NCBI RefSeq assembly: GCF_014270105.1 | Contig: NZ_JACNMF010000004.1 | Span: 370,944-434,943 of the forward strand | Origin: Hyunsoonleella aquatilis | Lineage (GTDB): Bacteria; Bacteroidota; Bacteroidia; Flavobacteriales; Flavobacteriaceae | Direction: 5' to 3' | DNA: 64,000 bases | Shown here: positions 1 to 64,000 of the stretch, piece by piece | Layout: the number at the start of each line of letters is the position of its first letter | Numbering within the stretch: position 1 is the first letter of the stretch | Notes under the pieces: model-generated | Told to the model about the DNA's origin: nothing | What the model saw: only the letters and a program-made list of their open reading frames with translations | The model's database searches: none | Translations under genes and position numbers: made by a program

Positions 1-240
1 ACTTTTGGGCTTTTTGTTGCCTATATTTATACCAAATGGGCGCAAATTACTACGGCCGCAACTGGTGCTAAAGCGGGTGCAATTATTGGGCTATTTATCG
101 GTTTGTTTTACAATTTCTTCAACATGGCTATGGTACCAGGCATGGAATTGCAACTCGCAGCACTTGATGTGGGCATTTCTATTGTAATGACTACCATTAT
201 TGGTGCTGTTATTGGAGCAATAAATGGAAAATTGGGCTAA
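1..240 (+). CDS. C-terminal part of a small integral membrane protein (partial)
   Basis: Reading frame 1 is open from the first base to the TAA at 238-240 and encodes the last 79 residues of a protein that begins before the window. Two hydrophobic stretches are visible, one around GAIIGLFIGLFYNFF and one at the end around IVMTTIIGAVIGAI, with a short TKWAQITTAATGAKAG segment before the first. I do not recognise the family. A small membrane protein of unknown function is all that can be supported. A strong terminator follows immediately. Confidence 0.7.
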   Translation, partial: TFGLFVAYIYTKWAQITTAATGAKAGAIIGLFIGLFYNFFNMAMVPGMELQLAALDVGISIVMTTIIGAVIGAINGKLG

Positions 241-263
241 TACTTAAATATCATATTATTCTT

Positions 264-292
264 AAAACCACCCGATCTTGGGTGGTTTTTTT
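264..292 (+). terminator. Rho-independent terminator
   Basis: The sequence AAAACCACCC, a GATCTT loop and GGGTGGTTTT form a perfect 10-bp stem that runs into a T tract. It lies 23 bases after the stop codon of the partial membrane protein and separates it from the MarR/fad unit. Confidence 0.9.
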
Positions 293-325
293 AATGTTTA
301 CAACAGAGAACACATTTATTTTATT

Positions 326-343
326 TATTATGCATGCATAATA
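326..343. promoter_or_regulatory. 18-bp perfect palindrome, candidate MarR operator
   Basis: TATTATGCATGCATAATA is a perfect 18-bp palindrome. It ends 9 bases before a TATATTTG -7 element and so covers the expected -33 region. MarR dimers bind palindromes of this size, and the next gene is a marR homologue that starts the beta-oxidation operon. Autorepression relieved by a fatty-acid ligand is a reasonable inference. Confidence 0.65.
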
Positions 344-352
344 TATTTTTAT

Positions 353-360
353 TATATTTG
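353..360 (+). promoter_or_regulatory. Bacteroidota -7 promoter element (TAnnTTTG)
   Basis: TATATTTG matches the Bacteroidota -7 consensus TAnnTTTG exactly and lies 20 bases before the marR start codon. The expected -33 region falls inside the 18-bp palindrome, which fits repression by occlusion. Confidence 0.6.
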
Positions 361-379
361 GGAATTCTAACTCTCAAGA

Positions 380-820
380 ATGAAGGACAAAACTATAGAT
401 TATGTATTGCGAACAACGTGGTTAACCGTGAACAAGATGTACAACGAAGAAGCATCAAAGTTTGAGAGTACTATGGCCACAGGATTCACATTATTAAGCA
501 TCGACCCTGAAAAAGGAACGCCTTCTACAGCTCTTGGTCCTAAAATGGGTATGGAGGCCACAAGTTTGTCGCGTATTTTAAAAACCATGGAAAAAAGGGG
601 TTTAATTGAGCGGCATCCAAACCCTAACGACGGCAGGGGCGTCCTCATTCATTTAACCGATTTCGGCAAGGAAAAACGAGACCTTTCAAAAGAAAAGGTT
701 CTCACATTTAACGAAACCATAAGAGAGCACATTCCTGAGGAAAAAATCAACCATTTTTATGAAGTTGCCGAAACGATTAATGAAATGGTCTGCAATAAAA
801 AAATTTATAACAATAAATAG
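380..820 (+). CDS. MarR family transcriptional regulator
   Basis: This 146-residue protein has MarR length and layout: a helical N-terminus, a winged helix-turn-helix at about residues 50-105 (MEATSLSRILKTMEKRGLIER followed by the wing NPNDGRGVLIHLTDFGKE) and a C-terminal dimerisation helix. The DGRG wing motif is characteristic of the family. It is the first gene of the fad operon, 14 bases before fadN. An 18-bp palindrome overlapping its promoter suggests that it represses itself and the beta-oxidation genes. Acyl-CoA as the inducing ligand is an inference from context. Confidence 0.9.
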   Translation: MKDKTIDYVLRTTWLTVNKMYNEEASKFESTMATGFTLLSIDPEKGTPSTALGPKMGMEATSLSRILKTMEKRGLIERHPNPNDGRGVLIHLTDFGKEKRDLSKEKVLTFNETIREHIPEEKINHFYEVAETINEMVCNKKIYNNK

Positions 821-834
821 AAGTTTAAACACGA

Positions 835-3240
835 ATGGGTAAACGCATAATTAAAAAAGTTGCCGTAATTGGTTCTGGTATTATGGGAAGCGGTATTGCT
901 TGTCATTTTGCCAATATTGGCGTGGAAGTATTGTTACTTGATATCGTCCCAAGAGAATTGTCGGAAGCTGAAAACGCGAAAGGACTCACATTAGAGGATA
1001 AAATCGTTAGAAATCGCTTGGTAAACGATGCCTTAAAAACTGCCTTAAAATCCAAGCCCTCCCCTATTTATCATCAAAAATTTGCCAATAGGATTACTAC
1101 CGGAAATTTGGAAGACGATATTGCGAAAGTAAAGGATGTAGATTGGATTATTGAAGTGGTAGTGGAGCGTTTGGATATCAAACAAAAAGTGTTCGAAAAT
1201 CTTGAAAAGCATAGAACTCCGGGTACGTTGATTACGAGTAACACTTCTGGTATTCCTATCAAATTTATGAGCAAAGGAAGAAGTGAGGATTTCCAAAAGC
1301 ATTTTTGTGGTACCCACTTTTTTAATCCGCCTAGATATTTAAAGCTGTTTGAAATTATCCCAGGGCCAAAGACCGATGCTTCTGTTTTGGAATTCTTAAA
1401 CAATTACGGTGAACAGTATTTGGGCAAAACTTCAGTGGTGGCGAAAGATACCCCGGCCTTTATAGGAAATCGCGTTGGTATTTTCAGTATCATGAGTTTA
1501 TTCCACGCCGTAAAGGAGATGGATTTAACTGTTGAAGAAGTGGATAAACTAACAGGCCCAGTAATCGGAAGGCCAAAATCTGCAACCTTTAGAACGGTTG
1601 ATGTTGTCGGTTTGGATACTTTGGTGCACGTAGCCAATGGTATTGCCGATAATTGCAAAGATGATGAGCGTTTGGAACTGTTTAAACTACCAGATTTTAT
1701 CCATACGATGGTAGAGAATAAATGGTACGGTAGCAAAACAGGTCAAGGGTTTTATAAAAAACAGGTCACAGATGGTAAAAAGGAAATTTTATCGTTGGAC
1801 CTAAACACTTTGGAATACCGCTCAGCCAAAAAAGCAAAATTCGCAACACTGGAATTGACCAAATCTATTGATAAGGTTATTGACCGATTTAAAGTACTGG
1901 TTTCAGGAGAAGATAAGGCTGGGGAGTTTTATAGAAAATCTTTCGGCCAATTATTCGCGTATGTAACCCATCGTATTCCCGAAATTTCAGATGAATTGTA
2001 CAAGATTGATGATGCCATGAAAGCTGGTTTTGGCTGGGAACATGGCCCTTTCCAAATATGGGATGCTATCGGTGTTGAAAAAGGTTTGGAATTGATGAAG
2101 GCTGAAGGATTGGAACCTGCTTCTTGGATCAATGATATGTTAAGTTCTGATAGTAAGTCTTTTTATACCGTTCAAAATGGAGCAACTTATTATTATGATA
2201 TTTCTTCAAAATCTCAGGTGAAAGTTCCAGGACAGGATTCCTTTATCATTTTGGATAACATCAGGAAATCGAATGAAGTTTTCAAAAATTCTGGCGTTGT
2301 AATCGAAGATTTAGGTGATGGTATTTTGAATTGTGAATTTCAATCTAAAATGAATACCATTGGCGGTGATGTTTTGGCCGGTCTGAACAAAGCCATCGAC
2401 CTCGCCGAAAAGGATTTTGACGGTCTGGTAATTGGCAACCAAGGTGCTAACTTTTCAGTAGGGGCAAACATCGGGATGATTTTTATGATGGCCGTTGAGC
2501 AGGAATATGACGAATTGAATATGGCCATCAAATATTTTCAGGACACCATGATGAGGATGCGCTATTCGGCCATTCCGACAGTATCAGCGCCTCATGGCAT
2601 GTCCTTAGGAGGAGCCTGTGAATTGTCCATGCACGCTGATAAAGTTGTGGCGGCCGCCGAAACCTATATTGGTTTGGTTGAGTTTGGCGTTGGTGTTATT
2701 CCAGGGGGAGCTGGCTCCAAAGAAATGGCTTTGCGAGCATCGGACACTTTCAAAAAAGGCGATGTGGAATTGAATGTGCTTCAAGAATATTTTCTGACTA
2801 TCGGTATGGCAAAGGTTTCCACTTCTGCATACGAAGCTTATGATTTAGGCATTCTGCAAAAGGGAAAAGATGTTGTTGTAGTTAATAAAGACAGACAGAT
2901 AGCCACGGCAAAAGCACATGCTAGATTAATGGCTGATGCCGGTTATACGCAGCCCGTAAAGCGCAAGGATGTGAAAGTTTTGGGCAAGCAGGCTTTGGCC
3001 ATGTTCTTGGTAGGGACGGATGCCATGGAAAATAGTAATTATATCAGCGAGCACGACCAAAAAATTGCCAATAAATTGGCCTATGTAATGGCGGGAGGTG
3101 ATTTATCAGAACCAACACTCGTTTCCGAGCAATATCTGTTGGATTTGGAACGCGAGGCATTTTTAAGTCTGTGTACAGAACGCAAAACTCTGGAACGTAT
3201 TCAGCACATGTTGACAAAGGGGAAACCGCTACGCAATTAA
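835..3240 (+). CDS. fadN: FadN-type 3-hydroxyacyl-CoA dehydrogenase / enoyl-CoA hydratase
   Basis: This 801-residue bifunctional enzyme catalyses the hydration and NAD-dependent dehydrogenation steps of beta-oxidation. The dehydrogenase half comes first: a Rossmann motif GSGIMGSG is at residues 13-20, and the 3HCDH C-terminal domains run to about residue 430. The crotonase-like hydratase half follows at about 480-720, with GGACEL and the acidic residue in GLVEFGVGVIPGGAG. This order matches Bacillus FadN and is the reverse of E. coli FadB. With the thiolase and acyl-CoA dehydrogenase that follow, it forms a fadN-fadA-fadE operon. Paired inverted repeats separate it from fadA. Confidence 0.93.
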   Translation: MGKRIIKKVAVIGSGIMGSGIACHFANIGVEVLLLDIVPRELSEAENAKGLTLEDKIVRNRLVNDALKTALKSKPSPIYHQKFANRITTGNLEDDIAKVKDVDWIIEVVVERLDIKQKVFENLEKHRTPGTLITSNTSGIPIKFMSKGRSEDFQKHFCGTHFFNPPRYLKLFEIIPGPKTDASVLEFLNNYGEQYLGKTSVVAKDTPAFIGNRVGIFSIMSLFHAVKEMDLTVEEVDKLTGPVIGRPKSATFRTVDVVGLDTLVHVANGIADNCKDDERLELFKLPDFIHTMVENKWYGSKTGQGFYKKQVTDGKKEILSLDLNTLEYRSAKKAKFATLELTKSIDKVIDRFKVLVSGEDKAGEFYRKSFGQLFAYVTHRIPEISDELYKIDDAMKAGFGWEHGPFQIWDAIGVEKGLELMKAEGLEPASWINDMLSSDSKSFYTVQNGATYYYDISSKSQVKVPGQDSFIILDNIRKSNEVFKNSGVVIEDLGDGILNCEFQSKMNTIGGDVLAGLNKAIDLAEKDFDGLVIGNQGANFSVGANIGMIFMMAVEQEYDELNMAIKYFQDTMMRMRYSAIPTVSAPHGMSLGGACELSMHADKVVAAAETYIGLVEFGVGVIPGGAGSKEMALRASDTFKKGDVELNVLQEYFLTIGMAKVSTSAYEAYDLGILQKGKDVVVVNKDRQIATAKAHARLMADAGYTQPVKRKDVKVLGKQALAMFLVGTDAMENSNYISEHDQKIANKLAYVMAGGDLSEPTLVSEQYLLDLEREAFLSLCTERKTLERIQHMLTKGKPLRN

Positions 3241-3363
3241 GGCCCCTCCTAGCCTCCCCGAAGGGGAAGAACTGATTTCTTATTGTAAAAGAATATTTTG
3301 AAAGATAAAAATTAAAAATACCCCGAGTTAGTTTCTCCCCCTTCTGGGGGAGTTAGAGGGGGC
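3241..3363. repeat. Pair of inverted GC-rich palindromic repeats
   Basis: Two copies of one motif face each other between fadN and fadA. The left copy (3241-3273) contains GGCCCCTCCTAGCCTCCCC, and the right copy (3330-3363) contains CTCCCCCTTCTGGGGGAG followed by TTAGAGGGGGC. Each forms its own hairpin, and the two could also pair with each other as a longer structure. The right copy ends 5 bases before the fadA start. The fad transcript must read through it, so it may modulate fadA expression or mRNA stability. Confidence 0.75.
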
Positions 3364-3368
3364 ATCTT

Positions 3369-4562
3369 ATGAAACAAGCATATATAGTAAAAGCATACAG
3401 AACTGCCGTGGGCAAGGCACCACGAGGTGTTTTCCGATTCAAACGAACAGATGAGTTGGCCGCTGAAACCATTCAGCATATGATGAAAGAATTACCAGAA
3501 TTGGACAAAAAACGTATAGACGATGTGATTGTGGGCAATGCCATGCCAGAAGGCTCTCAGGGTCTAAATATGGCGAGGCTCATTTCCCTGATGGGCTTGG
3601 ACATTGTAGATGTCCCTGGGGTAACGGTCAATCGCTTTTGTTCGTCTGGGGTTGAGACCATTGCTATTGCAGCCGCTAAAATTCAAGCTGGAATGGCAGA
3701 TTGCATTATTGCTGGAGGAGCCGAAAGCATGAGTGCAGTACCAATGACGGGTTTTAAAACCGAATTGAACTATGACGATGTCGTAAAAAAGGGGAATGAA
3801 GAATATTATTGGGGCATGGGCAATACAGCCGAGGCCGTTGCAAACGAATTCAAAGTATCTCGCGAGGACCAAGATGAATTCGCTTATAATTCCCATATGA
3901 AAGCGCTAAAGGCTCAGGCTGAAAACAGATTTCAGGACCAAATTGTTCCGATTGATGTTGAACAGACCTATGTGGATGAAAATGGTAAAAAAGTAACTAA
4001 ATCATACACTGTAACTAAAGACGAAGGGCCAAGAAAAGGCACAAACTTGGAAGCCCTTGCAAAGTTGCGTCCGGTATTTGCTCAAGGTGGTAGCGTTACG
4101 GCAGGTAACTCTTCCCAGATGAGTGACGGTGCGGCTTTTGTGATGTTAATGAATGAGGATATGGTCAAGGAATTGAAGCTTGAACCCATTGCCCGTTTAG
4201 TAAACTACGCGGCTGCCGGTGTTGAACCACGAATTATGGGTATCGGACCGGTTAAAGCCATTCCAAAGGCATTGGGGCTTGCCGGCCTGAAACAAAAGGA
4301 TTTAGAGTTAATAGAACTCAACGAAGCCTTTGCATCCCAATCCTTGGCTGTAATTCGAGAACTGAATTTGAATCCAGATATAGTGAATGTTAATGGAGGT
4401 GCTATAGCACTTGGCCACCCCTTGGGATGTACAGGGGCTAAGCTTTCGGTGCAACTATTTGACGAAATGCGGAAACGAGATATGAAAGGTAAATATGGAG
4501 CTGTGACCATGTGCGTAGGTACTGGACAAGGCGCCTGTGGAATTTTTGAATTTTTAAACTAA
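3369..4562 (+). CDS. fadA: Acetyl-CoA C-acyltransferase (3-ketoacyl-CoA thiolase)
   Basis: This 397-residue thiolase carries out the last step of beta-oxidation, cleaving 3-ketoacyl-CoA with CoA. The nucleophilic cysteine is Cys91 in NRFCSSGVE. The C-terminal catalytic motifs are [10 protein letters not shown] (His) and [10 protein letters not shown] (second Cys). Length and motif order are standard for the FadA/AtoB family. It sits between fadN and fadE in the same orientation, 9 bases before fadE. The trifunctional operon context favours beta-oxidation over acetoacetyl-CoA synthesis. Confidence 0.94.
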
Positions 4563-4571
4563 AAATAAGCA

Positions 4572-6383
4572 ATGGAAGCTCAAGAAAAAGATATTATTAG
4601 AGGTAGTCAATTTTTGGTAAAGGAAGCCAATTGCGAAGACATTTTTACACCTGAAGATTTTAACGAGGATCAGCTTATGATGAAAGAAGCGGTCACTGAG
4701 TTTGTGGATCGCGAAATATGGGCTAAAAAAGCTCAATTCGAACAAAAAGATTATGCTTTGACGGAGTCCTGTATGAGACAAGCTGGTGAACTTGGATTTT
4801 TAAGCGTTTCAGTGCCAGAAGAATACGGTGGCATGGGCATGGGATTTGTAGATACAGTCTTAGTCTGTGATTTTATTTCGGGTGCGACAGGCTCTTTCAG
4901 TACGGCCTTTGGTGCACACACCGGTATTGGCACTATGCCCATAACACTTTATGGAAATGAAGAACAAAAACAAAAATACGTTCCTAAATTAGCAACAGGT
5001 GAATGGTTTGGTTCCTATTGTTTAACTGAGCCTACCGCAGGAAGTGATGCCAATTCTGGTCGCACAAAAGCCGTACTTTCTGAAGATGGTAAAACCTATA
5101 AAATTACTGGGCAGAAAATGTGGATTTCCAATGCAGGGTTCTGCCGCTTGATGATTGTTTTTGCGAGAATTGAAGATGATAAAAATATCACTGGATTCAT
5201 AGTAGAGTACGACCCTGAAAATCCTAATGGTATCACTATGGGCGAGGAAGAACACAAATTGGGTATCCGAGCCTCTTCTACAAGACAAGTATTTTTTAAT
5301 GAAACCATTGTCCCAGTTGAAAACATGCTTTCCGAAAGAGGCAATGGCTTCAAAATTGCTATGAATGCACTTAATGTGGGCAGAATTAAGTTGGCCGCAG
5401 CTTGTTTGGACGCACAACGACGTACCATTACGGAGTCCGTAAAATATGCCAATGAACGTGTCCAATTTAAAGTGCCGATTTCAAGTTTTGGTGCGATCCG
5501 TCAGAAGGTTGCTGAAATGGCTACCAATTGTTGGGTGGGAGAAGCCGCGTGTTATCGCGCTTCAAAAGACATTGAAAACCGTATCGAGTTGAGAAAAAAT
5601 AATGGCAAAGATTCGCATCAGGAAGCAGAACTGAAAGGTGTTGAGGAATACGCTATCGAATGTTCTATTTTAAAAGTAGCAGTTTCAGAATTCATTCAAA
5701 ATTGTACGGATGAGGGCATTCAGATTTTTGGAGGCATGGGCTTTTCAGAAGAGACACCTATCGAATCCGCATGGCGTGATGCCCGTATTTCAAGGATTTA
5801 CGAAGGCACCAACGAAATCAATAGGATGCTATGTGTAGGCATGTTGATCAAAAAAGCTATGAAAGGACATGTGGATGTTTTAACACCTGCAATGGCTGTT
5901 AAAGAAGAATTAATGGGCATTCCTTCGTTTGAAGTTCCCAATTACACTGAATTGTTTTCAGAAGAAAAAAACATTGTCAAAAATCTTAAGAAGTTGTTCC
6001 TGATGGTGGCGGGTGCCGCTCTTCAGAAATACGGTGAAAAAATTGAGCAACAGCAACAATTAATGTTAGCTGCTTCAGATATTATGATTCAGATTTATTT
6101 GGCAGAATCCGCAATTCTTCGCGCTGAAAAAATGGCGAAAAAAGAAGGTGAGGAGAATGTGAAAGAACAAATCGCTATGGCGAAGTTGAATTTGTTCCAC
6201 GCCATCGACGTTATCGAAACTGCTGGAAAACATTCCATCATTTCTTTCTCGGAAGGAGACGAGCAAAAAATGATGTTGATGGGATTGAGACGATATATCA
6301 AATATGTCAATATGCCAAACATCATAGAATTGAGGCATACTATCGCTGAGAAAGTAATCAAAGAAAACAAATATTGTTTTTGA
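4572..6383 (+). CDS. fadE: Acyl-CoA dehydrogenase, FadE type
   Basis: This 603-residue FAD enzyme performs the first oxidation of beta-oxidation. The acyl-CoA dehydrogenase core is followed by an extra C-terminal helical domain from about residue 440, as in Bacillus FadE and other roughly 600-residue forms. FAD and substrate motifs include YCLTEPTAGSDANS and WISNAGF. The C-terminal active-site segment is RISRIYEGTNEINRM, with the expected catalytic glutamate in YEGTNEI. It follows fadA by 9 bases and ends the operon, with a possible terminator after it. Confidence 0.94.
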   Translation: MEAQEKDIIRGSQFLVKEANCEDIFTPEDFNEDQLMMKEAVTEFVDREIWAKKAQFEQKDYALTESCMRQAGELGFLSVSVPEEYGGMGMGFVDTVLVCDFISGATGSFSTAFGAHTGIGTMPITLYGNEEQKQKYVPKLATGEWFGSYCLTEPTAGSDANSGRTKAVLSEDGKTYKITGQKMWISNAGFCRLMIVFARIEDDKNITGFIVEYDPENPNGITMGEEEHKLGIRASSTRQVFFNETIVPVENMLSERGNGFKIAMNALNVGRIKLAAACLDAQRRTITESVKYANERVQFKVPISSFGAIRQKVAEMATNCWVGEAACYRASKDIENRIELRKNNGKDSHQEAELKGVEEYAIECSILKVAVSEFIQNCTDEGIQIFGGMGFSEETPIESAWRDARISRIYEGTNEINRMLCVGMLIKKAMKGHVDVLTPAMAVKEELMGIPSFEVPNYTELFSEEKNIVKNLKKLFLMVAGAALQKYGEKIEQQQQLMLAASDIMIQIYLAESAILRAEKMAKKEGEENVKEQIAMAKLNLFHAIDVIETAGKHSIISFSEGDEQKMMLMGLRRYIKYVNMPNIIELRHTIAEKVIKENKYCF

Positions 6384-6421
6384 GATTAGAATAATAATCT
6401 CCCCGTGACTAATTCAAATGT

Positions 6422-6457
6422 AAAATGCGTCTCAAATTCGGTTTTGGGGCGTTTTTT
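6422..6457 (+). terminator. Probable terminator of the fad operon
   Basis: An imperfect stem between AAAATGCGTCTC and GGGGCGTTTTTT, with GU pairs and mismatches, is followed by a run of six T residues. It lies about 40 bases after the fadE stop codon. The stem is weak, so this is a moderate call. Confidence 0.45.
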
Positions 6458-6489
6458 AATTACTTCAATCTTTATTGCGTATTAAGAAA

Positions 6490-6669
6490 ATGAAAAATGC
6501 TGAACTTGGAGGCATGGTTTTTGAAAAAGTAAACGATAATGAAATGTATGCTTTTATGGACATCAAAAATAAATATGGTTCCACCGAAACTTATAAAGTC
6601 AATTATATTAAACCCTTAGGGTTGCCTCTTATTTTAAAAAACTGTAAATTCGGAGTATGTTCTGCTTAA
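6490..6669 (+). CDS. Small hypothetical protein
   Basis: This frame encodes 59 residues from the ATG at 6490. A TTG five codons upstream is a weaker alternative. It ends 11 bases before the start of the M1 peptidase. The sequence MKNAELGGMVFEKVND is followed by a conserved-looking YKVNYIKPLGLPLILKN segment and a CKFGVCSA tail with two cysteines. I do not recognise the family. Codon use looks like that of real genes here, and the gene fills an otherwise empty gap, but it could be a remnant of a longer gene. Confidence 0.4.
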   Translation: MKNAELGGMVFEKVNDNEMYAFMDIKNKYGSTETYKVNYIKPLGLPLILKNCKFGVCSA

Positions 6670-6680
6670 TTCAAAAGCCA

Positions 6681-8327
6681 ATGCGCAGATTTAAACTTGT
6701 CATTTTTCTAATTGCCATTTGTTTCACTACAGGTTTGACTGCTCAAGCCCTTCTATATGAAAAAAAGAATTTCACCAGACAGGACACCCTGAGAGGAAGT
6801 GTCACCCCTGAACGTGAATGGTGGGATTTGACCTATTATCATCTGGATATTAAGGTTGATCCAGATAAAAAATTCATTTCCGGAAAAAACACAATTCAAT
6901 ATAAAGTATTGAAGCCGCATTCTGTCATGCAAATTGATTTGCAGGAGCCTATGCAACTTGTAAGCGCTGTTCAAAACGGGGACACTTTGGACATAAAACA
7001 TGACGGGAATGCACACTTCATTTCATTACTTCAACCCCAAGATATTGGTACCATAAACGAAATTGAAGTGTTTTATAAAGGCCAGCCCAGAGAAGCCGTC
7101 AACCCGCCATGGGATGGAGGTATTTCATGGACAAAAGACAAAAATGGGAATCACTTCATTGCATCGTCCTGTCAAGGTTTGGGCGCCAGTGTTTGGTGGC
7201 CATGCAAGGATCATATGTACGATGAAGTGGATAGTATGAAAATAAGTGTAAATGTTCCGGATAAACTTGTTAATGTGTCCAACGGAAGATTAACACTGGT
7301 AGAACAAATAGGGGACACCAAAACCTACCATTGGGCAGTCAAAAATCCCATAAATAATTATGGCGTGAATATCAATATTGGAGATTATGTGAATTTTTCG
7401 GAGAAATATGATGGCATGGCTGGCAATTTAGATATGGACTATTATGTACTAAGTTATAACCTCGATAAAGCCAAGAAACAATTCAAACAGGCACCAAAAA
7501 CAATTGAGGCTTTTGAACATTGGTTTGGTCAATACCCATTTTACGCAGATAGCTACAAATTGGTAGAAACACCTTATCTAGGGATGGAGCACCAAAGTTC
7601 GGTAACCTATGGCAATGGATATCAAAATGGGTACTTGGGAAAAGATTGGTCCGGTACGGGCTGGGGATCAAAGTTTGATTATATTATCGTTCATGAATCC
7701 GGACACGAATGGTTTGCCAATAACATTACCAATAAGGACATTGCCGATATGTGGATTCATGAGAGTTTTACGGCATATTCTGAAAACTTGTATTTGGACT
7801 ATCATTTTGGTAAAGAGGCATCATCGGCATATGTTATTGGTACACGAAGGGCCATAGTCAATGACCGCCCCATCATAGGACATTACAATGTTAACAAAGA
7901 AGGTTCTGGAGATATGTATTTCAAAGGGGCTAACATGTTGCACACCCTCCGTCAATTAATTGAAGATGATGAAAAATGGCGAAAAATTCTGCGCAAAATG
8001 AATGTGGAGTTTTACCATCAAACGGTAACCACTCAACAAATTGAGTCTTTTTTAAGCAAAGAAACAGGTATTGACCTGACTGAATTTTTTAATCAATATC
8101 TGAGAACTATTCAAATTCCGACACTTGAATATTCGATAGACAAAAAAAGCTTAAAATACCGATGGATCAACATTGTTGAAGGGTTCGATATGCCCATTCA
8201 AATTGAAATCAACGGCGAAAGTCAATGGCTATTTCCGAAGGCGGATTGGCATATTTTAAAGACTGATTCCAAAATAAAGTCTTTTGAAATCGACCCTGGT
8301 TTTTATGTCCTTTCCAAACAGATTTAA
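6681..8327 (+). CDS. M1 family metallopeptidase, secreted
   Basis: This is a zinc aminopeptidase-type protein of about 548 residues. I chose the ATG at 6681 because it opens directly onto a signal peptide (MRRFKLVIFLIAICFTTGLTA); an ATG at 6657 adds only eight residues. The zinc site HESGHEW (HExxH) is near residues 337-341, and the third ligand glutamate is in the downstream WIHESFTAYSE segment. The N-terminal beta domain typical of M1 enzymes precedes it. The protein probably trims peptides in the periplasm or outside the cell. It lacks the long C-terminal domain of PepN, as the shorter Bacteroidota members do. Confidence 0.9.
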   Translation: MRRFKLVIFLIAICFTTGLTAQALLYEKKNFTRQDTLRGSVTPEREWWDLTYYHLDIKVDPDKKFISGKNTIQYKVLKPHSVMQIDLQEPMQLVSAVQNGDTLDIKHDGNAHFISLLQPQDIGTINEIEVFYKGQPREAVNPPWDGGISWTKDKNGNHFIASSCQGLGASVWWPCKDHMYDEVDSMKISVNVPDKLVNVSNGRLTLVEQIGDTKTYHWAVKNPINNYGVNINIGDYVNFSEKYDGMAGNLDMDYYVLSYNLDKAKKQFKQAPKTIEAFEHWFGQYPFYADSYKLVETPYLGMEHQSSVTYGNGYQNGYLGKDWSGTGWGSKFDYIIVHESGHEWFANNITNKDIADMWIHESFTAYSENLYLDYHFGKEASSAYVIGTRRAIVNDRPIIGHYNVNKEGSGDMYFKGANMLHTLRQLIEDDEKWRKILRKMNVEFYHQTVTTQQIESFLSKETGIDLTEFFNQYLRTIQIPTLEYSIDKKSLKYRWINIVEGFDMPIQIEINGESQWLFPKADWHILKTDSKIKSFEIDPGFYVLSKQI

Positions 8328-8330
8328 GAT

Positions 8331-8906
8331 TTGAAAGACTTACCTGAGCTTTATTTTGAGCGCGACGCGGATTGGTACGATTGGCTATTGCAAAACCATT
8401 CCAAAATCAATGGAGTTTACCTCATTTTCTACAAACTTGAAATGAATACACCCACCATGCGCTGGGAAGAAGCTGTAAAAGTTGCGCTATGTTTTGGCTG
8501 GATTGATTCCACGGTAAAAAGCTTGGGCAACGGACGACGACGCCAATATTTCTGTCCTAGAAATCCCAAAAGTACGTGGAGTGCACTTAATAAAAAATAT
8601 ATTGAGGAGCTGGAACAGTCAGGATTGATTCAGGAATCCGGTTATCAGATGATTGAATTGGCCAAAACCACCGGAACGTGGAGTGCCATGGATGATGTTG
8701 AAAACGGTATTATCCCCAAAGATCTTCAAAAGGCCTTTGATAAAAATGAGCGCGCCTTTGAAAACTACCAAAACTTTTCCAAGGGGTACAGAAAAAGTTA
8801 CTTGTCTTGGTTGCATATTGCCAAACGCGAAGCAACGCGACAAAAACGTATTTCCGAAATCATTAGCCTTTGCCATGAAAATATAAAATCCAGAGACACC
8901 TACTAA
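8331..8906 (+). CDS. YdeI/OmpD-associated family protein
   Basis: This protein of about 191 residues carries the YdeI family signatures. These are an N-terminal YFERDADWYDWLLQNH segment, the block EEAVKVALCFGWIDSTVKSL, and RRRQYFCPRNPKSTWSALNK, ending in a basic helical C-terminus. The best start is TTG at 8331, three bases after the peptidase stop, because no ATG lies near the conserved N-terminus. The family is linked to bacteriocin or antimicrobial-peptide tolerance in E. coli, but its biochemical role is not established. It is probably co-transcribed with the M1 peptidase and converges on the sugar-kinase operon. Confidence 0.85.
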   Translation: MKDLPELYFERDADWYDWLLQNHSKINGVYLIFYKLEMNTPTMRWEEAVKVALCFGWIDSTVKSLGNGRRRQYFCPRNPKSTWSALNKKYIEELEQSGLIQESGYQMIELAKTTGTWSAMDDVENGIIPKDLQKAFDKNERAFENYQNFSKGYRKSYLSWLHIAKREATRQKRISEIISLCHENIKSRDTY

Positions 8907-8911
8907 ATCAT

Positions 8912-9796
8912 TCAAGGATAAATAAAGGACTCAATATCAGATTTGGATAATTTGGGGTTTGCACCTTCATTTTTAGCCACTAAAGCACCAACCCCACAAG
9001 CAATATCCACTGCTTTTTGAGGGTCAATTTCATTTAGTAATTGACTAATAAGTGTCCCTAAAAAAGAATCACCGGCACCTACAGTGTCCTTCACTTTGAT
9101 TTGATAACCGCTGTTGTAGTACAGTTGCCCATCATAAAGTAAAACGGCACCGTGCTCACCTTTTGTAACGCAAATATGTTGGGTATTGGTTTGCTTTGAA
9201 ATGAACTTTAAATTCTGCTCCAGTCCATTGTATTCCGAATTCAAATAGCCTGCAACTTCGTAAAGCTCCTCATCATTAAACTTGATAAAATTGGCCTTAT
9301 TCATCAAATCAATCAACATATTTTTTGAATAATGAGGTGGCCGTAAATTCAAATCGAAAACACTGTACTTTGCTAAATCTATGAGACTCAAAAGGGTTTG
9401 TTTTGAAACCTCATCCCTAGTAACCAAACTTCCAAAAACGAGGGCATCAGATGATGCTACCGTTTCTTTTAATCCATCCGACAGTTCAATTTTATCCCAC
9501 GCCCTAGGGTGCTCAATTTGATAAGAAGCAGAACCTTTTTTATTTAATGCTACGGTGACTTCCCCGGTACTAAATTTATCTTTTTTTTGTACAAATGAAG
9601 TATTCAATCCGTTTTCAACCAAAAAGTTCAACAACATCTGTCCGTTTTCATCTTTCCCGATGGCACTTACCATGGCAACATCATTTCCAAAGGAAGCCAA
9701 ACGAAGTGCCACATTTAAGGGTGCACCACCAATTTTTTTTTCGCCATTTGGAAATATATCCCAAAGCACTTCACCGAAACAGACTATTTTGGGCAT
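8912..9796 (-). CDS. PfkB family carbohydrate kinase, fructokinase-like
   Basis: This 294-residue kinase starts at the ATG at 9796 (MPKIVCFGEVLWDIFPNG). An upstream extension of the frame overlaps the glycosyltransferase gene and is not credible. The N-terminal GEVLWD block and the GGAPLNVALRLA glycine motif are PfkB signature 1. DTVGAGDSFLGT at about residue 240 is signature 2, with the catalytic aspartate. In this operon it most likely phosphorylates fructose released from sucrose. The exact substrate is inferred from its neighbours. It is the last gene of a three-gene operon, 10 bases after the glycosyltransferase stop. Confidence 0.9.
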   Translation of the reverse strand: MPKIVCFGEVLWDIFPNGEKKIGGAPLNVALRLASFGNDVAMVSAIGKDENGQMLLNFLVENGLNTSFVQKKDKFSTGEVTVALNKKGSASYQIEHPRAWDKIELSDGLKETVASSDALVFGSLVTRDEVSKQTLLSLIDLAKYSVFDLNLRPPHYSKNMLIDLMNKANFIKFNDEELYEVAGYLNSEYNGLEQNLKFISKQTNTQHICVTKGEHGAVLLYDGQLYYNSGYQIKVKDTVGAGDSFLGTLISQLLNEIDPQKAVDIACGVGALVAKNEGANPKLSKSDIESFIYP

Positions 9797-9806
9797 GAAC
9801 GCAAGT

Positions 9807-11081
9807 TTAGTAAATATTGGATTCCATAGTTTGTTGGTTAATGGAATTTCTAAAGACCTGAAGCATTCGTTTTGCAATACCAGTCCAACCAAAATTTCTT
9901 CGGGCGAAACGTGCACCCTCAACAGAAATCTCATTTCTTAAGGTAGGGTAAAGCAAAGGCATGGCCATCATAGCTCCAAATTCCAAAGGTCTATGCGGAT
10001 CGGCAAATAAAGCTTGATTACCAAAATCGATCAAATCATATAATCCACCGTGAACCGTAATTACACTTGGCGTGCCACAAGCCATGGCCTCAATGGCCAC
10101 CATTCCGAATGGCTCGTATCTTGACGGCATAGCGAATATATTTGCAGAACGATATACGTTGGCCAAATCTTCATCGGCTATATAATTCTTCCACTTTATT
10201 TTTTTATTTACGCCCAATTCGTTGGCCAATTCCTTCAACTTTTTAATGCCTTGCTTGTCCTGTTCAGAATCTCCACCAACGGCCGCAACCAAACGAGCTT
10301 CAGGTACTAATTCAAAAACAGTGGGCAAAGCTTTAATTAGCAGGTCATATCCTTTGTTATGTGCCATTCTTCCCAAAGCCAATATATCGGTTGGGTGGAT
10401 ATCATATTTTGCCCGTATTTTATCGTTCTCTTTGGTTGGCACGGGATAAAATCGGTTTTCATCAATTCCAGGTGGAATCATGGTACAGTTTCTCGGCAGT
10501 ACATCGTATTGTTGCGTCAACAAATCAACTTGTGGCAATGTGGTAGCAATCACGTGGTTACACATTTGAAATACAAAATACTCCTTTCGGATACGCTCCT
10601 TAAAACGATAGTTTTTTTCCATTTCCTTTTCGTCCATATCGCTACCCATGGTATGCTGTTTCCACCATCCTAAGGAATGCGGGGTGTGCACATGGGAAAC
10701 CCCCAATTCTTCGGCAATTTTTTGTCCAGCCCAACCGGCATCCCAATAATGTGAATAAATTACATCGTACTTTTTGTTCTCCTTTTTTATCGCCGCTAAA
10801 GTATTGGTTACAAACTTTTTTAAATGGTCATGCATATCCTCTTTTCGAATAAATTCCTTACCCCCGAAAGGGATACGCCACACACTGTAATTCTCATCGA
10901 CATGGTCGTACTCAGGCTGGTCTTCAAACCGCCTAGTGAGCAAATCTACTTTTTTACCTAGCCTGCTAAAACGATCAGCAAGTTCGAGTACGTAAACCAC
11001 CTGTCCTCCCGTATCGGGTTTTCCCAGTTCTGGATTCGCGCCTACGTATCCGTGCAAAGAGATCATTAAAATCGATTTCAT
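9807..11081 (-). CDS. Glycosyltransferase family 4, sucrose-phosphate-synthase-like
   Basis: This 424-residue GT-B enzyme has the N-terminal DTGGQVVYVLELA loop (Asp23 onward) found in sucrose-phosphate and sucrose synthases. It also has HTPHSLGWWK near residue 135 and the C-terminal donor site RYEPFGMVAIEAMACGTPSV with the E-x7-E motif. It probably joins a nucleotide-activated glucose to fructose-6-phosphate. The adjacent gene supplies a sucrose-phosphatase-like domain, which supports that assignment. The gene lies 21 bases after the phosphatase/glycosidase gene. Another retaining GT4 activity cannot be excluded from sequence alone. Confidence 0.87.
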   Translation of the reverse strand: MKSILMISLHGYVGANPELGKPDTGGQVVYVLELADRFSRLGKKVDLLTRRFEDQPEYDHVDENYSVWRIPFGGKEFIRKEDMHDHLKKFVTNTLAAIKKENKKYDVIYSHYWDAGWAGQKIAEELGVSHVHTPHSLGWWKQHTMGSDMDEKEMEKNYRFKERIRKEYFVFQMCNHVIATTLPQVDLLTQQYDVLPRNCTMIPPGIDENRFYPVPTKENDKIRAKYDIHPTDILALGRMAHNKGYDLLIKALPTVFELVPEARLVAAVGGDSEQDKQGIKKLKELANELGVNKKIKWKNYIADEDLANVYRSANIFAMPSRYEPFGMVAIEAMACGTPSVITVHGGLYDLIDFGNQALFADPHRPLEFGAMMAMPLLYPTLRNEISVEGARFARRNFGWTGIAKRMLQVFRNSINQQTMESNIY

Positions 11082-11102
11082 AATATTTCGTTTTAGTTGT
11101 TT

Positions 11103-13184
11103 TTATATAATTTTCAGGTCATGGCAAGCAGAAATGTACTGCGCCGCCGACCAAGCTTGGTATGCCTTTCCCATGGGTTTTCCAGTTGTACCGTGCGCCC
11201 ATTCGTTAAACTCCCATTCTTCGTTAATGCCTTCTTTATTGATTAAAGCCAGTTTGTACAATTCGGCCTTGGCAATATCTTTTAGACCTAACTTATTGAC
11301 AAACTTTACCCAGAACCCACCAACGAATGGCCATATTCCACCATTATGATAGTGGTTAGGCAAATTCAAAAGATTTACGGTATAATACGGGCGCCAATCC
11401 GGATCGCCTGGACTAACAACTGGATACACATTGGCAACAGGAAAAGGGTCATTTACACCTACCCCCAACATAAACTTGAACGTTTGATGGGCTTTTTCAG
11501 AGTCAATGGTTCCGTGCAGAAATGCAAGAATGTTACCCAAGGTATCGCAACGCCAGCTAAAATCAAATGGCGTGGTTTGCGCAATTAAATATGAGGTGTC
11601 CCCGAGTGTAAATTGCTTTTCTGCAAAGGAAACAGACTGAAATAATTGTTGCTGGGTGGATGGCCAAAAATTCTGAAGAATTTCTTTTTTAATGACCTGA
11701 GACCAACGGATATACTCCCCCGCCTGTTCATGATCGCCCAACATTTCCAGCATACGACCAAAACATACATTGGAGCGATACCATAAAATTTCATCATAAA
11801 GAATGTTATAACTCCTTCCAAATAAGTCGGTCCAATCTCCTGCTTCTGGGATTTCTAAAAGTGCATCATTATTACTATCGTGCGCACCCAACCATCGCAT
11901 TGTTTCCTTAATATCAGAAATGTATTCCCTAAGGAATTTAATGTCCTTGGTGACCGAAACATATTCGTAAAACGCAATCACCGTCCAAATACCGCTATCA
12001 ATGGAACAGATACCGCCTACTCCAGAATAATCGGGCACATTGTCCTTTATCCTAACATTTGAGGGTATTTGCCCGTTTCTAGAAATATGCTCAAACAACG
12101 TAACCAGTGTTTGTCGCGCACATTTATGGATTTCTTTATCTTTTTTGATTAATGGCAAAGCTCCAATAACAGTAATAGCACCGTCTCTAGCCCAAACACT
12201 ATAATAGTTTTCATCTGTTCCATGTGCCACATTATCTTCTATTGAACAAGCAGAGAACCCTAATGGTGTAATATTTTTTTTCAAGGCTTCAATGGCCTTT
12301 TTATAGCCTTCCTTTATTAAGGCGATTTTCTCATCTTCATCCTCAGTAGCTATATGGCTCAATTCCTGTTGAATGAAAAAGTCTTCAGTATGATCTACAT
12401 TCGTATCCACTTTGGCATCCTCTGGCAATACTCCATAATAAATTAAACCTTCAATGATACCATCTCCCTTCTCATTTTCGGTATGATATACTTGACGATG
12501 TTTGGTATATTGGTATAACTCCTCATGGGCATTGGCCACTACTATACCTTTAACATCCTTTACATCAAACATGGCGGAATCGTTACCACTATCTCCAGCT
12601 ACCAAAACGGCATTTGACTTTATCTTTAACTGCTTAAGTAACCATTGCAAAGCATTGGCCTTATTGGCAAACTTCGGAAGAATATCGAGAAATTTATCCC
12701 CGGAATAAACCACATTAACATGCATATTAGCGTCGGCAAAATCCTGTTCAACACTTGCAATTAATTCTGGAGTGGCATCATGAAAAAAATAACTCCGCTT
12801 ATAGGCATGCTGGAATTTCGTGGGTTGTTCACTAATAGGATGGTCAATATTTTGAATAACATTTTCAACCGATTTCAAATCCCAACCATCATCCAAAACA
12901 TCATTAAACTCCTTAACTACCTTTTTTTCCTTATAATTGTAAATATGGGTGCCAACCCCTGAAATGATATAATCGGGTTTTGGCAGAATGCCCTTGGCAA
13001 TTAAATTAAGGACGTCGTCAATCAATCGTCCAGTATTATAGGTTAACAGGACATCTTCAGGCTTGTATTTCTCCCAAATCTTACGGAAATTGCTTTTAAA
13101 GGTGTGAAAGTCTATTAAGGTATTATCTATATCGAATGAAAGAAGGCTAATATCGGTTTGATTAAGGTCTTCGGCTATTTTCAT
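11103..13184 (-). CDS. Fusion of sucrose-phosphatase-like HAD domain and (alpha/alpha)6 glycosidase
   Basis: This 693-residue protein starts at the ATG at 13184; an upstream extension in frame is hydrophobic and unlikely. Residues 1 to about 255 are a HAD-IIB phosphatase resembling sucrose-6-phosphate phosphatase, with nucleophile motif SFDIDNTLID (Asp18, Asp20) and motif IV AGDSGNDSAMF near residue 200. Residues from about 290 to the end resemble GH100/GH63/amylo-1,6-glucosidase-type toroids, with YYSVWARDGAITVIGAL, EAGDWTDLFGRSYN and a C-terminal EFNEWAHGTTGKPMGKAYQ. The protein could both finish sucrose synthesis and hydrolyse sucrose or another alpha-glucoside. It is the first gene of the operon. 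Confidence 0.87.
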   Translation of the reverse strand: MKIAEDLNQTDISLLSFDIDNTLIDFHTFKSNFRKIWEKYKPEDVLLTYNTGRLIDDVLNLIAKGILPKPDYIISGVGTHIYNYKEKKVVKEFNDVLDDGWDLKSVENVIQNIDHPISEQPTKFQHAYKRSYFFHDATPELIASVEQDFADANMHVNVVYSGDKFLDILPKFANKANALQWLLKQLKIKSNAVLVAGDSGNDSAMFDVKDVKGIVVANAHEELYQYTKHRQVYHTENEKGDGIIEGLIYYGVLPEDAKVDTNVDHTEDFFIQQELSHIATEDEDEKIALIKEGYKKAIEALKKNITPLGFSACSIEDNVAHGTDENYYSVWARDGAITVIGALPLIKKDKEIHKCARQTLVTLFEHISRNGQIPSNVRIKDNVPDYSGVGGICSIDSGIWTVIAFYEYVSVTKDIKFLREYISDIKETMRWLGAHDSNNDALLEIPEAGDWTDLFGRSYNILYDEILWYRSNVCFGRMLEMLGDHEQAGEYIRWSQVIKKEILQNFWPSTQQQLFQSVSFAEKQFTLGDTSYLIAQTTPFDFSWRCDTLGNILAFLHGTIDSEKAHQTFKFMLGVGVNDPFPVANVYPVVSPGDPDWRPYYTVNLLNLPNHYHNGGIWPFVGGFWVKFVNKLGLKDIAKAELYKLALINKEGINEEWEFNEWAHGTTGKPMGKAYQAWSAAQYISACHDLKII

Positions 13185-13278
13185 GAAGTATCTAAAATTT
13201 ACAGTTTTTGAGCGTTTTTTACTCAAATTTTGATTAAAATAGCAGATTTTTAACAAAAAAACAAGGAAAAACGACTTA

Positions 13279-13408
13279 TTGTGACGACTATTCACAATGT
13301 GATAAATTGAGAGCACAAGAATACTAAATCAGAAAAATGACTCCTGATTTTTTGAGTATTTGACAACAAGGAATTTGCTTTTTTTGAAAGTTTTATTTTA
13401 CAAAACTA
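13279..13408 (-). promoter_or_regulatory. Candidate promoter and inverted repeat of the sucrose operon
   Basis: On the minus strand TAGTTTTG (13401-13408) matches the -7 consensus TAnnTTTG. It would give a leader of about 200 bases before the phosphatase/glycosidase gene. Within that leader TTGTGA and TCACAA (13279-13297) form an inverted repeat with a 7-base spacer, and an overlapping TCACAATGTGA palindrome lies at 13292-13302. These could be an operator for a carbohydrate-responsive regulator. No regulator gene lies next to the operon. Confidence 0.35.
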
Positions 13409-13422
13409 GCTTTAAAAAAGCC

Positions 13423-14883
13423 TTAAATACCGCTTATAAAACTACCGTAAGGATCCTTGAATTGGATGCCTTGTTTAAAGCGGTTTTTGCTCAATTGTTT
13501 GTATTCTGCTAGAGCCCATAACACAAATTCTTTTACAAAGTAACTTTCTTCTTTTCCCAAGTTTGGCTGGTAAGCACCCAACAAATCATCCAACGGGGCA
13601 ACCCCATCCAACATGGACCGATATTCCTTATCCCTTAAATCGTCCAGCAATTCGAAACCTTCTTTTTGGTTAAAAAACCATGATACGATATCGTCATAAG
13701 GCGTTTCTTCATCCTGTTTCTTTAGTTTTTCAATTTTAGGAAAATAGGCTTCGAACAAGCTCTTTACCGCCTCGCCAATTAAATTATAAGCAACCACGGC
13801 CGCACCTTCCTGCTCGCCTTCATACACCAGTTCAACTTTTCCAGTGATAGAGGGAATAACGCCCATAAAATCACTTAAACGGACCATGGTATTATTATCT
13901 CCGGCCAACAATGCCCTACGCTCGGCAGTGCTCAATAAATTCTCGAATGCTGTAATGCTCAAACGGGCGCTGACCCCACTTTTGGCATCAATATATTCAC
14001 TTTCCCTAGCCTCAAAAACGATTTGCTCTAAAAGGTCTTTAGCCAAACTTGGCACTAATATATGTTCCTTTTGACTTTCAACCACTTTGGCTTCTTGCGC
14101 GGTGATAATTCGGGCAGTTTCGATATCTTCAGGATAATGGGTTAAAATTTGAGACCCAATTCTATCCTTTAAAGGTGTCACGATACTACCTCGATTGGTA
14201 TAATCTTCCGGGTTTGCTGTAAACAAAAATTGAATATCCAAAGGTAATCGAACCTTAAACCCTCGAATTTGAATATCACCTTCTTGTAAAATATTAAAGA
14301 GCGCCACCTGAATTCTGGCCTGCAAATCAGGCAATTCGTTAATCACAAAAATACAGCGATTGGCCCGTGGAATCATGCCGTAATGAATGACACGGTCATC
14401 TGCATAGCTCAATTTCAAGTTGGCCGCCTTGATGGGATCCACATCACCAATAATATCCGCAACGGTAACATCAGGTGTTGCTAATTTTTCTGCAAACCGT
14501 TCACTTCTGTGCAACCACGAAATGGGAGTATCATCACCTTTTTCCTTAATCAATTCAGTGGCATATCTCGAAATTGGATGGAACGGGTCATCGTTAATTT
14601 CTGAGCCTTCAACTACGGGAATGTACTCGTCCAGTAAATTTAACATCAAACGTGCTAAACGTGTTTTGGCTTGCCCTCGCAAGCCCAGAAGGTTAATATT
14701 ATGTCGGGATAAAATGGCACGTTCCAATTCAGGAATCACCGTGTTTTCGTAACCGTGAACACCTTCAAAAGTGGTCTCCTTATTTTTTATTTTTTCAATG
14801 AGGTTGTCTCTTAATTCATCCTTTATCGATTTGGATTGGTATCCTGTTAGATTTAGTGCACCTAGTGTTTTTATTTTTTTCAT
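13423..14883 (-). CDS. Chelatase-type AAA+ ATPase (MoxR/ChlI-like)
   Basis: This AAA+ protein has about 486 residues from the ATG at 14883; a TTG four codons upstream is the alternative. The Walker A region is LLGLRGQAKTRLARLML (GxxGxxKT), the Walker B segment is CIFVINELPDLQ, and the sensor/arginine-finger region is TANPEDYTNRG to PLKDRIGSQI. The layout matches Mg-chelatase subunit I-like ATPases that work with VWA-domain partners. The VWA gene lies just upstream on the same strand, separated by a DUF559 gene and repeats. The pair probably remodels a protein or inserts a metal; the target is unknown. Confidence 0.88.
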   Translation of the reverse strand: MKKIKTLGALNLTGYQSKSIKDELRDNLIEKIKNKETTFEGVHGYENTVIPELERAILSRHNINLLGLRGQAKTRLARLMLNLLDEYIPVVEGSEINDDPFHPISRYATELIKEKGDDTPISWLHRSERFAEKLATPDVTVADIIGDVDPIKAANLKLSYADDRVIHYGMIPRANRCIFVINELPDLQARIQVALFNILQEGDIQIRGFKVRLPLDIQFLFTANPEDYTNRGSIVTPLKDRIGSQILTHYPEDIETARIITAQEAKVVESQKEHILVPSLAKDLLEQIVFEARESEYIDAKSGVSARLSITAFENLLSTAERRALLAGDNNTMVRLSDFMGVIPSITGKVELVYEGEQEGAAVVAYNLIGEAVKSLFEAYFPKIEKLKKQDEETPYDDIVSWFFNQKEGFELLDDLRDKEYRSMLDGVAPLDDLLGAYQPNLGKEESYFVKEFVLWALAEYKQLSKNRFKQGIQFKDPYGSFISGI

Positions 14884-14923
14884 AGACTTTTTCAATCTTT
14901 TTGTTTTTTATTCTTTTGGGTTT

Positions 14924-14992
14924 TAAACCCTCCGAATTCCAATTCTTAGGAATTGGAATCCACCTCCCTTTCAAAAAGGGAGAAACTTGATA
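14924..14992. repeat. Composite palindromic repeat, copy 1
   Basis: The block starts TAAACCCTCCGAATTCC and contains two hairpins. One is TTCCAATTC with GGAATTGGAA around a short TTA loop, and the other is CCCTTT with AAAGGG. A second copy lies at 15490-15555, and an inverted, diverged copy lies within 19972-20125. Differences between copies in the first hairpin are compensated on both arms, which points to selection on structure. Confidence 0.8.
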
Positions 14993-15046
14993 CAATTATA
15001 TTTTTGCTGATTTTAATGCCCTATCAATTTATTCTTTATCCATTGG

Positions 15047-15115
15047 CTCTCCTCTTAAATTTAAGAGGAGAATGAATTCTGATTTTCCAAAAGTAAAATC
15101 AGAAGAAAGAGGAGT
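15047..15115. repeat. Two-hairpin repeat next to the DUF559 gene
   Basis: A perfect palindrome with arms CTCCTCTTAAA and TTTAAGAGGAG is followed by AATGAATT and a second hairpin (CTGATTTT with AAAATCAG), then AAGAAAGAGGAG. An inverted copy with the same arms but different loops lies at 19972-20037. It abuts the DUF559 stop codon and could act as its transcription terminator. Confidence 0.8.
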
Positions 15116-15116
15116 T

Positions 15117-15476
15117 TTATTTAAAATTACTTTGAATTTCCATAAAAACTGAAGCCAAATTCTCAAATACCATTTTGTTTTCAAATCTGACTACAGTATA
15201 ACCCAATTCCTCTAAACCTTTTGTTCTTTTCTCATCATTTTCTTGAGCTAAAGCATTATTATGGACTTCACTATCCAACTCAATAATTAGTTTTTCCTTA
15301 GCACAATAAAAGTCAACTATATAATTTTTGATACTGTGTTGCCTATTGAATCGTCTACCTTCAAACTGCCTTGCTTTCAAATGTTTCCATAAATATGCTT
15401 CAGCTGGAGTTAATGATTTTCTTAGTTCTGCACGTTTCTCTTTTAAATGCTTTAATGTGTGTGTGTTTTGCTTCAT
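15117..15476 (-). CDS. DUF559 endonuclease-domain protein
   Basis: This 119-residue protein belongs to the DUF559 family, which shares the Vsr/PD-(D/E)xK-type nuclease fold. Visible hallmarks are RKSLTPAEAYLWKHLKARQ, then FEGRRFNRQHSIKNYIVDFYC, the catalytic-type KLIIELDSEVH, and GYTVVRFENKMV. It lies between the VWA and AAA+ genes, which normally work together, and is bracketed on both sides by related palindromic repeats. That arrangement looks like an inserted cassette. Its biological role is unknown; single-gene DUF559 proteins are common and repeat-associated in Bacteroidota. Confidence 0.88.
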   Translation of the reverse strand: MKQNTHTLKHLKEKRAELRKSLTPAEAYLWKHLKARQFEGRRFNRQHSIKNYIVDFYCAKEKLIIELDSEVHNNALAQENDEKRTKGLEELGYTVVRFENKMVFENLASVFMEIQSNFK

Positions 15477-15489
15477 CTTATTCTAAATT

Positions 15490-15555
15490 TTTAACCCTCC
15501 GAATTCCGATTCTTTAGGAATCGGAATCCACCTCCCTTTTTGAAAAGAGAGGAGC
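15490..15555. repeat. Composite palindromic repeat, copy 2
   Basis: This is a direct repeat of 14924-14992, starting TTAACCCTCCGAATTCC. The hairpin reads TTCCGATTC with GGAATCGGAA, so an A-to-G change on one arm is matched by T-to-C on the other relative to copy 1. It is followed by CACCTCCCTTTTTGAAAAGAGAGGAG. With copy 1 it brackets the DUF559 gene in direct orientation. Confidence 0.8.
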
Positions 15556-15574
15556 CAGTCTTGCTCTTAAAATA

Positions 15575-16705
15575 TCATCCTCTTATCCTCTTTTTCCGAT
15601 TCGTTTCATAATCCTCAAAAATCATTTCACCCAGACCTTTCAATCCGGTATAAAATGCCTTGCCTTGGTTGGCATAGGTAAACTCCCGTACAAATTGCAT
15701 CAAATAGCTATCCTTTGCAATCATAAATGTGGTGATGGGGATATGCAACCGTCTGGCCTGTTGTGCCATCATATAACACTTGTTGATAATATGAGAATCT
15801 AGTCCCATGCTATTTTTATAATACTGTCCATCCGGCAATCGTAAACAACTCGGCTTGCCATCGGTTATCATAAAAATTTGTTTGTTGGTGTTTCTTTTTC
15901 TTCGGAGTATATCCATCGCCAATTGTAAACCTGCAACGGTATTAGTATGGTACGGCCCTACTTTTAAATAGGGCAAATCTTTAATTTCGATCCGCCAAGC
16001 GTCATTACCAAAAACGATGATATCCAATGTGTCTTTCGGGTATCGGGTGGTGATCAACTCCGCCAAAGCCATTGCCACTTTTTTGGCGGGGGTGATGCGG
16101 TCTTCACCATACAAAATCATACTATGGCTGATATCAATCATCAGCACCGTACTCATTTGGGACTTATGTAGAGTTTCCTCAATCACCAAATCATCTTCCG
16201 ACAGGGTAAAATCTGAAATTCCATGATTGATCTGGGCATTTTTTAAGCTCTCTGTCATTGATACTTTATCCAAAGCATCACCAAATTGATAGGCCCTAAA
16301 ATCACCCGTGTGTTCATCTCCAATTCCGGGGCTTTTGCTTTTGTGATTACCTTGTCCGCTTCGTTTTATCTTGCCAAAAATATGATCTAATGCTTGCTGG
16401 CGAATAGCGCGTTCCGTTTTTGCCGTAATGGCCAAGCCACTTCCGTTGCCGTCAGGATCAATTTCCTCTCTTAAGTAACCTTTCTTTTTCAGGTCCTCAA
16501 TAAAATCCTCAATTGTATAATCCGGTGTGGTGAGTTTGTACTCTTTGTCTAATTCCCGTAGCCAATCGATAGCCTCATCAAAATCACCTGAGGTATACGT
16601 TATCAGTTCCTTGAAAATATCGAAAAGCTTTTCAAATGGGGATTGGTAGGGGGTTTCGTAAGTCCTAAAAACGAAGCCGGTTTTTGAAGCACGAGATTTA
16701 TTCAT
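15575..16705 (-). CDS. VWA-domain protein, partner of the AAA+ ATPase
   Basis: This 376-residue cytosolic protein has a helical N-terminal half and a C-terminal von Willebrand factor A domain from about residue 185. The metal-ion-dependent adhesion site begins VLMIDISHSM (DxSxS), with further conserved positions in YHTNTVAGL and FMITDGKPS. No signal peptide or membrane segment is present. It resembles the VWA partners of MoxR/chelatase ATPases, and such an ATPase lies downstream on the same strand. A DUF559 gene and repeats now separate the two. Confidence 0.87.
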   Translation of the reverse strand: MNKSRASKTGFVFRTYETPYQSPFEKLFDIFKELITYTSGDFDEAIDWLRELDKEYKLTTPDYTIEDFIEDLKKKGYLREEIDPDGNGSGLAITAKTERAIRQQALDHIFGKIKRSGQGNHKSKSPGIGDEHTGDFRAYQFGDALDKVSMTESLKNAQINHGISDFTLSEDDLVIEETLHKSQMSTVLMIDISHSMILYGEDRITPAKKVAMALAELITTRYPKDTLDIIVFGNDAWRIEIKDLPYLKVGPYHTNTVAGLQLAMDILRRKRNTNKQIFMITDGKPSCLRLPDGQYYKNSMGLDSHIINKCYMMAQQARRLHIPITTFMIAKDSYLMQFVREFTYANQGKAFYTGLKGLGEMIFEDYETNRKKRIRG

Positions 16706-16793
16706 AGCTCCATAAAAATACTACATTTTTATAGAAGACGAATGACCTCTTAATTAGATTTATCTATTCTTTAACAATAAAATTGAATAGGTA

Positions 16794-17471
16794 CTATTCC
16801 ACCCTTCTAAGCGCATTGATGTCCTCTATCTTGATGAATTTGCCAATAGTTGAAATCATGCCCTCTTTTTTGAACTGGGAAAGCACCCTAATGGCGGACT
16901 CTGTAGCCGTACCCACGATATTAGCATAATCCTCGCGTGATAACAAAATACTCAAAGTACCATCCGGGTTTACACCAAAACTCTCATGAATGTAAATTAA
17001 AGTTTCAGCCAAGCGCTGTCGAACAGATTTTTGAGCCATATTCACAATAATATCATCTGCCTCCCTTAAATCGTTCGCCATATCCTTTAGCATATCGAAC
17101 GAAAACTTTGGGTTTTTCTGCAGATCGGATATAATCTCACTTCGGGGTATAAAGCAAACTTCCATATCATTGAGCGCCGTAGCCTGAAGATTGGCACTTT
17201 GATTACTCACCAAAGAACGTTGCCCGATCAACTGACCTTTTACCACCATTTTTACAATTTGGTCCTTGCCGTTTTCACTTAATTTAGACAATTTACAGAT
17301 ACCATCCTTGACGCAATACACCCCATTTATCGTATCACCTTCCTCAAAAATGACCTCGCCTTTTTTTATAATTTTTGAAGTTTTACACGCTGAAATTCTA
17401 ACTAACTCATCTTTAGTCAACGATTTAAGCGCATTAAATTGCTTAATAATGCATTGCTCGCATTTGCCCAT
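16794..17471 (-). CDS. Crp/Fnr family transcriptional regulator
   Basis: This 225-residue protein has a cyclic-nucleotide-binding-type beta barrel at about residues 20-130 and a winged helix-turn-helix at about 170-220. The recognition helix lies in ATESAIRVLSQFKKEG and keeps the Glu and Arg of the Fnr-type E-xx-SR motif, but has Ile where Fnr has Ser. The N-terminus starts MGKCEQC with two cysteines and there are further cysteines at about 29, 52, 58 and 106, so oxygen or redox sensing is possible. It is divergent from ccoI. A shared 14-bp box upstream of four operons in this window is its likely target. Confidence 0.9.
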   Translation of the reverse strand: MGKCEQCIIKQFNALKSLTKDELVRISACKTSKIIKKGEVIFEEGDTINGVYCVKDGICKLSKLSENGKDQIVKMVVKGQLIGQRSLVSNQSANLQATALNDMEVCFIPRSEIISDLQKNPKFSFDMLKDMANDLREADDIIVNMAQKSVRQRLAETLIYIHESFGVNPDGTLSILLSREDYANIVGTATESAIRVLSQFKKEGMISTIGKFIKIEDINALRRVE

Positions 17472-17509
17472 ACCACTATGTTTGTTTGATGTGTAAAAAT
17501 AAACAAAAC

Positions 17510-17553
17510 ATGACAGATATCATATTTTAAAACCCTTTGATTTTTGAATTTTG
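17510..17553 (+). promoter_or_regulatory. Crp/Fnr-type box and -7 element of ccoI
   Basis: ATGACAGATATCAT (17510-17523) fits ATGAyAnnTrTCAT. GAATTTTG (17546-17553) matches TAnnTTTG except at its first base. The centres are 33 bp apart, which puts the box near -41, the class II activator position. The same spacing occurs at three other sites in the window. Confidence 0.7.
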
Positions 17554-17578
17554 CTTCAGGTATAAATGAGCAAATAAT

Positions 17579-19954
17579 ATGGAGCATTCTAAATGTTTCC
17601 ACTGTGGTTTGGATGCCACATCTTCTGAAATCATCTTTGATGACAAATCGTTTTGTTGTAACGGTTGCAAAACCGTGTACGAGATATTTTCTGCAAACGA
17701 TTTAACTTGCTATTACGATTTAGAGAACGCTCCGGGTGCAACCCCAAAAGAAATTGAGGGCAAATACAACTTTTTGGACAATAAAAAGATTGTTGAAAGT
17801 CTGTTGGAGTTTAATGATGATAAAACACAAATCGTTACCCTTTATATTCCACATATACATTGCAGTTCCTGTATTTGGATTTTAGAAAATTTGAATAAGT
17901 TGAATCCCGCGGTGAGTTCATCCATCGTGAATTTTGGAAAGAAAACGGTTAGGGTTAATTATCATACAGATAATTTTTCGCTTAAGGATTTAGTGCGATT
18001 GTTAAGTAGCATAGGCTATGAGCCGTTTATAAGTTTGGATGATTATAGCGTCGGCAAAAAGAATGTGGACCGCTCTTTGATTTACAAATTGGGTATTGCG
18101 GGATTTGCATTTGGCAACATTATGTTTTTGTCCTTTCCCGAGTATTTTGAAGTGGGCGAATATTGGTTGGAACAATTTAAACACACCTTCAGGTGGCTGA
18201 TGTTTACCTTTTCGCTTCCGGTAGTGTTTTATTGCTCTCAGGACTATTTTGTATCTGCCTACAAGGGTTTAACTTCCAAACTTTTAAATATTGATGTGCC
18301 CATAGCCTTGGGCATAACCGTATTATTTTTAAGAAGTACTGCTGAAATCGTTTTTGACATCGGCACGGGCTTTTTTGATAGTTTATCTGGTTTGGTGTTC
18401 TTTTTGTTGCTTGGAAAATTCTTCCAGCAGAAAACCTATAATTTTCTATCATTTGAAAGGGATTACAAATCTTATTTTCCTATCGGAATTACGAAGATTT
18501 TGAATGATGGTTCAGAGGAATCCATACAGGTTTACGATATTAAAAAAGGGGATAGATTGTTGATTAGAAATGAAGAATTGATTCCCGTGGATTGTATTTT
18601 GATTAAGGGGAATGCCCGTATTGATTACAGTTTTGTGACTGGCGAATCGGATGCGGTTTCGAAACAATCGGGCGATAAATTATTTGCAGGTGGCAAACAG
18701 ACGGAAGGCAGTATTGAAGTGGATGTTTTAAAAACCGTGGAGCAAAGTTATCTGACCCAATTGTGGAGTAACGATGTGTTCAATAAAAACAAGGAGGACA
18801 GCTTTACGAATCTCACCAATAGAATCAGCAAACATTTTACACTGGCCGTACTCAGTATCGCCCTAATTGCAACAAGTTATTGGCTTTTTGCGGACTCATC
18901 CAAAGCCTTAAATGTATTTACAGCAGTATTGATTATTGCTTGTCCTTGCGCCATTGCCTTGGCCTCCCCTTTCACCTTTGGCAACCTGTTACGGATTTTT
19001 GGCAAATTGAAATTCTATGCCAAAAACGCTTCGGTGATTGAGCAATTGGCCTCGATTGACACCATTATATTTGATAAAACTGGAACGATTACGGCCAATA
19101 AGGAATCTTCGATTTCATACGAAGGCGAAACGCTTTCGGATGCAGAAGAAATCCTTTTGAAAAGCTCGTTGAGGAATTCAAATCACCCTTTGAGCCGTTC
19201 GCTGTATAGCCTTTTAGAAGACAATGACATCTTGACTTTGGATGATTACGAAGAACATATCGGGAAGGGCATTTCGGCAAAACACAAAGATGATTTTATA
19301 AAAATTGGTTCAGCACCTTTTGTGGGCCATCAAACGGATGCGGTGACATTGAACACCGCAGTTCACGTCAGCACCAACAACCGCTATAAAGGCAAGTTTA
19401 CCTTTTATAATAAATACAGAAAAGGGCTGTCGAAATTATTCAACAGGCTCAAAAAAGACTATGATTTAGTGATTCTTTCGGGGGATAATGCTGGGGAACG
19501 AGAGAATTTAACCAAGCTGTTGCCGGCCAAAACCAAATTGTTTTTTAACCAAAAGCCGGAGGATAAATTGGAATACATCAAGCACCATCAAAATTCTGGG
19601 GTAAAAGTATTGATGATTGGTGATGGGCTTAACGATGCTGGGGCATTGGCGCAAAGCGATGTTGGCATCGCTATTTCGGAGGATGTGAATGTGTTTTCAC
19701 CTGCTTGTGATGCGATTTTGGATGCCGGCAAATTCAATATGCTGTATAGATTTATCAAAGCCTCAAAATCGGCCATCACTATTATAAAATGGAGTTTTGT
19801 GCTATCGTTTATTTACAATGTAATTGGGCTTTATTTTGCAGTTACAGGACAATTGGCTCCTGTGGTTGCTGCCATTTTGATGCCTTTGAGCTCGATTAGT
19901 ATTGTAGTGTTTACAACGGTTTGCACGAACATATTGGGACGGAAACTGAGGTAG
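17579..19954 (+). CDS. ccoI: CcoI-type copper-translocating P1B ATPase
   Basis: This 791-residue membrane ATPase delivers copper for assembly of the cbb3 oxidase. An N-terminal cysteine-rich zinc-ribbon-like domain (CFHCGLDA, FCCNGCKTVYE) is followed by a heavy-metal domain with HIHCSSCIW. The CPC membrane motif (ACPCAIALASPF) is near residue 455, the phosphorylation site DKTGTIT near 499, the HP locus in NSNHPLSRSL, and GDGLND near 680. Size and domain order match FixI/CcoI. It heads the cco locus, downstream of an Fnr-type box and divergent from the Crp/Fnr gene. Confidence 0.94.
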   Translation: MEHSKCFHCGLDATSSEIIFDDKSFCCNGCKTVYEIFSANDLTCYYDLENAPGATPKEIEGKYNFLDNKKIVESLLEFNDDKTQIVTLYIPHIHCSSCIWILENLNKLNPAVSSSIVNFGKKTVRVNYHTDNFSLKDLVRLLSSIGYEPFISLDDYSVGKKNVDRSLIYKLGIAGFAFGNIMFLSFPEYFEVGEYWLEQFKHTFRWLMFTFSLPVVFYCSQDYFVSAYKGLTSKLLNIDVPIALGITVLFLRSTAEIVFDIGTGFFDSLSGLVFFLLLGKFFQQKTYNFLSFERDYKSYFPIGITKILNDGSEESIQVYDIKKGDRLLIRNEELIPVDCILIKGNARIDYSFVTGESDAVSKQSGDKLFAGGKQTEGSIEVDVLKTVEQSYLTQLWSNDVFNKNKEDSFTNLTNRISKHFTLAVLSIALIATSYWLFADSSKALNVFTAVLIIACPCAIALASPFTFGNLLRIFGKLKFYAKNASVIEQLASIDTIIFDKTGTITANKESSISYEGETLSDAEEILLKSSLRNSNHPLSRSLYSLLEDNDILTLDDYEEHIGKGISAKHKDDFIKIGSAPFVGHQTDAVTLNTAVHVSTNNRYKGKFTFYNKYRKGLSKLFNRLKKDYDLVILSGDNAGERENLTKLLPAKTKLFFNQKPEDKLEYIKHHQNSGVKVLMIGDGLNDAGALAQSDVGIAISEDVNVFSPACDAILDAGKFNMLYRFIKASKSAITIIKWSFVLSFIYNVIGLYFAVTGQLAPVVAAILMPLSSISIVVFTTVCTNILGRKLR

Positions 19955-19971
19955 CATTGGAGTCCTGTTGA

Positions 19972-20125
19972 ACTCCTCTTTCTTCTGATTTTAAAAAAAA
20001 ATCAGAATTCATTCTCCTCTTAAAATAAGAGGAGAGCTGGATGAGGATAGAAATTAGTTTGGATACAGCTCCTCCCTTTTTTAAAGGGAAGTGAGTTTTT
20101 CCTTAAGAAAAACTCAGAGGTTTAA
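19972..20125. repeat. Inverted, gene-less copy of the DUF559-flanking repeats
   Basis: Read on the minus strand this block has the same order as 14924-15115. First comes a hairpin with GAGTTTTT and AAAAACTC and a CCCTTT/AAAGGG hairpin, then a spacer, then the CTCCTCTTA hairpin and the CTGATTTT hairpin. Loop sequences differ while stems are kept. No DUF559 gene is attached. It occupies the space after ccoI and may terminate it. Confidence 0.75.
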
Positions 20126-20178
20126 AAACTTTGGCAAATGAGATGTTGGTTTGCAATGGAACAAAAACTGGCAGATTT

Positions 20179-20274
20179 GCCCGCGTTAGGGATTGTAGAG
20201 GAAAGCCCACAGTCACGCCCTAAGGCGTGACGAGGACTTGGAACGGAAAGCCCGACCCCTTGCGGGTAACGCCC
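20179..20274 (+). repeat. GCGTTAGGGATTG element, copy A
   Basis: This is one of four copies in the window that share GCGTTAGGGATTG at one end, GAAAGCCCGACC in the middle and TAACGCCC or AACGCCC at the other end. GCGTTA and TAACGC can close an outer stem. This copy belongs to the subtype with AGAGGAAAGCCCACAG and GAGGACTTGGAACGG. Its variable segment is filled by a perfect hairpin GTCACGCC/GGCGTGAC (20212-20231). It could be a mobile repeat or a structured RNA. Confidence 0.8.
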
Positions 20275-20291
20275 AAAAAATAAAATGAAAC

Positions 20292-20335
20292 ATGACAATT
20301 GTCATCTTTTAAATATATGTATAAAAGTATTTTTG
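20292..20335 (+). promoter_or_regulatory. Crp/Fnr-type box and -7 element of ccoSNOQP
   Basis: ATGACAATTGTCAT (20292-20305) is a perfect palindrome. TATTTTTG (20328-20335) is an exact TAnnTTTG match centred 33 bp downstream. The predicted transcription start is near 20339, 17 bases before ccoS, which places the box near -41. This is the best of the four matching sites and marks the main cbb3 oxidase promoter. Confidence 0.8.
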
Positions 20336-20355
20336 AACCGTAACTTCAATTAGGT

Positions 20356-20541
20356 ATGAGTGTTATATATGTTTTGCTTGCAGTAAGCATTATTGTGGCT
20401 GTTGCATTTTTTGTGGCATTTGTTGTTGCTGTAAAAAAGGGTCAGTTTGATGATAGCTACACCCCGTCTGTCCGCATGTTATTCGAGGACGAATTAATCA
20501 AAGATAAAACCGATAAAACGATACTAACCAAGAAAGATTAA
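20356..20541 (+). CDS. ccoS: CcoS, cbb3 oxidase assembly protein
   Basis: This 61-residue protein has one N-terminal membrane helix (MSVIYVLLAVSIIVAVAFFVAFVVAV) followed by KKGQFDDSYTPSVRMLFED, the recognisable CcoS/FixS signature. CcoS is needed with CcoI for cofactor insertion into the cbb3 oxidase. It is the first gene after the Fnr-type promoter and lies 10 bases before ccoNO. Confidence 0.92.
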   Translation: MSVIYVLLAVSIIVAVAFFVAFVVAVKKGQFDDSYTPSVRMLFEDELIKDKTDKTILTKKD

Positions 20542-20551
20542 ATATTTAGAT

Positions 20552-22735
20552 ATGGAAATGCAACAATTTCATTACGATAATAAAATCGTTACTAAGTTCC
20601 TTTATGCCACCATTATTTTTGGGGTTGTAGGAATGGTGGTAGGTTTACTGCTTGCCTTTATGTTTTTATTCCCGAATTTGACCGATGGCATCTCGTGGTT
20701 GAGTTTTGGTCGTTTGCGGCCTTTGCACACCAATGCGGTGATTTTTGCCTTTGTAGGGAACGCCATGTTTGCAGGGGTGTATTACTCGCTACAGCGCCTG
20801 TTGAAAACGCGTATGGCGAGCGACCTGCTGAGCAACATCAACTTTTGGGGATGGCAATTGATTATAGTCGCTGCGGCAATTACCCTGCCCTTGGGTATTA
20901 CCACTTCCAAAGAATATGCCGAGCTGGAGTGGCCAATTGATATTGCCATTGCACTGGTTTGGGTTGTTTTTGGGGTGAATATGATTTGGACGATTTTAAA
21001 GCGTCGCCAACGCCATTTGTATGTGGCCATTTGGTTTTATATCGCTACCGTGGTTACCGTTGCAGTACTCCATATTTTCAATAGTTTAGAATTACCTGTG
21101 AGCGGCCTAAAAAGTTACTCGGTGTATGCCGGTGTCCAGGATGCACTAGTGCAATGGTGGTATGGGCATAATGCGGTGGCGTTTTTCCTCACCACGCCTT
21201 TCTTGGGACTGATGTACTACTTTATACCGAAGGCGGCGAATAGACCGGTGTATTCCTATAGACTGTCTATCATCCACTTCTGGTCGTTGATTTTTATCTA
21301 TATCTGGGCAGGACCACACCACTTATTATATACGGCTTTACCCGATTGGGCACAAAATCTTGGGGTGACATTCTCTGTGATGTTGCTAATGCCTTCTTGG
21401 GGTGGTATGATTAACGGACTATTGACCCTTCGTGGGGCTTGGGACAAAGTACGAACCGACCCTGTATTGAAATTTATGGTTGTGGCGATTACCGGTTATG
21501 GTATGGCTACTTTTGAAGGGCCAACCCTTTCGCTTAAAAATGTAAACGCTATTGCTCACTTTACCGATTGGATTATTGCCCACGTACACGTTGGTGCTTT
21601 AGCTTGGAACGGTTTTATGGCTTTTGGTATGATTTACTATTTGATACCTCGCCTGTTTAAAACTAAACTGCATTCGTTGCCACTAGCCAATCTGCATTTC
21701 TGGTTGGGTACTTTAGGTATTATTATTTATGCGTTGCCGATGTATGTTGCCGGATTTACACAGGCTAGTATGTGGAAGCAGTTCAACCCTGATGGGACAT
21801 TGGTTTACGGTAACTTCTTGGAAACTGTTACCGAAATTATCCCCATGTATTGGATGCGTGCTATCGGTGGTACATTGTATATCGTAGGGATGCTGATACT
21901 TGTGTACAACGTAATTGCTACTGTAAGAAGTGGCAGCAAAGTTGAAGACGAATTGGCCGAAGCCCCTGCATTAGAACGTGTGACCAAAAGGCGTACGTCT
22001 AGCGAAGGCTGGCACACGTGGTTGGAAAGACGCCCAATTCAATTGACGTTATTGGCTACTGTGGCTATTTTGATTGGAGGCATTATTCAGATTGTACCGA
22101 CGATTATGGTGAAATCGAATATCCCGACCATTGCCAGTGTGAAACCATATACACCTTTGGAATTGGAAGGTAGGGATATTTACATCCGCGAAGGCTGTGT
22201 GGGCTGTCACTCCCAAATGATACGTCCGTTCAGAAGTGAGGTGGAACGTTATGGCGAATACTCAAAAGCTGGAGAATTTGTGTACGACCATCCTTTCCTT
22301 TGGGGAAGTAAACGTACCGGGCCGGATTTACACCGTATAGGTGGCAAGTACTCCGATAACTGGCATTTCAACCACATGTACGATCCGCAAAGTACCTCAT
22401 CCGGTTCTATCATGCCGCGTTACCAATGGCTGATAAAGAATGAGTTAGACAAATCGCAAACCGAAGCCAAAATGAAAACTATGGTGTCGCTGGGCGTACC
22501 GTATTCGGATGAAGAGATTGCCAACGCGCAACAAAGTATGACAGCTCAGGGGACTCAAATCGAGCAAAACCTGTATAGCGATCCTGATTTTGCGAAAACT
22601 TATGAAGCGGATAAAAATTATGCCACAGAAAACGGAGAGGCTTTCGTAGAAATGAAGAACCGCGAGATTGTGGCACTTATCGCTTATTTACAGCGATTGG
22701 GTACGGACATTAAAGTTGAAACCGCGCAGAATTAA
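20552..22735 (+). CDS. ccoNO: Fused cbb3 cytochrome c oxidase subunits I and II (CcoN-CcoO)
   Basis: This 727-residue protein joins the catalytic heme-copper subunit to the mono-heme subunit. The CcoN part (about residues 1-480) has 12 or more membrane helices and histidine-bearing motifs such as LHTNAVIFAF, WWYGHNAVAFF and HFTDWIIAHVHVG. The CcoO part from about 500 starts with one membrane helix and carries the heme c site CVGCH at about residue 549, in REGCVGCHSQMIRPF. The fusion is the usual form in Bacteroidota. The enzyme reduces oxygen with high affinity and pumps protons in the inner membrane. Confidence 0.95.
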   Translation: MEMQQFHYDNKIVTKFLYATIIFGVVGMVVGLLLAFMFLFPNLTDGISWLSFGRLRPLHTNAVIFAFVGNAMFAGVYYSLQRLLKTRMASDLLSNINFWGWQLIIVAAAITLPLGITTSKEYAELEWPIDIAIALVWVVFGVNMIWTILKRRQRHLYVAIWFYIATVVTVAVLHIFNSLELPVSGLKSYSVYAGVQDALVQWWYGHNAVAFFLTTPFLGLMYYFIPKAANRPVYSYRLSIIHFWSLIFIYIWAGPHHLLYTALPDWAQNLGVTFSVMLLMPSWGGMINGLLTLRGAWDKVRTDPVLKFMVVAITGYGMATFEGPTLSLKNVNAIAHFTDWIIAHVHVGALAWNGFMAFGMIYYLIPRLFKTKLHSLPLANLHFWLGTLGIIIYALPMYVAGFTQASMWKQFNPDGTLVYGNFLETVTEIIPMYWMRAIGGTLYIVGMLILVYNVIATVRSGSKVEDELAEAPALERVTKRRTSSEGWHTWLERRPIQLTLLATVAILIGGIIQIVPTIMVKSNIPTIASVKPYTPLELEGRDIYIREGCVGCHSQMIRPFRSEVERYGEYSKAGEFVYDHPFLWGSKRTGPDLHRIGGKYSDNWHFNHMYDPQSTSSGSIMPRYQWLIKNELDKSQTEAKMKTMVSLGVPYSDEEIANAQQSMTAQGTQIEQNLYSDPDFAKTYEADKNYATENGEAFVEMKNREIVALIAYLQRLGTDIKVETAQN

Positions 22736-22753
22736 CCCTCAAAATAAAGCATC

Positions 22754-22939
22754 ATGTTAAAATTTGTAAAAAACCATATGGAGAGCATCACGGGGATAGA
22801 AATCTATCCTATCATTTCGCTACTCATCTTTTTCATCTTTTTTGTGGCCTTATTTTGGTGGGTCGTTTCCGCTAAAAAAGACTATATCAAAAAAGTAAGC
22901 AACATTCCTTTAGACAACCAAAACAACGACATATTATGA
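22754..22939 (+). CDS. ccoQ: CcoQ-like small subunit of the cbb3 oxidase
   Basis: This 61-residue single-span protein has its membrane helix at about residues 20-40 (PIISLLIFFIFFVALFWWVV), followed by a charged cytoplasmic tail (SAKKDYIKKVSNIPLD). Size, helix position and location between ccoNO and ccoP identify it as CcoQ/FixQ, although the sequence itself is variable in this family. Its stop overlaps the ccoP start by four bases (ATGA), so translation is probably coupled. Confidence 0.85.
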   Translation: MLKFVKNHMESITGIEIYPIISLLIFFIFFVALFWWVVSAKKDYIKKVSNIPLDNQNNDIL

Positions 22940-23856
22940 GAAATTTAGTTCCATCCTGGATTCGCGTTCCTGTAGTTTTCCTGATTATTTTCGGAGCAGT
23001 TGAATTCTTTATAGATTCGGGTGAAAAACCCGCCTTTATCGAATATCCGGCAGTACTATTGTTTCTCTTGCTGGTATTGTTGATTTTAATTGCCATTGAA
23101 GCCATTGTTGGTGCATTGGAAAACGTCATGCTTCACAAATTGGACGAAGAAGCTAAAGCTAAGTTCTTGGCAGAAAAGGAAAAGTCGTTTGAGTTTAAAT
23201 GGTTAAAAGACACCTACATAAAACTATTGGGGCAAAAACCACTTGAGGAAGAAGGTGAGATTATTTTAGACCACAATTATGACGGCATCAAAGAGCTGGA
23301 CAACAATTTACCGCCATGGTGGGTGTATGGCTTTTATGCCACTATCATCTTTGCCGGAATTTATTTAGTGCGCTATCACATTTTTGATGGCGATACGCAA
23401 CTCGATGAATTGGAAACCGAATTAGCCGAAGCGAGAGTTGCCATTGAAGAGTATAAAAAGACAGCCAAGGATTTGGTAGATATCAATACGGTTACTATGT
23501 TGACCGAAGCTTCCGACCTTAAGGCTGGGCAAGCCATTTTTGAAACCAACTGTGTCGCCTGTCATAAAGCTGACGGTGGTGGAGGTATCGGTCCGAATTT
23601 GACGGATCAACATTGGATTCTTGGTGGCGGAATTAAAAATGTCTTTAGAACGATTTCCGAAGGTGGTCGTGACGGTAAAGGGATGATTGCTTGGAAGCAG
23701 AGTTTAAAACCGTCCGAAATGGCACAAGTAGCAAGTTATGTGCTGACTTTCCAAGGGACAACACCTGCAGAACCTAAAGCTCCGGAGGGCGATATTTGGG
23801 TAGATGAAAGTGCTCCCGCCGAAGCTGTTGAAGCGGTATCTGATGCAGTTCAATAA
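22936..23856 (+). CDS. ccoP: CcoP, cytochrome c subunit of the cbb3 oxidase
   Basis: This 306-residue subunit brings electrons to CcoO/CcoN. It has an extended N-terminus with two hydrophobic segments (about residues 10-25 and 35-60) and the FixP_N motif ELDNNLPPWWVYGFYATIIFA near residue 120. A single cytochrome c domain with CVACH at about residue 206 and an axial Met in KGMIAWKQ follows. Proteobacterial CcoP has two heme sites and this one has only one. The C-terminal tail is acidic and alanine-rich. It overlaps ccoQ by four bases. Confidence 0.92.
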   Translation: MRNLVPSWIRVPVVFLIIFGAVEFFIDSGEKPAFIEYPAVLLFLLLVLLILIAIEAIVGALENVMLHKLDEEAKAKFLAEKEKSFEFKWLKDTYIKLLGQKPLEEEGEIILDHNYDGIKELDNNLPPWWVYGFYATIIFAGIYLVRYHIFDGDTQLDELETELAEARVAIEEYKKTAKDLVDINTVTMLTEASDLKAGQAIFETNCVACHKADGGGGIGPNLTDQHWILGGGIKNVFRTISEGGRDGKGMIAWKQSLKPSEMAQVASYVLTFQGTTPAEPKAPEGDIWVDESAPAEAVEAVSDAVQ

Positions 23857-23918
23857 TTTCATTAGAAAAACTAAAGATTTCAAGTACATCATATCAAACT
23901 AAGCTAAACTAAACATTT

Positions 23919-24001
23919 GACCTGCAAGGTTTTCGAGACCTTGTAGGTCTTTAAAAAGAAGCCTCAAACACATACCTACAAGGTTCTTAAAACCTTGCAG
24001 G
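23919..24001. repeat. Two CCTGCAAGG palindromes between ccoP and ccoG
   Basis: GACCTGCAAGGT pairs with ACCTTGTAGGTC (23919-23949), and CCTACAAGGTT pairs with AACCTTGCAGG (23974-24001). Both have an A/G mismatch at the same stem position, in opposite arms, so the second is an inverted copy of the first. A third copy lies inside the repeat element at 25489-25619. The function is unknown; it may attenuate transcription between ccoP and ccoG. Confidence 0.8.
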
Positions 24002-24020
24002 AAAAGGATAAACAAGAGCA

Positions 24021-25445
24021 GTGAACACCCCAGAAAACGAAATATTTAGAGATAGCATCGCTACCGTTAACGAACAGGGGAAACGCGCTTGGGTGTACCC
24101 CAAAAAGCCTAGCGGGAAATTTTATGAGTACAGAAAGTATGTCAGCTATTTTTTGTTGGCCTTTTTGCTTCTGTCACCATTCATAAAAATAGGCGGCAAT
24201 CAGTTTCTGATGTTCAATGTAATGGAACGCCGATTCAATATTTTCGGATTTCCGTTTTGGCCACAGGATTTTCACCTGTTTGTGTTTTCGATGATTATCG
24301 GGGTGGTATTTATCACCCTATTTACTGTGGCCTTCGGACGAATTTTCTGCGGATGGATTTGCCCGCAAACCATTTTTATGGAAATGGTATTTCGCCGTAT
24401 CGAGTATTGGATTGAAGGCGATAGAAATAAACAGCGCAAGCTGGACAGACAAAAATGGGATGCTGAAAAAATTAAAAAACGAACACTCAAATGGTTTATC
24501 TTTTTGGTGATTTCCTTTTTGATTGCAAATGTATTTCTGGCCTATTTAATTGGTAGTGATAAGCTGTTGGGGTACATCACAGATAGCCCTGCAGCACATT
24601 TGGGAACATTAGCCCCTTTAGTGATTTTTACAGGAGTGTTCTATTTTGTGTTTGCTTGGTTTCGGGAACAGGTTTGTGTGATTGCTTGTCCGTATGGGCG
24701 ATTGCAAGGGGTGCTGTTGGATACCAAATCCATTGTTGTGGCTTATGACCACAAACGTGGTGAAGGCGAAAGCGGACGTAAAAAATTTAGAAAAAATGAA
24801 GACCGTCAGGCTCTGGGCCACGGGGATTGTATCGACTGTTTGCAGTGCGTACATGTTTGCCCAACAGGAATTGACATCAGAAACGGTACGCAATTAGAAT
24901 GCATCAACTGTACGGCCTGCATCGACGAATGTGACCATATTATGGAAAGCATCAATCTGCCCAAAGGGTTGATTCGTTATGCGAGTGAGGAAAATATTGA
25001 GAAGAAAGCCAAGTTCAAGTTAACCGCCAGAATGAAAGGTTACATGGGTGTGTTGACCATTATGTTTGGTGTACTGATTGGCATGTTGTTTTTGCGTAAT
25101 GATGTGGAAGCTAATGTTTTGCGATTACCGGGACAATTGTATGAGCATAAGGAAGGTAACATTATCAGCAATGTATTTACCTATAAATTGGTGAACAAAA
25201 CCACAGAGGATATTGCCGATGTGAGTTTGAAGTTGTTGTCGCATAAGGGTGAATTGAAATTGGTGTCCACGAGTGATGACTTTGTTGTGCCAAAACAGGG
25301 GATTGCGGAAGGGACTTTGTTCATTGAAATTGATAATTCGGCATTGACCGGAGATAGAAATAAAATTAAGATTGGCGTTTTTAAGGGCGACCAAATGATC
25401 GAAACGACTACTGCTAATTTTTTGGGGCCGAGGAGTTATCGGTAG
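24021..25445 (+). CDS. ccoG: CcoG, [4Fe-4S] cytochrome oxidase accessory protein
   Basis: This 474-residue polyferredoxin-type membrane protein has four to five N-terminal membrane helices and the motifs IFCGWICPQT and EQVCVIACPYGRLQ. Two iron-sulfur cluster motifs follow, CIDCLQCVHVCP (near residue 270) and CINCTACIDEC. A C-terminal immunoglobulin-like domain ends the protein after a last membrane helix. CcoG reduces copper(II) for cbb3 assembly in studied bacteria. The start is GTG at 24021; no ATG precedes the conserved N-terminus. It follows ccoP after the two palindromes. Confidence 0.93.
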   Translation: MNTPENEIFRDSIATVNEQGKRAWVYPKKPSGKFYEYRKYVSYFLLAFLLLSPFIKIGGNQFLMFNVMERRFNIFGFPFWPQDFHLFVFSMIIGVVFITLFTVAFGRIFCGWICPQTIFMEMVFRRIEYWIEGDRNKQRKLDRQKWDAEKIKKRTLKWFIFLVISFLIANVFLAYLIGSDKLLGYITDSPAAHLGTLAPLVIFTGVFYFVFAWFREQVCVIACPYGRLQGVLLDTKSIVVAYDHKRGEGESGRKKFRKNEDRQALGHGDCIDCLQCVHVCPTGIDIRNGTQLECINCTACIDECDHIMESINLPKGLIRYASEENIEKKAKFKLTARMKGYMGVLTIMFGVLIGMLFLRNDVEANVLRLPGQLYEHKEGNIISNVFTYKLVNKTTEDIADVSLKLLSHKGELKLVSTSDDFVVPKQGIAEGTLFIEIDNSALTGDRNKIKIGVFKGDQMIETTTANFLGPRSYR

Positions 25446-25488
25446 CTGGCAGTATTTCAGCGGCAGTAAGCAGTAAGCTGGCGGATAT

Positions 25489-25619
25489 GCCCGCGTTAGG
25501 GATTGAGCGGCATGTTTGAAATCCCCGACGCAGGAGGGATTGAGTAGTGAAAGCCCGACCGTAGTGACTCCTGCAAGGTTTCTGAAAAACCTTGTAGGTA
25601 TGGAAGGCAGGGAACGCCC
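25489..25619 (+). repeat. GCGTTAGGGATTG element, copy B, with nested palindrome
   Basis: This copy shares GCGTTAGGGATTG, GAAAGCCCGACC and AACGCCC with the copies at 20179, 47063 and 57986. It matches copy 47063 closely through GGCATGTTTGAAATCC and CGACGCAGGAGGGATTGAG. A CCTGCAAGGTTT...AAACCTTGTAGG palindrome (25570-25598), the same family as at 23919-24001, sits in its variable segment, so one repeat is nested in another. Confidence 0.8.
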
Positions 25620-25644
25620 GAAATGAAATATTAACTAAAAATAG

Positions 25645-25662
25645 ATTCCTGCTTTCGCAGGA
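25645..25662. repeat. Short TTCCTGC hairpin before ccoH
   Basis: TTCCTGCTTTCGCAGGAA is a hairpin with a 7-bp stem, ending 10 bases before the ccoH start. It has the same stem as the larger repeat at 33351-33414 (ATTCCTGC/GCAGGAAT). Its position could affect translation initiation of ccoH. Confidence 0.6.
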
Positions 25663-25672
25663 AGTAGATATT

Positions 25673-26119
25673 ATGAAAATTAATTGGGGTACCGGGATTG
25701 TTTTAGCTTTTATAGGGTTTATTGGGTTTATAATGTACTTTATTGTGTCGATGAATGTTGACGATAGGTACGACCATGACTTGGTGAGCGAGGATTATTA
25801 CGGGGAGGAACTGAAATATCAGGAGGACATCGATAAGCTGAAGAATGCTAAAACGCTAACCACAAATATTAGTTACAACAAATCGCTCGAGGGGTTGAGG
25901 ATTAATTTTCCGAGCGATATTGACTTTAAAAAAATCACAGGAAAAGTGTTCCTATATAGGCCATCTAACAAACAACTAGACTTTGAAACTTCTATTTCAC
26001 TGTCTAATCCTTATTTGCTCATACCTGACAATCGTTTGGTAGATGGCCGTTGGAACATTAAAATTGATTGGCAATATAGGGGAAAATCTTATTTATTTAA
26101 AGAATCGATAACGTATTAG
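25673..26119 (+). CDS. ccoH: CcoH/FixH family protein
   Basis: This 148-residue protein has one N-terminal membrane helix (GIVLAFIGFIGFIMYFIV) and then MNVDDRYDHDLVSEDYYGEELKYQEDIDKL, a segment typical of FixH in Bacteroidota. A beta-rich periplasmic domain ends the protein. FixH/CcoH helps cbb3 oxidase assembly. The sequence is variable, so the call rests on the signature segment and position between ccoG and the TauE-like gene, which starts one base after its stop. Confidence 0.87.
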   Translation: MKINWGTGIVLAFIGFIGFIMYFIVSMNVDDRYDHDLVSEDYYGEELKYQEDIDKLKNAKTLTTNISYNKSLEGLRINFPSDIDFKKITGKVFLYRPSNKQLDFETSISLSNPYLLIPDNRLVDGRWNIKIDWQYRGKSYLFKESITY

Positions 26120-26120
26120 C

Positions 26121-26822
26121 ATGCTTTGGTCGGCTTTCATATTGGGTGTATTGGGCAGTTTTCACTGTGTGGGGATGTGCGGGCCCATTGCTTTTATGTT
26201 GCCCGTAGACCGCTCTAATTCGGTAAAAAAAGCGTCTCAAATTACGATTTACCACTTTGGCAGATTATTGGCTTACAGTATTATAGGATTGATTTTTGGA
26301 TTCATTGGTAAAAGCCTTTACATTTTTGGATTTCAGCAACAATTATCTATTGCCATTGGTATTTTGATGATTTTGGTGGTGGTGATTCCGCAGAGTACTT
26401 TTAACCGTTATAATTTTTCGAAGCCTATTTACAGAATCATTTCCAGAGTAAAATCGGCTTTGGGTACTGCCTTGAAGAAAAAAACCATGGACACCTTTTT
26501 GACTATTGGTTTTTTGAATGGGTTTTTGCCTTGTGGTTTAGTGTATATGGCTATTTTTGGGGCAATGGCGGTTGGCTCGGTGGCCAATGGAAGCTTATAT
26601 ATGGCCGTTTTTGGCTTGGGTACCGTTCCATTGATGACCACTGCTATTTACTTGAGCAATTTCCTTAAAGGAAAAACTAGACAGCGCATCCAAAAGGCAA
26701 TTCCAGTTTTTGTGGTCATTATAGGAGCACTTTTTATTCTTCGCGGTTTGGGACTTGGAATTCCTTACCTTTCGCCTTCTCCGATTTATGAGATGGCTTC
26801 TTCGAACATGAACTGTCATTGA
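26121..26822 (+). CDS. TauE/SafE-like membrane protein of the cco locus
   Basis: This 233-residue polytopic protein has about six membrane helices and the N-terminal motif GSFHCVGMCGPIAFMLP, with a second related block NGFLPCGLVYMAIFGAM. It belongs to the sulfite exporter TauE/SafE or UreH-like group that accompanies cbb3 oxidase genes, where a role in copper supply or assembly is suspected. The Cys and Met residues in HCVGMCG fit metal handling. It starts one base after the ccoH stop, so co-expression is likely. Confidence 0.87.
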   Translation: MLWSAFILGVLGSFHCVGMCGPIAFMLPVDRSNSVKKASQITIYHFGRLLAYSIIGLIFGFIGKSLYIFGFQQQLSIAIGILMILVVVIPQSTFNRYNFSKPIYRIISRVKSALGTALKKKTMDTFLTIGFLNGFLPCGLVYMAIFGAMAVGSVANGSLYMAVFGLGTVPLMTTAIYLSNFLKGKTRQRIQKAIPVFVVIIGALFILRGLGLGIPYLSPSPIYEMASSNMNCH

Positions 26823-26917
26823 TCGAAAAGTCTACGTCTATTTTCCAGTAGTATTTAGTTTTTCCATCCTTTCATCTTGTTCATTTTCAAATATTTAATT
26901 CACAATTTTTCGGATAC

Positions 26918-26994
26918 ATAAGAAATTCTTATAAGTATTATTGACAAAATCAATAGCTTTATTTCCAATATTGATAGTATTGCTATTATATTTG
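26918..26994 (+). promoter_or_regulatory. Promoter and palindromes upstream of the TetR/ABC operon
   Basis: TATATTTG (26987-26994) is an exact TAnnTTTG element 18 bases before the tetR start. ATAAGAAATTCTTAT (26918-26932) is a palindrome with a single central base. CAATA and TATTG (26967-26982) form an inverted repeat that directly abuts the -7 region. Either could be the operator for the TetR protein that heads the operon; the second is better placed for repression. Confidence 0.5.
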
Positions 26995-27012
26995 CAATCA
27001 AATTTATCAATT

Positions 27013-27684
27013 ATGGATTCATTACTTTCAAATTTAAAGATTGCTGTTCCAGAAAAAATCTATGTGAAAGACCCCGAGTCATCCAACTTGGGAAAGCGCA
27101 TCGTGGAGCACAGCATTCTTCTTATTGATGAAATTGGTTTTGACAGTTTTACCTTTAAAAAGCTCGGCACCAAAATAGGCTCCAACGAGAGTTCGGTGTA
27201 TCGCTATTTTGAAAGTAAACACAAATTGTTATTGTATTTGTCCTCCTGGTATTGGGCTTGGATGGAGTACCAATTGGTTATCGAAACCCATAATTTAACT
27301 CCTTTGGACAAATTACAAAAAGCAGTGGAAGTAGTAACAAGGTCTACAAAAGAAGACTCCAACTTCTCGCACATCAACGAAGTGGTTTTAAACCGAATCA
27401 TAGTAAATGAAAATTCAAAATCTTTTTTGACCAAAGAGGTTGACCAAGAAAATAAAGACGGTTACTTTGTAATATACAAGCGTATCGTTTACCGATTAAG
27501 AGATATGGTAAAAGAATTCAGGCCAGACTATAAATTCCCTTCCAGTTTGGCCAGCACTATTATGGAAGGCAGCCTTCATCAACATTTCCTTAAAGCCCAT
27601 TTTACATCCATAACGGATTGTGGTGATGGCCTTACCCCAACCGATTTTATGAAAAACCTAGTGCTTAACACTTTGAAATCCTAA
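27013..27684 (+). CDS. TetR/AcrR family transcriptional regulator
   Basis: This 223-residue regulator starts at the ATG at 27013; a further 24 upstream residues in frame are hydrophobic and would include the promoter. The helix-turn-helix is in IGFDSFTFKKLGTKIGSNESSVYRYFESKHKLL, at about residues 42-78, with the typical TetR ending YRYFESK. The C-terminal ligand domain is unremarkable. It is the first gene of the export operon, two bases before the ABC gene, and probably represses it. The inducer is unknown. Confidence 0.9.
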   Translation: MDSLLSNLKIAVPEKIYVKDPESSNLGKRIVEHSILLIDEIGFDSFTFKKLGTKIGSNESSVYRYFESKHKLLLYLSSWYWAWMEYQLVIETHNLTPLDKLQKAVEVVTRSTKEDSNFSHINEVVLNRIIVNENSKSFLTKEVDQENKDGYFVIYKRIVYRLRDMVKEFRPDYKFPSSLASTIMEGSLHQHFLKAHFTSITDCGDGLTPTDFMKNLVLNTLKS

Positions 27685-27686
27685 CT

Positions 27687-29345
27687 ATGGAACCAAAAAA
27701 ATTGACGCCGTGGCAACGCCTGATAGGCCTGCTTCAGTTGGAAAAACGCGATATACTTCAAATCTTTTATTATGCTATTTTTGCGGGTTTGGTAGCCTTG
27801 TCCCTCCCACTTGGAATTCAGGCTATTATTAACCTAATCCAAGGAGCACAGGTATCCACCTCATGGATCGTTTTGGTGGTTATTGTTACCATTGGCGTGG
27901 CATTTTCTGGAGGCTTGCAGTTGATGCAGTTGAGAATCATTGAAACCATTCAGCAAAGAATATTTACAAGATCTTCTTTTGAGCTAGCATACCGTTTCCC
28001 AAAAATAAAAATGGCAGAGCTTCGTAATTATTACCCACCGGAGCTAGCCAATCGCTTTTTTGATACCTTGACTATTCAAAAAAGTCTTTCAAAAATTTTG
28101 ATCGATGTACCAACGGCAGTGTTGCAGATTCTGTTTGCATTAATCCTGTTATCGTTTTACCATCCGTTTTTCATCATTTTCGGGCTACTGCTTCTGCTTT
28201 TGGTTTTTGTGGTTTTCAAATTTACGGCCATTAAAGGGCTGGAAACCAGCTTAAAGGAATCCAAAAACAAATACCGGGTAGCGCATTGGATCCAGGAGAT
28301 TGCCCGTTCCGTTATCAGCTTTAAACTATCTGGAAGCACAAGTTTGGGAGTGGACAAAAATGATATTTTGGTCAGCGATTATTTAAAAGCACGCGAAAGC
28401 CACTTTAAGGTTTTGATGCTTCAGTTTATCCAAATGATAAGTTTCAAAGTGATTGTTACCGCCAGTCTTTTGTTGATTGGGGGTGCCTTGGTGCTGAATC
28501 AGGAGATGAATATCGGGCAGTTTGTTGCAGCGGAAATCATCATCATCTTGGTCATCGCTTCGGTTGAAAAACTCATTTTAGGCTTGGAGTCCTTCTACGA
28601 CACTTTGACTTCATTGGAAAAAATAGGCCAGATTGTGGACAAGGGCATGGAAAGCCAAAGCGGAGAAACACCACAGTTTAGCAAAGGCATTCATGTTGAA
28701 TTAGAGCATGTGGCCTATGAGGTGTCCAACAGGGATAAGCATATTCTCAAAGATATTTCATTAAAAATTGAACCAGATAGCAGAATTTTGGTACGCGGAG
28801 AAAGTGGCTCGGGGAAGTCGACGTTATTAAGGCTTATTGCCGGAGTTATAGCCCCTACATCTGGAAACCTATACGTCAATGACATGTCTATTAACAGTTT
28901 ACATCTCAACTTTTACAGATCACAGCTTGGATTGTCACTTTCGGACGAAACGCCATTTGAAGGGACCATTAGAGATAATTTAACTTTTGCCAATGAGGGC
29001 ATTGATGATGACAAAATCCATGAAGTCATCGGAATTGTCGGGCTAAAAGATTTCCTAAAAGAACAAGCCGACGGTCTAAACACTATTCTGTACCCTGACG
29101 GAAGACAAATGTCCTACACTCTATCGAAAAAAATTGTTTTGGCCCGTGCCATTCTAAAATCGCCTAAAATATTAATCCTTGAAGATGCATTAGACAGGTT
29201 CAACCCGAACGAAACGGAGAACATCGTTAATTATTTAACGCACAAAGATCGTCCATGGGCTCTGGTTGCGGTGAGCAGCAGTGATGTTTGGATGAACAAG
29301 TGCAGTGAAATGATCATTTTGGAAAAAGGAAGAATAAAATCTTAA
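27687..29345 (+). CDS. ABC exporter half-transporter with degenerate nucleotide-binding domain
   Basis: This 552-residue protein has a transmembrane domain of about six helices (residues 20-300) and a C-terminal ATPase domain. No peptidase domain is attached. Walker A is intact (GESGSGKST, from about residue 371). Other motifs are altered: the Q-loop glutamine is replaced (LSLSDETPFEGTI), the signature LSGGQ reads MSYTL, Walker B reads ILILEDALD instead of DE, and the H-loop histidine is missing (LVAVSSSD). It lies in a TetR-ABC-HlyD-TolC operon, so it should export a substrate across both membranes. The substrate is unknown. Confidence 0.9.
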   Translation: MEPKKLTPWQRLIGLLQLEKRDILQIFYYAIFAGLVALSLPLGIQAIINLIQGAQVSTSWIVLVVIVTIGVAFSGGLQLMQLRIIETIQQRIFTRSSFELAYRFPKIKMAELRNYYPPELANRFFDTLTIQKSLSKILIDVPTAVLQILFALILLSFYHPFFIIFGLLLLLLVFVVFKFTAIKGLETSLKESKNKYRVAHWIQEIARSVISFKLSGSTSLGVDKNDILVSDYLKARESHFKVLMLQFIQMISFKVIVTASLLLIGGALVLNQEMNIGQFVAAEIIIILVIASVEKLILGLESFYDTLTSLEKIGQIVDKGMESQSGETPQFSKGIHVELEHVAYEVSNRDKHILKDISLKIEPDSRILVRGESGSGKSTLLRLIAGVIAPTSGNLYVNDMSINSLHLNFYRSQLGLSLSDETPFEGTIRDNLTFANEGIDDDKIHEVIGIVGLKDFLKEQADGLNTILYPDGRQMSYTLSKKIVLARAILKSPKILILEDALDRFNPNETENIVNYLTHKDRPWALVAVSSSDVWMNKCSEMIILEKGRIKS

Positions 29346-29357
29346 AAGCCTCTAGTT

Positions 29358-30716
29358 ATGTTGAATATATCCCATAATCAATTAAATAAAAAAATAGACC
29401 TGAGTAAATACAAGTCTGGCAAGGACATTATGAACAAAAGGTACTATAAATACTTCAACAGATTTCTGTTAGGGGCCGCAATCATATTGCTAATTGTCTT
29501 GTTTTTGCCATGGACCCAGAATATTACTGGCCAAGGCATTGTTACCACCTTAAAGCCCAACCAGCGACCACAGACCATACAGTCTCAAATACCAGGCCGT
29601 ATAGAAGAATGGTATGTTCAAGAAGGGGATTCCGTTAAGGCCGGTGATACTATCTTAAGGATTTCCGAAGTCAAAAGTGATTATTTTGACGACAGACTCG
29701 TGGAACGTACCAATGAGCAAATTCAGGCCAAATCATCCTCGGTCACTGCCTATGGTGGAAAAGTGGAAGCTTTAAAAAGACAGGTTTCAGCTTTGGAAAA
29801 CGAGCAGAGGCTAAAACTTGAGCAGACCCGAAACAAGCTAATGCAAGCCCGGCTAAAAGTGAAAAGTGACAGCATCGATTTAGAGGCAGCAAAGACTAAT
29901 TTAAAAATTGCTGAAACCCGATTCAACCGGATCACCACTTTGCAAGAAGAGGGTTTAAAGGCGATGAAGGATGTAGAAGAAAAGCGCCTAAAACTTCAGG
30001 AAACGCAGGCCAAACTTATTTCACATGAAAACAAATATTTGGCCAGTCAGAACGAGGTGATCAATGCCGAAATTGAATTGTCGCGGACACGAGCTTCCTA
30101 CGCCGATAAAATATCTAAGGCACAGAGCGATATGTTTACTGCTCAATCTAGTCAGTTGGATACGCAGGCACAGGTGACCAAATTAGAAAACTCCTATGCC
30201 AACTACAAAAAGCGTAATAGCTTGCTGTATGTTACCGCTCCCCAAAGTGGATTTATAAACAAAGCACTTCGAGGAGGTGTTGGTGTCACATTTAAAGAAG
30301 GTGAGGAATTAGTGGGAATCATGCCCTCAAAATATGATTTGGCCGTTGAAACTTTCGTGAGGCCTATAGATTTACCGTTGCTTCATATTGGCGAACATGT
30401 CAGGGTACAGTTTGATGGGTGGCCAGCCATTGTATTTAGCGGATGGCCCAATGTATCTTATGGAACATACGGGGCAAAAGTGGTGGCCATCGAACGCTTT
30501 ATTAGCGATAATGGTAAATATAGAATACTGCTAGCTCCGGACGAGAGCGACCATGCTTGGCCGGAGGCCATCCGAGTGGGTTCGGGCGCATACACCATTG
30601 CCCTTTTGGAAGATGTACCCATTTGGTTTGAACTTTGGAGACAAATCAACAGCTTCCCCCCAAATTACTATCAACCTGAAGGCGGTAAAACAGCCTCCAA
30701 ATCTGATAAAAAATGA
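29358..30716 (+). CDS. HlyD family periplasmic adaptor
   Basis: This 452-residue membrane-fusion protein has one N-terminal membrane helix (about residues 36-52), the first half of a lipoyl-like domain (IPGRIEEWYVQEGDSVKAGD), a long coiled-coil hairpin at about 110-285 and then the second half with a beta-barrel. It links the ABC exporter in the inner membrane to the outer-membrane channel encoded next. An internal ATG (MNKRYYKYFN) could be an alternative start. The gene is 12 bases after the ABC gene and overlaps the tolC-like gene by four bases. Confidence 0.92.
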   Translation: MLNISHNQLNKKIDLSKYKSGKDIMNKRYYKYFNRFLLGAAIILLIVLFLPWTQNITGQGIVTTLKPNQRPQTIQSQIPGRIEEWYVQEGDSVKAGDTILRISEVKSDYFDDRLVERTNEQIQAKSSSVTAYGGKVEALKRQVSALENEQRLKLEQTRNKLMQARLKVKSDSIDLEAAKTNLKIAETRFNRITTLQEEGLKAMKDVEEKRLKLQETQAKLISHENKYLASQNEVINAEIELSRTRASYADKISKAQSDMFTAQSSQLDTQAQVTKLENSYANYKKRNSLLYVTAPQSGFINKALRGGVGVTFKEGEELVGIMPSKYDLAVETFVRPIDLPLLHIGEHVRVQFDGWPAIVFSGWPNVSYGTYGAKVVAIERFISDNGKYRILLAPDESDHAWPEAIRVGSGAYTIALLEDVPIWFELWRQINSFPPNYYQPEGGKTASKSDKK

Positions 30717-32113
30717 GAATTCTCATAATAAGCATAATATTGCTCTGTAGCGGTTTACTACCTGCTCAAGACTCAACTTCCGTCATCACCTTAGCTGAGT
30801 ACTTGGGCTATGTAAAATCGTATCACCCTATCGTGAAACAAGCCAACTTGGTCATCAATGAAAGTGAAGCCAAATTGATGAAAGCTCGTGGTGCATTTGA
30901 CCCAAAACTTGAGGTGGACTACGACAGAAAAAAGTTCAAAGGCACCGAATATTACGACAGGCTAAACGCCACTTTTAAAATCCCTACCTGGTTTGGTATT
31001 GAACTCAAAGGAAATTTTGAGGAAAACACCGGTGATTTTTTAAGCCCAGAGGCCTTCGTTCCTGAAGATGGCCTATACAGTGCGGGAATTTCAGTTCCTG
31101 TTGCTAGGGGTCTACTAACGAATAAACGTATGGCCATGTTGCGCCAGTCCAGACTTTACATAAAACAGGCCCAGGCCGATAGACAATTATTGGTGAACGA
31201 TATTCTGTACGAGGCCACAGTTTCCTATTTCAATTGGTTGCGACGCTATAACGAAAAGCAGGTTTATGAAGAGTTTTTGGTCAATGCCGAAATGCGTTTT
31301 AACGGTATTAAAAAAAGTTATGAAGTCGGTGACATGTCGGCCATTGACACAGTAGAGGCCCGAATTGCACTGAATGACAGAAGGCTCAATTTAGAGAAAT
31401 CCAGAATCAAGTTTGTCAAGGCTACTTTGGAGCTTTCCAATTATTTATGGCTAAACGACAACACCCCCATTGAAATTCAAGAAGGTGTGATACCAGACAT
31501 CGATACGTTTTTCAATATCGACGAAACCCTAAATACATCGGGCTTGGATATTGAAAATTTTAATATTGAGGAACATCCAAAAATGCTTTCGCTCGATTAT
31601 AAATACCAAAGCTTGAACATAGAAAAACGATTGATGTCAAACAACCTGTTACCGCAAATCGATTTACAGTACAACTTTCTGACCCAAACGCCTAATGTAT
31701 CAAGAACCTTCAGTACTTCGCAGTACAAAAGTGGAGTAAACGTTAGCTTTCCTTTGTTTTTAAGAAAGGAACGCGGGGATTTAAAATTGGCAAAATTAAA
31801 ATTGCAGGATACCCGATTTGAAATACAAAACACCAAAGTAAGCCTTCAAAATAAAATTGATGCCATCAATCAGGAATTGGATTCATACGTACTTCAAAAC
31901 GATGTCACCGGCACTATCGTTGAAGATTACACTACGATGCTTACTGCCGAGGAGCGCAAATTCTTTTTAGGTGAAAGCTCGTTGTTTTTGGTGAACTCGC
32001 GCGAATCCAAATTGATCGACGCTAAACTAAAAGCCATCGAAATTGAAAACGACTTCTTTAAAACCAAGGCAAATTTGTTTAATGTATTGGCGCTTTCGGA
32101 AGTTGAAAACTAA
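30713..32113 (+). CDS. TolC family outer-membrane channel protein
   Basis: This 466-residue protein starts with a signal peptide (MRILIISIILLCSGLLPAQ) and has the duplicated outer-membrane efflux protein architecture. It is long helical segments, with beta-strand regions around LKGNFEENTGDFLSPE and IDLQYNFLTQTPNVSRTF. Start and upstream stop overlap as ATGA, so translation is coupled to the HlyD gene. It provides the exit duct of the tripartite exporter. It ends four bases before the convergent HxlR gene with no terminator visible. Confidence 0.92.
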   Translation: MRILIISIILLCSGLLPAQDSTSVITLAEYLGYVKSYHPIVKQANLVINESEAKLMKARGAFDPKLEVDYDRKKFKGTEYYDRLNATFKIPTWFGIELKGNFEENTGDFLSPEAFVPEDGLYSAGISVPVARGLLTNKRMAMLRQSRLYIKQAQADRQLLVNDILYEATVSYFNWLRRYNEKQVYEEFLVNAEMRFNGIKKSYEVGDMSAIDTVEARIALNDRRLNLEKSRIKFVKATLELSNYLWLNDNTPIEIQEGVIPDIDTFFNIDETLNTSGLDIENFNIEEHPKMLSLDYKYQSLNIEKRLMSNNLLPQIDLQYNFLTQTPNVSRTFSTSQYKSGVNVSFPLFLRKERGDLKLAKLKLQDTRFEIQNTKVSLQNKIDAINQELDSYVLQNDVTGTIVEDYTTMLTAEERKFFLGESSLFLVNSRESKLIDAKLKAIEIENDFFKTKANLFNVLALSEVEN

Positions 32114-32117
32114 TCGC

Positions 32118-32465
32118 CTAACCTTCAGAAATACCGTCCTCCTCCATTAGTTCAAAGCCATAATCCCGCAATGTGCTAATGATATTGATGCTACGTTTTC
32201 CCCTTTCGGTGATGCTGTATTCCACACGAACAGGGACTTCGGGGAGTATCTTTTTTTGCGCAAAACCATCCTGAACCAGTTCATTTAGATTTTTACTCAA
32301 CATCCGGTCTGAAATATGCCCGATACTTTTCTTAAGCTCCGAGTACCGCCAAACTTTATCCTTTAAACGCCATAAAATGGGCATTTTATAGGTACCTCCT
32401 ATCTTTGAAAACACATATTCCACAGGGGTATAATACCGCTTATTATTCTTCAAAAATTCTGGCAT
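32118..32465 (-). CDS. HxlR family transcriptional regulator
   Basis: This 115-residue winged-helix protein has the HxlR signature. VFSKIGGTYKMPILWRLKDKVWRYSELKKSIGHISDRMLSKNLNELVQDGF covers the helix-turn-helix, and SITERGKRSI is the wing end. The family usually has an N-terminal Cys that senses thiol stress; none is at the expected place here. It is divergent from the DJ-1/Hsp31-like gene at 32566, which it probably regulates. Its promoter -7 element is at 32490-32497. Confidence 0.9.
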   Translation of the reverse strand: MPEFLKNNKRYYTPVEYVFSKIGGTYKMPILWRLKDKVWRYSELKKSIGHISDRMLSKNLNELVQDGFAQKKILPEVPVRVEYSITERGKRSINIISTLRDYGFELMEEDGISEG

Positions 32466-32489
32466 ACTTACATTTTTGTTAGTTACTCA

Positions 32490-32497
32490 CAAATATA
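32490..32497 (-). promoter_or_regulatory. -7 promoter element of the HxlR gene
   Basis: On the minus strand TATATTTG matches TAnnTTTG exactly, 25 bases before the HxlR start codon. The 100-bp divergent region with the DJ-1-like gene also contains GTTAGTTACT, which might be part of an operator. Confidence 0.5.
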
Positions 32498-32565
32498 GAA
32501 AATGTTAAGCATATTCATTTCTGAAATAGCTTTGTAGTATGATTTGAACAATTAAAAAGAGAGCA

Positions 32566-33336
32566 ATGGAATCAAAAATAAAAGAGAAAAAACATTACGT
32601 CCATTTTCACGGTGCACCTTTTAAGGGCAAGATTTTAATGGTGGCGAGCAGTCCAACAGTTTCAAAACAAACCGGGTGGCCTATCGGGTTTTGGGCTTCG
32701 GAATTGACCCATCCCCTTTTGGTCTTTCAAGAAGCAGGATACGAGGTGGAATTGGCTTCCACGGATGGCGGAACGATAGCAATGGATGGCTATTCCAATC
32801 CAAATGACGACAGTGGGTATTCGGCTCACGATGTGATTACATCGGGCTATTTGCAAAAAGATTGGTTCAATGATTTTTTGAAAACCACCAAAAAAATCAC
32901 GGATGTCAGCGCAGAACACTATGATGCTATTTTTTTAGTGGGTGGTCAAGCCCCGATGTATACCTTTAAAAACAATGCAGATTTGGAGCAACTTTTCGTT
33001 AATTTCTATGAGTCCGGTAAACCTTCCGCCTCGGTATGTCATGCTACAACAATTTTGCTCTCAGCAAAAACCTCAGACGGTGAATTGTTGGTTAAGGGTA
33101 AAACCTGGACGGGTTTTGCAAATTTGGAAGAGGATTTTGCGGACCAGGCCGTGGGGATGAAAATCCAGCCCTATCGCATTGAGGACGAAGCCAAAAAACT
33201 GAAAAACACTACCTTTAAAGTAGCCGAACCTTTTGCATCCTATGCCATTGAAGATGGCAATTTAATCACAGGGCAACAGCAAAATTCTGGAAGCGCCGTG
33301 GCAAAATTGACAATCGAACAACTAAACAACAAATGA
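32566..33336 (+). CDS. DJ-1/PfpI superfamily protein, Hsp31-like
   Basis: This 256-residue protein of the class I glutamine amidotransferase-like fold has its nucleophile Cys158 in GKPSASVCHATTILL. The nucleophile elbow is preceded by YDAIFLVGGQAPMYTF. The segment LVKGKTWTGFANLEEDFAD and its length resemble the Hsp31/YDR533C branch, whose members act as glyoxalases or chaperones. Control by the divergent HxlR regulator fits a response to reactive electrophiles. The exact activity is not settled by sequence. Confidence 0.87.
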   Translation: MESKIKEKKHYVHFHGAPFKGKILMVASSPTVSKQTGWPIGFWASELTHPLLVFQEAGYEVELASTDGGTIAMDGYSNPNDDSGYSAHDVITSGYLQKDWFNDFLKTTKKITDVSAEHYDAIFLVGGQAPMYTFKNNADLEQLFVNFYESGKPSASVCHATTILLSAKTSDGELLVKGKTWTGFANLEEDFADQAVGMKIQPYRIEDEAKKLKNTTFKVAEPFASYAIEDGNLITGQQQNSGSAVAKLTIEQLNNK

Positions 33337-33350
33337 GAAAATTATCATTT

Positions 33351-33414
33351 GTCATTCCTGCGAAGGCAGGAATCCAGAATACACCAATGGATTCCGCATC
33401 AAGTGCGGAATGAC
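33351..33414. repeat. Dispersed ATTCCTGCG/GCAGGAAT repeat
   Basis: The block opens GTCATTCCTGCGAAGGCAGG and closes TGCGGAATGAC. Two inner hairpins (ATTCCTGC/GCAGGAAT and ATTCCGCA/TGCGGAAT) are enclosed by outer arms GTCATTCC and GGAATGAC. This sequence type occurs as a dispersed palindrome in many bacterial genomes. It lies just after the DJ-1-like gene and may serve as its transcript end. A shorter relative lies at 25645-25662. Confidence 0.75.
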
Positions 33415-33510
33415 AAGGCTCTTCGAAAAAGTTTATAGAAACAAAATTAACAGCAATAAATCCCAATACCCAAAGGGAGCAAAGCTTTAACCTCTAATTT
33501 GATAATAAAA

Positions 33511-34140
33511 ATGACTCTAGCATTTATAGGTATAGGCAATGTTGGTTTTTCACTGGCCAATAATTTGGAAAAAAATGGATACGAGATTATTGTTGCACAC
33601 AATGATATCAAAAGTGAAACCGTGAAAGGCGCGCTTTCAAAAAATCCGAACTTCAAAGTAGATTCGATTCAAAATGCCATTGACAAAGCCGACATAGTAT
33701 TTTTGGCCACCCCATTTTCAGCGAATGAATCCATTTTAAAACTCTTGGATTTTAAAGGAAAAATATTGGTGGATTGCACCAATCCCGTTGGCCCTGGAAT
33801 TTCGCATGGTTTAAAAAGCACAATCTCGGGAGCCGAAAAAGTGCAGGAATTGGCTCCATCGGCAAAAGTGATTAAAGCCTTTACCATTTATGGTTTTGAA
33901 AACTTTAAAAATTCAGAGTACCCCAATTACAACGTAAAACCTGTGATGCTGGTTGCGGGAAACGATAGCACATCCAAATCAAAATTAAAACCATTGGTAA
34001 ACGACTTGGGCTTTCAAATGAAAGACACTGGAAACCTCGACCAAGCACTGCATTTGGAACACATGACCCTGCTTTGGGTAAAAATGGTACGCCGTGATGG
34101 CCACCGCCCCAATTTTGTTTGGGGGTATTTGGAGCGGTGA
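33511..34140 (+). CDS. NAD(P)-binding protein of the F420H2:NADP oxidoreductase-like family
   Basis: This protein has about 209 residues from the ATG at 33511 (MTLAFIGIGNVGFSLANNLEKNGY), which places the GxGNxG dinucleotide motif at the very N-terminus; a TTG four codons upstream is less likely. The layout resembles NADPH-dependent F420 reductases and related short Rossmann proteins, with DIVFLATPFSA and ILVDCTNPVGPG as further landmarks. Bacteroidota do not normally use F420, so the real electron acceptor is unknown. It follows the repeat after the DJ-1-like gene. Confidence 0.82.
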   Translation: MTLAFIGIGNVGFSLANNLEKNGYEIIVAHNDIKSETVKGALSKNPNFKVDSIQNAIDKADIVFLATPFSANESILKLLDFKGKILVDCTNPVGPGISHGLKSTISGAEKVQELAPSAKVIKAFTIYGFENFKNSEYPNYNVKPVMLVAGNDSTSKSKLKPLVNDLGFQMKDTGNLDQALHLEHMTLLWVKMVRRDGHRPNFVWGYLER

Positions 34141-34215
34141 GTATTACACCTCAATCCTTATCGTAGAATAGTACAAGTTTGGTTGGCATTTGACTTGCAC
34201 TATTTGAAAAGTAAC

Positions 34216-34246
34216 TTGACTTTGTGAAAGATTTCAGCTACCTTCG
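34216..34246 (+). promoter_or_regulatory. Candidate promoter with hairpin leader for the DUF4468 gene
   Basis: TTGA (34216-34219) and TACCTTCG (34239-34246, one mismatch to TAnnTTTG) are separated by the expected 19 bases. The predicted transcript would start near 34253. Its leader of about 190 bases opens with a GGATAT/ATATCC hairpin. Nothing else coding is visible in the 301-base gap 34141-34441, whose last 100 bases are extremely AT-rich. Confidence 0.45.
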
Positions 34247-34441
34247 TTTAACGTCGGATATAGGCCATTGAAACGGCGCATATCCGTGTCAACTTTACCC
34301 AGCATTGAATACAGCATTATCATTAAGCTCGAGATGATAAACAATTAGATAATACAGTAAAAGAATAATGAAATATTTTTATAACTACCATATTAATATT
34401 AAATATATTTCTTAGAAATAACCATAAATAAAATTTAAAAA

Positions 34442-34981
34442 ATGTTTAAACATATTTATTTATTATTACTTTTTTTTGTCTCAACTATCTCTGCTCAAAT
34501 TATTGAAGTTACGCCTAAAGGATTAGTTTTTACCGAAGATGCAAACGCTCCATATATTGTTATACAGGAAAAAGGTACGGTTCAGGAGTTAAATAATAAA
34601 GTTTTGTCTTATTTAAACGGAATATATAAAAATCCAAAATTAGTAATCACAACTTCAGATAATCAAATTGTTGTGAATGCAGTAGCTAATAAATTATTTA
34701 AAGACCCTGCTGTAAATGTTAACTACAACTTAAAGATAGACTTTAAAGAAAATAAGATTAGAATAAACATCCCTCTTTTAGATATGACTCACCCCTTAAA
34801 TGGTGGTGGCACTCGTAGATTACACCTTTCACTTCCGAAACGCCAACTATTTACTGATCAATATGGAATTTGGGAAAAGGACAAATTACGATTCCCAAAA
34901 GCTAAATCTGGGATTGAGGAATATTTTAACAGCTACTTTCTGAATCTTATCAACGCAATAAATGCCGAGGACGATTGGTGA
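34442..34981 (+). CDS. DUF4468-like secreted protein
   Basis: This 179-residue protein has a signal peptide (MFKHIYLLLLFFVSTISAQ). Its middle resembles DUF4468 domains, which are common in Bacteroidota and of unknown function: KGTVQELNNKVLSYLNGIYKNPKLVI, then IVVNAVANKLFKDPAVNVNYNLKIDFKENKIRI. The gene is more AT-rich than its neighbours and is bordered by TCGTTTAACG (34244-34253) and its inverse CGTTAAACGA (35182-35191). That suggests recent acquisition. Confidence 0.65.
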   Translation: MFKHIYLLLLFFVSTISAQIIEVTPKGLVFTEDANAPYIVIQEKGTVQELNNKVLSYLNGIYKNPKLVITTSDNQIVVNAVANKLFKDPAVNVNYNLKIDFKENKIRINIPLLDMTHPLNGGGTRRLHLSLPKRQLFTDQYGIWEKDKLRFPKAKSGIEEYFNSYFLNLINAINAEDDW

Positions 34982-35040
34982 AAATTATAGCATTTTTCTT
35001 GTGAATAGATTTTGAAATATTATAATACAATCTAACTAAG

Positions 35041-35191
35041 CTAAAAAAAACAACGTTGGGTAACACCTTGTATAATTAATGGTTTGTCTTCGGCTACTCG
35101 GAAAATCCTGCGGATTTTCCCTTGGTTCGTTCCATTTTTGGTAAGTTAGTGACTTAATCACGCAACTATCCTTACACGAACCGTTAAACGA
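35041..35191. other. Non-coding block with hairpin, possible cassette border
   Basis: The segment AACGTTGGGTAACACC starts a non-coding stretch that contains a perfect hairpin GGAAAATCC/GGATTTTCC (35100-35120) and ends with CCGTTAAACGA. The last 10 bases are the exact inverse of 34244-34253, on the other side of the DUF4468 gene. I could not fit it to a known repeat or attC site. Confidence 0.35.
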
Positions 35192-35225
35192 ATCTCCCCA
35201 ACAACAACATTTGATTGGTGCCTAT

Positions 35226-36059
35226 CTAAATCTTAAACGTCATCACCGGCAATGTAGAATGATTGGCCACATCCTCGCCAATACTACCCTCAAAAAAGTG
35301 CGCCAAACCTTTTCTGCCATGGGTGGGTACCACGATCAAATCTGCCCCTATTTTGCTGGCGCAGTTTAAAACGCCTTCTTCCACAGAATAATCATTGATG
35401 TAGTGTACATCCTCCATTTTATCCAAGTTGCGTTCGGCCTTGGCAAAAAAGTTGACCACTTTTTTCTCAATTTCCAAAGAACTTTGAAAGCGGTCATTGG
35501 GCAAATTCACATGAATCAAATACAATTTCGACCCCATATCCTTAAACATCTTTGACGCTTTTAAGTAAGGCTCAATGGCTTCTTCTGAAAAATCACATGC
35601 AAAGGCCACCACATCAAAATTGATTCCAGCACGATCATCCTTTACTACCAAAACTGGCACATTGGCATTGCGCACTACGCGTTCGGTATTGGAGCCTACA
35701 AAGAATTCTGCAATACCGCTGGAACCGTGCGATCCCATCACAATCAGGTCTGCATCATTCTTTATGGCCACATCATTCACCTCGCTAAACACTTTAAAAT
35801 GCTTAACTATCGGGGTTAATTTTATTTCCTTCAGATAATCCTTTTCTAAAAATTTGTCAAACTTTTGCTGTGCCAATTTTAAAAAGAACACCGCTTTTTC
35901 ATTTTGCAGACCGTCAGATGCTGACAACATGATATCTGACATTTCCAACATGTGCAAAGCCAATACCTCGGCATTATATTTTTTGGCCAATTTTGAAGCT
36001 GTTTTCAGGGCATATTCGGAATGCTCCGAGAAGTCGATGGGTACAATTATTTTTTTCAT
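35226..36059 (-). CDS. Universal stress protein with two UspA domains
   Basis: This 277-residue protein has two tandem UspA domains. The first runs from IIVPIDFSEHSEYALKTASKLA to the ATP-binding-type motif VMGSHGSSGIAEFFVGSNTERV. The second runs from VVAFACDFSEEAIEPYLKAS to VVPTHGRKGLAHFFEGSIGEDV. Both keep the G-x2-G-x9-G(S/T) nucleotide motif. It starts 18 bases after the hemN stop and is probably co-transcribed with hemN under the Fnr-type promoter, which fits the role of Usp proteins in low-oxygen stress. Confidence 0.92.
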   Translation of the reverse strand: MKKIIVPIDFSEHSEYALKTASKLAKKYNAEVLALHMLEMSDIMLSASDGLQNEKAVFFLKLAQQKFDKFLEKDYLKEIKLTPIVKHFKVFSEVNDVAIKNDADLIVMGSHGSSGIAEFFVGSNTERVVRNANVPVLVVKDDRAGINFDVVAFACDFSEEAIEPYLKASKMFKDMGSKLYLIHVNLPNDRFQSSLEIEKKVVNFFAKAERNLDKMEDVHYINDYSVEEGVLNCASKIGADLIVVPTHGRKGLAHFFEGSIGEDVANHSTLPVMTFKI

Positions 36060-36077
36060 TAGTTCAGTTTTTAAGAG

Positions 36078-37442
36078 TTATACAGTCATTGAAAACAACT
36101 GTGTATCTGGTTTTTTCCGTTGCAATAGCATGTCGAATGCCATACAAACGTTACGTACAAATGGCCGTCCCTTTTCGGTAACCTGAATGCTATTGGAATC
36201 TATTACAAGTAATCCATCCTTTTCCATTTCCTTTAAACGGATCAAAACGTCCGGGAGTTCATCAAAATAAAGGTGGCTTTTGGTCCAATTCGTTTCAAAC
36301 TGGCACATTAAGTTCAAAATATGTCTTCGTATAATTAAATCCTCATTATTCAAAATATGACCTCGAAATACAGGAATACTATCGTCTTTTAAAAGACTGT
36401 AATAGCTTTCAATGTCCTTAACATTTTGGGCAAAACCGTACCAACTGTCGCTTATAGAAGATACGCCCAAACCAATCATAGCCTGCGTTTTGGAAGCAGT
36501 ATAACCCATGAAGTTTCGATGCAAATTCCCGTTTTCCATGGATTGATGCAGGGTATCCGTTGTTAACGCAAAATGATCCATGCCTATTTCCTCATAGCCC
36601 ACTTCGGCCAATAATTGCTTGCCCGTTTCGTATTGTTGACGCTTCAATTCAGCCGAGGGCAAATCCGAATCTTTAAAACCACGTTGGCCATTCCCTTTTA
36701 TCCAAGGTACATGGGCGTAGCTATAAAATGCCAATCGGTCTGGTAATAATTCCTTCGTCTTCAAAATCGTTTCGGTTACATGCTCCAAAGTTTGAAACGG
36801 CAAACCGAATATAATATCATGACCCACGGAGGTGTAACCAATTTTACGAGCCATTTCAGTAGCTCGTTTTACATTTTCAAAAGGTTGGATTCTGTGAATG
36901 GCTTTCTGAACGGTCTCATTATAATCTTGAACCCCATAACTTACGCGCCTAAACCCTACATCATATAATGCCTGCAAATGTGCTTCGGTAGTATTATTGG
37001 GATGGCCCTCAAAACTGAACTCGTGACCAACGGCTAATTCGGAAGTCTTCAAAATTTTCAGAATCAAATATTTCAAATGCTCTGGACTGAAAAAAGTGGG
37101 TGTTCCTCCCCCCAAATGCAACTCCTTTATTACTGGCTTTTCATCGAATAAATCCAAATACAAGCGCCACTCTTTTAATAGTGCCTTGATGTACGGCGAC
37201 TCCACACTGTGTTGTTTAGTGATGCGTTTGTTGCATCCGCAAAACGTACACAGGCTTTCGCAAAACGGTAAATGGATATAAATACTGATGCCTTCTTTGG
37301 CATTACTTTCATTAAAAGATTGGACTAAAGTCGATTTCCATTTTTCCGTTGAAAATGTCTCATTATTCCAATACGGTACCGTTGGATAGCTCGTATAGCG
37401 AGGCCCCGCAATATTGTATTTATTGACTAAAGAATTTAACAT
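36078..37442 (-). CDS. hemN: Oxygen-independent coproporphyrinogen III oxidase
   Basis: This radical SAM enzyme of about 454 residues makes protoporphyrinogen IX without oxygen. The ATG at 37442 is the preferred start; a TTG three codons upstream is weaker. The cluster motif is C-x3-C-x2-C (Cys61, Cys65, Cys68) in HLPFCESLCTFCGCNKR, followed by HLGGGTPTFF. The extra Cys70 and the full length with HemN C-terminal domain favour true HemN over HemW. It has an Fnr-type box at its promoter, so heme supply is coordinated with the cbb3 oxidase. It is followed by uspA. Confidence 0.93.
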   Translation of the reverse strand: MLNSLVNKYNIAGPRYTSYPTVPYWNNETFSTEKWKSTLVQSFNESNAKEGISIYIHLPFCESLCTFCGCNKRITKQHSVESPYIKALLKEWRLYLDLFDEKPVIKELHLGGGTPTFFSPEHLKYLILKILKTSELAVGHEFSFEGHPNNTTEAHLQALYDVGFRRVSYGVQDYNETVQKAIHRIQPFENVKRATEMARKIGYTSVGHDIIFGLPFQTLEHVTETILKTKELLPDRLAFYSYAHVPWIKGNGQRGFKDSDLPSAELKRQQYETGKQLLAEVGYEEIGMDHFALTTDTLHQSMENGNLHRNFMGYTASKTQAMIGLGVSSISDSWYGFAQNVKDIESYYSLLKDDSIPVFRGHILNNEDLIIRRHILNLMCQFETNWTKSHLYFDELPDVLIRLKEMEKDGLLVIDSNSIQVTEKGRPFVRNVCMAFDMLLQRKKPDTQLFSMTV

Positions 37443-37459
37443 ACCTAACAATTCTACTT

Positions 37460-37503
37460 CAAAATTAAACCAAACCGTTTCAAAAAAACATGATATATGT
37501 CAT
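37460..37503 (-). promoter_or_regulatory. Crp/Fnr-type box and -7 element of hemN-uspA
   Basis: ATGATATATGTCAT (37490-37503) fits ATGAyAnnTrTCAT. On the minus strand TAATTTTG (37460-37467) matches TAnnTTTG exactly, with centres 33 bp apart. The predicted start near 37456 leaves a short leader of about 14 bases before hemN. Confidence 0.78.
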
Positions 37504-37568
37504 GCTGGATTCTTGCAATTTGTGTAATAATGCCTTAACTTTCCAATGAATAAAAAAATACCAAAACC

Positions 37569-38138
37569 ATGAAAAAATTAAGCATTTTATGCCTTGTATT
37601 GGCTGTTACGCTATCAGCATGCAAGAAGAAAAAGGAAGACATAAAAGTTGAGGAAACCGTTGAAGAAAAGTTAGAAGTAGTACAAACTAAAAAGGTAAAA
37701 ATAGAGCTAAACGCAAAAAGCGAAACCAATGCTACGGGGAATGTAGTTTTTAAGGAAGAAGACGGAAGCGTAACCATGACGGCAATTATCAGCGGTTTGG
37801 AGCCGGGGGAACATGCCATTCATATTCACGCAAAATCGGATTGCTCCTCCCCTGATGGAAAATCCGCCGGAGGGCACTGGAACCCGACAAATACGCCACA
37901 CGGTAAATGGGGCGCTGCGGAAGGTTATCATAAAGGAGATATAGGGAATTTTATGGCCGATGAAAATGGAAACGGTACGATTTCCTTCACCACCGATCAA
38001 TGGTGTATTGGCTGTGGCGATGCAAATAAGGATATTATCGGAAAAGGTGTCATTGTACATGCGGGCGCTGACGATTTCACCTCACAACCTTCGGGTTCGG
38101 CTGGGGCAAGAGTAAGCTGTGCCGGGATTATTCAATAA
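37569..38138 (+). CDS. sodC: Cu/Zn superoxide dismutase lipoprotein
   Basis: This 189-residue protein has a lipoprotein signal peptide with Cys18 in MKKLSILCLVLAVTLSAC. The SodC fold follows with copper and zinc ligand motifs HAIHIHAKSDC, SAGGHWNPTNTPHG and GNFMADENG. VIVHAGADDF and the C-terminal GSAGARVSCAGII, with the partner cysteine of the intramolecular disulfide, complete the family pattern. The enzyme removes superoxide in the periplasm or at the cell surface. It is divergent from hemN. A terminator follows. Confidence 0.92.
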   Translation: MKKLSILCLVLAVTLSACKKKKEDIKVEETVEEKLEVVQTKKVKIELNAKSETNATGNVVFKEEDGSVTMTAIISGLEPGEHAIHIHAKSDCSSPDGKSAGGHWNPTNTPHGKWGAAEGYHKGDIGNFMADENGNGTISFTTDQWCIGCGDANKDIIGKGVIVHAGADDFTSQPSGSAGARVSCAGIIQ

Positions 38139-38160
38139 AATTTTTAAAAAACCGAAATTC

Positions 38161-38189
38161 AAAAGCTACCAGTTTTTGGTGGCTTTTGT
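38161..38189 (+). terminator. Rho-independent terminator of sodC
   Basis: AAAAGCTACCA and TGGTGGCTTTT form an 11-bp stem with one mismatch around a GTTTT loop, 22 bases after the sodC stop. A TGTTGTT tail follows, so the T tract is interrupted. Confidence 0.65.
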
Positions 38190-38229
38190 TGTTAATATTT
38201 GTTACTTTCGGAACACCTAATTGTTATGA

Positions 38230-38760
38230 ATGGACATTGAAGCATTAGTTGATAAGTTTCAAAAAAAAGACGTAAAGGCCTTCGAAATCCTTTACGAAAT
38301 GTACAGCGAAAGCATGCATGGGGTCATTTACAATATTGTGAGAGACCATACTATTGCCGAAGAAGTAATGCAAGATGTATTCGTAAAAGCCTGGAACAAT
38401 GCCGATAGCTATTCTTCTAAAAAAGGACGGTTTTTCACCTGGCTGTTGAACATCTCCAGAAACGCGGCCATCGATAAAGTGCGCTCCAAAGCGTACAAAA
38501 CCTCCAAACAAAACCTCGATGTTGATTATTTCGTAGATATAATTGAAGCCAATGAGAATTTGGATAGCAAAACAGATGCCATCGGTATAAAAAAATACGT
38601 GGGTGCGCTAGCAGAAAAATGTAAAAAAATCATTGAACTCCTCTACTTTAGAGGGTTCACGCATAGCGAAGTCTCCGAAACATTGGATATGCCAATTGGC
38701 ACTGTAAAAACAAGAAATAGAAATTGTATTCAGCAATTAAGGGATATGGTTTTAAACTGA
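38230..38760 (+). CDS. ECF-type RNA polymerase sigma factor
   Basis: This 176-residue sigma factor has region 2 at about residues 12-80, with AFEILYEMYSESMHGVIYNIV and the core-binding AEEVMQDVFVKAWNNADSY. Region 4 is at about 120-172 and ends in FRGFTHSEVSETLDMPIGTVKTRNRN. It starts 19 bases after TACTTTCG (38203-38210), a one-mismatch -7 element. The anti-sigma gene begins one base after its stop. The pair resembles SigK/RskA-type systems. Confidence 0.92.
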   Translation: MDIEALVDKFQKKDVKAFEILYEMYSESMHGVIYNIVRDHTIAEEVMQDVFVKAWNNADSYSSKKGRFFTWLLNISRNAAIDKVRSKAYKTSKQNLDVDYFVDIIEANENLDSKTDAIGIKKYVGALAEKCKKIIELLYFRGFTHSEVSETLDMPIGTVKTRNRNCIQQLRDMVLN

Positions 38761-38761
38761 T

Positions 38762-39559
38762 ATGGATATAAACGAGTACATAGCGTCGGGCATTTTGGAA
38801 CTTTATGTTGCAGGGTCACTTTCTGAAAAAGAAAACGAGGAAGTGTACAACCTGATGCAACAACACCCTGAAATTTTGCAGGAAGTTCTGGAAATTGAGG
38901 CGGCAGTTGTAAAATTAACATCCGCGACTTCCCAAAGAACGAATGCCCATATCCTAAAACAAGTTAAAAAAGAATTGGGACTGGCAGATGAAGGCACTAA
39001 AATTATAACCCTGACAAAACATAAGTACAATTGGGTAACCTACACGGGTTGGGCCGCCTCCATTTTATTGGCGAGCGGTTTGCTTTGGACAATTTACCAA
39101 AACAACCAATTGCAATCCGATATTCAAGTAGCGAAAACCCAGCAATCCTTTTTGGAAACCCAAATTGAAAACTCTAAAAACAGTTTAGTGGAAGCCAATG
39201 CGTTGATATCGGTTTTAAGGGACGACAATATTTCCAGAATCCCATTGGCCGGCCAGGGCAATTTTGCCAATACCTTTGCTAAAGTGTATTGGGATAAAGC
39301 GTCAAACCGTATATTTTTGGATGCCGAAGGTTTACCCGAACCCCCAGCCGGCATGGTATATCAAGTATGGTCTCTAACCTTAAACCCGCTGACGCCCACC
39401 AGTCTAGGCACCATAGATGATTTCATCACAGATGCCAACAAAATATTCGAGATTGAAAACAAAAACGCTAGTGAGGCTTTCGGCATTACCTTAGAGCCTG
39501 CCGGCGGTAGCGAAACCCCAACTATGGACCAATTGTATACACTTGGGATGGTGGGGTAA
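38762..39559 (+). CDS. Anti-sigma factor, RskA family
   Basis: This 265-residue protein has an N-terminal cytosolic anti-sigma domain (YIASGILELYVAGSLSEKENEEVYNLM). One membrane helix at about residues 92-112 (TGWAASILLASGLLWTIY), a short coiled coil and a C-terminal periplasmic RskA domain (GLPEPPAGMVYQVWSL to FGITLEPAGGSETPT) follow. It probably holds the preceding sigma factor at the membrane and releases it on an envelope signal. It lies one base after the sigma gene. Confidence 0.9.
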   Translation: MDINEYIASGILELYVAGSLSEKENEEVYNLMQQHPEILQEVLEIEAAVVKLTSATSQRTNAHILKQVKKELGLADEGTKIITLTKHKYNWVTYTGWAASILLASGLLWTIYQNNQLQSDIQVAKTQQSFLETQIENSKNSLVEANALISVLRDDNISRIPLAGQGNFANTFAKVYWDKASNRIFLDAEGLPEPPAGMVYQVWSLTLNPLTPTSLGTIDDFITDANKIFEIENKNASEAFGITLEPAGGSETPTMDQLYTLGMVG

Positions 39560-39604
39560 TCGTTGTATTATTATTTATTGTCAAGCACTTGAGGCACAAA
39601 CTAC

Positions 39605-40282
39605 ATGAATAAAAAAATAGTTTTGATTACCGGAGCAAGCAAAGGAATTGGACTTGCTTTGGCAAAAAAAATGCTAAACGAAAACTTCTTTGTTGTTGGA
39701 ACAAGTAGAACTGGGAAAATTAGCGATATAGAAAACGACAATTTCTACTCTTTAAAATTGGATTTGTCAAAACCTAGGAGTATTGAGAATGCTTACCATA
39801 AGATTTCAAAAAAGTTTGACCGAATAGATATTCTAATAAATAACGCTGGAATTGGACCCGACTTATACACTTATAGTCCAGAAATAGAGTCTTTTAAATC
39901 GACTTTTGACGTGAACGTGACTGGCACAGTTTTCTTCACAGAGAAACTAATTGATTTAATAAGCAATAATGGAATCGTTTTAAATATTTCATCAAAAATG
40001 GGCTCAATAAATGTCTGCAAATTGACAGATTCAATAGCTTATCGAATGTCGAAAAGTGCTTTGAACATGTACACCAAAATATTGACAAATAGGCTCAAAG
40101 ATAAAATTAGAGTTGCAGTTATTCATCCTGGCTGGGTTAAAACTTCTATAGTAGAAACCAACCTAAAAAATGGCAGATTGACACCCGAACAATCCGCAGA
40201 AAATATTTTTAAATTTATCAAGTCCAATTTTACGAGTGGTACTTTTTGGAATTCAGAAAACGAATCTGAATTGTTGTGGTAA
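39605..40282 (+). CDS. Short-chain dehydrogenase/reductase
   Basis: This 225-residue SDR enzyme has the cofactor motif TGASKGIG at residues 10-17, the NNAG motif in INNAGIGPD, and the catalytic Ser and Tyr-x3-Lys in NISSKMGS and AYRMSKSA. The protein is short but complete. The gene is AT-rich compared with its neighbours, which may indicate transfer. The substrate cannot be predicted. A hairpin follows the stop codon. Confidence 0.9.
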   Translation: MNKKIVLITGASKGIGLALAKKMLNENFFVVGTSRTGKISDIENDNFYSLKLDLSKPRSIENAYHKISKKFDRIDILINNAGIGPDLYTYSPEIESFKSTFDVNVTGTVFFTEKLIDLISNNGIVLNISSKMGSINVCKLTDSIAYRMSKSALNMYTKILTNRLKDKIRVAVIHPGWVKTSIVETNLKNGRLTPEQSAENIFKFIKSNFTSGTFWNSENESELLW

Positions 40283-40287
40283 AAAAA

Positions 40288-40325
40288 GAAAGCCACCAAT
40301 CGCTTTTAAGCGATCGGCGACTTTC
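40288..40325. terminator. Hairpin between convergent SDR and TPR genes
   Basis: ATCGCTT and AAGCGAT pair around a two-base loop, enclosed by GAAAG and CTTTC arms with an internal loop. On the minus strand the stem runs into a TTTTTTT tract (40281-40287), which makes a good terminator for a transcript entering from the TPR side. Confidence 0.55.
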
Positions 40326-40408
40326 GTCCAAACAAAAAACCTAAAAACCAAACCTAATCTAGGTTTTCAAACAAAGATTAATTCCCTCAAATTAACTGCT
40401 GTAAATAA

Positions 40409-41707
40409 TCAAATATTTTTTATGCTTTGTGTGGCCAGTGGGCCCAATTCAAAACTGCTTTCCAGTAACTCCTTTTTTAACTTTTCAGCCTCTTTTTGTT
40501 TACCGTTGGCCTTATAAATCTCAGCTAAATGATACAGAGCTTCAGGCTCAAAGGTTTTGTTCACTACCTGTTGCTCCATAATTTTTAACGCTTCCTTTTT
40601 ATCTCCGTAGTTGAAATAGGTCCACGCCAATAAATCATAAGATTGAGCGGTTGGCCTGTTTTCAATTTCCTTATGGGCAATTTTAAGCGCCTCGGTGCTT
40701 TTGGCTTTATCCTCGGCGTACAAAAGCACATTATATTTGTTATACATATCGCCATATTCCGTTTTGGCAACCGCATCAAAATAGCGTTTTAATTCAGTAT
40801 TTTTCCGATTGGCATCACCTTTAAATTCAGCTATTTCAGCTTTTAAAAGATAATAATCAGGAGCCTTGTGGGTTTGAGTAACCGCATCCAAAATCCGTAA
40901 AGCTTCGTCCGCATTTTTTTCATGTGAATATACTATCCAAGCTATCCCCTTTTTGGCGTATGCATCATGTGGATCCAACTCCAATGCTTTTAAATAATGG
41001 CTGTAAGAGGCTTTTATATCTCCAGCATGACCGTAGTAATCCGCAAGATTGGTATAAGCCCATTGCATCAACGCCTTATTTTTCGATGCTTCAGCAATTT
41101 CAGTGGCCTTTCTTAGATATAAAACAGCATCATCCAAATTGCCTTCGTGATCGCTCCATTTTGATAATCGAATTAAAAAATCAAAATCCTTATAGTTTTC
41201 GATAAGGCTTAAGTACTGTTTTGCCTTTTCGGTATTGCCCAATTCCAAATGCACATCGAATAACATTTTTTGAGTAGCTTTTAGTTTTTCGCCGTTTTTG
41301 TCGGCCTTTTCAAGCACTTCCAAAGCCTCTTTAAATTTATGTTGCGAAATGTAATTTCTGGCCAATGCCCTTAAATATCCCGGCGAATTATAATTGGTTG
41401 CTTCATTGGCTTCCACCAATTTTTTTTCGGCTTCGATTAAATTTTCGATGTGTCCCGTTAGTGAAAATATAAGAGATTGGGATGCTGCAGCCTTTGCCAA
41501 ATACGGAAATTGATTTGGCTCTTTTTCTAGCTTTTTTTCCCAAAATTCATAATCTTGTTGTGCAACATCCAGTCTCTTATTGTCTTTTGCAGTTAAATAG
41601 GAATTGTAATCTTCAACTCGGGTCACTATCCTATCGGTTTCTTTAGTATCCTTGCACCCTAAAAGGCAAAACGCCAAACTAAATAGTGCGATATGTAATG
41701 TTTTCAT
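40409..41707 (-). CDS. Tetratricopeptide-repeat lipoprotein
   Basis: This 432-residue protein has a lipoprotein signal peptide (MKTLHIALFSLAFCLLGC) and about eight TPR-like helical repeats; recognisable units include YTNLADYYGHAGDIKASYSHYLKALELDP and ALYHLAEIYKANGKQKEAEKL. It probably acts as a protein scaffold in the periplasm. It lies downstream of two DUF4331 genes on the same strand, an arrangement that suggests one functional unit. The specific role is unknown. Confidence 0.85.
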   Translation of the reverse strand: MKTLHIALFSLAFCLLGCKDTKETDRIVTRVEDYNSYLTAKDNKRLDVAQQDYEFWEKKLEKEPNQFPYLAKAAASQSLIFSLTGHIENLIEAEKKLVEANEATNYNSPGYLRALARNYISQHKFKEALEVLEKADKNGEKLKATQKMLFDVHLELGNTEKAKQYLSLIENYKDFDFLIRLSKWSDHEGNLDDAVLYLRKATEIAEASKNKALMQWAYTNLADYYGHAGDIKASYSHYLKALELDPHDAYAKKGIAWIVYSHEKNADEALRILDAVTQTHKAPDYYLLKAEIAEFKGDANRKNTELKRYFDAVAKTEYGDMYNKYNVLLYAEDKAKSTEALKIAHKEIENRPTAQSYDLLAWTYFNYGDKKEALKIMEQQVVNKTFEPEALYHLAEIYKANGKQKEAEKLKKELLESSFELGPLATQSIKNI

Positions 41708-41772
41708 TGTTGCGGTTTTTTGTTAAGTTAAATCTGGGCACACCTTTGATAGTATACCCAGAAAAATAGGTT

Positions 41773-42327
41773 TTACCAAGGAGTGGCCAAGTAAGGAAAT
41801 GAGGTTAAAAATGCCTTGTCGTTAGCATCTACATTGTCGTTGGAAAGCGATGGATTTTCCATAAAATCCTCACCACCAAAAATCAACAACAATTCTACGG
41901 TAATGACGTCATCGGCTAGTGCACGACCTGTCAACACATTGGTGCCGTCAAAAAAAGTGGTGGTGCCGTCCAAGGACACATTTAGTACATCGGTAGCCAA
42001 AAGTCCTGTAAATGAAGGAGCATCCAATCCTAAGGCATTTTGATCCCCAGGGTTTGCATAGGCCGGGCTCAACGCCGTTAAATTCGTTTCGAACATACTT
42101 TGAAATGCCGCGCTTTGCTGCGAAGGAATAGTAGTGTTAAACATATCCTTGCTAGAGGAAGACACAAAAACCGTGTTTACCGCTGGTCTTCCCATTTGAT
42201 CTGCCTGACTGTAGGTTCCTGAAAAATCAGGTCCGGTTGGAGGCATTATCGCATCATCATTATTAGAGCAGTTGAATGCTAAAAATGATAGTGTTATCGT
42301 TAGTGTTAATATTTTTAAAGTTTTCAT
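41773..42327 (-). CDS. DUF4331-type lipoprotein
   Basis: This protein has about 184 residues from the ATG at 42327, which opens onto a lipoprotein signal peptide (MKTLKILTLTITLSFLAFNC); an upstream extension lacks this logic. Landmarks are FSGTYSQADQMGRPAVNTVF and a C-terminal PSLSNDNVDANDKAFLTSFPYLATPW, which match the second half of DUF4331 proteins. The preceding gene encodes the first half type, so the pair may act together as a split DUF4331 unit. The function is unknown. Confidence 0.78.
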   Translation of the reverse strand: MKTLKILTLTITLSFLAFNCSNNDDAIMPPTGPDFSGTYSQADQMGRPAVNTVFVSSSSKDMFNTTIPSQQSAAFQSMFETNLTALSPAYANPGDQNALGLDAPSFTGLLATDVLNVSLDGTTTFFDGTNVLTGRALADDVITVELLLIFGGEDFMENPSLSNDNVDANDKAFLTSFPYLATPW

Positions 42328-42358
42328 AATGTATATCTTAAAATGAAGTAATCCGTTA

Positions 42359-43009
42359 TTATTTTGTTTTGGTTTCAACCCATGTATTTATGGTTCCCGA
42401 ACCTCCAATCATAGATTTGGGCACCTCAACCACAATGGACATGACGTTGGTTCCGGCAAAGGTGTCCGACCCTGGATTGTTAAACCCTGTGGCGTTGCCC
42501 GCAATAATTTCAGAATACTGGGCAAAATCCATAAAGAAAGGATCGTCTCTTGGGCCTGCAAAAAAGCTCATATCGCCATTGCTTGCAATAATTGCATTTG
42601 AACCATAGGCTGTAATATCGACAACGCCACCCACCGTGGCCGTCGTTTGTATGGTACTATTTAAACCGGTTTGTGAGGGTGCTACAGGACCAAAAAAGTA
42701 CATTTTGCCGTCCCTCGGTATGGCTTGGATGACCAAATCCTCCACATTATCACCTGAAGTATCGATATTAAACTCTACTAGCACGCCTTCATCGAAGGTT
42801 GCGTCAGCAGTATTTACCGGACTTATCAAACCCTGAACATTGGCAACAAACACCAAATTATCCGTGTTTTCACCCTGAAAGGCATAAAAATCGGTGATAT
42901 CGCTGGATCCACCTTGTACCGCCGGAGCATCTATATGATCGGCCGCAATAGCAAAGAAACTAGCCACAGCCAAAACCCCCGCTCCTAAAATTGTTTTTAA
43001 ATTTTTCAT
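42359..43009 (-). CDS. DUF4331 family secreted protein
   Basis: This protein has about 216 residues from the ATG at 43009, which starts a signal peptide (MKNLKTILGAGVLAVASFFAIA). The mature part begins ADHIDAPAVQGGSSDITDFYAFQG, the hallmark of DUF4331, followed by beta-rich sequence and a terminal VVEVPKSMIGGSG segment. Longer family members combine both halves in one chain; here the remainder appears in the next gene. It lies 31 bases upstream of the DUF4331-type lipoprotein, with the TPR lipoprotein after that. Confidence 0.85.
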   Translation of the reverse strand: MKNLKTILGAGVLAVASFFAIAADHIDAPAVQGGSSDITDFYAFQGENTDNLVFVANVQGLISPVNTADATFDEGVLVEFNIDTSGDNVEDLVIQAIPRDGKMYFFGPVAPSQTGLNSTIQTTATVGGVVDITAYGSNAIIASNGDMSFFAGPRDDPFFMDFAQYSEIIAGNATGFNNPGSDTFAGTNVMSIVVEVPKSMIGGSGTINTWVETKTK

Positions 43010-43157
43010 AATTTTTGTGATTTTTAAATATTTATTTTGAGACTCTCGCCAATACCTACGGAAAAACAAAATGAGCGGTTTTGTTAAAATTTTGTTAATG
43101 AAAAAATATTCAGGATTCACTTCAAAAAGTTTAATTTTGAAGTATTAATTTGGAAGT

Positions 43158-44330
43158 ATGAACCCATCATCGGCAGGTTGGATAAAAAAACTGGAGAGCG
43201 AAATAGTATTGAACGACCTTTTTTTGGGATTCGATTCTGAAACGTTTTATGACGCTTTAAGAACCTGTGGGTTCATTTATGGAAGCAACCAACAGGTCGT
43301 TGCCCAAGTGGTTCAAAAAAAGGATCTTACCGAGGAGGAAATCTGTAAAATTAACCTGTGCTTGGCTTTTTATTACAAGCATAGTATTTCCAAAAGTGAT
43401 ACGCCTTTTGTTGAAAGCGTCATCAATTTTTATTCTGAAATCAACGAAACCAAAACCTCCTTTTTTAATGAATTACTCGGAGGAAAAAAGTCGCCGGAAC
43501 AACTTGAAAAAATCATTCACAAGCGCATTCAAATAGACGACAATGTACTGACGAAAAACTTCAACTATTTCATAATTAACGCCCTGCTTTATATTGATGT
43601 TTTGGCATATCAACGGTACCTGGAGCAGGGCTCGTTTTCCTTGGATTATATTAAGAAACTAGAGGGTGCCATCATTACAATTTCTTTAGATGTTTTGAAT
43701 TCCAAGGAAGAAAAAAGCGACTACGATTTAAGTTTGATTAAATTGTTCCAATCCTCTTTACGATTTAGCGAGAACCAAAGTTTGGATTACAAAAAGTCGG
43801 TGTCCTATTTAAAGTCGATGCACGAACGCTACTATATTTTGGATTTGGCATGCATGGCCACTTGGAGCGACCAAACCATCGATATTGACGAGCAACATTT
43901 CCTTGAAAAGCTGGGAATGGACTTAAAACTCAGTATTTCCAGAATTCATCAGGCCATAAAATCCGTCAACCAATTTTACACCATTCACAAGGACAACATT
44001 GCCCTGTTGAGCTCCAAAAATGTGGTACAGAGCTTTTACAACAACTCTAGTAAAATGGTAAAAAAATTGATTACCAGAAACAGCAAACGCCTCTATCAAG
44101 AACTAAAGGACAGCAAAGAGTTGATGGTACTTTTGACGCAATCCACACTGCGGGATTTAACCGAAGACGAACAAAAAAAGGTTCAGGAGCAACTGTTGGA
44201 CATTTTTAAATCCATCCCAAGTTTGGCCATTTTTATGCTCCCTGGAGGTGCTTTGTTGTTGCCTTTGGTCGTGAAATTTATTCCGAAACTTCTGCCCTCG
44301 GCTTTTGATGAAAATCGGGTTGAGGATTAG
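43158..44330 (+). CDS. LETM1-related protein
   Basis: This 390-residue protein matches the family known in Flavobacteria as LETM1-related biofilm-associated protein. Most of it is helical. The C-terminus has the LETM1-like segment LLDIFKSIPSLAIFMLPGGALLLPLVVKFIPKLLPSAF, which in mitochondrial LETM1 forms the membrane anchor and ion-transport core. A TerB-like helical middle (about residues 230-280) contains CMATWSDQTIDIDEQHFLEKLG. The biofilm role is a name carried by the family; no function can be proved here. Confidence 0.78.
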   Translation: MNPSSAGWIKKLESEIVLNDLFLGFDSETFYDALRTCGFIYGSNQQVVAQVVQKKDLTEEEICKINLCLAFYYKHSISKSDTPFVESVINFYSEINETKTSFFNELLGGKKSPEQLEKIIHKRIQIDDNVLTKNFNYFIINALLYIDVLAYQRYLEQGSFSLDYIKKLEGAIITISLDVLNSKEEKSDYDLSLIKLFQSSLRFSENQSLDYKKSVSYLKSMHERYYILDLACMATWSDQTIDIDEQHFLEKLGMDLKLSISRIHQAIKSVNQFYTIHKDNIALLSSKNVVQSFYNNSSKMVKKLITRNSKRLYQELKDSKELMVLLTQSTLRDLTEDEQKKVQEQLLDIFKSIPSLAIFMLPGGALLLPLVVKFIPKLLPSAFDENRVED

Positions 44331-44449
44331 TATTCATATTGATTTTGTACTCATATTCATTTATCTTAGCAAAGGGTTGAAAAGAAATCCACATCAATGA
44401 CATAAACACAACTGGGGTTTAGCTCCAAATTGAAAATAATTGAACCCAT

Positions 44450-44785
44450 ATGAGTAATAAGAAAAAAATCATCAGAACCTGGAAAGGTTGGACTTCCTTA
44501 GAGAACGCACCAATTTATGAAAACATGCTTATTAACGAGGTGTTTCCTGAAGTGAAAAGAAAGGGTGTTAAAGGTTTAGAGAAAGTCAGTATTTCTACAA
44601 TGGAAAAGAATGATGAGATGGAGTTTTTTCTTGTCCTTCAATTTGATTCTTTAGAATCCGTAAAAATGTTTGCGGGTGAAAAATATGAAACCGCCTATAT
44701 TCCAGAGAATGCGAAAAGTGTATTATCAAAATATGATGGGACGGCTCAACATTTTACCCTGAAAGAAGAATTAATATTAAAGTAA
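44450..44785 (+). CDS. Antibiotic biosynthesis monooxygenase-like domain protein
   Basis: This 111-residue single-domain protein has the dimeric alpha-beta barrel pattern: TWKGWTSLENAPIYENMLINEVFPEV, then MEFFLVLQFDSLESVKMFAG. A terminal strand with YDGTAQHFTL follows. ABM proteins range from quinol monooxygenases to heme-degrading enzymes, and the catalytic role here cannot be read from sequence. It lies 40 bases before an AHSA1-like gene and may be co-transcribed with it. Confidence 0.75.
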   Translation: MSNKKKIIRTWKGWTSLENAPIYENMLINEVFPEVKRKGVKGLEKVSISTMEKNDEMEFFLVLQFDSLESVKMFAGEKYETAYIPENAKSVLSKYDGTAQHFTLKEELILK

Positions 44786-44825
44786 AACTCTGCCAACAAA
44801 GAACCGAGTTAAAAAACAAAACAAC

Positions 44826-45209
44826 ATGCAGTTCACCCTAAAATCAACGTTTAACACCACAGCAAAAGAACTATATCTCAGTTGGTTAAATAGTGAAAAC
44901 CATTCAAAAATGACAGGTGGATTGGCCGAGTGCTCGGATAGTGTTGGGGGAAGTTTTACTGCATGGGATGGCTACATCTGGGGGAAAAATATAGAGTTGG
45001 AGCCTTTTCATCGTATTGTGCAATCCTGGAGGACCACACAATTTAATGACAATGAAAAAGACTCCCAAATAGAAATTCTGCTCAAAGAATTAAATGACGG
45101 ACAAACGGAATTAACATTGATCCACACAAACCTTCCAGAAAGTGGGGAACATTATAAAAAAGGTTGGGAAGACCACTATTTTGAACCCATGAAAGCGTTT
45201 TTTGGATAA
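44826..45209 (+). CDS. AHSA1/SRPBCC domain protein
   Basis: This 127-residue protein is an activator-of-Hsp90-ATPase-1-like (START/Bet v1) fold protein. Typical signatures are ELYLSWLNSENHSKMTGG, GGSFTAWDGYIWGKNIELEPFHRIVQSWR and a C-terminal GWEDHYFEPMKAFF. Bacterial members bind small hydrophobic ligands or have no known role. It follows the ABM gene in the same orientation and converges on a Fic gene. Confidence 0.87.
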   Translation: MQFTLKSTFNTTAKELYLSWLNSENHSKMTGGLAECSDSVGGSFTAWDGYIWGKNIELEPFHRIVQSWRTTQFNDNEKDSQIEILLKELNDGQTELTLIHTNLPESGEHYKKGWEDHYFEPMKAFFG

Positions 45210-45223
45210 AAAAAGTAGGTTAA

Positions 45224-46192
45224 CTACCGTTGCCTTTTCCGGCCTTCAACATAATTATTGATGGCCTCTTTTGTGGTGTACCAATTCCTGCCTTCTTTAT
45301 GGGCATCGATTTTACCCTGTCGGGCCAGTAAACTAATATATTCCTGACCGTAGTGCACATCGGGCTCTTTAACAATATCTGAAATGATTTGATATTCATC
45401 GGTGCTATCGGGCAAAGCACTGATATAAATGTTCAAAGTGCGCTCAAGTGATTGGCACATTAACAGCATCAATTTGGAATAATTCCCATTATTGGCCTGG
45501 TTTAAGGCATCGTAATATTTTTTTCGGTCATTCTTTAAGATGATAGCCGGCGGAAAACCCGCTTTCATCAAAATGAGGTTCATGGCCAAACGCACAGTAC
45601 GCCCATTCCCATCAAAAAACGGATGAATCCAAACAAATATATGATGAAATACCGTAGCCAACTCAATAACATTTAAACCCAAAGGATTATCAACAACAAA
45701 ATGCACCAATTCATCCACCAACCCAGAAACCTTTCTGGCATTAGGAGGCACAAAATTAGCTCCTGAAATACGTACACCAGCGTTTCTTAGCCTACCGGCA
45801 AAATCATCCTCAATAGAACGAAGCACCAAGCCATGCAAAGACAAAATATCCTTAGCAGAAAATATCGCGTTTTTATCCACTAAAGTGTATAAATAATCAA
45901 TAGCCGTTTCATGGTTTTTAGCCTCAAAATGCTCCCTTAGGGATTTGCCCTTTATCGTTACGCCCTCTTGAAGCACCATTTGCGTTTCCCGAAGACTTAA
46001 AGTGTTACCCTCAATACTGTTAGAATTATAAGTCCACTCAATAGATAAAGCTTCCTTAATTTTTTGCAGAGCAATATTGGGCAAAGGCCTTGCCTCCACT
46101 AAAGTGTTTGTTTTATCAAATAAACGCTCAAAAGTAGTACCCAGCTCTTCCCGATATGTTGTATCAACCTCCCACACACCCCAAAGGTACAA
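45224..46192 (-). CDS. Fic family protein with inhibitory motif (class II)
   Basis: This Fic-domain protein of up to 322 residues usually adds AMP to hydroxyl side chains. The active site HPFFDGNGRTVR lies near residues 189-200. An N-terminal inhibitory helix motif NSIEGN ([S/T]xxxE[G/N]) marks it as self-inhibited class II. The C-terminus has a winged-helix-like segment (ISLLARQGKIDAHKEGRNWYTTKEA). The start is uncertain: TTG at 46192 or GTG at 46177, and TACCTTTG between them resembles a -7 element, which favours 46177. Confidence 0.88.
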   Translation of the reverse strand: MYLWGVWEVDTTYREELGTTFERLFDKTNTLVEARPLPNIALQKIKEALSIEWTYNSNSIEGNTLSLRETQMVLQEGVTIKGKSLREHFEAKNHETAIDYLYTLVDKNAIFSAKDILSLHGLVLRSIEDDFAGRLRNAGVRISGANFVPPNARKVSGLVDELVHFVVDNPLGLNVIELATVFHHIFVWIHPFFDGNGRTVRLAMNLILMKAGFPPAIILKNDRKKYYDALNQANNGNYSKLMLLMCQSLERTLNIYISALPDSTDEYQIISDIVKEPDVHYGQEYISLLARQGKIDAHKEGRNWYTTKEAINNYVEGRKRQR

Positions 46193-46238
46193 AATATCGT
46201 TTAAACTTAAAAATAAACCTATCCGATATTAAGGGTTT

Positions 46239-46994
46239 TTACTCCAACCAAGCCCTAAAATCCTTTACCCGTTCACGGGCAACGATGACCTCCTGTTCGT
46301 TATAAGAGTTTAGTTTTATTTGCAGTCGCGAATTGGTATAGCTTACCATATCCTTAATGGCATTGATGTTTACGAAGAATTTACGGTTGATGCGGAAAAA
46401 CGTTTGCGGTTCCAATTCATCTTGAAGATATTCTAAAGTGGTGTCCATCAAATAATTTCTGCCATCCACGGTGTAAAGATACGTGCCTTTATTTTCGCTG
46501 TAAAAGCATTCGATTTCATCAATATTAATCAATTTCAAATGCTGACCCACCTTAACGGAAAAGCGCTTTTTGTATTCCCGATCAATCGGATTGACCAACA
46601 GTTTTTTGATATCGTTGAAATCCAAAGTAACGGCCTGCCTTTTAGGCAACCGTTCTTGGTATTTTTTTACGGCTGTTGCTAATTCATCTTCATCGATAGG
46701 TTTTAATAAATAATCAATGCTGTTCAATTTAAAAGCCTGAAGGGCATATTCGTCGTAGGCCGTGGTGAAAATAACCGCAGATTTAATTTCGATAGTTTCG
46801 AAAATTTCAAACGACAGACCATCACTTAGCTGGATATCCAAAAAGATTAAATCAGGATGGTGGTTGTTTTGAAACCACGTGATCGACTCCTCGACGGAAT
46901 GCAACAGCACTTCGGCATTTAAATCCAAACTTTGGAGCATCCGCTGTAAACGCCTTGCTGATGGTTTTTCGTCCTCAATTATTATTATGTTCAT
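46239..46994 (-). CDS. LytTR family response regulator
   Basis: This 251-residue regulator has a receiver domain with phospho-acceptor Asp53 in LIFLDIQLSDG and a C-terminal LytTR DNA-binding domain from about residue 145 (FSVKVGQHLKLINIDEIECF to QTFFRINRKFFVNINAI). It follows the LytS-like kinase and 2TM genes on the same strand, separated from them by a GCGTTAGGGATTG repeat. It is the evident partner of that kinase. Confidence 0.92.
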   Translation of the reverse strand: MNIIIIEDEKPSARRLQRMLQSLDLNAEVLLHSVEESITWFQNNHHPDLIFLDIQLSDGLSFEIFETIEIKSAVIFTTAYDEYALQAFKLNSIDYLLKPIDEDELATAVKKYQERLPKRQAVTLDFNDIKKLLVNPIDREYKKRFSVKVGQHLKLINIDEIECFYSENKGTYLYTVDGRNYLMDTTLEYLQDELEPQTFFRINRKFFVNINAIKDMVSYTNSRLQIKLNSYNEQEVIVARERVKDFRAWLE

Positions 46995-47062
46995 TTTTAA
47001 AACTGTTGACTGTTTCTAATATTTCGAATTTATTTATCGATATTTTATTTAACTTCTGCATT

Positions 47063-47162
47063 GCGTTAGGGATTGAACGGCATGTTTGAAATCCTCGACG
47101 CAGGAGGGATTGAGTAGTGAAAGCCCGACCCTCCCGATAGCTATCGGGAGTGGGTAACGCCC
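47063..47162 (+). repeat. GCGTTAGGGATTG element, copy C, with nested CCCGATAGC palindrome
   Basis: This copy matches copy B closely (GGCATGTTTGAAATCC, CGACGCAGGAGGGATTGAG, GAAAGCCCGACC) and ends GGGTAACGCCC. Its variable segment is a perfect 20-bp palindrome, CTCCCGATAGCTATCGGGAG (47131-47150), the same palindrome found at 60117-60138 and, in one-mismatch form, at 57308-57325. It separates the 2TM genes from the response regulator gene. Confidence 0.82.
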
Positions 47163-47170
47163 AAATAAAA

Positions 47171-47491
47171 TTACTCCCACATCCTGGTTTCGTTTTGCTC
47201 TTTTTTCAAGAATTCCTTCGCTCTATCGTTTTCCCATTTTTTACTAAAAAAGGTTTTTCCCTTCAGTGCCCACCTCCCGTGCAAAATGATAAACGCGGTC
47301 CATGCTACCATTATGATTGAATTAAACCAGTTAAAAAAATTGGCGTATGGCCCAGCAACTATCATTAAATTCCAAATCAACAATGCCACTACGATAAAAT
47401 AGCCCACCAAATGATAGTAGAATATTTTAACCTGGCGCACCTTTTCCTTGGCCTTTAAATAGCTTTGATTTTTATCTGAATCCGTTTTCAT
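47171..47491 (-). CDS. 2TM domain protein
   Basis: This 106-residue protein has an amphipathic N-terminal helix (SYLKAKEKVRQVKIFYYHLVGYF), two membrane helices and a charged C-terminus ending KWENDRAKEFLKKEQNETRMWE. It belongs to the 2TM domain family that accompanies LytS/LytTR genes in Flavobacteria. It is the third of three free-standing copies downstream of the kinase, three bases after the previous one, and the most diverged. The function is unknown. Confidence 0.85.
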   Translation of the reverse strand: MKTDSDKNQSYLKAKEKVRQVKIFYYHLVGYFIVVALLIWNLMIVAGPYANFFNWFNSIIMVAWTAFIILHGRWALKGKTFFSKKWENDRAKEFLKKEQNETRMWE

Positions 47492-47494
47492 CTT

Positions 47495-47833
47495 TTACTC
47501 AAATTGACGTCTATCCTGCTCTTCCTTTTCCATAAACTCACGGATTTTCCGTTCTTCCCATTTTTTACCGAATGCGAAGCGCCTACCAAATACACCAATG
47601 GCGTGAAATCCAAGGCCGATGCCCCAAAAAACAGGGGTGGCCCATGTACCGAAGTGGAAAAAACTGCCTCCGTTATATATAATCATTCCAACAATGAAGA
47701 TGTTAACCGCCACGTACCAGAAGGCGTGCCAGTAAAATCCCTTCAATTCCTTTAAGCGCTTTTCTGCCCTTAGGTAGGCCTCTTCATTACTATAATTCTT
47801 TTCGCTATATGGCTTTATATCGTAATTTTCCAT
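47495..47833 (-). CDS. 2TM domain protein
   Basis: This protein has about 112 residues from the ATG at 47833 (MENYDIKPYSEKNYSNEEAYLRAEKRLKELKGFYWH); an upstream extension of seven residues overlaps the previous gene. The two membrane helices (YVAVNIFIVGMIIYN and PVFWGIGLGFHAIGV) are followed by FGKKWEERKIREFMEKEEQ, the 2TM family C-terminal motif. It is a paralogue of its neighbours and of the C-terminal domain of the kinase. Confidence 0.87.
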   Translation of the reverse strand: MENYDIKPYSEKNYSNEEAYLRAEKRLKELKGFYWHAFWYVAVNIFIVGMIIYNGGSFFHFGTWATPVFWGIGLGFHAIGVFGRRFAFGKKWEERKIREFMEKEEQDRRQFE

Positions 47834-47844
47834 TGTTGTTAAAT

Positions 47845-48150
47845 TTAATTCCATCTATTCTCTCGTTCTTCACGCATAAATTGTTCTATTTTTCGTTGTT
47901 CCCATTTATGGCCAAAGATTGGGTTTCGAGCATATACACGGTAAGCATGAAATGCAATTCCAATACCCCATCCTATAGCCGAAAACAAGAACCATTTAAT
48001 TTCCCAAAAGGTTTTATAGTTGATAAAAGCCAGGAAGGGAATTACGAGGCAATATGCAAAAATATTGCAGTAGAGCCCTTTTAGTTCCTTAACACGAAGC
48101 CTTGCTCGTGTAAATCTGTCATTCTGTTTTTCGATTGATAATTTTTTCAT
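47845..48150 (-). CDS. 2TM domain protein
   Basis: This protein has about 101 residues from the ATG at 48150 (MKKLSIEKQNDRFTRARLRVKELKGLYCN). Two membrane helices (AYCLVIPFLAFINY and FSAIGWGIGIAFHAYRVY) precede FGHKWEQRKIEQFMREERENRWN. It is the copy closest to the kinase-linked 2TM domain, sharing VIPFL-FINYKT and RRKIEQFMRE-type segments. It begins 10 bases after the kinase gene. Confidence 0.88.
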   Translation of the reverse strand: MKKLSIEKQNDRFTRARLRVKELKGLYCNIFAYCLVIPFLAFINYKTFWEIKWFLFSAIGWGIGIAFHAYRVYARNPIFGHKWEQRKIEQFMREERENRWN

Positions 48151-48160
48151 AGTAATACAT

Positions 48161-49507
48161 TTAATTCCATCTGCCGTTTTCCTGTTCCTCCTCACGCATA
48201 AACTGTTCTATCTTGCGACGTTCCCAATTGCCCCCCATGGCCTTATCACTTACAAAAACCTTAAAAGCCTGAATAGCCAAACCTAGACCCCAACCAAATA
48301 CCGGGAACCAAAACCATTGAAAATTCCAGTACGTTTTGTAATTGATAAAGATGAGGAAAGGAATAACCAAAACATAGGATATTAAACTGAAATAAAATCC
48401 TTTAAGCTCCTCTACATGTTTTTTGGCACGCAGATAACCGTCGTCCAATTGATTTGATGATTGTGGTCTCATAACTGATATTTGTTTGGTGAGCATAGGG
48501 ATGGCCACGGCAAACCTGTTAGCTCCTTTGTCGATATTAATTTTTCTTTGTGTTAATAAACTGTAGCGTTGCATAATGTTGCTTAAGCCTACGCCACTAC
48601 TCTTTTTTACGATTTGTTTGGGTTGCAAATTGTTTTCAACCACTAAAAACCCATCATCCTCATAAATTTGAATATGTAGTGGCTTACTGGAAGTCACCAT
48701 ATTGTGTTTTACTGCATTTTCCAAAAGCAGCTGCAAAGATAATGGCACCACCTTACTGTCTGGATTTTGGGCCCTTTCCGGTAAGGTAAATACAATACTA
48801 TCCTCAAATCGCATTTTAAGAAGGGACATATAGGTTCTGGCAAATTGCAATTCCTCATCAACCGTAACCAATTCCTTATTCTTTTGTTCCAAAACATAGC
48901 GATACACTTTGGAAAGCGAAGTGGTAAACTTTTGTGCCTGATTTGGGTTTTCCTCAATTAAACTGGTCAGCACATTCAAACTATTAAAGAGAAAATGAGG
49001 ATCCAACTGGTTTTTGAGGGCATCGAACTTGGCGCTTGCGGTACCGGCAATGACTTTTTGTTCCTTAATGCGATTTTGTTGGAACCTATTGTAGAAATAA
49101 ATAACGTGAAACACACCAACGATGGCCAGGGTAATCCACACTCCGAATTTATAGTAACCAAACTTTTCGCTGGACAAAAATTCCTCAAAGGTGTAACCGA
49201 GATAAAACACATACGTTCCTGCCCTAAGCAAAAACAATCCAGCAAGTGTAAGAACCGTCGATCCAATTACCCCTGCTATAATTCGCTTAAGCGGGTTATT
49301 TTTGTTCCAATTGAAACGCTCCATATAATCAAAGAAATACATGTTGGAGTATCCCAGGACGAAGGCGTATAACTGATAGAACGAAAACTCGATAAAAAAC
49401 TCATTGGCATCCTTATAATCAAATCCATCGTATAGAAACTGTGCTATGAGATAAACAACGCATCCAATGATAAAGGTGATAATGATTTTTTTAATCGAAG
49501 CTTTCAT
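48161..49507 (-). CDS. LytS-like sensor histidine kinase fused to a 2TM domain
   Basis: This 448-residue kinase has four N-terminal membrane helices (to about residue 140), then the His_kinase domain with His171 in NQLDPHFLFNSLN. An ATPase region with LQLLLENAVKHNMV and GVGLSNIMQRY follows. Residues from about 355 form a complete 2TM domain (YLRAKKHVEELKGFYFSL to WERRKIEQFMREEE). The fusion gives the kinase a second membrane module like the three separate 2TM proteins that follow. It probably signals to the LytTR regulator at 46239. Confidence 0.92.
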   Translation of the reverse strand: MKASIKKIIITFIIGCVVYLIAQFLYDGFDYKDANEFFIEFSFYQLYAFVLGYSNMYFFDYMERFNWNKNNPLKRIIAGVIGSTVLTLAGLFLLRAGTYVFYLGYTFEEFLSSEKFGYYKFGVWITLAIVGVFHVIYFYNRFQQNRIKEQKVIAGTASAKFDALKNQLDPHFLFNSLNVLTSLIEENPNQAQKFTTSLSKVYRYVLEQKNKELVTVDEELQFARTYMSLLKMRFEDSIVFTLPERAQNPDSKVVPLSLQLLLENAVKHNMVTSSKPLHIQIYEDDGFLVVENNLQPKQIVKKSSGVGLSNIMQRYSLLTQRKINIDKGANRFAVAIPMLTKQISVMRPQSSNQLDDGYLRAKKHVEELKGFYFSLISYVLVIPFLIFINYKTYWNFQWFWFPVFGWGLGLAIQAFKVFVSDKAMGGNWERRKIEQFMREEEQENGRWN

Positions 49508-49528
49508 AATGTATTAGGTACTTAAATC

Positions 49529-50152
49529 TTATTTTTCGCAAGATTTCAAAAGCATTTCAACACGGTCCTTACCCCAATTAGGGTGAAATGGCGACTCTGG
49601 TTTAAAATTAGCAAAAAGTTCTTTGGCTCTTTCCAAATCCTTGCAAAACGGCGTAGTATCCTGCCCAAAATACTGGGCACTACCAATATTCCATTCCGCA
49701 TTCGAGGCTACTACCCTCGGATTTTCCGGAGCTATGGCCTCTGCCTTAGCATATAATTCTACCACTTTTGGTGACAGTGTCATGCCATAAGTAGCCCCAT
49801 CCGATGCAATCCAAGCTGTGTGCAACATGGCCTGCATTACCATAATTTCGGGGTTGTTTTTGGAAATTGCCGTTGCATCATTCAACAAATCCTGTGCTTT
49901 TTTCAATTGCGCGGCGAGTTTGTCTTTGTCCTTTTCTCCAAAACTGGTGACAATATTGATTTGGGCAGCCCAATAGGGTGGCAACCAATTATCGGGTTCT
50001 GCCGAGGCTATACGTTCAAAGAGGTTTACAGCTTCGCTAGGTTTACCATTGCCCCATAATTCAAAGGCTTTATTCATTCCCTTTTCATAATTGGTTTGCG
50101 CAATGGTTACTGTTGAGATTAGAAGTGTTGCAATGATGATTAACTGTTTCAT
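49529..50152 (-). CDS. Secreted tetratricopeptide-repeat protein
   Basis: This 207-residue protein has a signal peptide (MKQLIIIATLLISTVTIAQ) followed by TPR-like helical pairs, such as KAFELWGNGKPSEAVNLFERIASAEPDNWLP. Near the C-terminus WNIGSAQYFGQDTTPFCKDLERAKELF and HPNWGKDRVEMLLKSC recur in a Bacteroidota family of unknown function. It lies 11 bases after a DUF2141 gene and 21 bases before the LytS-like kinase, so all may be in one transcript. Confidence 0.82.
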   Translation of the reverse strand: MKQLIIIATLLISTVTIAQTNYEKGMNKAFELWGNGKPSEAVNLFERIASAEPDNWLPPYWAAQINIVTSFGEKDKDKLAAQLKKAQDLLNDATAISKNNPEIMVMQAMLHTAWIASDGATYGMTLSPKVVELYAKAEAIAPENPRVVASNAEWNIGSAQYFGQDTTPFCKDLERAKELFANFKPESPFHPNWGKDRVEMLLKSCEK

Positions 50153-50163
50153 TCTGATTGATT

Positions 50164-50577
50164 TTAAAGATTAATATTTTGCTTTACTGATTTATTCTTT
50201 ACTTCGAACTTGGCATCCTCCCATTTTGGAGGCCCCATAAATCCTGTGGCATTATTGGAACATCCGTAAGCCTCTTTCGGAATGCCAAACATACCAGTAT
50301 CCATTTTGTTATTTCCGTTTTCATCGTGAAATAAAGAAATGGCGTAAATACCATTAGGAACATTTTTAAACACGACCGTACAACTATTATCTTCAATTTT
50401 TGAATTGACATGCTTAAAGCCTTTTCCTAAGAAACTTTCCTCGGTATTGTATAGCCCAACAAATACTTTTCCATCGTTGCTTTCTAAATTTGAAACAACA
50501 ACGGTAATGTCGTTTTGGGCCATAACACAGGAAGTGAAGACAACTAAGCAATAAATAGTCTTAAAAATGCGGTTCAT
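50164..50577 (-). CDS. DUF2141 family secreted protein
   Basis: This 137-residue protein has a signal peptide (MNRIFKTIYCLVVFTSCVMA). The DUF2141 pattern follows: ITVVVSNLESNDGKVFVGLYN, VPNGIYAISLFHDENGNNKMDTGMFGIPKEAYG and a GPPKWEDAKFEV ending. The beta-sandwich with DxNxNxxxD-like residues may bind calcium. The function is unknown. It is followed by the TPR gene. Confidence 0.9.
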   Translation of the reverse strand: MNRIFKTIYCLVVFTSCVMAQNDITVVVSNLESNDGKVFVGLYNTEESFLGKGFKHVNSKIEDNSCTVVFKNVPNGIYAISLFHDENGNNKMDTGMFGIPKEAYGCSNNATGFMGPPKWEDAKFEVKNKSVKQNINL

Positions 50578-50703
50578 AATATTACTAGTTTTTAATGATG
50601 AAACAAATATCAGTGCAAAATCGAAGTTATTAAAACTATCCTTACCGAATTGTTAAATACCCATACTGAATTGTAATTAAGTAGATTTTTATCTCAAACG
50701 AAG

Positions 50704-50752
50704 AAAAAGAAAAGGCCGAAAACATCTTAAATTAAGACATCTTCAGCCTTTC
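50704..50752 (-). terminator. Rho-independent terminator of tonB
   Basis: On the minus strand AAAGGCTGAAGATGTCTTAA pairs imperfectly with TTAAGATGTTTTCGGCCTTT and runs into TTCTTTTTC. It lies 44 bases after the tonB stop. Confidence 0.75.
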
Positions 50753-50795
50753 AAGCACAATAACCGCTTAAACCCAAAAAAGTCAGTTATGTATT

Positions 50796-51524
50796 TTATT
50801 GTTCGGCCATCACAAAATTGATGGGCAGGCTAAAAGGTACGCTCACAGGTTTGCCACGCTGTTTACCCGGAATCATTTTTGGCAATCTATTGATGATGCG
50901 CTTAGCCTCATTCTCAAGCATTTTATCTGGTCCGCGGGTTCTTACTTTGGTAATGCTACCATCGGACGCAATCACAAAAATGACATAAACCCGTCCGCTA
51001 ATACCCATTTCTAGGGCTACTTCTGGGTAGTTAAAGTTTTTTGCAACATGGGCATTTATCATTTCCTGAAAGCATTTTTTACGTTCCGGTTTCGCAACAT
51101 TCTCGCATCCCGGAAAAATCGGAGCATCCTCAATAATGGCAAAAGGTACTTCAACGTACTCCTCAACAGCTTCCACATGCACATCCTCAACCCTAACTAC
51201 ATCCCGAATTACGTCCTCCTGACTGGTCTCAGTGCTTTCAAAAACGGTTTCCTCCACTTCCTCGGTGTCCTCCACAATGGTTACCGACTCCTGTGTTACC
51301 GCTGGTGGAGGTGGCGGAGGTGGTGGTGTGTCCATTGTAACCAGAGGAATTTCCTCTTCAATTTCTGTATCCATTTGGACAATGTCTGCAATAATCTCTT
51401 CCTGCTCATAGGTTTTATGCTCCAATGCCTGCCATGATAAAAACAGCATAACATTGAGTCCTATGGCGAAATAGAGGCTGCTATTCCGGCCTACCTCTAA
51501 TTCTGGGTTCTTTTTAGGTATCAT
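50796..51524 (-). CDS. tonB: Energy transducer TonB
   Basis: This protein has about 242 residues from the ATG at 51524 (MIPKKNPELEVGRNSSLYFAIGLNVMLFLSWQAL). It has one N-terminal membrane helix, an acidic and proline-rich periplasmic spacer (TPPPPPPPPAVTQ) and a C-terminal TonB domain (YPEVALEMGISGRVYVIFVI to NRLPKMIPGKQRGKPVSVPF). TonB passes proton-motive force to outer-membrane receptors. No exbB/exbD lies nearby. The promoter has an Fnr-type box, an unusual form of control that suggests a link to low oxygen. Confidence 0.9.
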   Translation of the reverse strand: MIPKKNPELEVGRNSSLYFAIGLNVMLFLSWQALEHKTYEQEEIIADIVQMDTEIEEEIPLVTMDTPPPPPPPPAVTQESVTIVEDTEEVEETVFESTETSQEDVIRDVVRVEDVHVEAVEEYVEVPFAIIEDAPIFPGCENVAKPERKKCFQEMINAHVAKNFNYPEVALEMGISGRVYVIFVIASDGSITKVRTRGPDKMLENEAKRIINRLPKMIPGKQRGKPVSVPFSLPINFVMAEQ

Positions 51525-51601
51525 GCTTTTAATTTTAATGGTTAACACCTCAACAGAATGGCAATAAAAATCTACCATCTTGAACGTTCAAATTATTACA
51601 T

Positions 51602-51645
51602 TAAAGTTACCTCAACCTACTGAGAATTACTATGATAATTATCAT
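51602..51645 (-). promoter_or_regulatory. Crp/Fnr-type box and -7 element of tonB
   Basis: ATGATAATTATCAT (51632-51645) is a perfect palindrome that fits ATGAyAnnTrTCAT. On the minus strand TAACTTTA (51602-51609) matches TAnnTTTG except for the last base, with centres 33 bp apart as in the three other sites. The predicted leader is about 74 bases. Confidence 0.65.
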
Positions 51646-51801
51646 ATTTTCAATTATAACACCTCATAAATGACAATATGAAAATACAATCTTGTTTTTT
51701 GTTCAATATTTTAGCATATTCAGAATTTGAAAGAAAACAATTATATGTTTGTGATACGAAAAACTTAGCCTTAACTTACCTGCTCATTTTAAAGCTTAAC
51801 T

Positions 51802-52572
51802 ATGAACATTAATCTTGCCGTTTTAATTGATGGCGACAATATTCCCGCCGGCCATGTAAAGGAGATGATGGAGGAAATTGCAAAATACGGTAACCCTTCC
51901 GTAAAACGTATTTATGGCGATTGGACCAAACCCCATTTAAACAAATGGAAAAACGTACTACTAGAAAATGCCATAACGCCAGTACAACAATACAGTTACA
52001 CCATTGGGAAGAATGCAACCGACTCCGCAATGATAATAGATGCAATGGACATCTTGTATTCAGGCAAGGTTGATGGGTTTTGTATCGTTTCTAGCGATAG
52101 CGATTTCACAAGGCTTGCCCTAAGACTTCGCGAGGCTCGCATGCAGGTAATTGGTATTGGTGAAAGAAAAACTCCAAATCCCTTTATTGTCGCATGCGAC
52201 AAGTTTATTTACATTGAAATTTTAGGCAGTAGAACTGAGGAAAAAGAGGATACTGAGAATGGCGATGACAAAAAGGAATCGAAACCCTCAGTTGACAAAA
52301 TTACCCATAAAGAAATCAATTTGATACGCTCGTCCATTGCTGACCTTTCAGATGAAGACGGCTGGGCATTCCTAGGGGATGTGGGCAGTTTGATACAGAA
52401 AAAACGCCCCAATTTTGATTCCAGAAACTACGGTTTCCAAAAGCTGACACCCTTAATAAAATCTACTGGAAAGTTCGAAATTGAGGAACGCAATGCCCCC
52501 AACAACCCCAGATATAAGCATATTTATATCAAGAATATTGAAAAGCGACGGTATCAAAGGCGGAAGAAGTAA
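51802..52572 (+). CDS. NYN domain (LabA-like PIN) protein with LOTUS-type C-terminus
   Basis: This 256-residue protein has an N-terminal NYN/PIN-like ribonuclease domain. The acidic residues are in AVLIDGDNIPAG, GKNATDSAMIIDAMDILY and IVSSDSDFTRLALRLRE. The C-terminal part from about residue 165 (IRSSIADLSDEDGWAFLGDVGSLIQKKRPNFDSRNYGF) resembles the OST-HTH/LOTUS module, which binds RNA. This NYN-LOTUS form is common in bacteria and is thought to act in RNA metabolism. It has a candidate -7 element TATGTTTG at 51744-51751. Confidence 0.9.
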   Translation: MNINLAVLIDGDNIPAGHVKEMMEEIAKYGNPSVKRIYGDWTKPHLNKWKNVLLENAITPVQQYSYTIGKNATDSAMIIDAMDILYSGKVDGFCIVSSDSDFTRLALRLREARMQVIGIGERKTPNPFIVACDKFIYIEILGSRTEEKEDTENGDDKKESKPSVDKITHKEINLIRSSIADLSDEDGWAFLGDVGSLIQKKRPNFDSRNYGFQKLTPLIKSTGKFEIEERNAPNNPRYKHIYIKNIEKRRYQRRKK

Positions 52573-52664
52573 CTTAAGCTAAAGCTCTGCATAGCCAGCC
52601 AAAAGAAGTGGCATAAACGGAATAAAATTCTGCATATAAATAAGTTACCTGCCATTAGAACAAA

Positions 52665-53345
52665 ATGAAGTACTTTACATTTCACATTGATGATTCTGGT
52701 GCAATAGAGAACGTTGATTATAAAAAAATCAGAGGAGAATATATTGCAATCTGCAAAATGTATGACGATGATGACTTTAACAAACTCAATGATTTTTTAC
52801 ATTCCATAAATGAATATATAGTAAATGAAAAGGCATTGAAAATCCTCAAGGAAAGTAAAACAATACAATTTGAACTGAGAAAAGCAAAAGTACTACGGAA
52901 AGAAAAACTATTCGGATTTTTAAAAAAGAACAAATCTTATGATTATTTCCAACTGACTTTTCCTGACAAATACGCAACTGAATGTTATAATTGGATTGAC
53001 TTTTCGGAAAGCGAAATATTTGCTACAGAAAACGGCGGAGAGAATTTTAAAATCCAATCTCATCAACACAAATTAGACCTGATTTCGGAAAACAAAACTG
53101 ATTCAAAAACAAGTTATTCGTTTGAGACTAAAAAAGTAGTTTTTGGCAAAAATTTTGACTATGAAATTGATTTTTTTAAAATACCATTATACTCTTCAGG
53201 CAAATATGTTTCAGAAAGGTTCAAGGTTAAAATGGAAAAAGCAAAAATAACCGACATACGATTTTCCGAAAGAAAAGAACAACTGAATAAAATTTGGCAA
53301 CCTATGTTTCCAATTATAGAATTTGATATTAAAAACGATAGGTAA
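52665..53345 (+). CDS. Hypothetical protein, possibly immunity-like (DUF1629/imm11)
   Basis: This 226-residue soluble protein has no signal peptide. It is AT-rich and lysine-rich. The second half, with VVFGKNFDYEIDFFKIPLYSSGKYVSERFKVKMEKAKITDIRF, resembles the pattern of imm11/DUF1629 immunity proteins (a strand, then a helix before an I-T-D/G-x-x-F strand). The resemblance is weak. No toxin gene is adjacent, so an orphan immunity gene is only one possibility. Composition suggests transfer. Confidence 0.55.
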   Translation: MKYFTFHIDDSGAIENVDYKKIRGEYIAICKMYDDDDFNKLNDFLHSINEYIVNEKALKILKESKTIQFELRKAKVLRKEKLFGFLKKNKSYDYFQLTFPDKYATECYNWIDFSESEIFATENGGENFKIQSHQHKLDLISENKTDSKTSYSFETKKVVFGKNFDYEIDFFKIPLYSSGKYVSERFKVKMEKAKITDIRFSERKEQLNKIWQPMFPIIEFDIKNDR

Positions 53346-53476
53346 CAAAGAACTTTGTTAAAAAATAACTTAAGAAGGATATAGGCCTTTACTAATATCA
53401 AACCCCCATCAACAATCCGGATCCAAATAATTACCTTTATAAAATAGGTTATAAACTTTTCAAATTTTCACCAAAA

Positions 53477-53512
53477 TGATAGTATATTTGATACTATCAA
53501 ATGATAGTATCA
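53477..53512 (+). promoter_or_regulatory. Triple TGATAGTAT operator over the fic promoter
   Basis: TGATAGTAT and ATACTATCA (53477-53485 and 53491-53499) form a perfect inverted repeat around ATTTG. A third unit, TGATAGTATCA (53502-53512), follows immediately. The -7 element TATATTTG (53483-53490) is enclosed in the first inverted repeat, so binding would block RNA polymerase. The Fic protein encoded next has a C-terminal winged-helix-like region, so autoregulation is likely. Confidence 0.75.
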
Positions 53513-53515
53513 AAT

Positions 53516-54469
53516 ATGTACCCACCATACGACATCACCCCAACAATTTTAAAACTCATCACTTCCATTTCTGAAAAAATTGGGGAAGTCAACGCCAACT
53601 TTTTAAACAAGCCTTCGCCTCAACTCAGAAAGCAAAACAGAATCAAAACAATTCATTCTTCCTTAAAAATAGAGGGCAATACACTTACCGAAGCACAAAT
53701 AACCGCACTACTTGAAAACAAAAGAGTGATTGGCCCTAAAAAAGATGTGATTGAAGTTTTAAATGCTATTGGGATTTATGAGAACTTAAAACGATACAAT
53801 CCTAAAAGCGAAAAGTCTTTTTTAAAAGCACATAAGGATTTAATGAAACATCTTATCGAAAATCCCGGAACCTACAGAAATCAAAATGTTGGTATTGTAA
53901 AAGGCTCAAAAGTAGAGCATCTGGCACCACCCCACGACAATGTGCCATTTTTGATGCGTAAGCTTTTCGAATATCTAAAAACATCGGAGGGCATTGCATT
54001 AATTAAAAGTTGCGTGTTTCATTATGAAATGGAATTTATCCATCCTTTTTTAGACGGCAATGGAAGAATGGGACGATTATGGCAAACGTTGATTCTTATG
54101 GAAAAGCACCCCATATTTGAGTTTCTGCCATTCGAAACCTTGATTAGCAAAGACCAAGACAAGTATTACAAAGCATTGGCGGAAAGCGACAAGGCAGGAA
54201 AATCTACCAAGTTTATTGAATATATGCTCAGTGTTATTGACAATTCAATAAATGAGCTTTTGAATTTTAATAACAGAACGTTAAACGATACGGATAGGCT
54301 GGAATATTTTATATCGCTCAACAAATCCGAATTCAGCCGAAAGGACTATATGGGCATCTTTAAGGATATTTCCTCGGCTACCGCAAGTCGCGACCTAAAA
54401 AAAGGAGTTGAATTAAATCTATTAGAAAAAATTGGCGAAAAGAATAAAACTATCTATCGGTTAAAATAA
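53516..54469 (+). CDS. Fic family protein with C-terminal winged helix
   Basis: This protein has about 317 residues from the ATG at 53516; an in-frame ATG at 53501 lies inside the operator and near the predicted transcription start. The inhibitory motif IEGNTL is near residue 55 and the Fic active site HPFLDGNGRMGR near residues 176-187. The C-terminus (SEFSRKDYMGIFKDISSATASRDLKKGVELNLLEKIG) resembles a winged helix-turn-helix. It probably AMPylates a target and represses its own gene. It has a different overall layout from the Fic protein at 45224. Confidence 0.9.
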   Translation: MYPPYDITPTILKLITSISEKIGEVNANFLNKPSPQLRKQNRIKTIHSSLKIEGNTLTEAQITALLENKRVIGPKKDVIEVLNAIGIYENLKRYNPKSEKSFLKAHKDLMKHLIENPGTYRNQNVGIVKGSKVEHLAPPHDNVPFLMRKLFEYLKTSEGIALIKSCVFHYEMEFIHPFLDGNGRMGRLWQTLILMEKHPIFEFLPFETLISKDQDKYYKALAESDKAGKSTKFIEYMLSVIDNSINELLNFNNRTLNDTDRLEYFISLNKSEFSRKDYMGIFKDISSATASRDLKKGVELNLLEKIGEKNKTIYRLK

Positions 54470-54511
54470 CTAAGCATGAATAACCATCACAGACCTACAA
54501 AAACTATAAAC

Positions 54512-55198
54512 TCAAACCCCCAACACCAACCCAGGATCAGGGCAATTCCCCAAATAAAACCCCAAATCAGTTTTACTGCACACCCCCGGGTAATCCCCAA
54601 AATACCCTTGTAAATCACGTATAATCTGAAAATGCAAATGAGGCGGGTAATCCCCATTAACATTGGCATCACCTAAAGTAGCCAACACCTCCCCTTTTTT
54701 AAATGTCCGCCCTACTCTTAAATCAGTAATGGATTCCAAACTCAAATGCCCATAAAGTGTATAAAATTGAACGCCAGAAATGTTGTGCTCCAAAATGATA
54801 GTCGGGCCATAATCCCCAAAATTGTCGTTGTTCTTAAAACTATGTACTTCCCCATCCAACGGCGCATAAATCGGAGTACCGGCATCGCACCATAAATCTA
54901 AACCCAAATGGATATTTCGCCTTTCGGATTCGGTCGTATTAAAATGATGGCTTCGATTATAAATGGTTCGTACTTCATTATAACCGCCATAGGCCACATG
55001 GGCGTTATGTCGTCTTAAACAGGAATTGATATATTTTGAAAAATCTTCGGAAGAAGCAGTATTGACGTTTTGGAGTTCGAGGTTACTTTCAGAAAGGTCC
55101 AAATGCACATATTTCGACTTGGGAATGGAAGCATCTAAAACGTGAAGTGGTTCGGGGCTGATGCTTTTAAGAAAGGTTTTAAATTCGTTTGGAGCCAT
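54512..55198 (-). CDS. M23 family metallopeptidase
   Basis: This 228-residue protein has the LytM/M23 fold with zinc ligands His97 and Asp101 in NIHLGLDLWCDAGTP and His187/His189 in YPPHLHFQI. YTLYGHLS is a further family motif. No signal peptide or membrane segment is visible, which is unusual for a peptidoglycan endopeptidase. The domain with N-terminal extension resembles the M23 module that is fused to aminotransferases in other Bacteroidota. The substrate is therefore uncertain. Confidence 0.85.
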   Translation of the reverse strand: MAPNEFKTFLKSISPEPLHVLDASIPKSKYVHLDLSESNLELQNVNTASSEDFSKYINSCLRRHNAHVAYGGYNEVRTIYNRSHHFNTTESERRNIHLGLDLWCDAGTPIYAPLDGEVHSFKNNDNFGDYGPTIILEHNISGVQFYTLYGHLSLESITDLRVGRTFKKGEVLATLGDANVNGDYPPHLHFQIIRDLQGYFGDYPGVCSKTDLGFYLGNCPDPGLVLGV

Positions 55199-55228
55199 TT
55201 ATTGATGGTTTCCCCAAAACTAAGAAAT

Positions 55229-56761
55229 CTACTCAAGAATCACCCTGCTGTATTTTGCATTTACAACAATGGTTTTGTTACTATCAGGGTGGCTAATGGA
55301 AAATGAAGATGCGTTTTTCCCGTTGGTATTATCAGGGTGAATCACCACAGCGTTTTTTCCTTTGTAATTCAAATTGTAATTCACTTTCGGCAATACCACA
55401 TAGGCTTTATTATTCTGCAAAATAAAGTTTAAATTGGAAAAGGTATCATTGACTTTTAGGATTTTTATATCACCAATATTGCTATCCACAATGGCACTGT
55501 TCAACACATTATTAATTTTTACATTAGAGGAATTGGCATTAAGCACCACATGCCTTACCGTCTTCAATTGTGCATCTCGCACGTGGTTCAAATTAAGCTC
55601 GCCTAAATTCCAATCCGTAACATAGACCGGGGCATAAGAGGCACTAATGGAAGTTTTGCTTCCATTAATGCCTAGTGCTTTAAACGTGGTATAGTTCAAA
55701 TCCGCCTGAACATCGTCTACCACAGAGGCAAATTCCAGTTCGCCATGCCTTACGTTCACCTTCAATTTTGCCTTTTTAGGCATTCTGATAATGATGGTTT
55801 TCTTCACATTTGAATGACTTCCTTTGTTCACCAGTTCTTCAACCAAAATACGACGTTCCTCAGAGAGTTTTCTGCGTTTCTCGGCATGCTTCTCACTCTC
55901 TTTATGCCGGTTTTCCATGGCCTTGGCCCTATTTTCCATGGCCTTCGCTCTTTCCTCCATGACCAAAGCACGTTTTTCCTGAATCTCTTCCATGCGCTCG
56001 GCACGTTTTTCCATTTTTTCGGCATAGGCCTCGCCCCACTCTTCCATCTCCACTTCAAACTTGGCTTCCCATTCATTGCCGAATTTCTTGCCCCATTCTT
56101 CCATTTGCTTACCAAACTTTTCGCCCCATTCCTTTCCGAATTTCTCGCCCCAAGCTTCCATTTTCTTAGCATAGTCCTCGCCATACTGCGACTCAATTTC
56201 CTTAGACCATTCCTCTAAATATTTATCGCCATCCTTTTGGTAGGCCTTGTAGTCAAATTGAAGCTTGTGGATACCCTCAGGTAATGGCGGTAATTCCGGT
56301 AAAGGTGGCAACGGTGCCATTTCGGGCATTTCAGGCAACTCTGGTATTTCAGGAATCTCAGGCATATCAGCTAGATCGTGCTTTAGCTCATCCATTATCA
56401 CCCTTACATCAACGTCATGACCGTCGTGGTTGTATACCCAAACATTGTGCCTTCCACCTTTATTGGAGTTGATAGTCACCAAATTCTGTGACCCATCCAC
56501 ATCCAACGCCCAATCCTTTAGGGCCTGCTCCATCACTTCCTTGGAAAGGTCTTCAGCTTCAATATAGGCTTCAATGGCCACCTCGTTTTTGTTCCAAGTG
56601 TCGATAACGATATTACAGTAGCTTGTATTCAAATCGATGGTCACATCCTTGTCCACATTAATGGACTGCGACACTTTGGTCATTTTATCCTGTGCGCTAA
56701 GCGTCGTTGCAAAGCAAAGTCCCAGCACCAGTATTTGTAATCTTATGATTATTCTGTTCAT
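55229..56761 (-). CDS. Secreted adhesin-like protein with proline repeat and charged helical repeat
   Basis: This 510-residue protein has a signal peptide (MNRIIIRLQILVLGLCFATTLSAQ). Residues 25-130 are beta-rich. A short-period repeat follows, PEIPEIPELPEMPEMAPLPP (about 134-163). A strongly charged helix with repeated WGEKFGKE-like and ERAKAMENR units covers about 185-310. The C-terminal 180 residues are beta-rich and resemble DUF4097/putative auto-transporter adhesin domains. It is the last gene of an operon with an ECF sigma factor and a likely anti-sigma factor, so it may be a structural or sensory envelope protein. Confidence 0.75.
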   Translation of the reverse strand: MNRIIIRLQILVLGLCFATTLSAQDKMTKVSQSINVDKDVTIDLNTSYCNIVIDTWNKNEVAIEAYIEAEDLSKEVMEQALKDWALDVDGSQNLVTINSNKGGRHNVWVYNHDGHDVDVRVIMDELKHDLADMPEIPEIPELPEMPEMAPLPPLPELPPLPEGIHKLQFDYKAYQKDGDKYLEEWSKEIESQYGEDYAKKMEAWGEKFGKEWGEKFGKQMEEWGKKFGNEWEAKFEVEMEEWGEAYAEKMEKRAERMEEIQEKRALVMEERAKAMENRAKAMENRHKESEKHAEKRRKLSEERRILVEELVNKGSHSNVKKTIIIRMPKKAKLKVNVRHGELEFASVVDDVQADLNYTTFKALGINGSKTSISASYAPVYVTDWNLGELNLNHVRDAQLKTVRHVVLNANSSNVKINNVLNSAIVDSNIGDIKILKVNDTFSNLNFILQNNKAYVVLPKVNYNLNYKGKNAVVIHPDNTNGKNASSFSISHPDSNKTIVVNAKYSRVILE

Positions 56762-56772
56762 TTTTTGATGTT

Positions 56773-57357
56773 TTAAGTCCTTTGGGATGTCTCTTCAACT
56801 AAATCATCCGAAACATCCAAAGTGTTCAATTGTTCTTTTAAGCGATACAACAAGTGCAAACGAAATTTCAAATTATCAATAAGGGCGTTTACAGTTAACT
56901 CCGTAGGCCCATTTTCGGTCAACTCCATAGATAGACGCTCATATTCCTGATTTAGGGTTTCCAACTGCTCCAAATACCCATCAAAAACAGCTCTGGTCTC
57001 AGGAGTAGGTTTCATCTTGGACAGCTCCAAATTGATACTCGCCAAATAGTAATCCTCCACCTTTTTCAGTCCTGGGGATACATCCCCCAAGGTTTTGGTC
57101 TTCACTTCAGCCAATTCAACCTTAGCTGGCTTTTCGGCCTGAAAATAATTTAAAGCCCCAATACCCAAGCCAATGAGCACCACAACACTCGAAGCCATAT
57201 ACCACCAATGGGTTTTAGTAGCCCGCTTATCTTCCGGAAACGCCTCGTCCAGCTTTTCCAAAAAACGCGCCTCGTGGTTTTTGGGCATGTCCTCATGCTT
57301 CAATTCCTCCCGATAACTATCGGGATCCTTAAATAAATCCCTAATATCCCGTGCCAT
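56773..57357 (-). CDS. Probable membrane anti-sigma factor
   Basis: This 194-residue protein has a cytosolic N-terminus of about 55 residues, one membrane helix (WWYMASSVVVLIGLGIGALNYF) and a periplasmic helical domain with a coiled-coil-like DGYLEQLETLNQEYERLSMEL. It overlaps the sigma gene by 17 bases and precedes the adhesin-like gene, which is the position of an anti-sigma factor; the sequence itself is not a recognised anti-sigma family. An 18-bp CCCGATA palindrome within its N-terminal codons (57308-57325) encodes DPDSYRE. Confidence 0.72.
   Translation of the reverse strand: MARDIRDLFKDPDSYREELKHEDMPKNHEARFLEKLDEAFPEDKRATKTHWWYMASSVVVLIGLGIGALNYFQAEKPAKVELAEVKTKTLGDVSPGLKKVEDYYLASINLELSKMKPTPETRAVFDGYLEQLETLNQEYERLSMELTENGPTELTVNALIDNLKFRLHLLYRLKEQLNTLDVSDDLVEETSQRT
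57308..57325. repeat. CCCGATAGC-family palindrome inside a coding sequence
   Basis: TCCCGATAACTATCGGGA differs by one central base from the perfect palindrome found at 47131-47150 and 60117-60138. It is 18 bases long, so it adds six codons in frame to the anti-sigma-like gene. Confidence 0.7.
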
Positions 57358-57886
57358 TTTTTTCTGTTGTTAAAAGTTCCTGTAATTTCACTTTGCCTCT
57401 GGATAATTGCGTGCGGGACGCCACCTGCGAGATGTTCAAAATCTCCGAAATCTCCTGATGGTCGTACCCCTCAATTAAATACAGCATCAACACATATTGA
57501 TATTTTTCGGGCAGTTGATCAATCGCCCGCTTCACATCGTTTACCGTAATTGCATCGTCCACTAACCATTTGTCATCCGTATCCACAACTTTAAGGTGCA
57601 CCTCTTCCAATTCTACTAACTGTTGTTTTTTTGATTTCAGAACGTCGATACTTTTATTGATGACAATACGTTTCAACCAAGCCCCAAAAGTCACCTCAGC
57701 TTTGTACTGATGCAGCTTAGAAAACGCCTTGATAAACGCCTCCTGCACCACATCCTCGGCCTCGTGCGCATCCTTCAAAAACCGCTTCGCCACAATGTAC
57801 ATCCCATTGCAGTACTGGTTGTACAACTGCAGTTGTGCCTTACGATTGTTCTGTTTACATTGTTCAATAATGTCAACTTGAAACAT
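57341..57886 (-). CDS. ECF-type RNA polymerase sigma-70 factor
   Basis: This 181-residue sigma factor has region 2 with LYNQYCNGMYIVAKRFLKDAHEAEDVVQEAFIKAF and region 4 with LPEKYQYVLMLYLIEGYDHQEISEILNISQVASRTQLSRGKVKL. It heads a three-gene operon with a likely anti-sigma factor and a secreted adhesin-like protein. The genes controlled beyond the operon cannot be seen. Confidence 0.92.
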   Translation of the reverse strand: MFQVDIIEQCKQNNRKAQLQLYNQYCNGMYIVAKRFLKDAHEAEDVVQEAFIKAFSKLHQYKAEVTFGAWLKRIVINKSIDVLKSKKQQLVELEEVHLKVVDTDDKWLVDDAITVNDVKRAIDQLPEKYQYVLMLYLIEGYDHQEISEILNISQVASRTQLSRGKVKLQELLTTEKNGTGY

Positions 57887-57985
57887 GCGGTGTGCTTTTG
57901 GACTCAGTTAGTTGTTCATTTCTAAAGACGACAGAAAATCTAGAGTGTTGCAAAATCAAAACTTTTTTATGAAAAATAATTATTT

Positions 57986-58079
57986 GGGCGTTACCCACAA
58001 GGGGTCGGGCTTTCCGTTCCAAGTCCTCGCTCCTCCTACGTCGGGCTGTGGGCTTTCCTCTGCAATCCCTAACGCGGGG
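57986..58079 (-). repeat. GCGTTAGGGATTG element, copy D
   Basis: Read on the minus strand this copy has GCGTTAGGGATTG, AGAGGAAAGCCCACAG, GAGGACTTGGAACGG, GAAAGCCCGACC and GGGTAACGCCC, and is closest to copy A. It occupies part of the 386-base gap 57887-58272 between divergent genes. The rest of that gap shows only a weak -7-like TATATTTA near 58243 and no gene. Confidence 0.8.
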
Positions 58080-58272
58080 ATGTCCGCCAAAGCCATTTCC
58101 CAGAACCAATCTACAATTACACATTTGCGAAAACCTTCCCATAAAGATTCGTGAAAATTAGTGAAATTAGTGTCAAGACTCCGAGTGTACAACAAAGCTA
58201 AATAAATTAGCGTTTCCATTTTATAAATCATTGTCTATCGAGTATATTTAGTGCTCCAAAAATTGCTCTCAC

Positions 58273-58827
58273 ATGAACACTTTTTTAAAGCGTGTTATTT
58301 TTATTTTAATACTGGCCACAGGCTTCGTTTTTGTGTATTCCTACATGAACGACGGCCTTCAAAAACGCAAAAGCCCGAAGAAAACCGTGGCTTTCAAAGT
58401 AGATGATTTAAACTTAAAAGTATTCTACAATCGGCCGTCAAAACGGGGGCGAGAAGTATTTGGAGCCTTGGTGCCTTTTGACGAAGTATGGCGAACCGGA
58501 GCCAACGAAGCCACCACCTTCGAAACCAATAAAGCTCTCAAAATTGGTAAAGACTCGCTTCCAAAAGGCAAATACACCCTTTGGACCATCCCCAACGACA
58601 CACTTTGGGAAGTGATTTTCAACAGAAAACAATACCCTTGGGGCGTTGACCATCAAACCTTGGAGCCTCTCCGCGAACCTGAATTCGACGTCATCAATTA
58701 CAAAGCGCCCGTCGAAACATTAAACACCACGGTGGAACAGTTCACCATTGCGTTTGACAATTCTACGGACAAACTTTTTATGACGCTCGCTTGGGATGAT
58801 GTTCGGATAAAAGTGCCTTTAAGGTAA
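58273..58827 (+). CDS. DUF2911 domain protein
   Basis: This 184-residue protein has an N-terminal membrane helix (VIFILILATGFVFVYSYM) that could be an uncleaved anchor or signal. DUF2911 landmarks follow: LKVFYNRPSKRGREVFGALVPFDEVWRTGANEATTFETNK and the terminal FTIAFDNSTDKLFMTLAWDDVRIKVPL. The family is widespread in Bacteroidota with no known activity. It is divergent from the ECF operon and precedes meaB by 46 bases. Confidence 0.92.
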   Translation: MNTFLKRVIFILILATGFVFVYSYMNDGLQKRKSPKKTVAFKVDDLNLKVFYNRPSKRGREVFGALVPFDEVWRTGANEATTFETNKALKIGKDSLPKGKYTLWTIPNDTLWEVIFNRKQYPWGVDHQTLEPLREPEFDVINYKAPVETLNTTVEQFTIAFDNSTDKLFMTLAWDDVRIKVPLR

Positions 58828-58873
58828 AAGCATATTGATTAAAATAGTATCTTGGTAATACATCCCTTTTACT

Positions 58874-59959
58874 GTGGCCAACAAAAAGAAAACAGCATTA
58901 CAAGAACAACAAGGTGTTTCTGAACCAGAAATCATCAACACGGCCTCCATTCCCGACATCAAATCAAAGCGACTCAAAAATCCAGTTCCCGAAAAACTCG
59001 TTAAAGGTATTTTAAACCGAAACATCAGCGATTTAAGTCGCGCCATTACCCTTGTTGAAAGCACAAACCCCAAACATGCAAAGCAAGCACACACAATCAT
59101 TAAGGCATGTTTACCGCATGCCAATACATCCGTTCGCATTGGGATAACAGGCGTTCCGGGAGTAGGCAAAAGCACGTTTATCGAAACCTTTGGTTCCCAT
59201 CTCACCCAATTGGGAAAACGGGTAGCTGTTTTGGCCATCGACCCCAGTAGTTCATTAACCAAAGGCAGTATTTTAGGAGATAAAACCAGAATGGAAACCT
59301 TAGTAAAGGACAGAAATGCATACATCCGTCCTTCGGCCTCGGGAAATTCATTGGGTGGGGTGGCCAGAAAAACCAGGGAAACCATTATTCTCTGTGAGGC
59401 CGCTGGTTTTGATGTTATAATTATCGAAACCGTGGGTGTGGGCCAAAGTGAAACTGCCGTGCATAGCATGGTAGATTTCTTTTTATTGTTGAAATTAGCA
59501 GGTGCCGGAGACGAATTGCAAGGCATCAAACGTGGCATCATCGAAATGGCGGATGCCATTGCCATCAATAAAGCTGATGGGGACAACCAAAAACGGGCTA
59601 AATTGGCAAAAGTAGAATTCAATAGGGCACTACATCTCTATCCTAAAAAGGCCTCAGGCTGGACGCCAAAAGTCAAGGTATGTAGCGCTTTGCACAATGA
59701 GGGCATCGACGATATTTGGAAATTGATTTCAGAGTATTTCGAGCTCACTCAAAATAACGACTATTTCAACACCAAACGCCATGAGCAAAACAAATTTTGG
59801 CTCATCCAAACCATAGAGGAGCGCTTAAAATTCGATTTTTTCAATCAACCCAACATCAAAAAAGCCTTAACAGAACAACTAAAATTAGTTGAAAACAATG
59901 AGACTACGCCTTTTGTCGCAGCAGAGCTTGTTTTGGAGTTGTTCGCGCAAAGTCGCTGA
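58874..59959 (+). CDS. meaB: Methylmalonyl-CoA mutase-associated GTPase MeaB
   Basis: This 361-residue G3E-family GTPase protects and reactivates adenosylcobalamin-dependent methylmalonyl-CoA mutase. Walker A GVPGVGKST is at residues 93-101. Other motifs are AIDPSSSLTKGSILGDKTRM, the G3E-type E in IIETVGVGQSE, and NKADG. The start is GTG at 58874; no ATG precedes the conserved region. The mutase genes are not in the window. Together with the fad operon it hints at propionyl-CoA or odd-chain fatty acid use. Confidence 0.93.
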   Translation: MANKKKTALQEQQGVSEPEIINTASIPDIKSKRLKNPVPEKLVKGILNRNISDLSRAITLVESTNPKHAKQAHTIIKACLPHANTSVRIGITGVPGVGKSTFIETFGSHLTQLGKRVAVLAIDPSSSLTKGSILGDKTRMETLVKDRNAYIRPSASGNSLGGVARKTRETIILCEAAGFDVIIIETVGVGQSETAVHSMVDFFLLLKLAGAGDELQGIKRGIIEMADAIAINKADGDNQKRAKLAKVEFNRALHLYPKKASGWTPKVKVCSALHNEGIDDIWKLISEYFELTQNNDYFNTKRHEQNKFWLIQTIEERLKFDFFNQPNIKKALTEQLKLVENNETTPFVAAELVLELFAQSR

Positions 59960-60052
59960 GGCGCATAGTATAAAGTTTATAAATTTATTTCCTCTATTCT
60001 TTTGGGTTTATCAACGAAATTGAATAAAGAGGCAAAACCTTTCTTTCACACA

Positions 60053-60152
60053 CCCCTGACTCCCCTCTTCTTTGAGGGGACACTCATGCTCAACAGTTGC
60101 GCCCTCCTACCAAGGAGGTCCCGATAGCTATCGGGACCGGATTTAGGGAGGT
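60053..60152. repeat. GC-rich palindromic repeats with nested CCCGATAGC palindrome
   Basis: ACTCCCCTC and GAGGGGA (60059-60080) form one hairpin. CCTCCT and AGGAGG (60103-60118) form another, and a perfect palindrome centred on CCCGATAGCTATCGGG (60117-60138) interrupts the second motif before GGATTTAGGGAGG. The block fills the gap between meaB and the convergent PAP2 gene and probably ends both transcripts. Confidence 0.75.
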
Positions 60153-60171
60153 ATCAAACCAAATAACCTTT

Positions 60172-60741
60172 CTAAATCAATTCGAAGTGCCTCAAAAGAA
60201 TCCTCGAAAACTTATAAAACAAAAAACCTGATATTGCCCCAAAGGTCATCCCACAAACGATATCCAAGGGATAGTGCACCCCAACATAAATCCGACTATA
60301 AGCGACAACGGCACTCCAAAACAGTAAAATGAAAATGAGGTTTTTATAATGGGGTCGCAAGGCCAAACCAGCAAAAACCGCGGCCGCCATCGAATTTGAG
60401 GAATGCCCAGAAAAGAAGCCATATTTACCACAATAGCCTGCCACCATTCGTGCTAAATCCTTAACGTCTTCGGCTCCACATGGACGCGGTCGTTCAAATC
60501 CACGTTTAAACACGTTAGTAATTTGATCGGTAAACGTAATCATCAAAGCCACCACAATTACAAAGACCAACAAGGGCTTTGCCCCAAACTTTTTGTACAG
60601 CAAAAACAAAAGAATGGCATACAGCGGAATAAACGTCAATTTATTAGTAATCACCAACCAAAGCGTATCCCAAGTTTCGGAACCAAGATTATTAAGGTAT
60701 AGGAATAGTTCTTTATCGTAGTCTATTAGCTGGTCAATCAT
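60172..60741 (-). CDS. PAP2 family phosphatase
   Basis: This 189-residue membrane protein has five or six membrane helices and the three PAP2 motifs, KRGFERPRPCG (KxxxxxxRP), FFSGHSSNSMA (SGH) and SRIYVGVHYPLDIV (SRxxxxxHxxxD). It probably dephosphorylates undecaprenyl pyrophosphate or a phospholipid in the membrane. It starts six bases after the small acidic gene at 60748, so the two are probably co-transcribed. Confidence 0.92.
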   Translation of the reverse strand: MIDQLIDYDKELFLYLNNLGSETWDTLWLVITNKLTFIPLYAILLFLLYKKFGAKPLLVFVIVVALMITFTDQITNVFKRGFERPRPCGAEDVKDLARMVAGYCGKYGFFSGHSSNSMAAAVFAGLALRPHYKNLIFILLFWSAVVAYSRIYVGVHYPLDIVCGMTFGAISGFLFYKFSRILLRHFELI

Positions 60742-60747
60742 TATGGA

Positions 60748-60975
60748 TTAATCTTCGTATTTGGCGATTTCGGCATCGTAAAACTCGGTTGCGAGTTTGA
60801 TGGCATTTTCGGTTTCGGATTCCAATTCTTTCTGATCTTCAGCATCAAACTCTTCAAACCATTCCACGGCATCATTTTCTAAATTGATGATAAATCTTGG
60901 AAATTCGGTATGAATCACGAATATGGCATTCGGATAATCAGAATTATCGCCTAGTATAAATTTTGGCAAGCTCAT
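60748..60975 (-). CDS. Small acidic hypothetical protein
   Basis: This protein has about 75 residues from the ATG at 60975 (MSLPKFILGDNSDYPNAIFVIHTEFPRFIINLENDAVEWFEE) and a glutamate-rich C-terminal helix (ESETENAIKLATEFYDAEIAKYED). The sequence looks like a conserved Bacteroidota protein of unknown function. It is soluble and has no signal. It precedes the PAP2 gene by six bases. Confidence 0.8.
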   Translation of the reverse strand: MSLPKFILGDNSDYPNAIFVIHTEFPRFIINLENDAVEWFEEFDAEDQKELESETENAIKLATEFYDAEIAKYED

Positions 60976-60987
60976 TTTCAAAGTTAT

Positions 60988-61016
60988 AAGTTTTAAGTGC
61001 CTTAAGTATTTAGAGT
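60988..61016. repeat. Left border repeat of the four-helix-bundle gene
   Basis: AAGTTTTAAGTGCCTTAAGTATTTAGAG is an imperfect inverse of 61431-61455 on the other side of the gene (shared core AAATACTT-AGGCA-TTT). A further copy of CTAAAATACTTAAAG at 61026-61040 can pair with it as a hairpin. Confidence 0.5.
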
Positions 61017-61073
61017 TTAGAGTGTCTAAAATACTTAAAGTTTTGAGTTTTAGATTCTATTATAAAATGAATT

Positions 61074-61424
61074 TCAAAGTTTATTTGCTATTGAAGTGAA
61101 AATTGCCAGAAGTTCTTTGGCCTCTTTTCGGAGGTCTTTCAAATTTATATTTGACCAGCTCAATTCTTCAATTATTTCCAACCAATAATCTGTTTCACTT
61201 ACTTCGCCCAAGCTAATCTTAATCTTATTTTTAAAGTCCTTCGGACTTCGAGACCGATTAGCCTCCCTATAATTTGCTCCAACGCTTGTTCCAGATTTTG
61301 TAAGTTGATTTCTAAGTACAATTGCTTCGGGACTTTGAGGCAAACTTGAGGATAAGTTAATAATATCTATTGCGAACTTAACCGTGCGCTTTTCCAACTT
61401 GATAGCAAATTCTTTATTCGTCAT
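61074..61424 (-). CDS. Four-helix-bundle protein (S23/bAvd family)
   Basis: This 116-residue helical protein has the family core: FAIKLEKRTVKFAIDIINLSSSLP, LRNQLTKSGTSVGANYREANRSRSPKDF and ETDYWLEIIEELSW. The family includes proteins encoded in 23S rRNA intervening sequences and the Avd accessory proteins of diversity-generating retroelements. No reverse transcriptase or variable-protein gene is nearby. Imperfect inverted repeats lie on both sides (60988-61016 and 61431-61455), which suggests a small mobile unit. Confidence 0.88.
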   Translation of the reverse strand: MTNKEFAIKLEKRTVKFAIDIINLSSSLPQSPEAIVLRNQLTKSGTSVGANYREANRSRSPKDFKNKIKISLGEVSETDYWLEIIEELSWSNINLKDLRKEAKELLAIFTSIANKL

Positions 61425-61430
61425 GTTTCA

Positions 61431-61455
61431 CAACTTTAAATACTTTAGGCATTTT
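61431..61455. repeat. Right border repeat of the four-helix-bundle gene
   Basis: CAACTTTAAATACTTTAGGCATTTT is an imperfect inverse of the left border at 60988-61016 and ends against the MATE stop codon at 61454-61456. Confidence 0.5.
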
Positions 61456-62839
61456 AGCGCACTTTTAACTTTTGATTAATTAAAATTTTAGTCAAATAAT
61501 TAAATCGAAGATACAATAAAATCGCAGCAACGGTCAATCCGGCCAAGAGGCCAATCCAAATCCCCATGCTTCCTAAAGCTTCAGATTTCCCTAAAAACCA
61601 GCAAATAGGAAACCCGACTACCCAATAGGCAATGAACACGAGTATCATCGGGATTTTAACATCCTGCAACCCTCTCAATGCTCCCAACACCATCACTTGA
61701 ATACTATCGCTAATCTGAAAAACTGCAGCTACCAATAATAATTTAGATGCGATTTCCATAACCTCTTTATTGTCCATGGCATTTTCCACATCGTTATAAT
61801 CCAAATACAATTTAGGCAATTGGCCATGAAAGGCAAAAAACAAAATAGCAAACCCCGTGGCCAAAATAATTCCGAAAAAAAGGATAGAAAATGCTATGCG
61901 GCGTAATTCGAAATAGTTCTTCAAACCTTTTTGATTGCCAACACGAATCATGGCGGCCACACCCAATCCCATGGCTACCATAAAAGTCATCGATGATAGG
62001 TTAAGTGCAATTTGATTGGCCGCTTGAGGGTTCTTTCCCAAAAGGCCACTTAACCAGATGGCAGCGGTAAAAATAGCCACCTCAAAAAACATCTGCATCG
62101 CACTTGGCATGCCGAGGTTGACGATTTTTTTCACCATGAATTTATCTAAAATCAAAAACTTTATGTTGGAAACATAATATTTCGATTTCTCTTTTTGCTG
62201 TAACAAAAACCAGAGATAGGCCACCATCACAAAACGCGATATCAACGTGCCATAGGCAGCACCGACAATACCCATTTGGGGCATCCCTAACTTCCCAAAA
62301 ATCAAAATATAGTTCAAAATGATGTTAATGATATTGGCCAACAATGTGGCGTACATCGGATGTTTCGTCATGGAGAGCCCATCGCTAAATTGCTTAAACC
62401 CTTGAAACATAATGAGCGGAATTAAAGAGAACGCCACCAAATCTAAATAAGGAATAGCGAGCGCTACCACCTCATCAGGCTGTTGCATTAAATACATCAA
62501 TGGTTTTGAAAAAAATACCATAAGAAACAGTAATACCCCCAACACCGTACATAAAAAAAGACCGTGCTTAAAATATGATTTTCCATTTTCGAAATGCTTT
62601 TCAGCATCAGCCTCGGCAATTAAAGGAGTAATCGCCGTTGAAAACCCTATACCTAAGGACATCGCAATGAACATGAAACTATTGCCCAAAGAAACGGCCG
62701 CCAATTCAGCGGTGCCCAACTGCCCAACCATGATATTATCGACAAAACTAACAAAGGTATGCCCGAGCATACCAAGCATCACAGGGGATGCCAGTTGCCA
62801 GTTATATTTGAATTCTTTGGTATACTGTCGCAATTGCAT
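61454..62839 (-). CDS. MATE family efflux transporter
   Basis: This 461-residue transporter has 12 predicted membrane helices arranged as two homologous halves. NorM-type landmarks include MLGHTFVSFVDNIMVGQLG at the N-terminus and NQIALNLSSMTFMVAMGLG in the second half. It would export cationic drugs or metabolites with sodium or proton exchange. The promoter region 62840-62960 is AT-rich with no clear -7 element. No regulator is adjacent. Confidence 0.93.
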   Translation of the reverse strand: MQLRQYTKEFKYNWQLASPVMLGMLGHTFVSFVDNIMVGQLGTAELAAVSLGNSFMFIAMSLGIGFSTAITPLIAEADAEKHFENGKSYFKHGLFLCTVLGVLLFLMVFFSKPLMYLMQQPDEVVALAIPYLDLVAFSLIPLIMFQGFKQFSDGLSMTKHPMYATLLANIINIILNYILIFGKLGMPQMGIVGAAYGTLISRFVMVAYLWFLLQQKEKSKYYVSNIKFLILDKFMVKKIVNLGMPSAMQMFFEVAIFTAAIWLSGLLGKNPQAANQIALNLSSMTFMVAMGLGVAAMIRVGNQKGLKNYFELRRIAFSILFFGIILATGFAILFFAFHGQLPKLYLDYNDVENAMDNKEVMEIASKLLLVAAVFQISDSIQVMVLGALRGLQDVKIPMILVFIAYWVVGFPICWFLGKSEALGSMGIWIGLLAGLTVAAILLYLRFNYLTKILINQKLKVR

Positions 62840-62963
62840 TCGGCAAAAATAAAGTTTACGGGTGGCTTTACCGAATTAGGTAGTACGCATTTTAGAAATT
62901 TACACTTATTAACATATGTTAATAATTTTAGTTAAAAAGTTCTGGAGAAAACATGTGTTTTCT

Positions 62964-63102
62964 TACCTTTGCTTTGGTAATAAACGTCTCAAAGAAACTA
63001 ATAGCATAAAGGAACTACTGGCTTTCATTTTAAAAGGGATTTAAAAAATAAGAGCTCGAGTTTCGATATTTGAAAAGGGAAAATTTTGGTTTTCCCTTTT
63101 TT
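62964..63102 (+). ncRNA. Candidate small RNA gene (promoter to terminator)
   Basis: The gap between the divergent MATE start and the nitronate monooxygenase stop holds TACCTTTG (62964-62971), an exact -7 element, and a perfect terminator at 63073-63102. No reading frame of useful length lies between them. A transcript of about 125 bases starting near 62979 is predicted. It might instead be a leader or have no product; expression evidence is not available here. Confidence 0.4.
63073..63102 (+). terminator. Rho-independent terminator
   Basis: AAAAGGGAAAA and TTTTCCCTTTT form a perfect 11-bp stem around TTTTGG, followed by more T residues. It can end the candidate small RNA on the plus strand, and with weaker T richness the nitronate monooxygenase transcript on the minus strand. 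Confidence 0.88.
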
Positions 63103-63105
63103 ATT

Positions 63106-64000
63106 TTAAAATTTGAAATGCTCCGGATTAGTCCTTGCCTCCTCAAATTCGCTCAAAATATCTCGAACAATAGTTTCAACAGGTTTTATATCATGTATCA
63201 TCCCTGATATTTGTCCAATCTCCAATTCGCCTTCCTCCAAATCCCCTTCAAACATGCCTTTTTTGGCACGCCCTCTTCCAAGGAGCCCCCTCAACACTTC
63301 AACACTTGGGCTTTTTTTGTACAGTTCCTGGACATCCTGATAAAACTTATTTTTAATCAATCGCACAGGTGCGAGTTCCTTTAAAGTCAATTGGGTATGC
63401 CCTTCCTTGGCATCAACTATGGCTTTTTTAAAGGCTTCATGCGCCGAACTTTCTTCACTAGCGGCAAATCGACTTCCAATCTGAACACCATCTGCTCCTA
63501 AAATCATACAGGCCAACATGGCGCGCCCGGTTGCAATGCCTCCCGCCGCAATTAAAGGAATCTTAATCTGCTCTTTGACCATCGGGATTAACGTTAGCGT
63601 AGTCGTTTCGTCCCGACCGTTATGCCCACCGGCCTCGAAACCTTCGGCAACAATGGCATCCACTCCAGCTTCTTGGGCTTTCAGTGCAAACTTTACACTG
63701 CTTACCACATGCACTACAGTAATACCTCGTTCCTGCAACCAACCTGTCCAAGTTTTTGGATTTCCGGCAGAAGTAAAAACGATTTTAACTCCTTCCGACA
63801 CAATGATATCCATGATTTTTTCGATGTCAGGATAAAGCATTGGCACATTCACTCCGAAAGGTTTGTCCGTAGCTTTTTTGCACTTTTGAATATGCTCCCG
63901 CAACACTTCGGGATACATGGATCCGGCACCGATCAAACCAAGAATACCAGAATTGCTTGCCGCGGACGCCAAACGCCAACCACTGTTCCAAACCATACCC
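63106..64000 (-). CDS. Nitronate monooxygenase (partial)
   Basis: The visible 296 or more residues belong to the FMN-dependent 2-nitropropane dioxygenase family. A TIM barrel is indicated by GVNVPMLYPDIEKIMDI, then IVAEGFEAGGHNGRD and AAGGIATGRAMLACMILGADGVQIGSRFAAS with the phosphate-binding glycines. The reading frame stays open to the window edge. An in-frame ATG at 63996 (MVWNSGWRLASAASN) is probably internal, because family members have about 15 residues before it. The enzyme oxidises toxic alkyl nitronates. Confidence 0.9.
   Translation of the reverse strand, partial: GMVWNSGWRLASAASNSGILGLIGAGSMYPEVLREHIQKCKKATDKPFGVNVPMLYPDIEKIMDIIVSEGVKIVFTSAGNPKTWTGWLQERGITVVHVVSSVKFALKAQEAGVDAIVAEGFEAGGHNGRDETTTLTLIPMVKEQIKIPLIAAGGIATGRAMLACMILGADGVQIGSRFAASEESSAHEAFKKAIVDAKEGHTQLTLKELAPVRLIKNKFYQDVQELYKKSPSVEVLRGLLGRGRAKKGMFEGDLEEGELEIGQISGMIHDIKPVETIVRDILSEFEEARTNPEHFKF

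Follow-up and report, generated by a model that had tools for sequence, protein, structure and literature searches.

Four copies of the palindrome ATGAYANNTRTCAT lie in a window of 64,000 nucleotides (the whole stretch of DNA that was analysed) from Hyunsoonleella aquatilis, one of them beside the gene for a Crp/Fnr-type regulator. Two questions arise from this arrangement: which protein reads the boxes, and in response to which signal. We think it quite probable that in the Flavobacteriaceae these boxes serve as operators of a low-oxygen regulon of the FNR type, bound by the regulator (A hereafter), with class II activation, self-repression and probable iron-sulphur sensing. A dimer of A would bind MTGAYANNTRTCAT, centred at -41.5, and activate promoters carrying a -7 element of the TAnnTTTG type. 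Its targets would include the cbb3 oxidase and the copper ATPase that serves it, anaerobic heme synthesis, nitrate and nitrite reduction, pyruvate-formate lyase, stress proteins and tonB. The features concerned are as follows, boxes being given without strand.

16794 to 17471, minus strand: Crp/Fnr regulator A, 225 amino acids (open reading frame; Pfam; AF2 model and Foldseek)
17494 to 17501, minus strand: -7 element TATTTTTA of A's own promoter, 8 bp from the common box
17510 to 17523: box ATGACAGATATCAT, common to ccoI (centre -41.5) and A (centre about -27.5)
17546 to 17553, plus strand: -7 element GAATTTTG of ccoI, leading T absent
17579 to 19954, plus strand: ccoI, copper-type P-type ATPase (open reading frame and profile matches)
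20292 to 20305: box ATGACAATTGTCAT of the cco operon
20328 to 20335, plus strand: -7 element TATTTTTG of the cco operon
20356 to 20542, plus strand: small open reading frame between box and ccoN, read from the sequence, in what we take to be the position of ccoS
20552 to 22735, plus strand: fused ccoN-ccoO (NCBIfam PRK14485, above cut-off)
22936 to 23856, plus strand: ccoP-like cytochrome c subunit (named from its reading frame sequence alone)
35226 to 36059, minus strand: universal stress protein, usp (Pfam Usp), starting 18 bp after hemN
36078 to 37442, minus strand: hemN, oxygen-independent coproporphyrinogen III oxidase (TIGR00538, 434 bits against a cut-off of 325)
37460 to 37467, minus strand: -7 element TAATTTTG of hemN
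37490 to 37503: box of hemN-usp (ATGACATATATCAT on the minus strand)
50796 to 51578, minus strand: tonB (open reading frame; Pfam TonB_C and TIGR01352 on 50796 to 51533); its true start may be internal, near 51524
51602 to 51609, minus strand: -7 element TAACTTTA of tonB
51632 to 51645: box ATGATAATTATCAT of tonB

The four exact matches, at 17510, 20292, 37490 and 51632, had been listed in an earlier note on this DNA. Shuffled versions of the window contain 0.04 on average, and none of 100 shuffles reached four. The fixed geometry claimed in that note is equally clear, each of the four boxes being separated by 22 bp from its -7 element, or 33 bp centre to centre. The leading T missing from the ccoI -7 element is also absent from most of the ccoI promoters read in the family. 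Across the genome there are 11 exact boxes, against two for a reversed control, and nine of these are followed after 22 bp by a -7 element with no more than one mismatch. A genome-wide scan for box and -7 element at fixed spacing, as the note had recommended, returned 24 composite elements with at most one mismatch, not one of them inside a long reading frame, and 32 sites with up to two mismatches, against three in the control. The “four-promoter regulon” of the note was therefore too small: there are about 24 such promoters, and a fifth exact box lies upstream of pfl, about 3.2 kb beyond the window.

Conservation in orthologous promoters, on which the earlier note had staked its proposal, was found. 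We compared the ccoN promoters of 80 genomes, chosen non-randomly from 148 with a ccoN match; 27 of them have A only, 33 only a paralogue of A with a receiver domain, 18 both and two neither. The box with an exact -7 element at spacing 22 occurs upstream of ccoN in 68 of the 80, the other 12 cco promoters falling short of this strict definition; the remaining spacings between 5 and 45 each occur in at most one genome, and the reversed sequence gives none at spacings 15 to 29. When spacings of 21 to 23 were permitted, 114 of 124 unique composite sites, among the matches listed (31 genomes; nine sites without a downstream open reading frame of 60 codons), kept a spacing of 22. Of 199 family genomes, 133 contain composite sites, 470 in all, compared with seven for the reversed control, and a scan at the level of the phylum found the element in 28 of 30 family genomes and 30 of 266 others (reversed control, 6 of 296). 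Base composition does favour ATGAT and ATCAT words, and the boxes might on that account be accidental, or simply be common to promoters in AT-rich Flavobacteria. This reading is rejected as vanishingly improbable on the shuffles, the reversed controls, the single spacing, the orthologous promoters and the consistent gene set.

The position of the box bears on its likely function. According to PMC9723704, the TAnnTTTG element spans -12 to -5. Combined with the spacing of 22, this published location predicts that the box is centred at -41.5, in agreement with the class II arrangement that the earlier note had proposed. In 69 cco promoters, the first base of the upstream half-site is A in 37, C in 30 and T in two, so that CTGA is a frequent variant (30/69); the last base of the box is T in 68 of the 69.

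The genes behind the elements in this genome (cbb3 oxidase, ccoI, hemN-usp, tonB, pfl, nap, nrfH and others) form a set concerned with microaerobic and anaerobic energy metabolism, as expected for an FNR-type regulon. The low-oxygen activation put forward in the earlier note agrees with this content (cbb3, heme synthesis, nap, pfl); one difference is that usp lacks a separate box in this genome and lies downstream of hemN. In Flavobacterium psychrophilum, cbb3 and heme-synthesis genes are induced under oxygen limitation, as stated in PMC9723704. The inclusion of tonB was borne out by comparison. The element precedes tonB in 10 of the 13 genomes in which at least four composite sites were read, and in 12 of the 31 genomes read overall, and on this basis tonB appears to be a genuine member. 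The larger, family-wide promoter set probably readies flavobacteria for low-oxygen life.

A belongs to the Crp/Fnr superfamily by profile (Pfam cNMP_binding, HTH_Crp_2 and Crp, all above gathering scores) and by fold. It scores below the cut-offs of the more specific NCBIfam models, with 102 bits for Fnr (PRK11161, cut-off 228) and 62 bits for CRP, the cAMP receptor (PRK11753, cut-off 266). Its best match by sequence and by fold is a Crp/Fnr protein of Porphyromonas gingivalis (PDB 2gau), 32% identical in the structural alignment; A also shares the fold of the proteobacterial FNR/ANR proteins, and the FNR of A. fischeri is among its best structural matches. Four cysteines, Cys4, Cys7, Cys53 and Cys106, occur without exception in the 60 family proteins compared, and the set is found in homologues of other families. 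The cysteine ligands of FNR are at positions 20, 23, 29 and 122. Cys4, Cys7 and Cys106 align with three of these four; the third N-terminal cysteine of FNR, Cys29, has no counterpart in A in the alignment, so that the FNR quartet is incomplete, and the invariant Cys53 is, by alignment, a new position relative to the FNR ligand set. Oxygen or redox would probably be sensed by an iron-sulphur cluster on Cys4, Cys7, Cys106 and Cys53, the last replacing Cys29 of FNR.

The recognition helix, GTATESAIR, is conserved in all 60 family members, including its Ile (60/60), where FNR has Ser. The box, MTGAY-N4-RTCAT, likewise departs from the FNR consensus, TTGAT-N4-ATCAA. The invariance of the Ile and its presence in the receiver-domain paralogues that were read are compatible with the idea that it specifies ATGA rather than TTGA half-sites, and are no proof of it. 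A phylum-level comparison of Ile and Ser was dropped because the element is found mainly within the family.

Both parts of the proposal, the signal and the identity of the reader, have competitors. The signal might be thiol redox, nitric oxide, a metal or a carbon metabolite instead of oxygen acting through an iron-sulphur cluster, the cysteines then forming a disulphide or a metal site. The missing counterpart of Cys29 would fit such a reading, as would a survey that puts a Flavobacteriales Crp/Fnr homologue near the carbon-sensing MalR group (PMC8510549). We nevertheless regard it as unlikely, if a serious contender, in view of the respiratory and anaerobic gene set, the alignment of Cys4, Cys7 and Cys106 with FNR ligands, and the occurrence of the cysteine set in homologues of other families combined with its decay in a sister family.

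As for the reader, A is the only Crp/Fnr gene of the window at E <= 1e-12, as the earlier note had it, and at this threshold the whole genome encodes two close A-like proteins, A itself and one on another contig (C17) that has an E..IR helix and adjoins the nap cluster. Flavobacteriaceae also have Crp/Fnr fusions of about 350 amino acids with an N-terminal receiver domain (named from sequence) and without the cysteine set; in those read, the E..IR recognition residues are the same as in A, Ile included, and the promoter element is present in their genomes. Composite sites are present in 57 of 69 genomes with A only (12 lack an exact one), 44 of 48 with A and the receiver paralogue, 26 of 37 with the paralogue only and 6 of 45 with neither, the last contrast being confounded with gene content because “neither” genomes mostly lack ccoN. 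The element is thus kept in 26 of 37 genomes that have the fusion without A, and A is therefore not needed everywhere. Could another Crp/Fnr protein, the receiver fusion in relatives or the C17 homologue here, read the boxes and leave A in control of ccoI and itself only? The shared E..IR residues of both candidates, the persistence of the element in A-less genomes and the proximity of the C17 protein to nap lend this some appeal. We consider it improbable, since no receiver fusion was found in this genome at E <= 1e-60, A is physically linked to ccoI and to a box, and composite sites persist in 41 of 53 A-only genomes without a second close Crp/Fnr match at E <= 1e-20. The last figure rules out a C17-type second homologue as a necessary reader. 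The regulator singled out by the earlier note thus stands as the best candidate reader in this genome, and not as the sole possible one in the family.

If A reads the boxes, it would also repress its own gene from the box between that gene and ccoI, which overlaps positions of about -34 to -21 in the promoter of A. Among named loci (the best 80 of 586 candidates), A is divergent from ccoI in 76, and the identical 76 carry a box; 72 of these have NAnnTTTG at 22 bp on the ccoI side. The common box lies 8 bp from A's own -7 element in 55 of the 76 (19 of 40 in another set), which suggests autorepression; judged from this arrangement, the box looks like an operator of A's own promoter as well. Of the 45 genomes with A among the 80 compared at ccoN, 41 have it in divergent orientation to ccoI, 36 of them with a gap below 400 bp. 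Even in the single congeneric genome, A lies on another contig, outside the 8 kb before ccoN.

The likeness to the FNR/ANR systems of Proteobacteria extends from the three ligand positions to the class II box, and in part to the targets: cbb3 and usp are also Anr targets. So is hemN, which the abstract of PMC6588701 places in the Anr core. TAnnTTTG promoters and tonB are on A's side only. A search of mostly openly accessible papers found no published Flavobacteriaceae low-oxygen regulon with a binding site; the accessible portions of PMC8552683 and PMC5395568 contain no occurrence of Fnr, and the survey cited above, made in a bioreactor, reports no evidence of denitrification control by Crp/Fnr in the Flavobacteriales concerned (PMC8510549). 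Flavobacteriaceae abound in marine, soil and freshwater habitats. For these bacteria the element yields a concrete list of promoters that can be put to the test. The list covers a nitrate reductase cluster and one subunit of a cytochrome nitrite reductase, and in relatives it extends to copper nitrite reductase. The element also points to a likely regulator, whose putative ligands are a naturally occurring variation on those of FNR. It would tie TonB, which supplies the energy for uptake across the outer membrane, to the oxygen supply.

A different outcome is seen in the sister family, where 30 loci were read of 57 matching genomes. The A-type cysteine quartet is incomplete in all 30 proteins and Cys7 is kept, by alignment, in one; this loss may be one event and hence one observation. 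The palindrome there is TGA-N6-TCA, and the ccoI box is mostly displaced upstream by roughly one or two helical turns (about -53 or -62.5, against -41.5). A conjecture to which we would give somewhat less than even credence is that Bacteroidota have their own kind of FNR, holding an iron-sulphur cluster by a CxxC motif, the beta-roll Cys53 and Cys106. The sister family would have given up the sensor, kept the DNA-reading helix and the place beside ccoI, and shifted the ccoI operator by those one or two turns, rebuilding an oxygen switch as another switch with the DNA code little changed, while elsewhere a receiver-domain protein would read the same code. A repressor geometry at the sister family's cco promoter, with the box 10 bp from the -7 element, was seen in three genomes and does not hold for that family at large: it occurs in 3 of 30 by one criterion and in 2 of 30 under the definition used for the main family.

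The earlier note placed four ATGAYANNTRTCAT boxes in the window, at 17510, 20292, 37490 and 51632. All four are exact (0.04 expected; none of 100 shuffles reaches four), and the fixed geometry claimed for them holds as well: a -7-like octamer lies exactly 22 bp past every box, in the direction of the gene. Throughout this genome (GCF_014270105.1; 3.93 Mb, 21 contigs) the exact box occurs 11 times against twice for the reversed control, and a -7 element deviating from the pattern by no more than one base lies 22 bp beyond nine of the 11, the two boxes lacking it being those of loci L004 and L002. The latter box (L002:1501-1514), which overlaps the start codon of an ORF named SatD-like by eye and has no -7 element after it, is possibly a repressor site or a chance occurrence.

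The idea of a four-promoter regulon survives as to its members but not as to its size, since 24 composite elements (box, spacer of about 22 bp, and -7 element of the TAnnTTTG type) are found genome-wide at up to one mismatch. None of these 24 lies within a stop-to-stop frame of at least 150 codons, and each is followed by an ORF start within 300 bp. When the box, 22 bp and TANNTTTR are searched with up to two mismatches, 32 sites are recovered versus 3 with the reversed pattern. Outside the window, elements precede a second universal stress protein, pyruvate-formate lyase, a NapA-like nitrate reductase cluster, the small subunit of cytochrome c nitrite reductase and pyruvate phosphate dikinase; the NapA and dikinase ORFs as scanned were clipped by the locus end and scored under their cut-offs. 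Further genes behind elements encode a heavy-metal-associated domain protein, a CitMHS transporter, a YceI protein and others, together with Pta, a CBS-domain protein and a Thioredoxin_9 protein, these three identified by eye from their N-termini against scanned homologues. A copper/zinc superoxide dismutase gene (window 37569-38138, plus strand) is divergent from hemN, with the hemN box in the intergenic region between them.

The element is widespread in Flavobacteriaceae. Its exact form is present in 133 of 199 family genomes, with 470 sites versus 7 for the reversed control (the control summed by hand). Among the matches listed, 124 unique sites from 31 genomes have spacers of 22 (114), 21 (6) or 23 bp (4). 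The genes downstream of these 124 are led by usp (13), hemN and tonB (12 each) and a CBS protein (8), followed by a family of about 600 aa without known function (6), ccoN (6) and pta (5); moeA, pyruvate phosphate dikinase, a cytochrome c and copper nitrite reductase come three times each, besides others. Where at least four sites were read per genome (13 genomes), tonB is preceded by an element in 10. In a sample of the phylum the element occurs in 28 of 30 family genomes versus 30 of 266 others (reversed control, 6 of 296), and is thus largely restricted to Flavobacteriaceae. We found no description of it in the literature searched, from which subscription papers were mostly absent. The 600-aa family, which the element precedes at six sites, is a candidate for a conserved low-oxygen gene without assigned function; its L251 member (684-2489, minus strand; this genome's copy, L479:2-1468, minus strand) gave no match in Pfam and NCBIfam scans. 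A 230-aa protein without a Pfam match (L242:1793-2482, minus strand) lies behind the element in three sites.

Orthologous promoters, whose comparison the earlier note had proposed, bear out the arrangement independently of the motif. Upstream of ccoN, the cbb3 oxidase gene, in 80 genomes chosen, not at random, from 148 with a ccoN match, a box with up to one mismatch and an exact -7 element stand at spacing 22 in 68 regions; every other spacing from 5 to 45 is seen in at most one of the 80, and the reversed regions yield no element at the printed spacings, 15-29. In the 69 cco promoters with an element, TGA, TCA, TA and the final TT of the -7 element are invariant, and TTTT directly follows the box in 81-95% (element positions 16-19, which would be -33 to -30). 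This suggests that a -33 element is retained beside the activator box. A study of F. psychrophilum (PMC9723704) places TAnnTTTG at -12 to -5 and describes strong induction of the cbb3 oxidase and heme-synthesis enzymes under oxygen limitation. Combined with a spacer of 22, this -7 position puts the box centre at a predicted -41.5, the class II position.

Two divergent genes in the window share one box:
16794-17471, minus strand: A, a Crp/Fnr protein by Pfam
17579..19954, plus strand: ccoI, a copper-type P-type ATPase gene

The nearest solved relatives of A include P. gingivalis 2gau and A. fischeri FNR (model pLDDT 84.8), and A is present in 117 of 199 family genomes (E <= 1e-50). Among the 80 genomes, 45 have A, and in 41 of these A and ccoI point in opposite directions within 8 kb before ccoN, directly adjoining (gap <400 bp) in 36. 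As for the exceptions, G132, the only congener here, has A on another contig, in G110 A lies just past the fetched stretch, and in G128 and G180 it was not seen within those 8 kb. In 76 of 80 named loci A is divergent from ccoI, with a box within 260 bp before A. On the ccoI side, NAnnTTTG stands 22 bp from the box in 72 of the 76; the leading T is missing in most genomes read, which fits the odd GAATTTTG of the window. On the other side, A's own -7 element lies 8 bp from the box in 55 of the 76 and 9 bp in 10 (in the first locus set, spacing 8 in 19 of 40 and 22 in 4 of 40). At spacing 8 the box would span about -34 to -21 and so occupy a repressing position on A's own promoter. The window conforms to this pattern, with a shared box and A's -7 at 8 bp.

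Relatives also carry a Crp/Fnr protein fused to a receiver domain (85 of 199 genomes, E <= 1e-60) which, where read, has the same E..IR recognition residues as A. Composite sites occur in 57 of 69 genomes with A only, 44 of 48 with both, 26 of 37 with the fusion only and 6 of 45 with neither, the last being a weak control because most of its genomes lack ccoN. At the cco promoter itself, the element is present in 23 of 27 genomes with A only, in 16 of 18 with both and in 27 of 33 that have the receiver paralogue alone. The fusion is thus a likely reader in other genomes. Since it was not found in this genome (E <= 1e-60), and since 41 of the 53 A-only genomes that lack a second close homologue keep the element, A would be the likeliest reader here. 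The earlier suggestion that the Ile of the recognition helix (Ile194) may account for the ATGA half-sites is consistent with the sequences. A second Crp/Fnr homologue, on contig C17 (L510:3423-4172, minus strand), has an N-terminal CxxCx4C and adjoins the nap cluster and an ORF globin-like by eye. The fusion lies about 2 kb or less from A in G061 (C1:696909-699613), G071, G110, G121, G134, G153, G159 and G173 (example protein, L088).

All 60 family A proteins have Cys4, Cys7, Cys53 and Cys106; 41 of them have Cys29 and 45 have Cys59. A further member, only 40% identical, keeps by eye a CxxC and the Cys53 and Cys106 positions. Cys4, Cys7 and Cys106 align with cysteines of A. fischeri FNR, whose third N-terminal cysteine has no counterpart in A. 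Homologues from outside the family number 20, three of them from the sister family f2; of the other 17, 16 align all four cysteines, and in the remaining one (G296) a shifted CxxC is seen by eye.

None of the 30 f2 proteins read keeps the quartet (aligned: Cys4 in 3, Cys7 in 1, Cys53 in 4, Cys106 in 3) or has a CxxC in its first 60 residues; GTATESAIRL is identical in all 30. By the Flavobacteriaceae criterion, the -41.5 element is found at none of the 30 f2 cco promoters; any box is found in five, with spacings of 10 (2), 23 (1), 33 (1) and 34 (2). The f2 result may reflect one single event. The A-ccoI divergence is kept in 29 of 30 f2 loci. A TGA-N6-TCA palindrome, absent between the two genes in three of the 30 loci read, lies 43 (15), 33-34 (7) or 21 bp (3) from the ccoI-side TAnnTTTG, with single cases at 32, 38 and 52 bp; the predicted positions, about -62.5, -53 and -40.5, would differ by roughly one helical turn per step. 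At some f2 cco promoters (L408, L412, L415, L441, L443, L448) a box lies 10 bp from the -7 element, which would be a repressor-like position.
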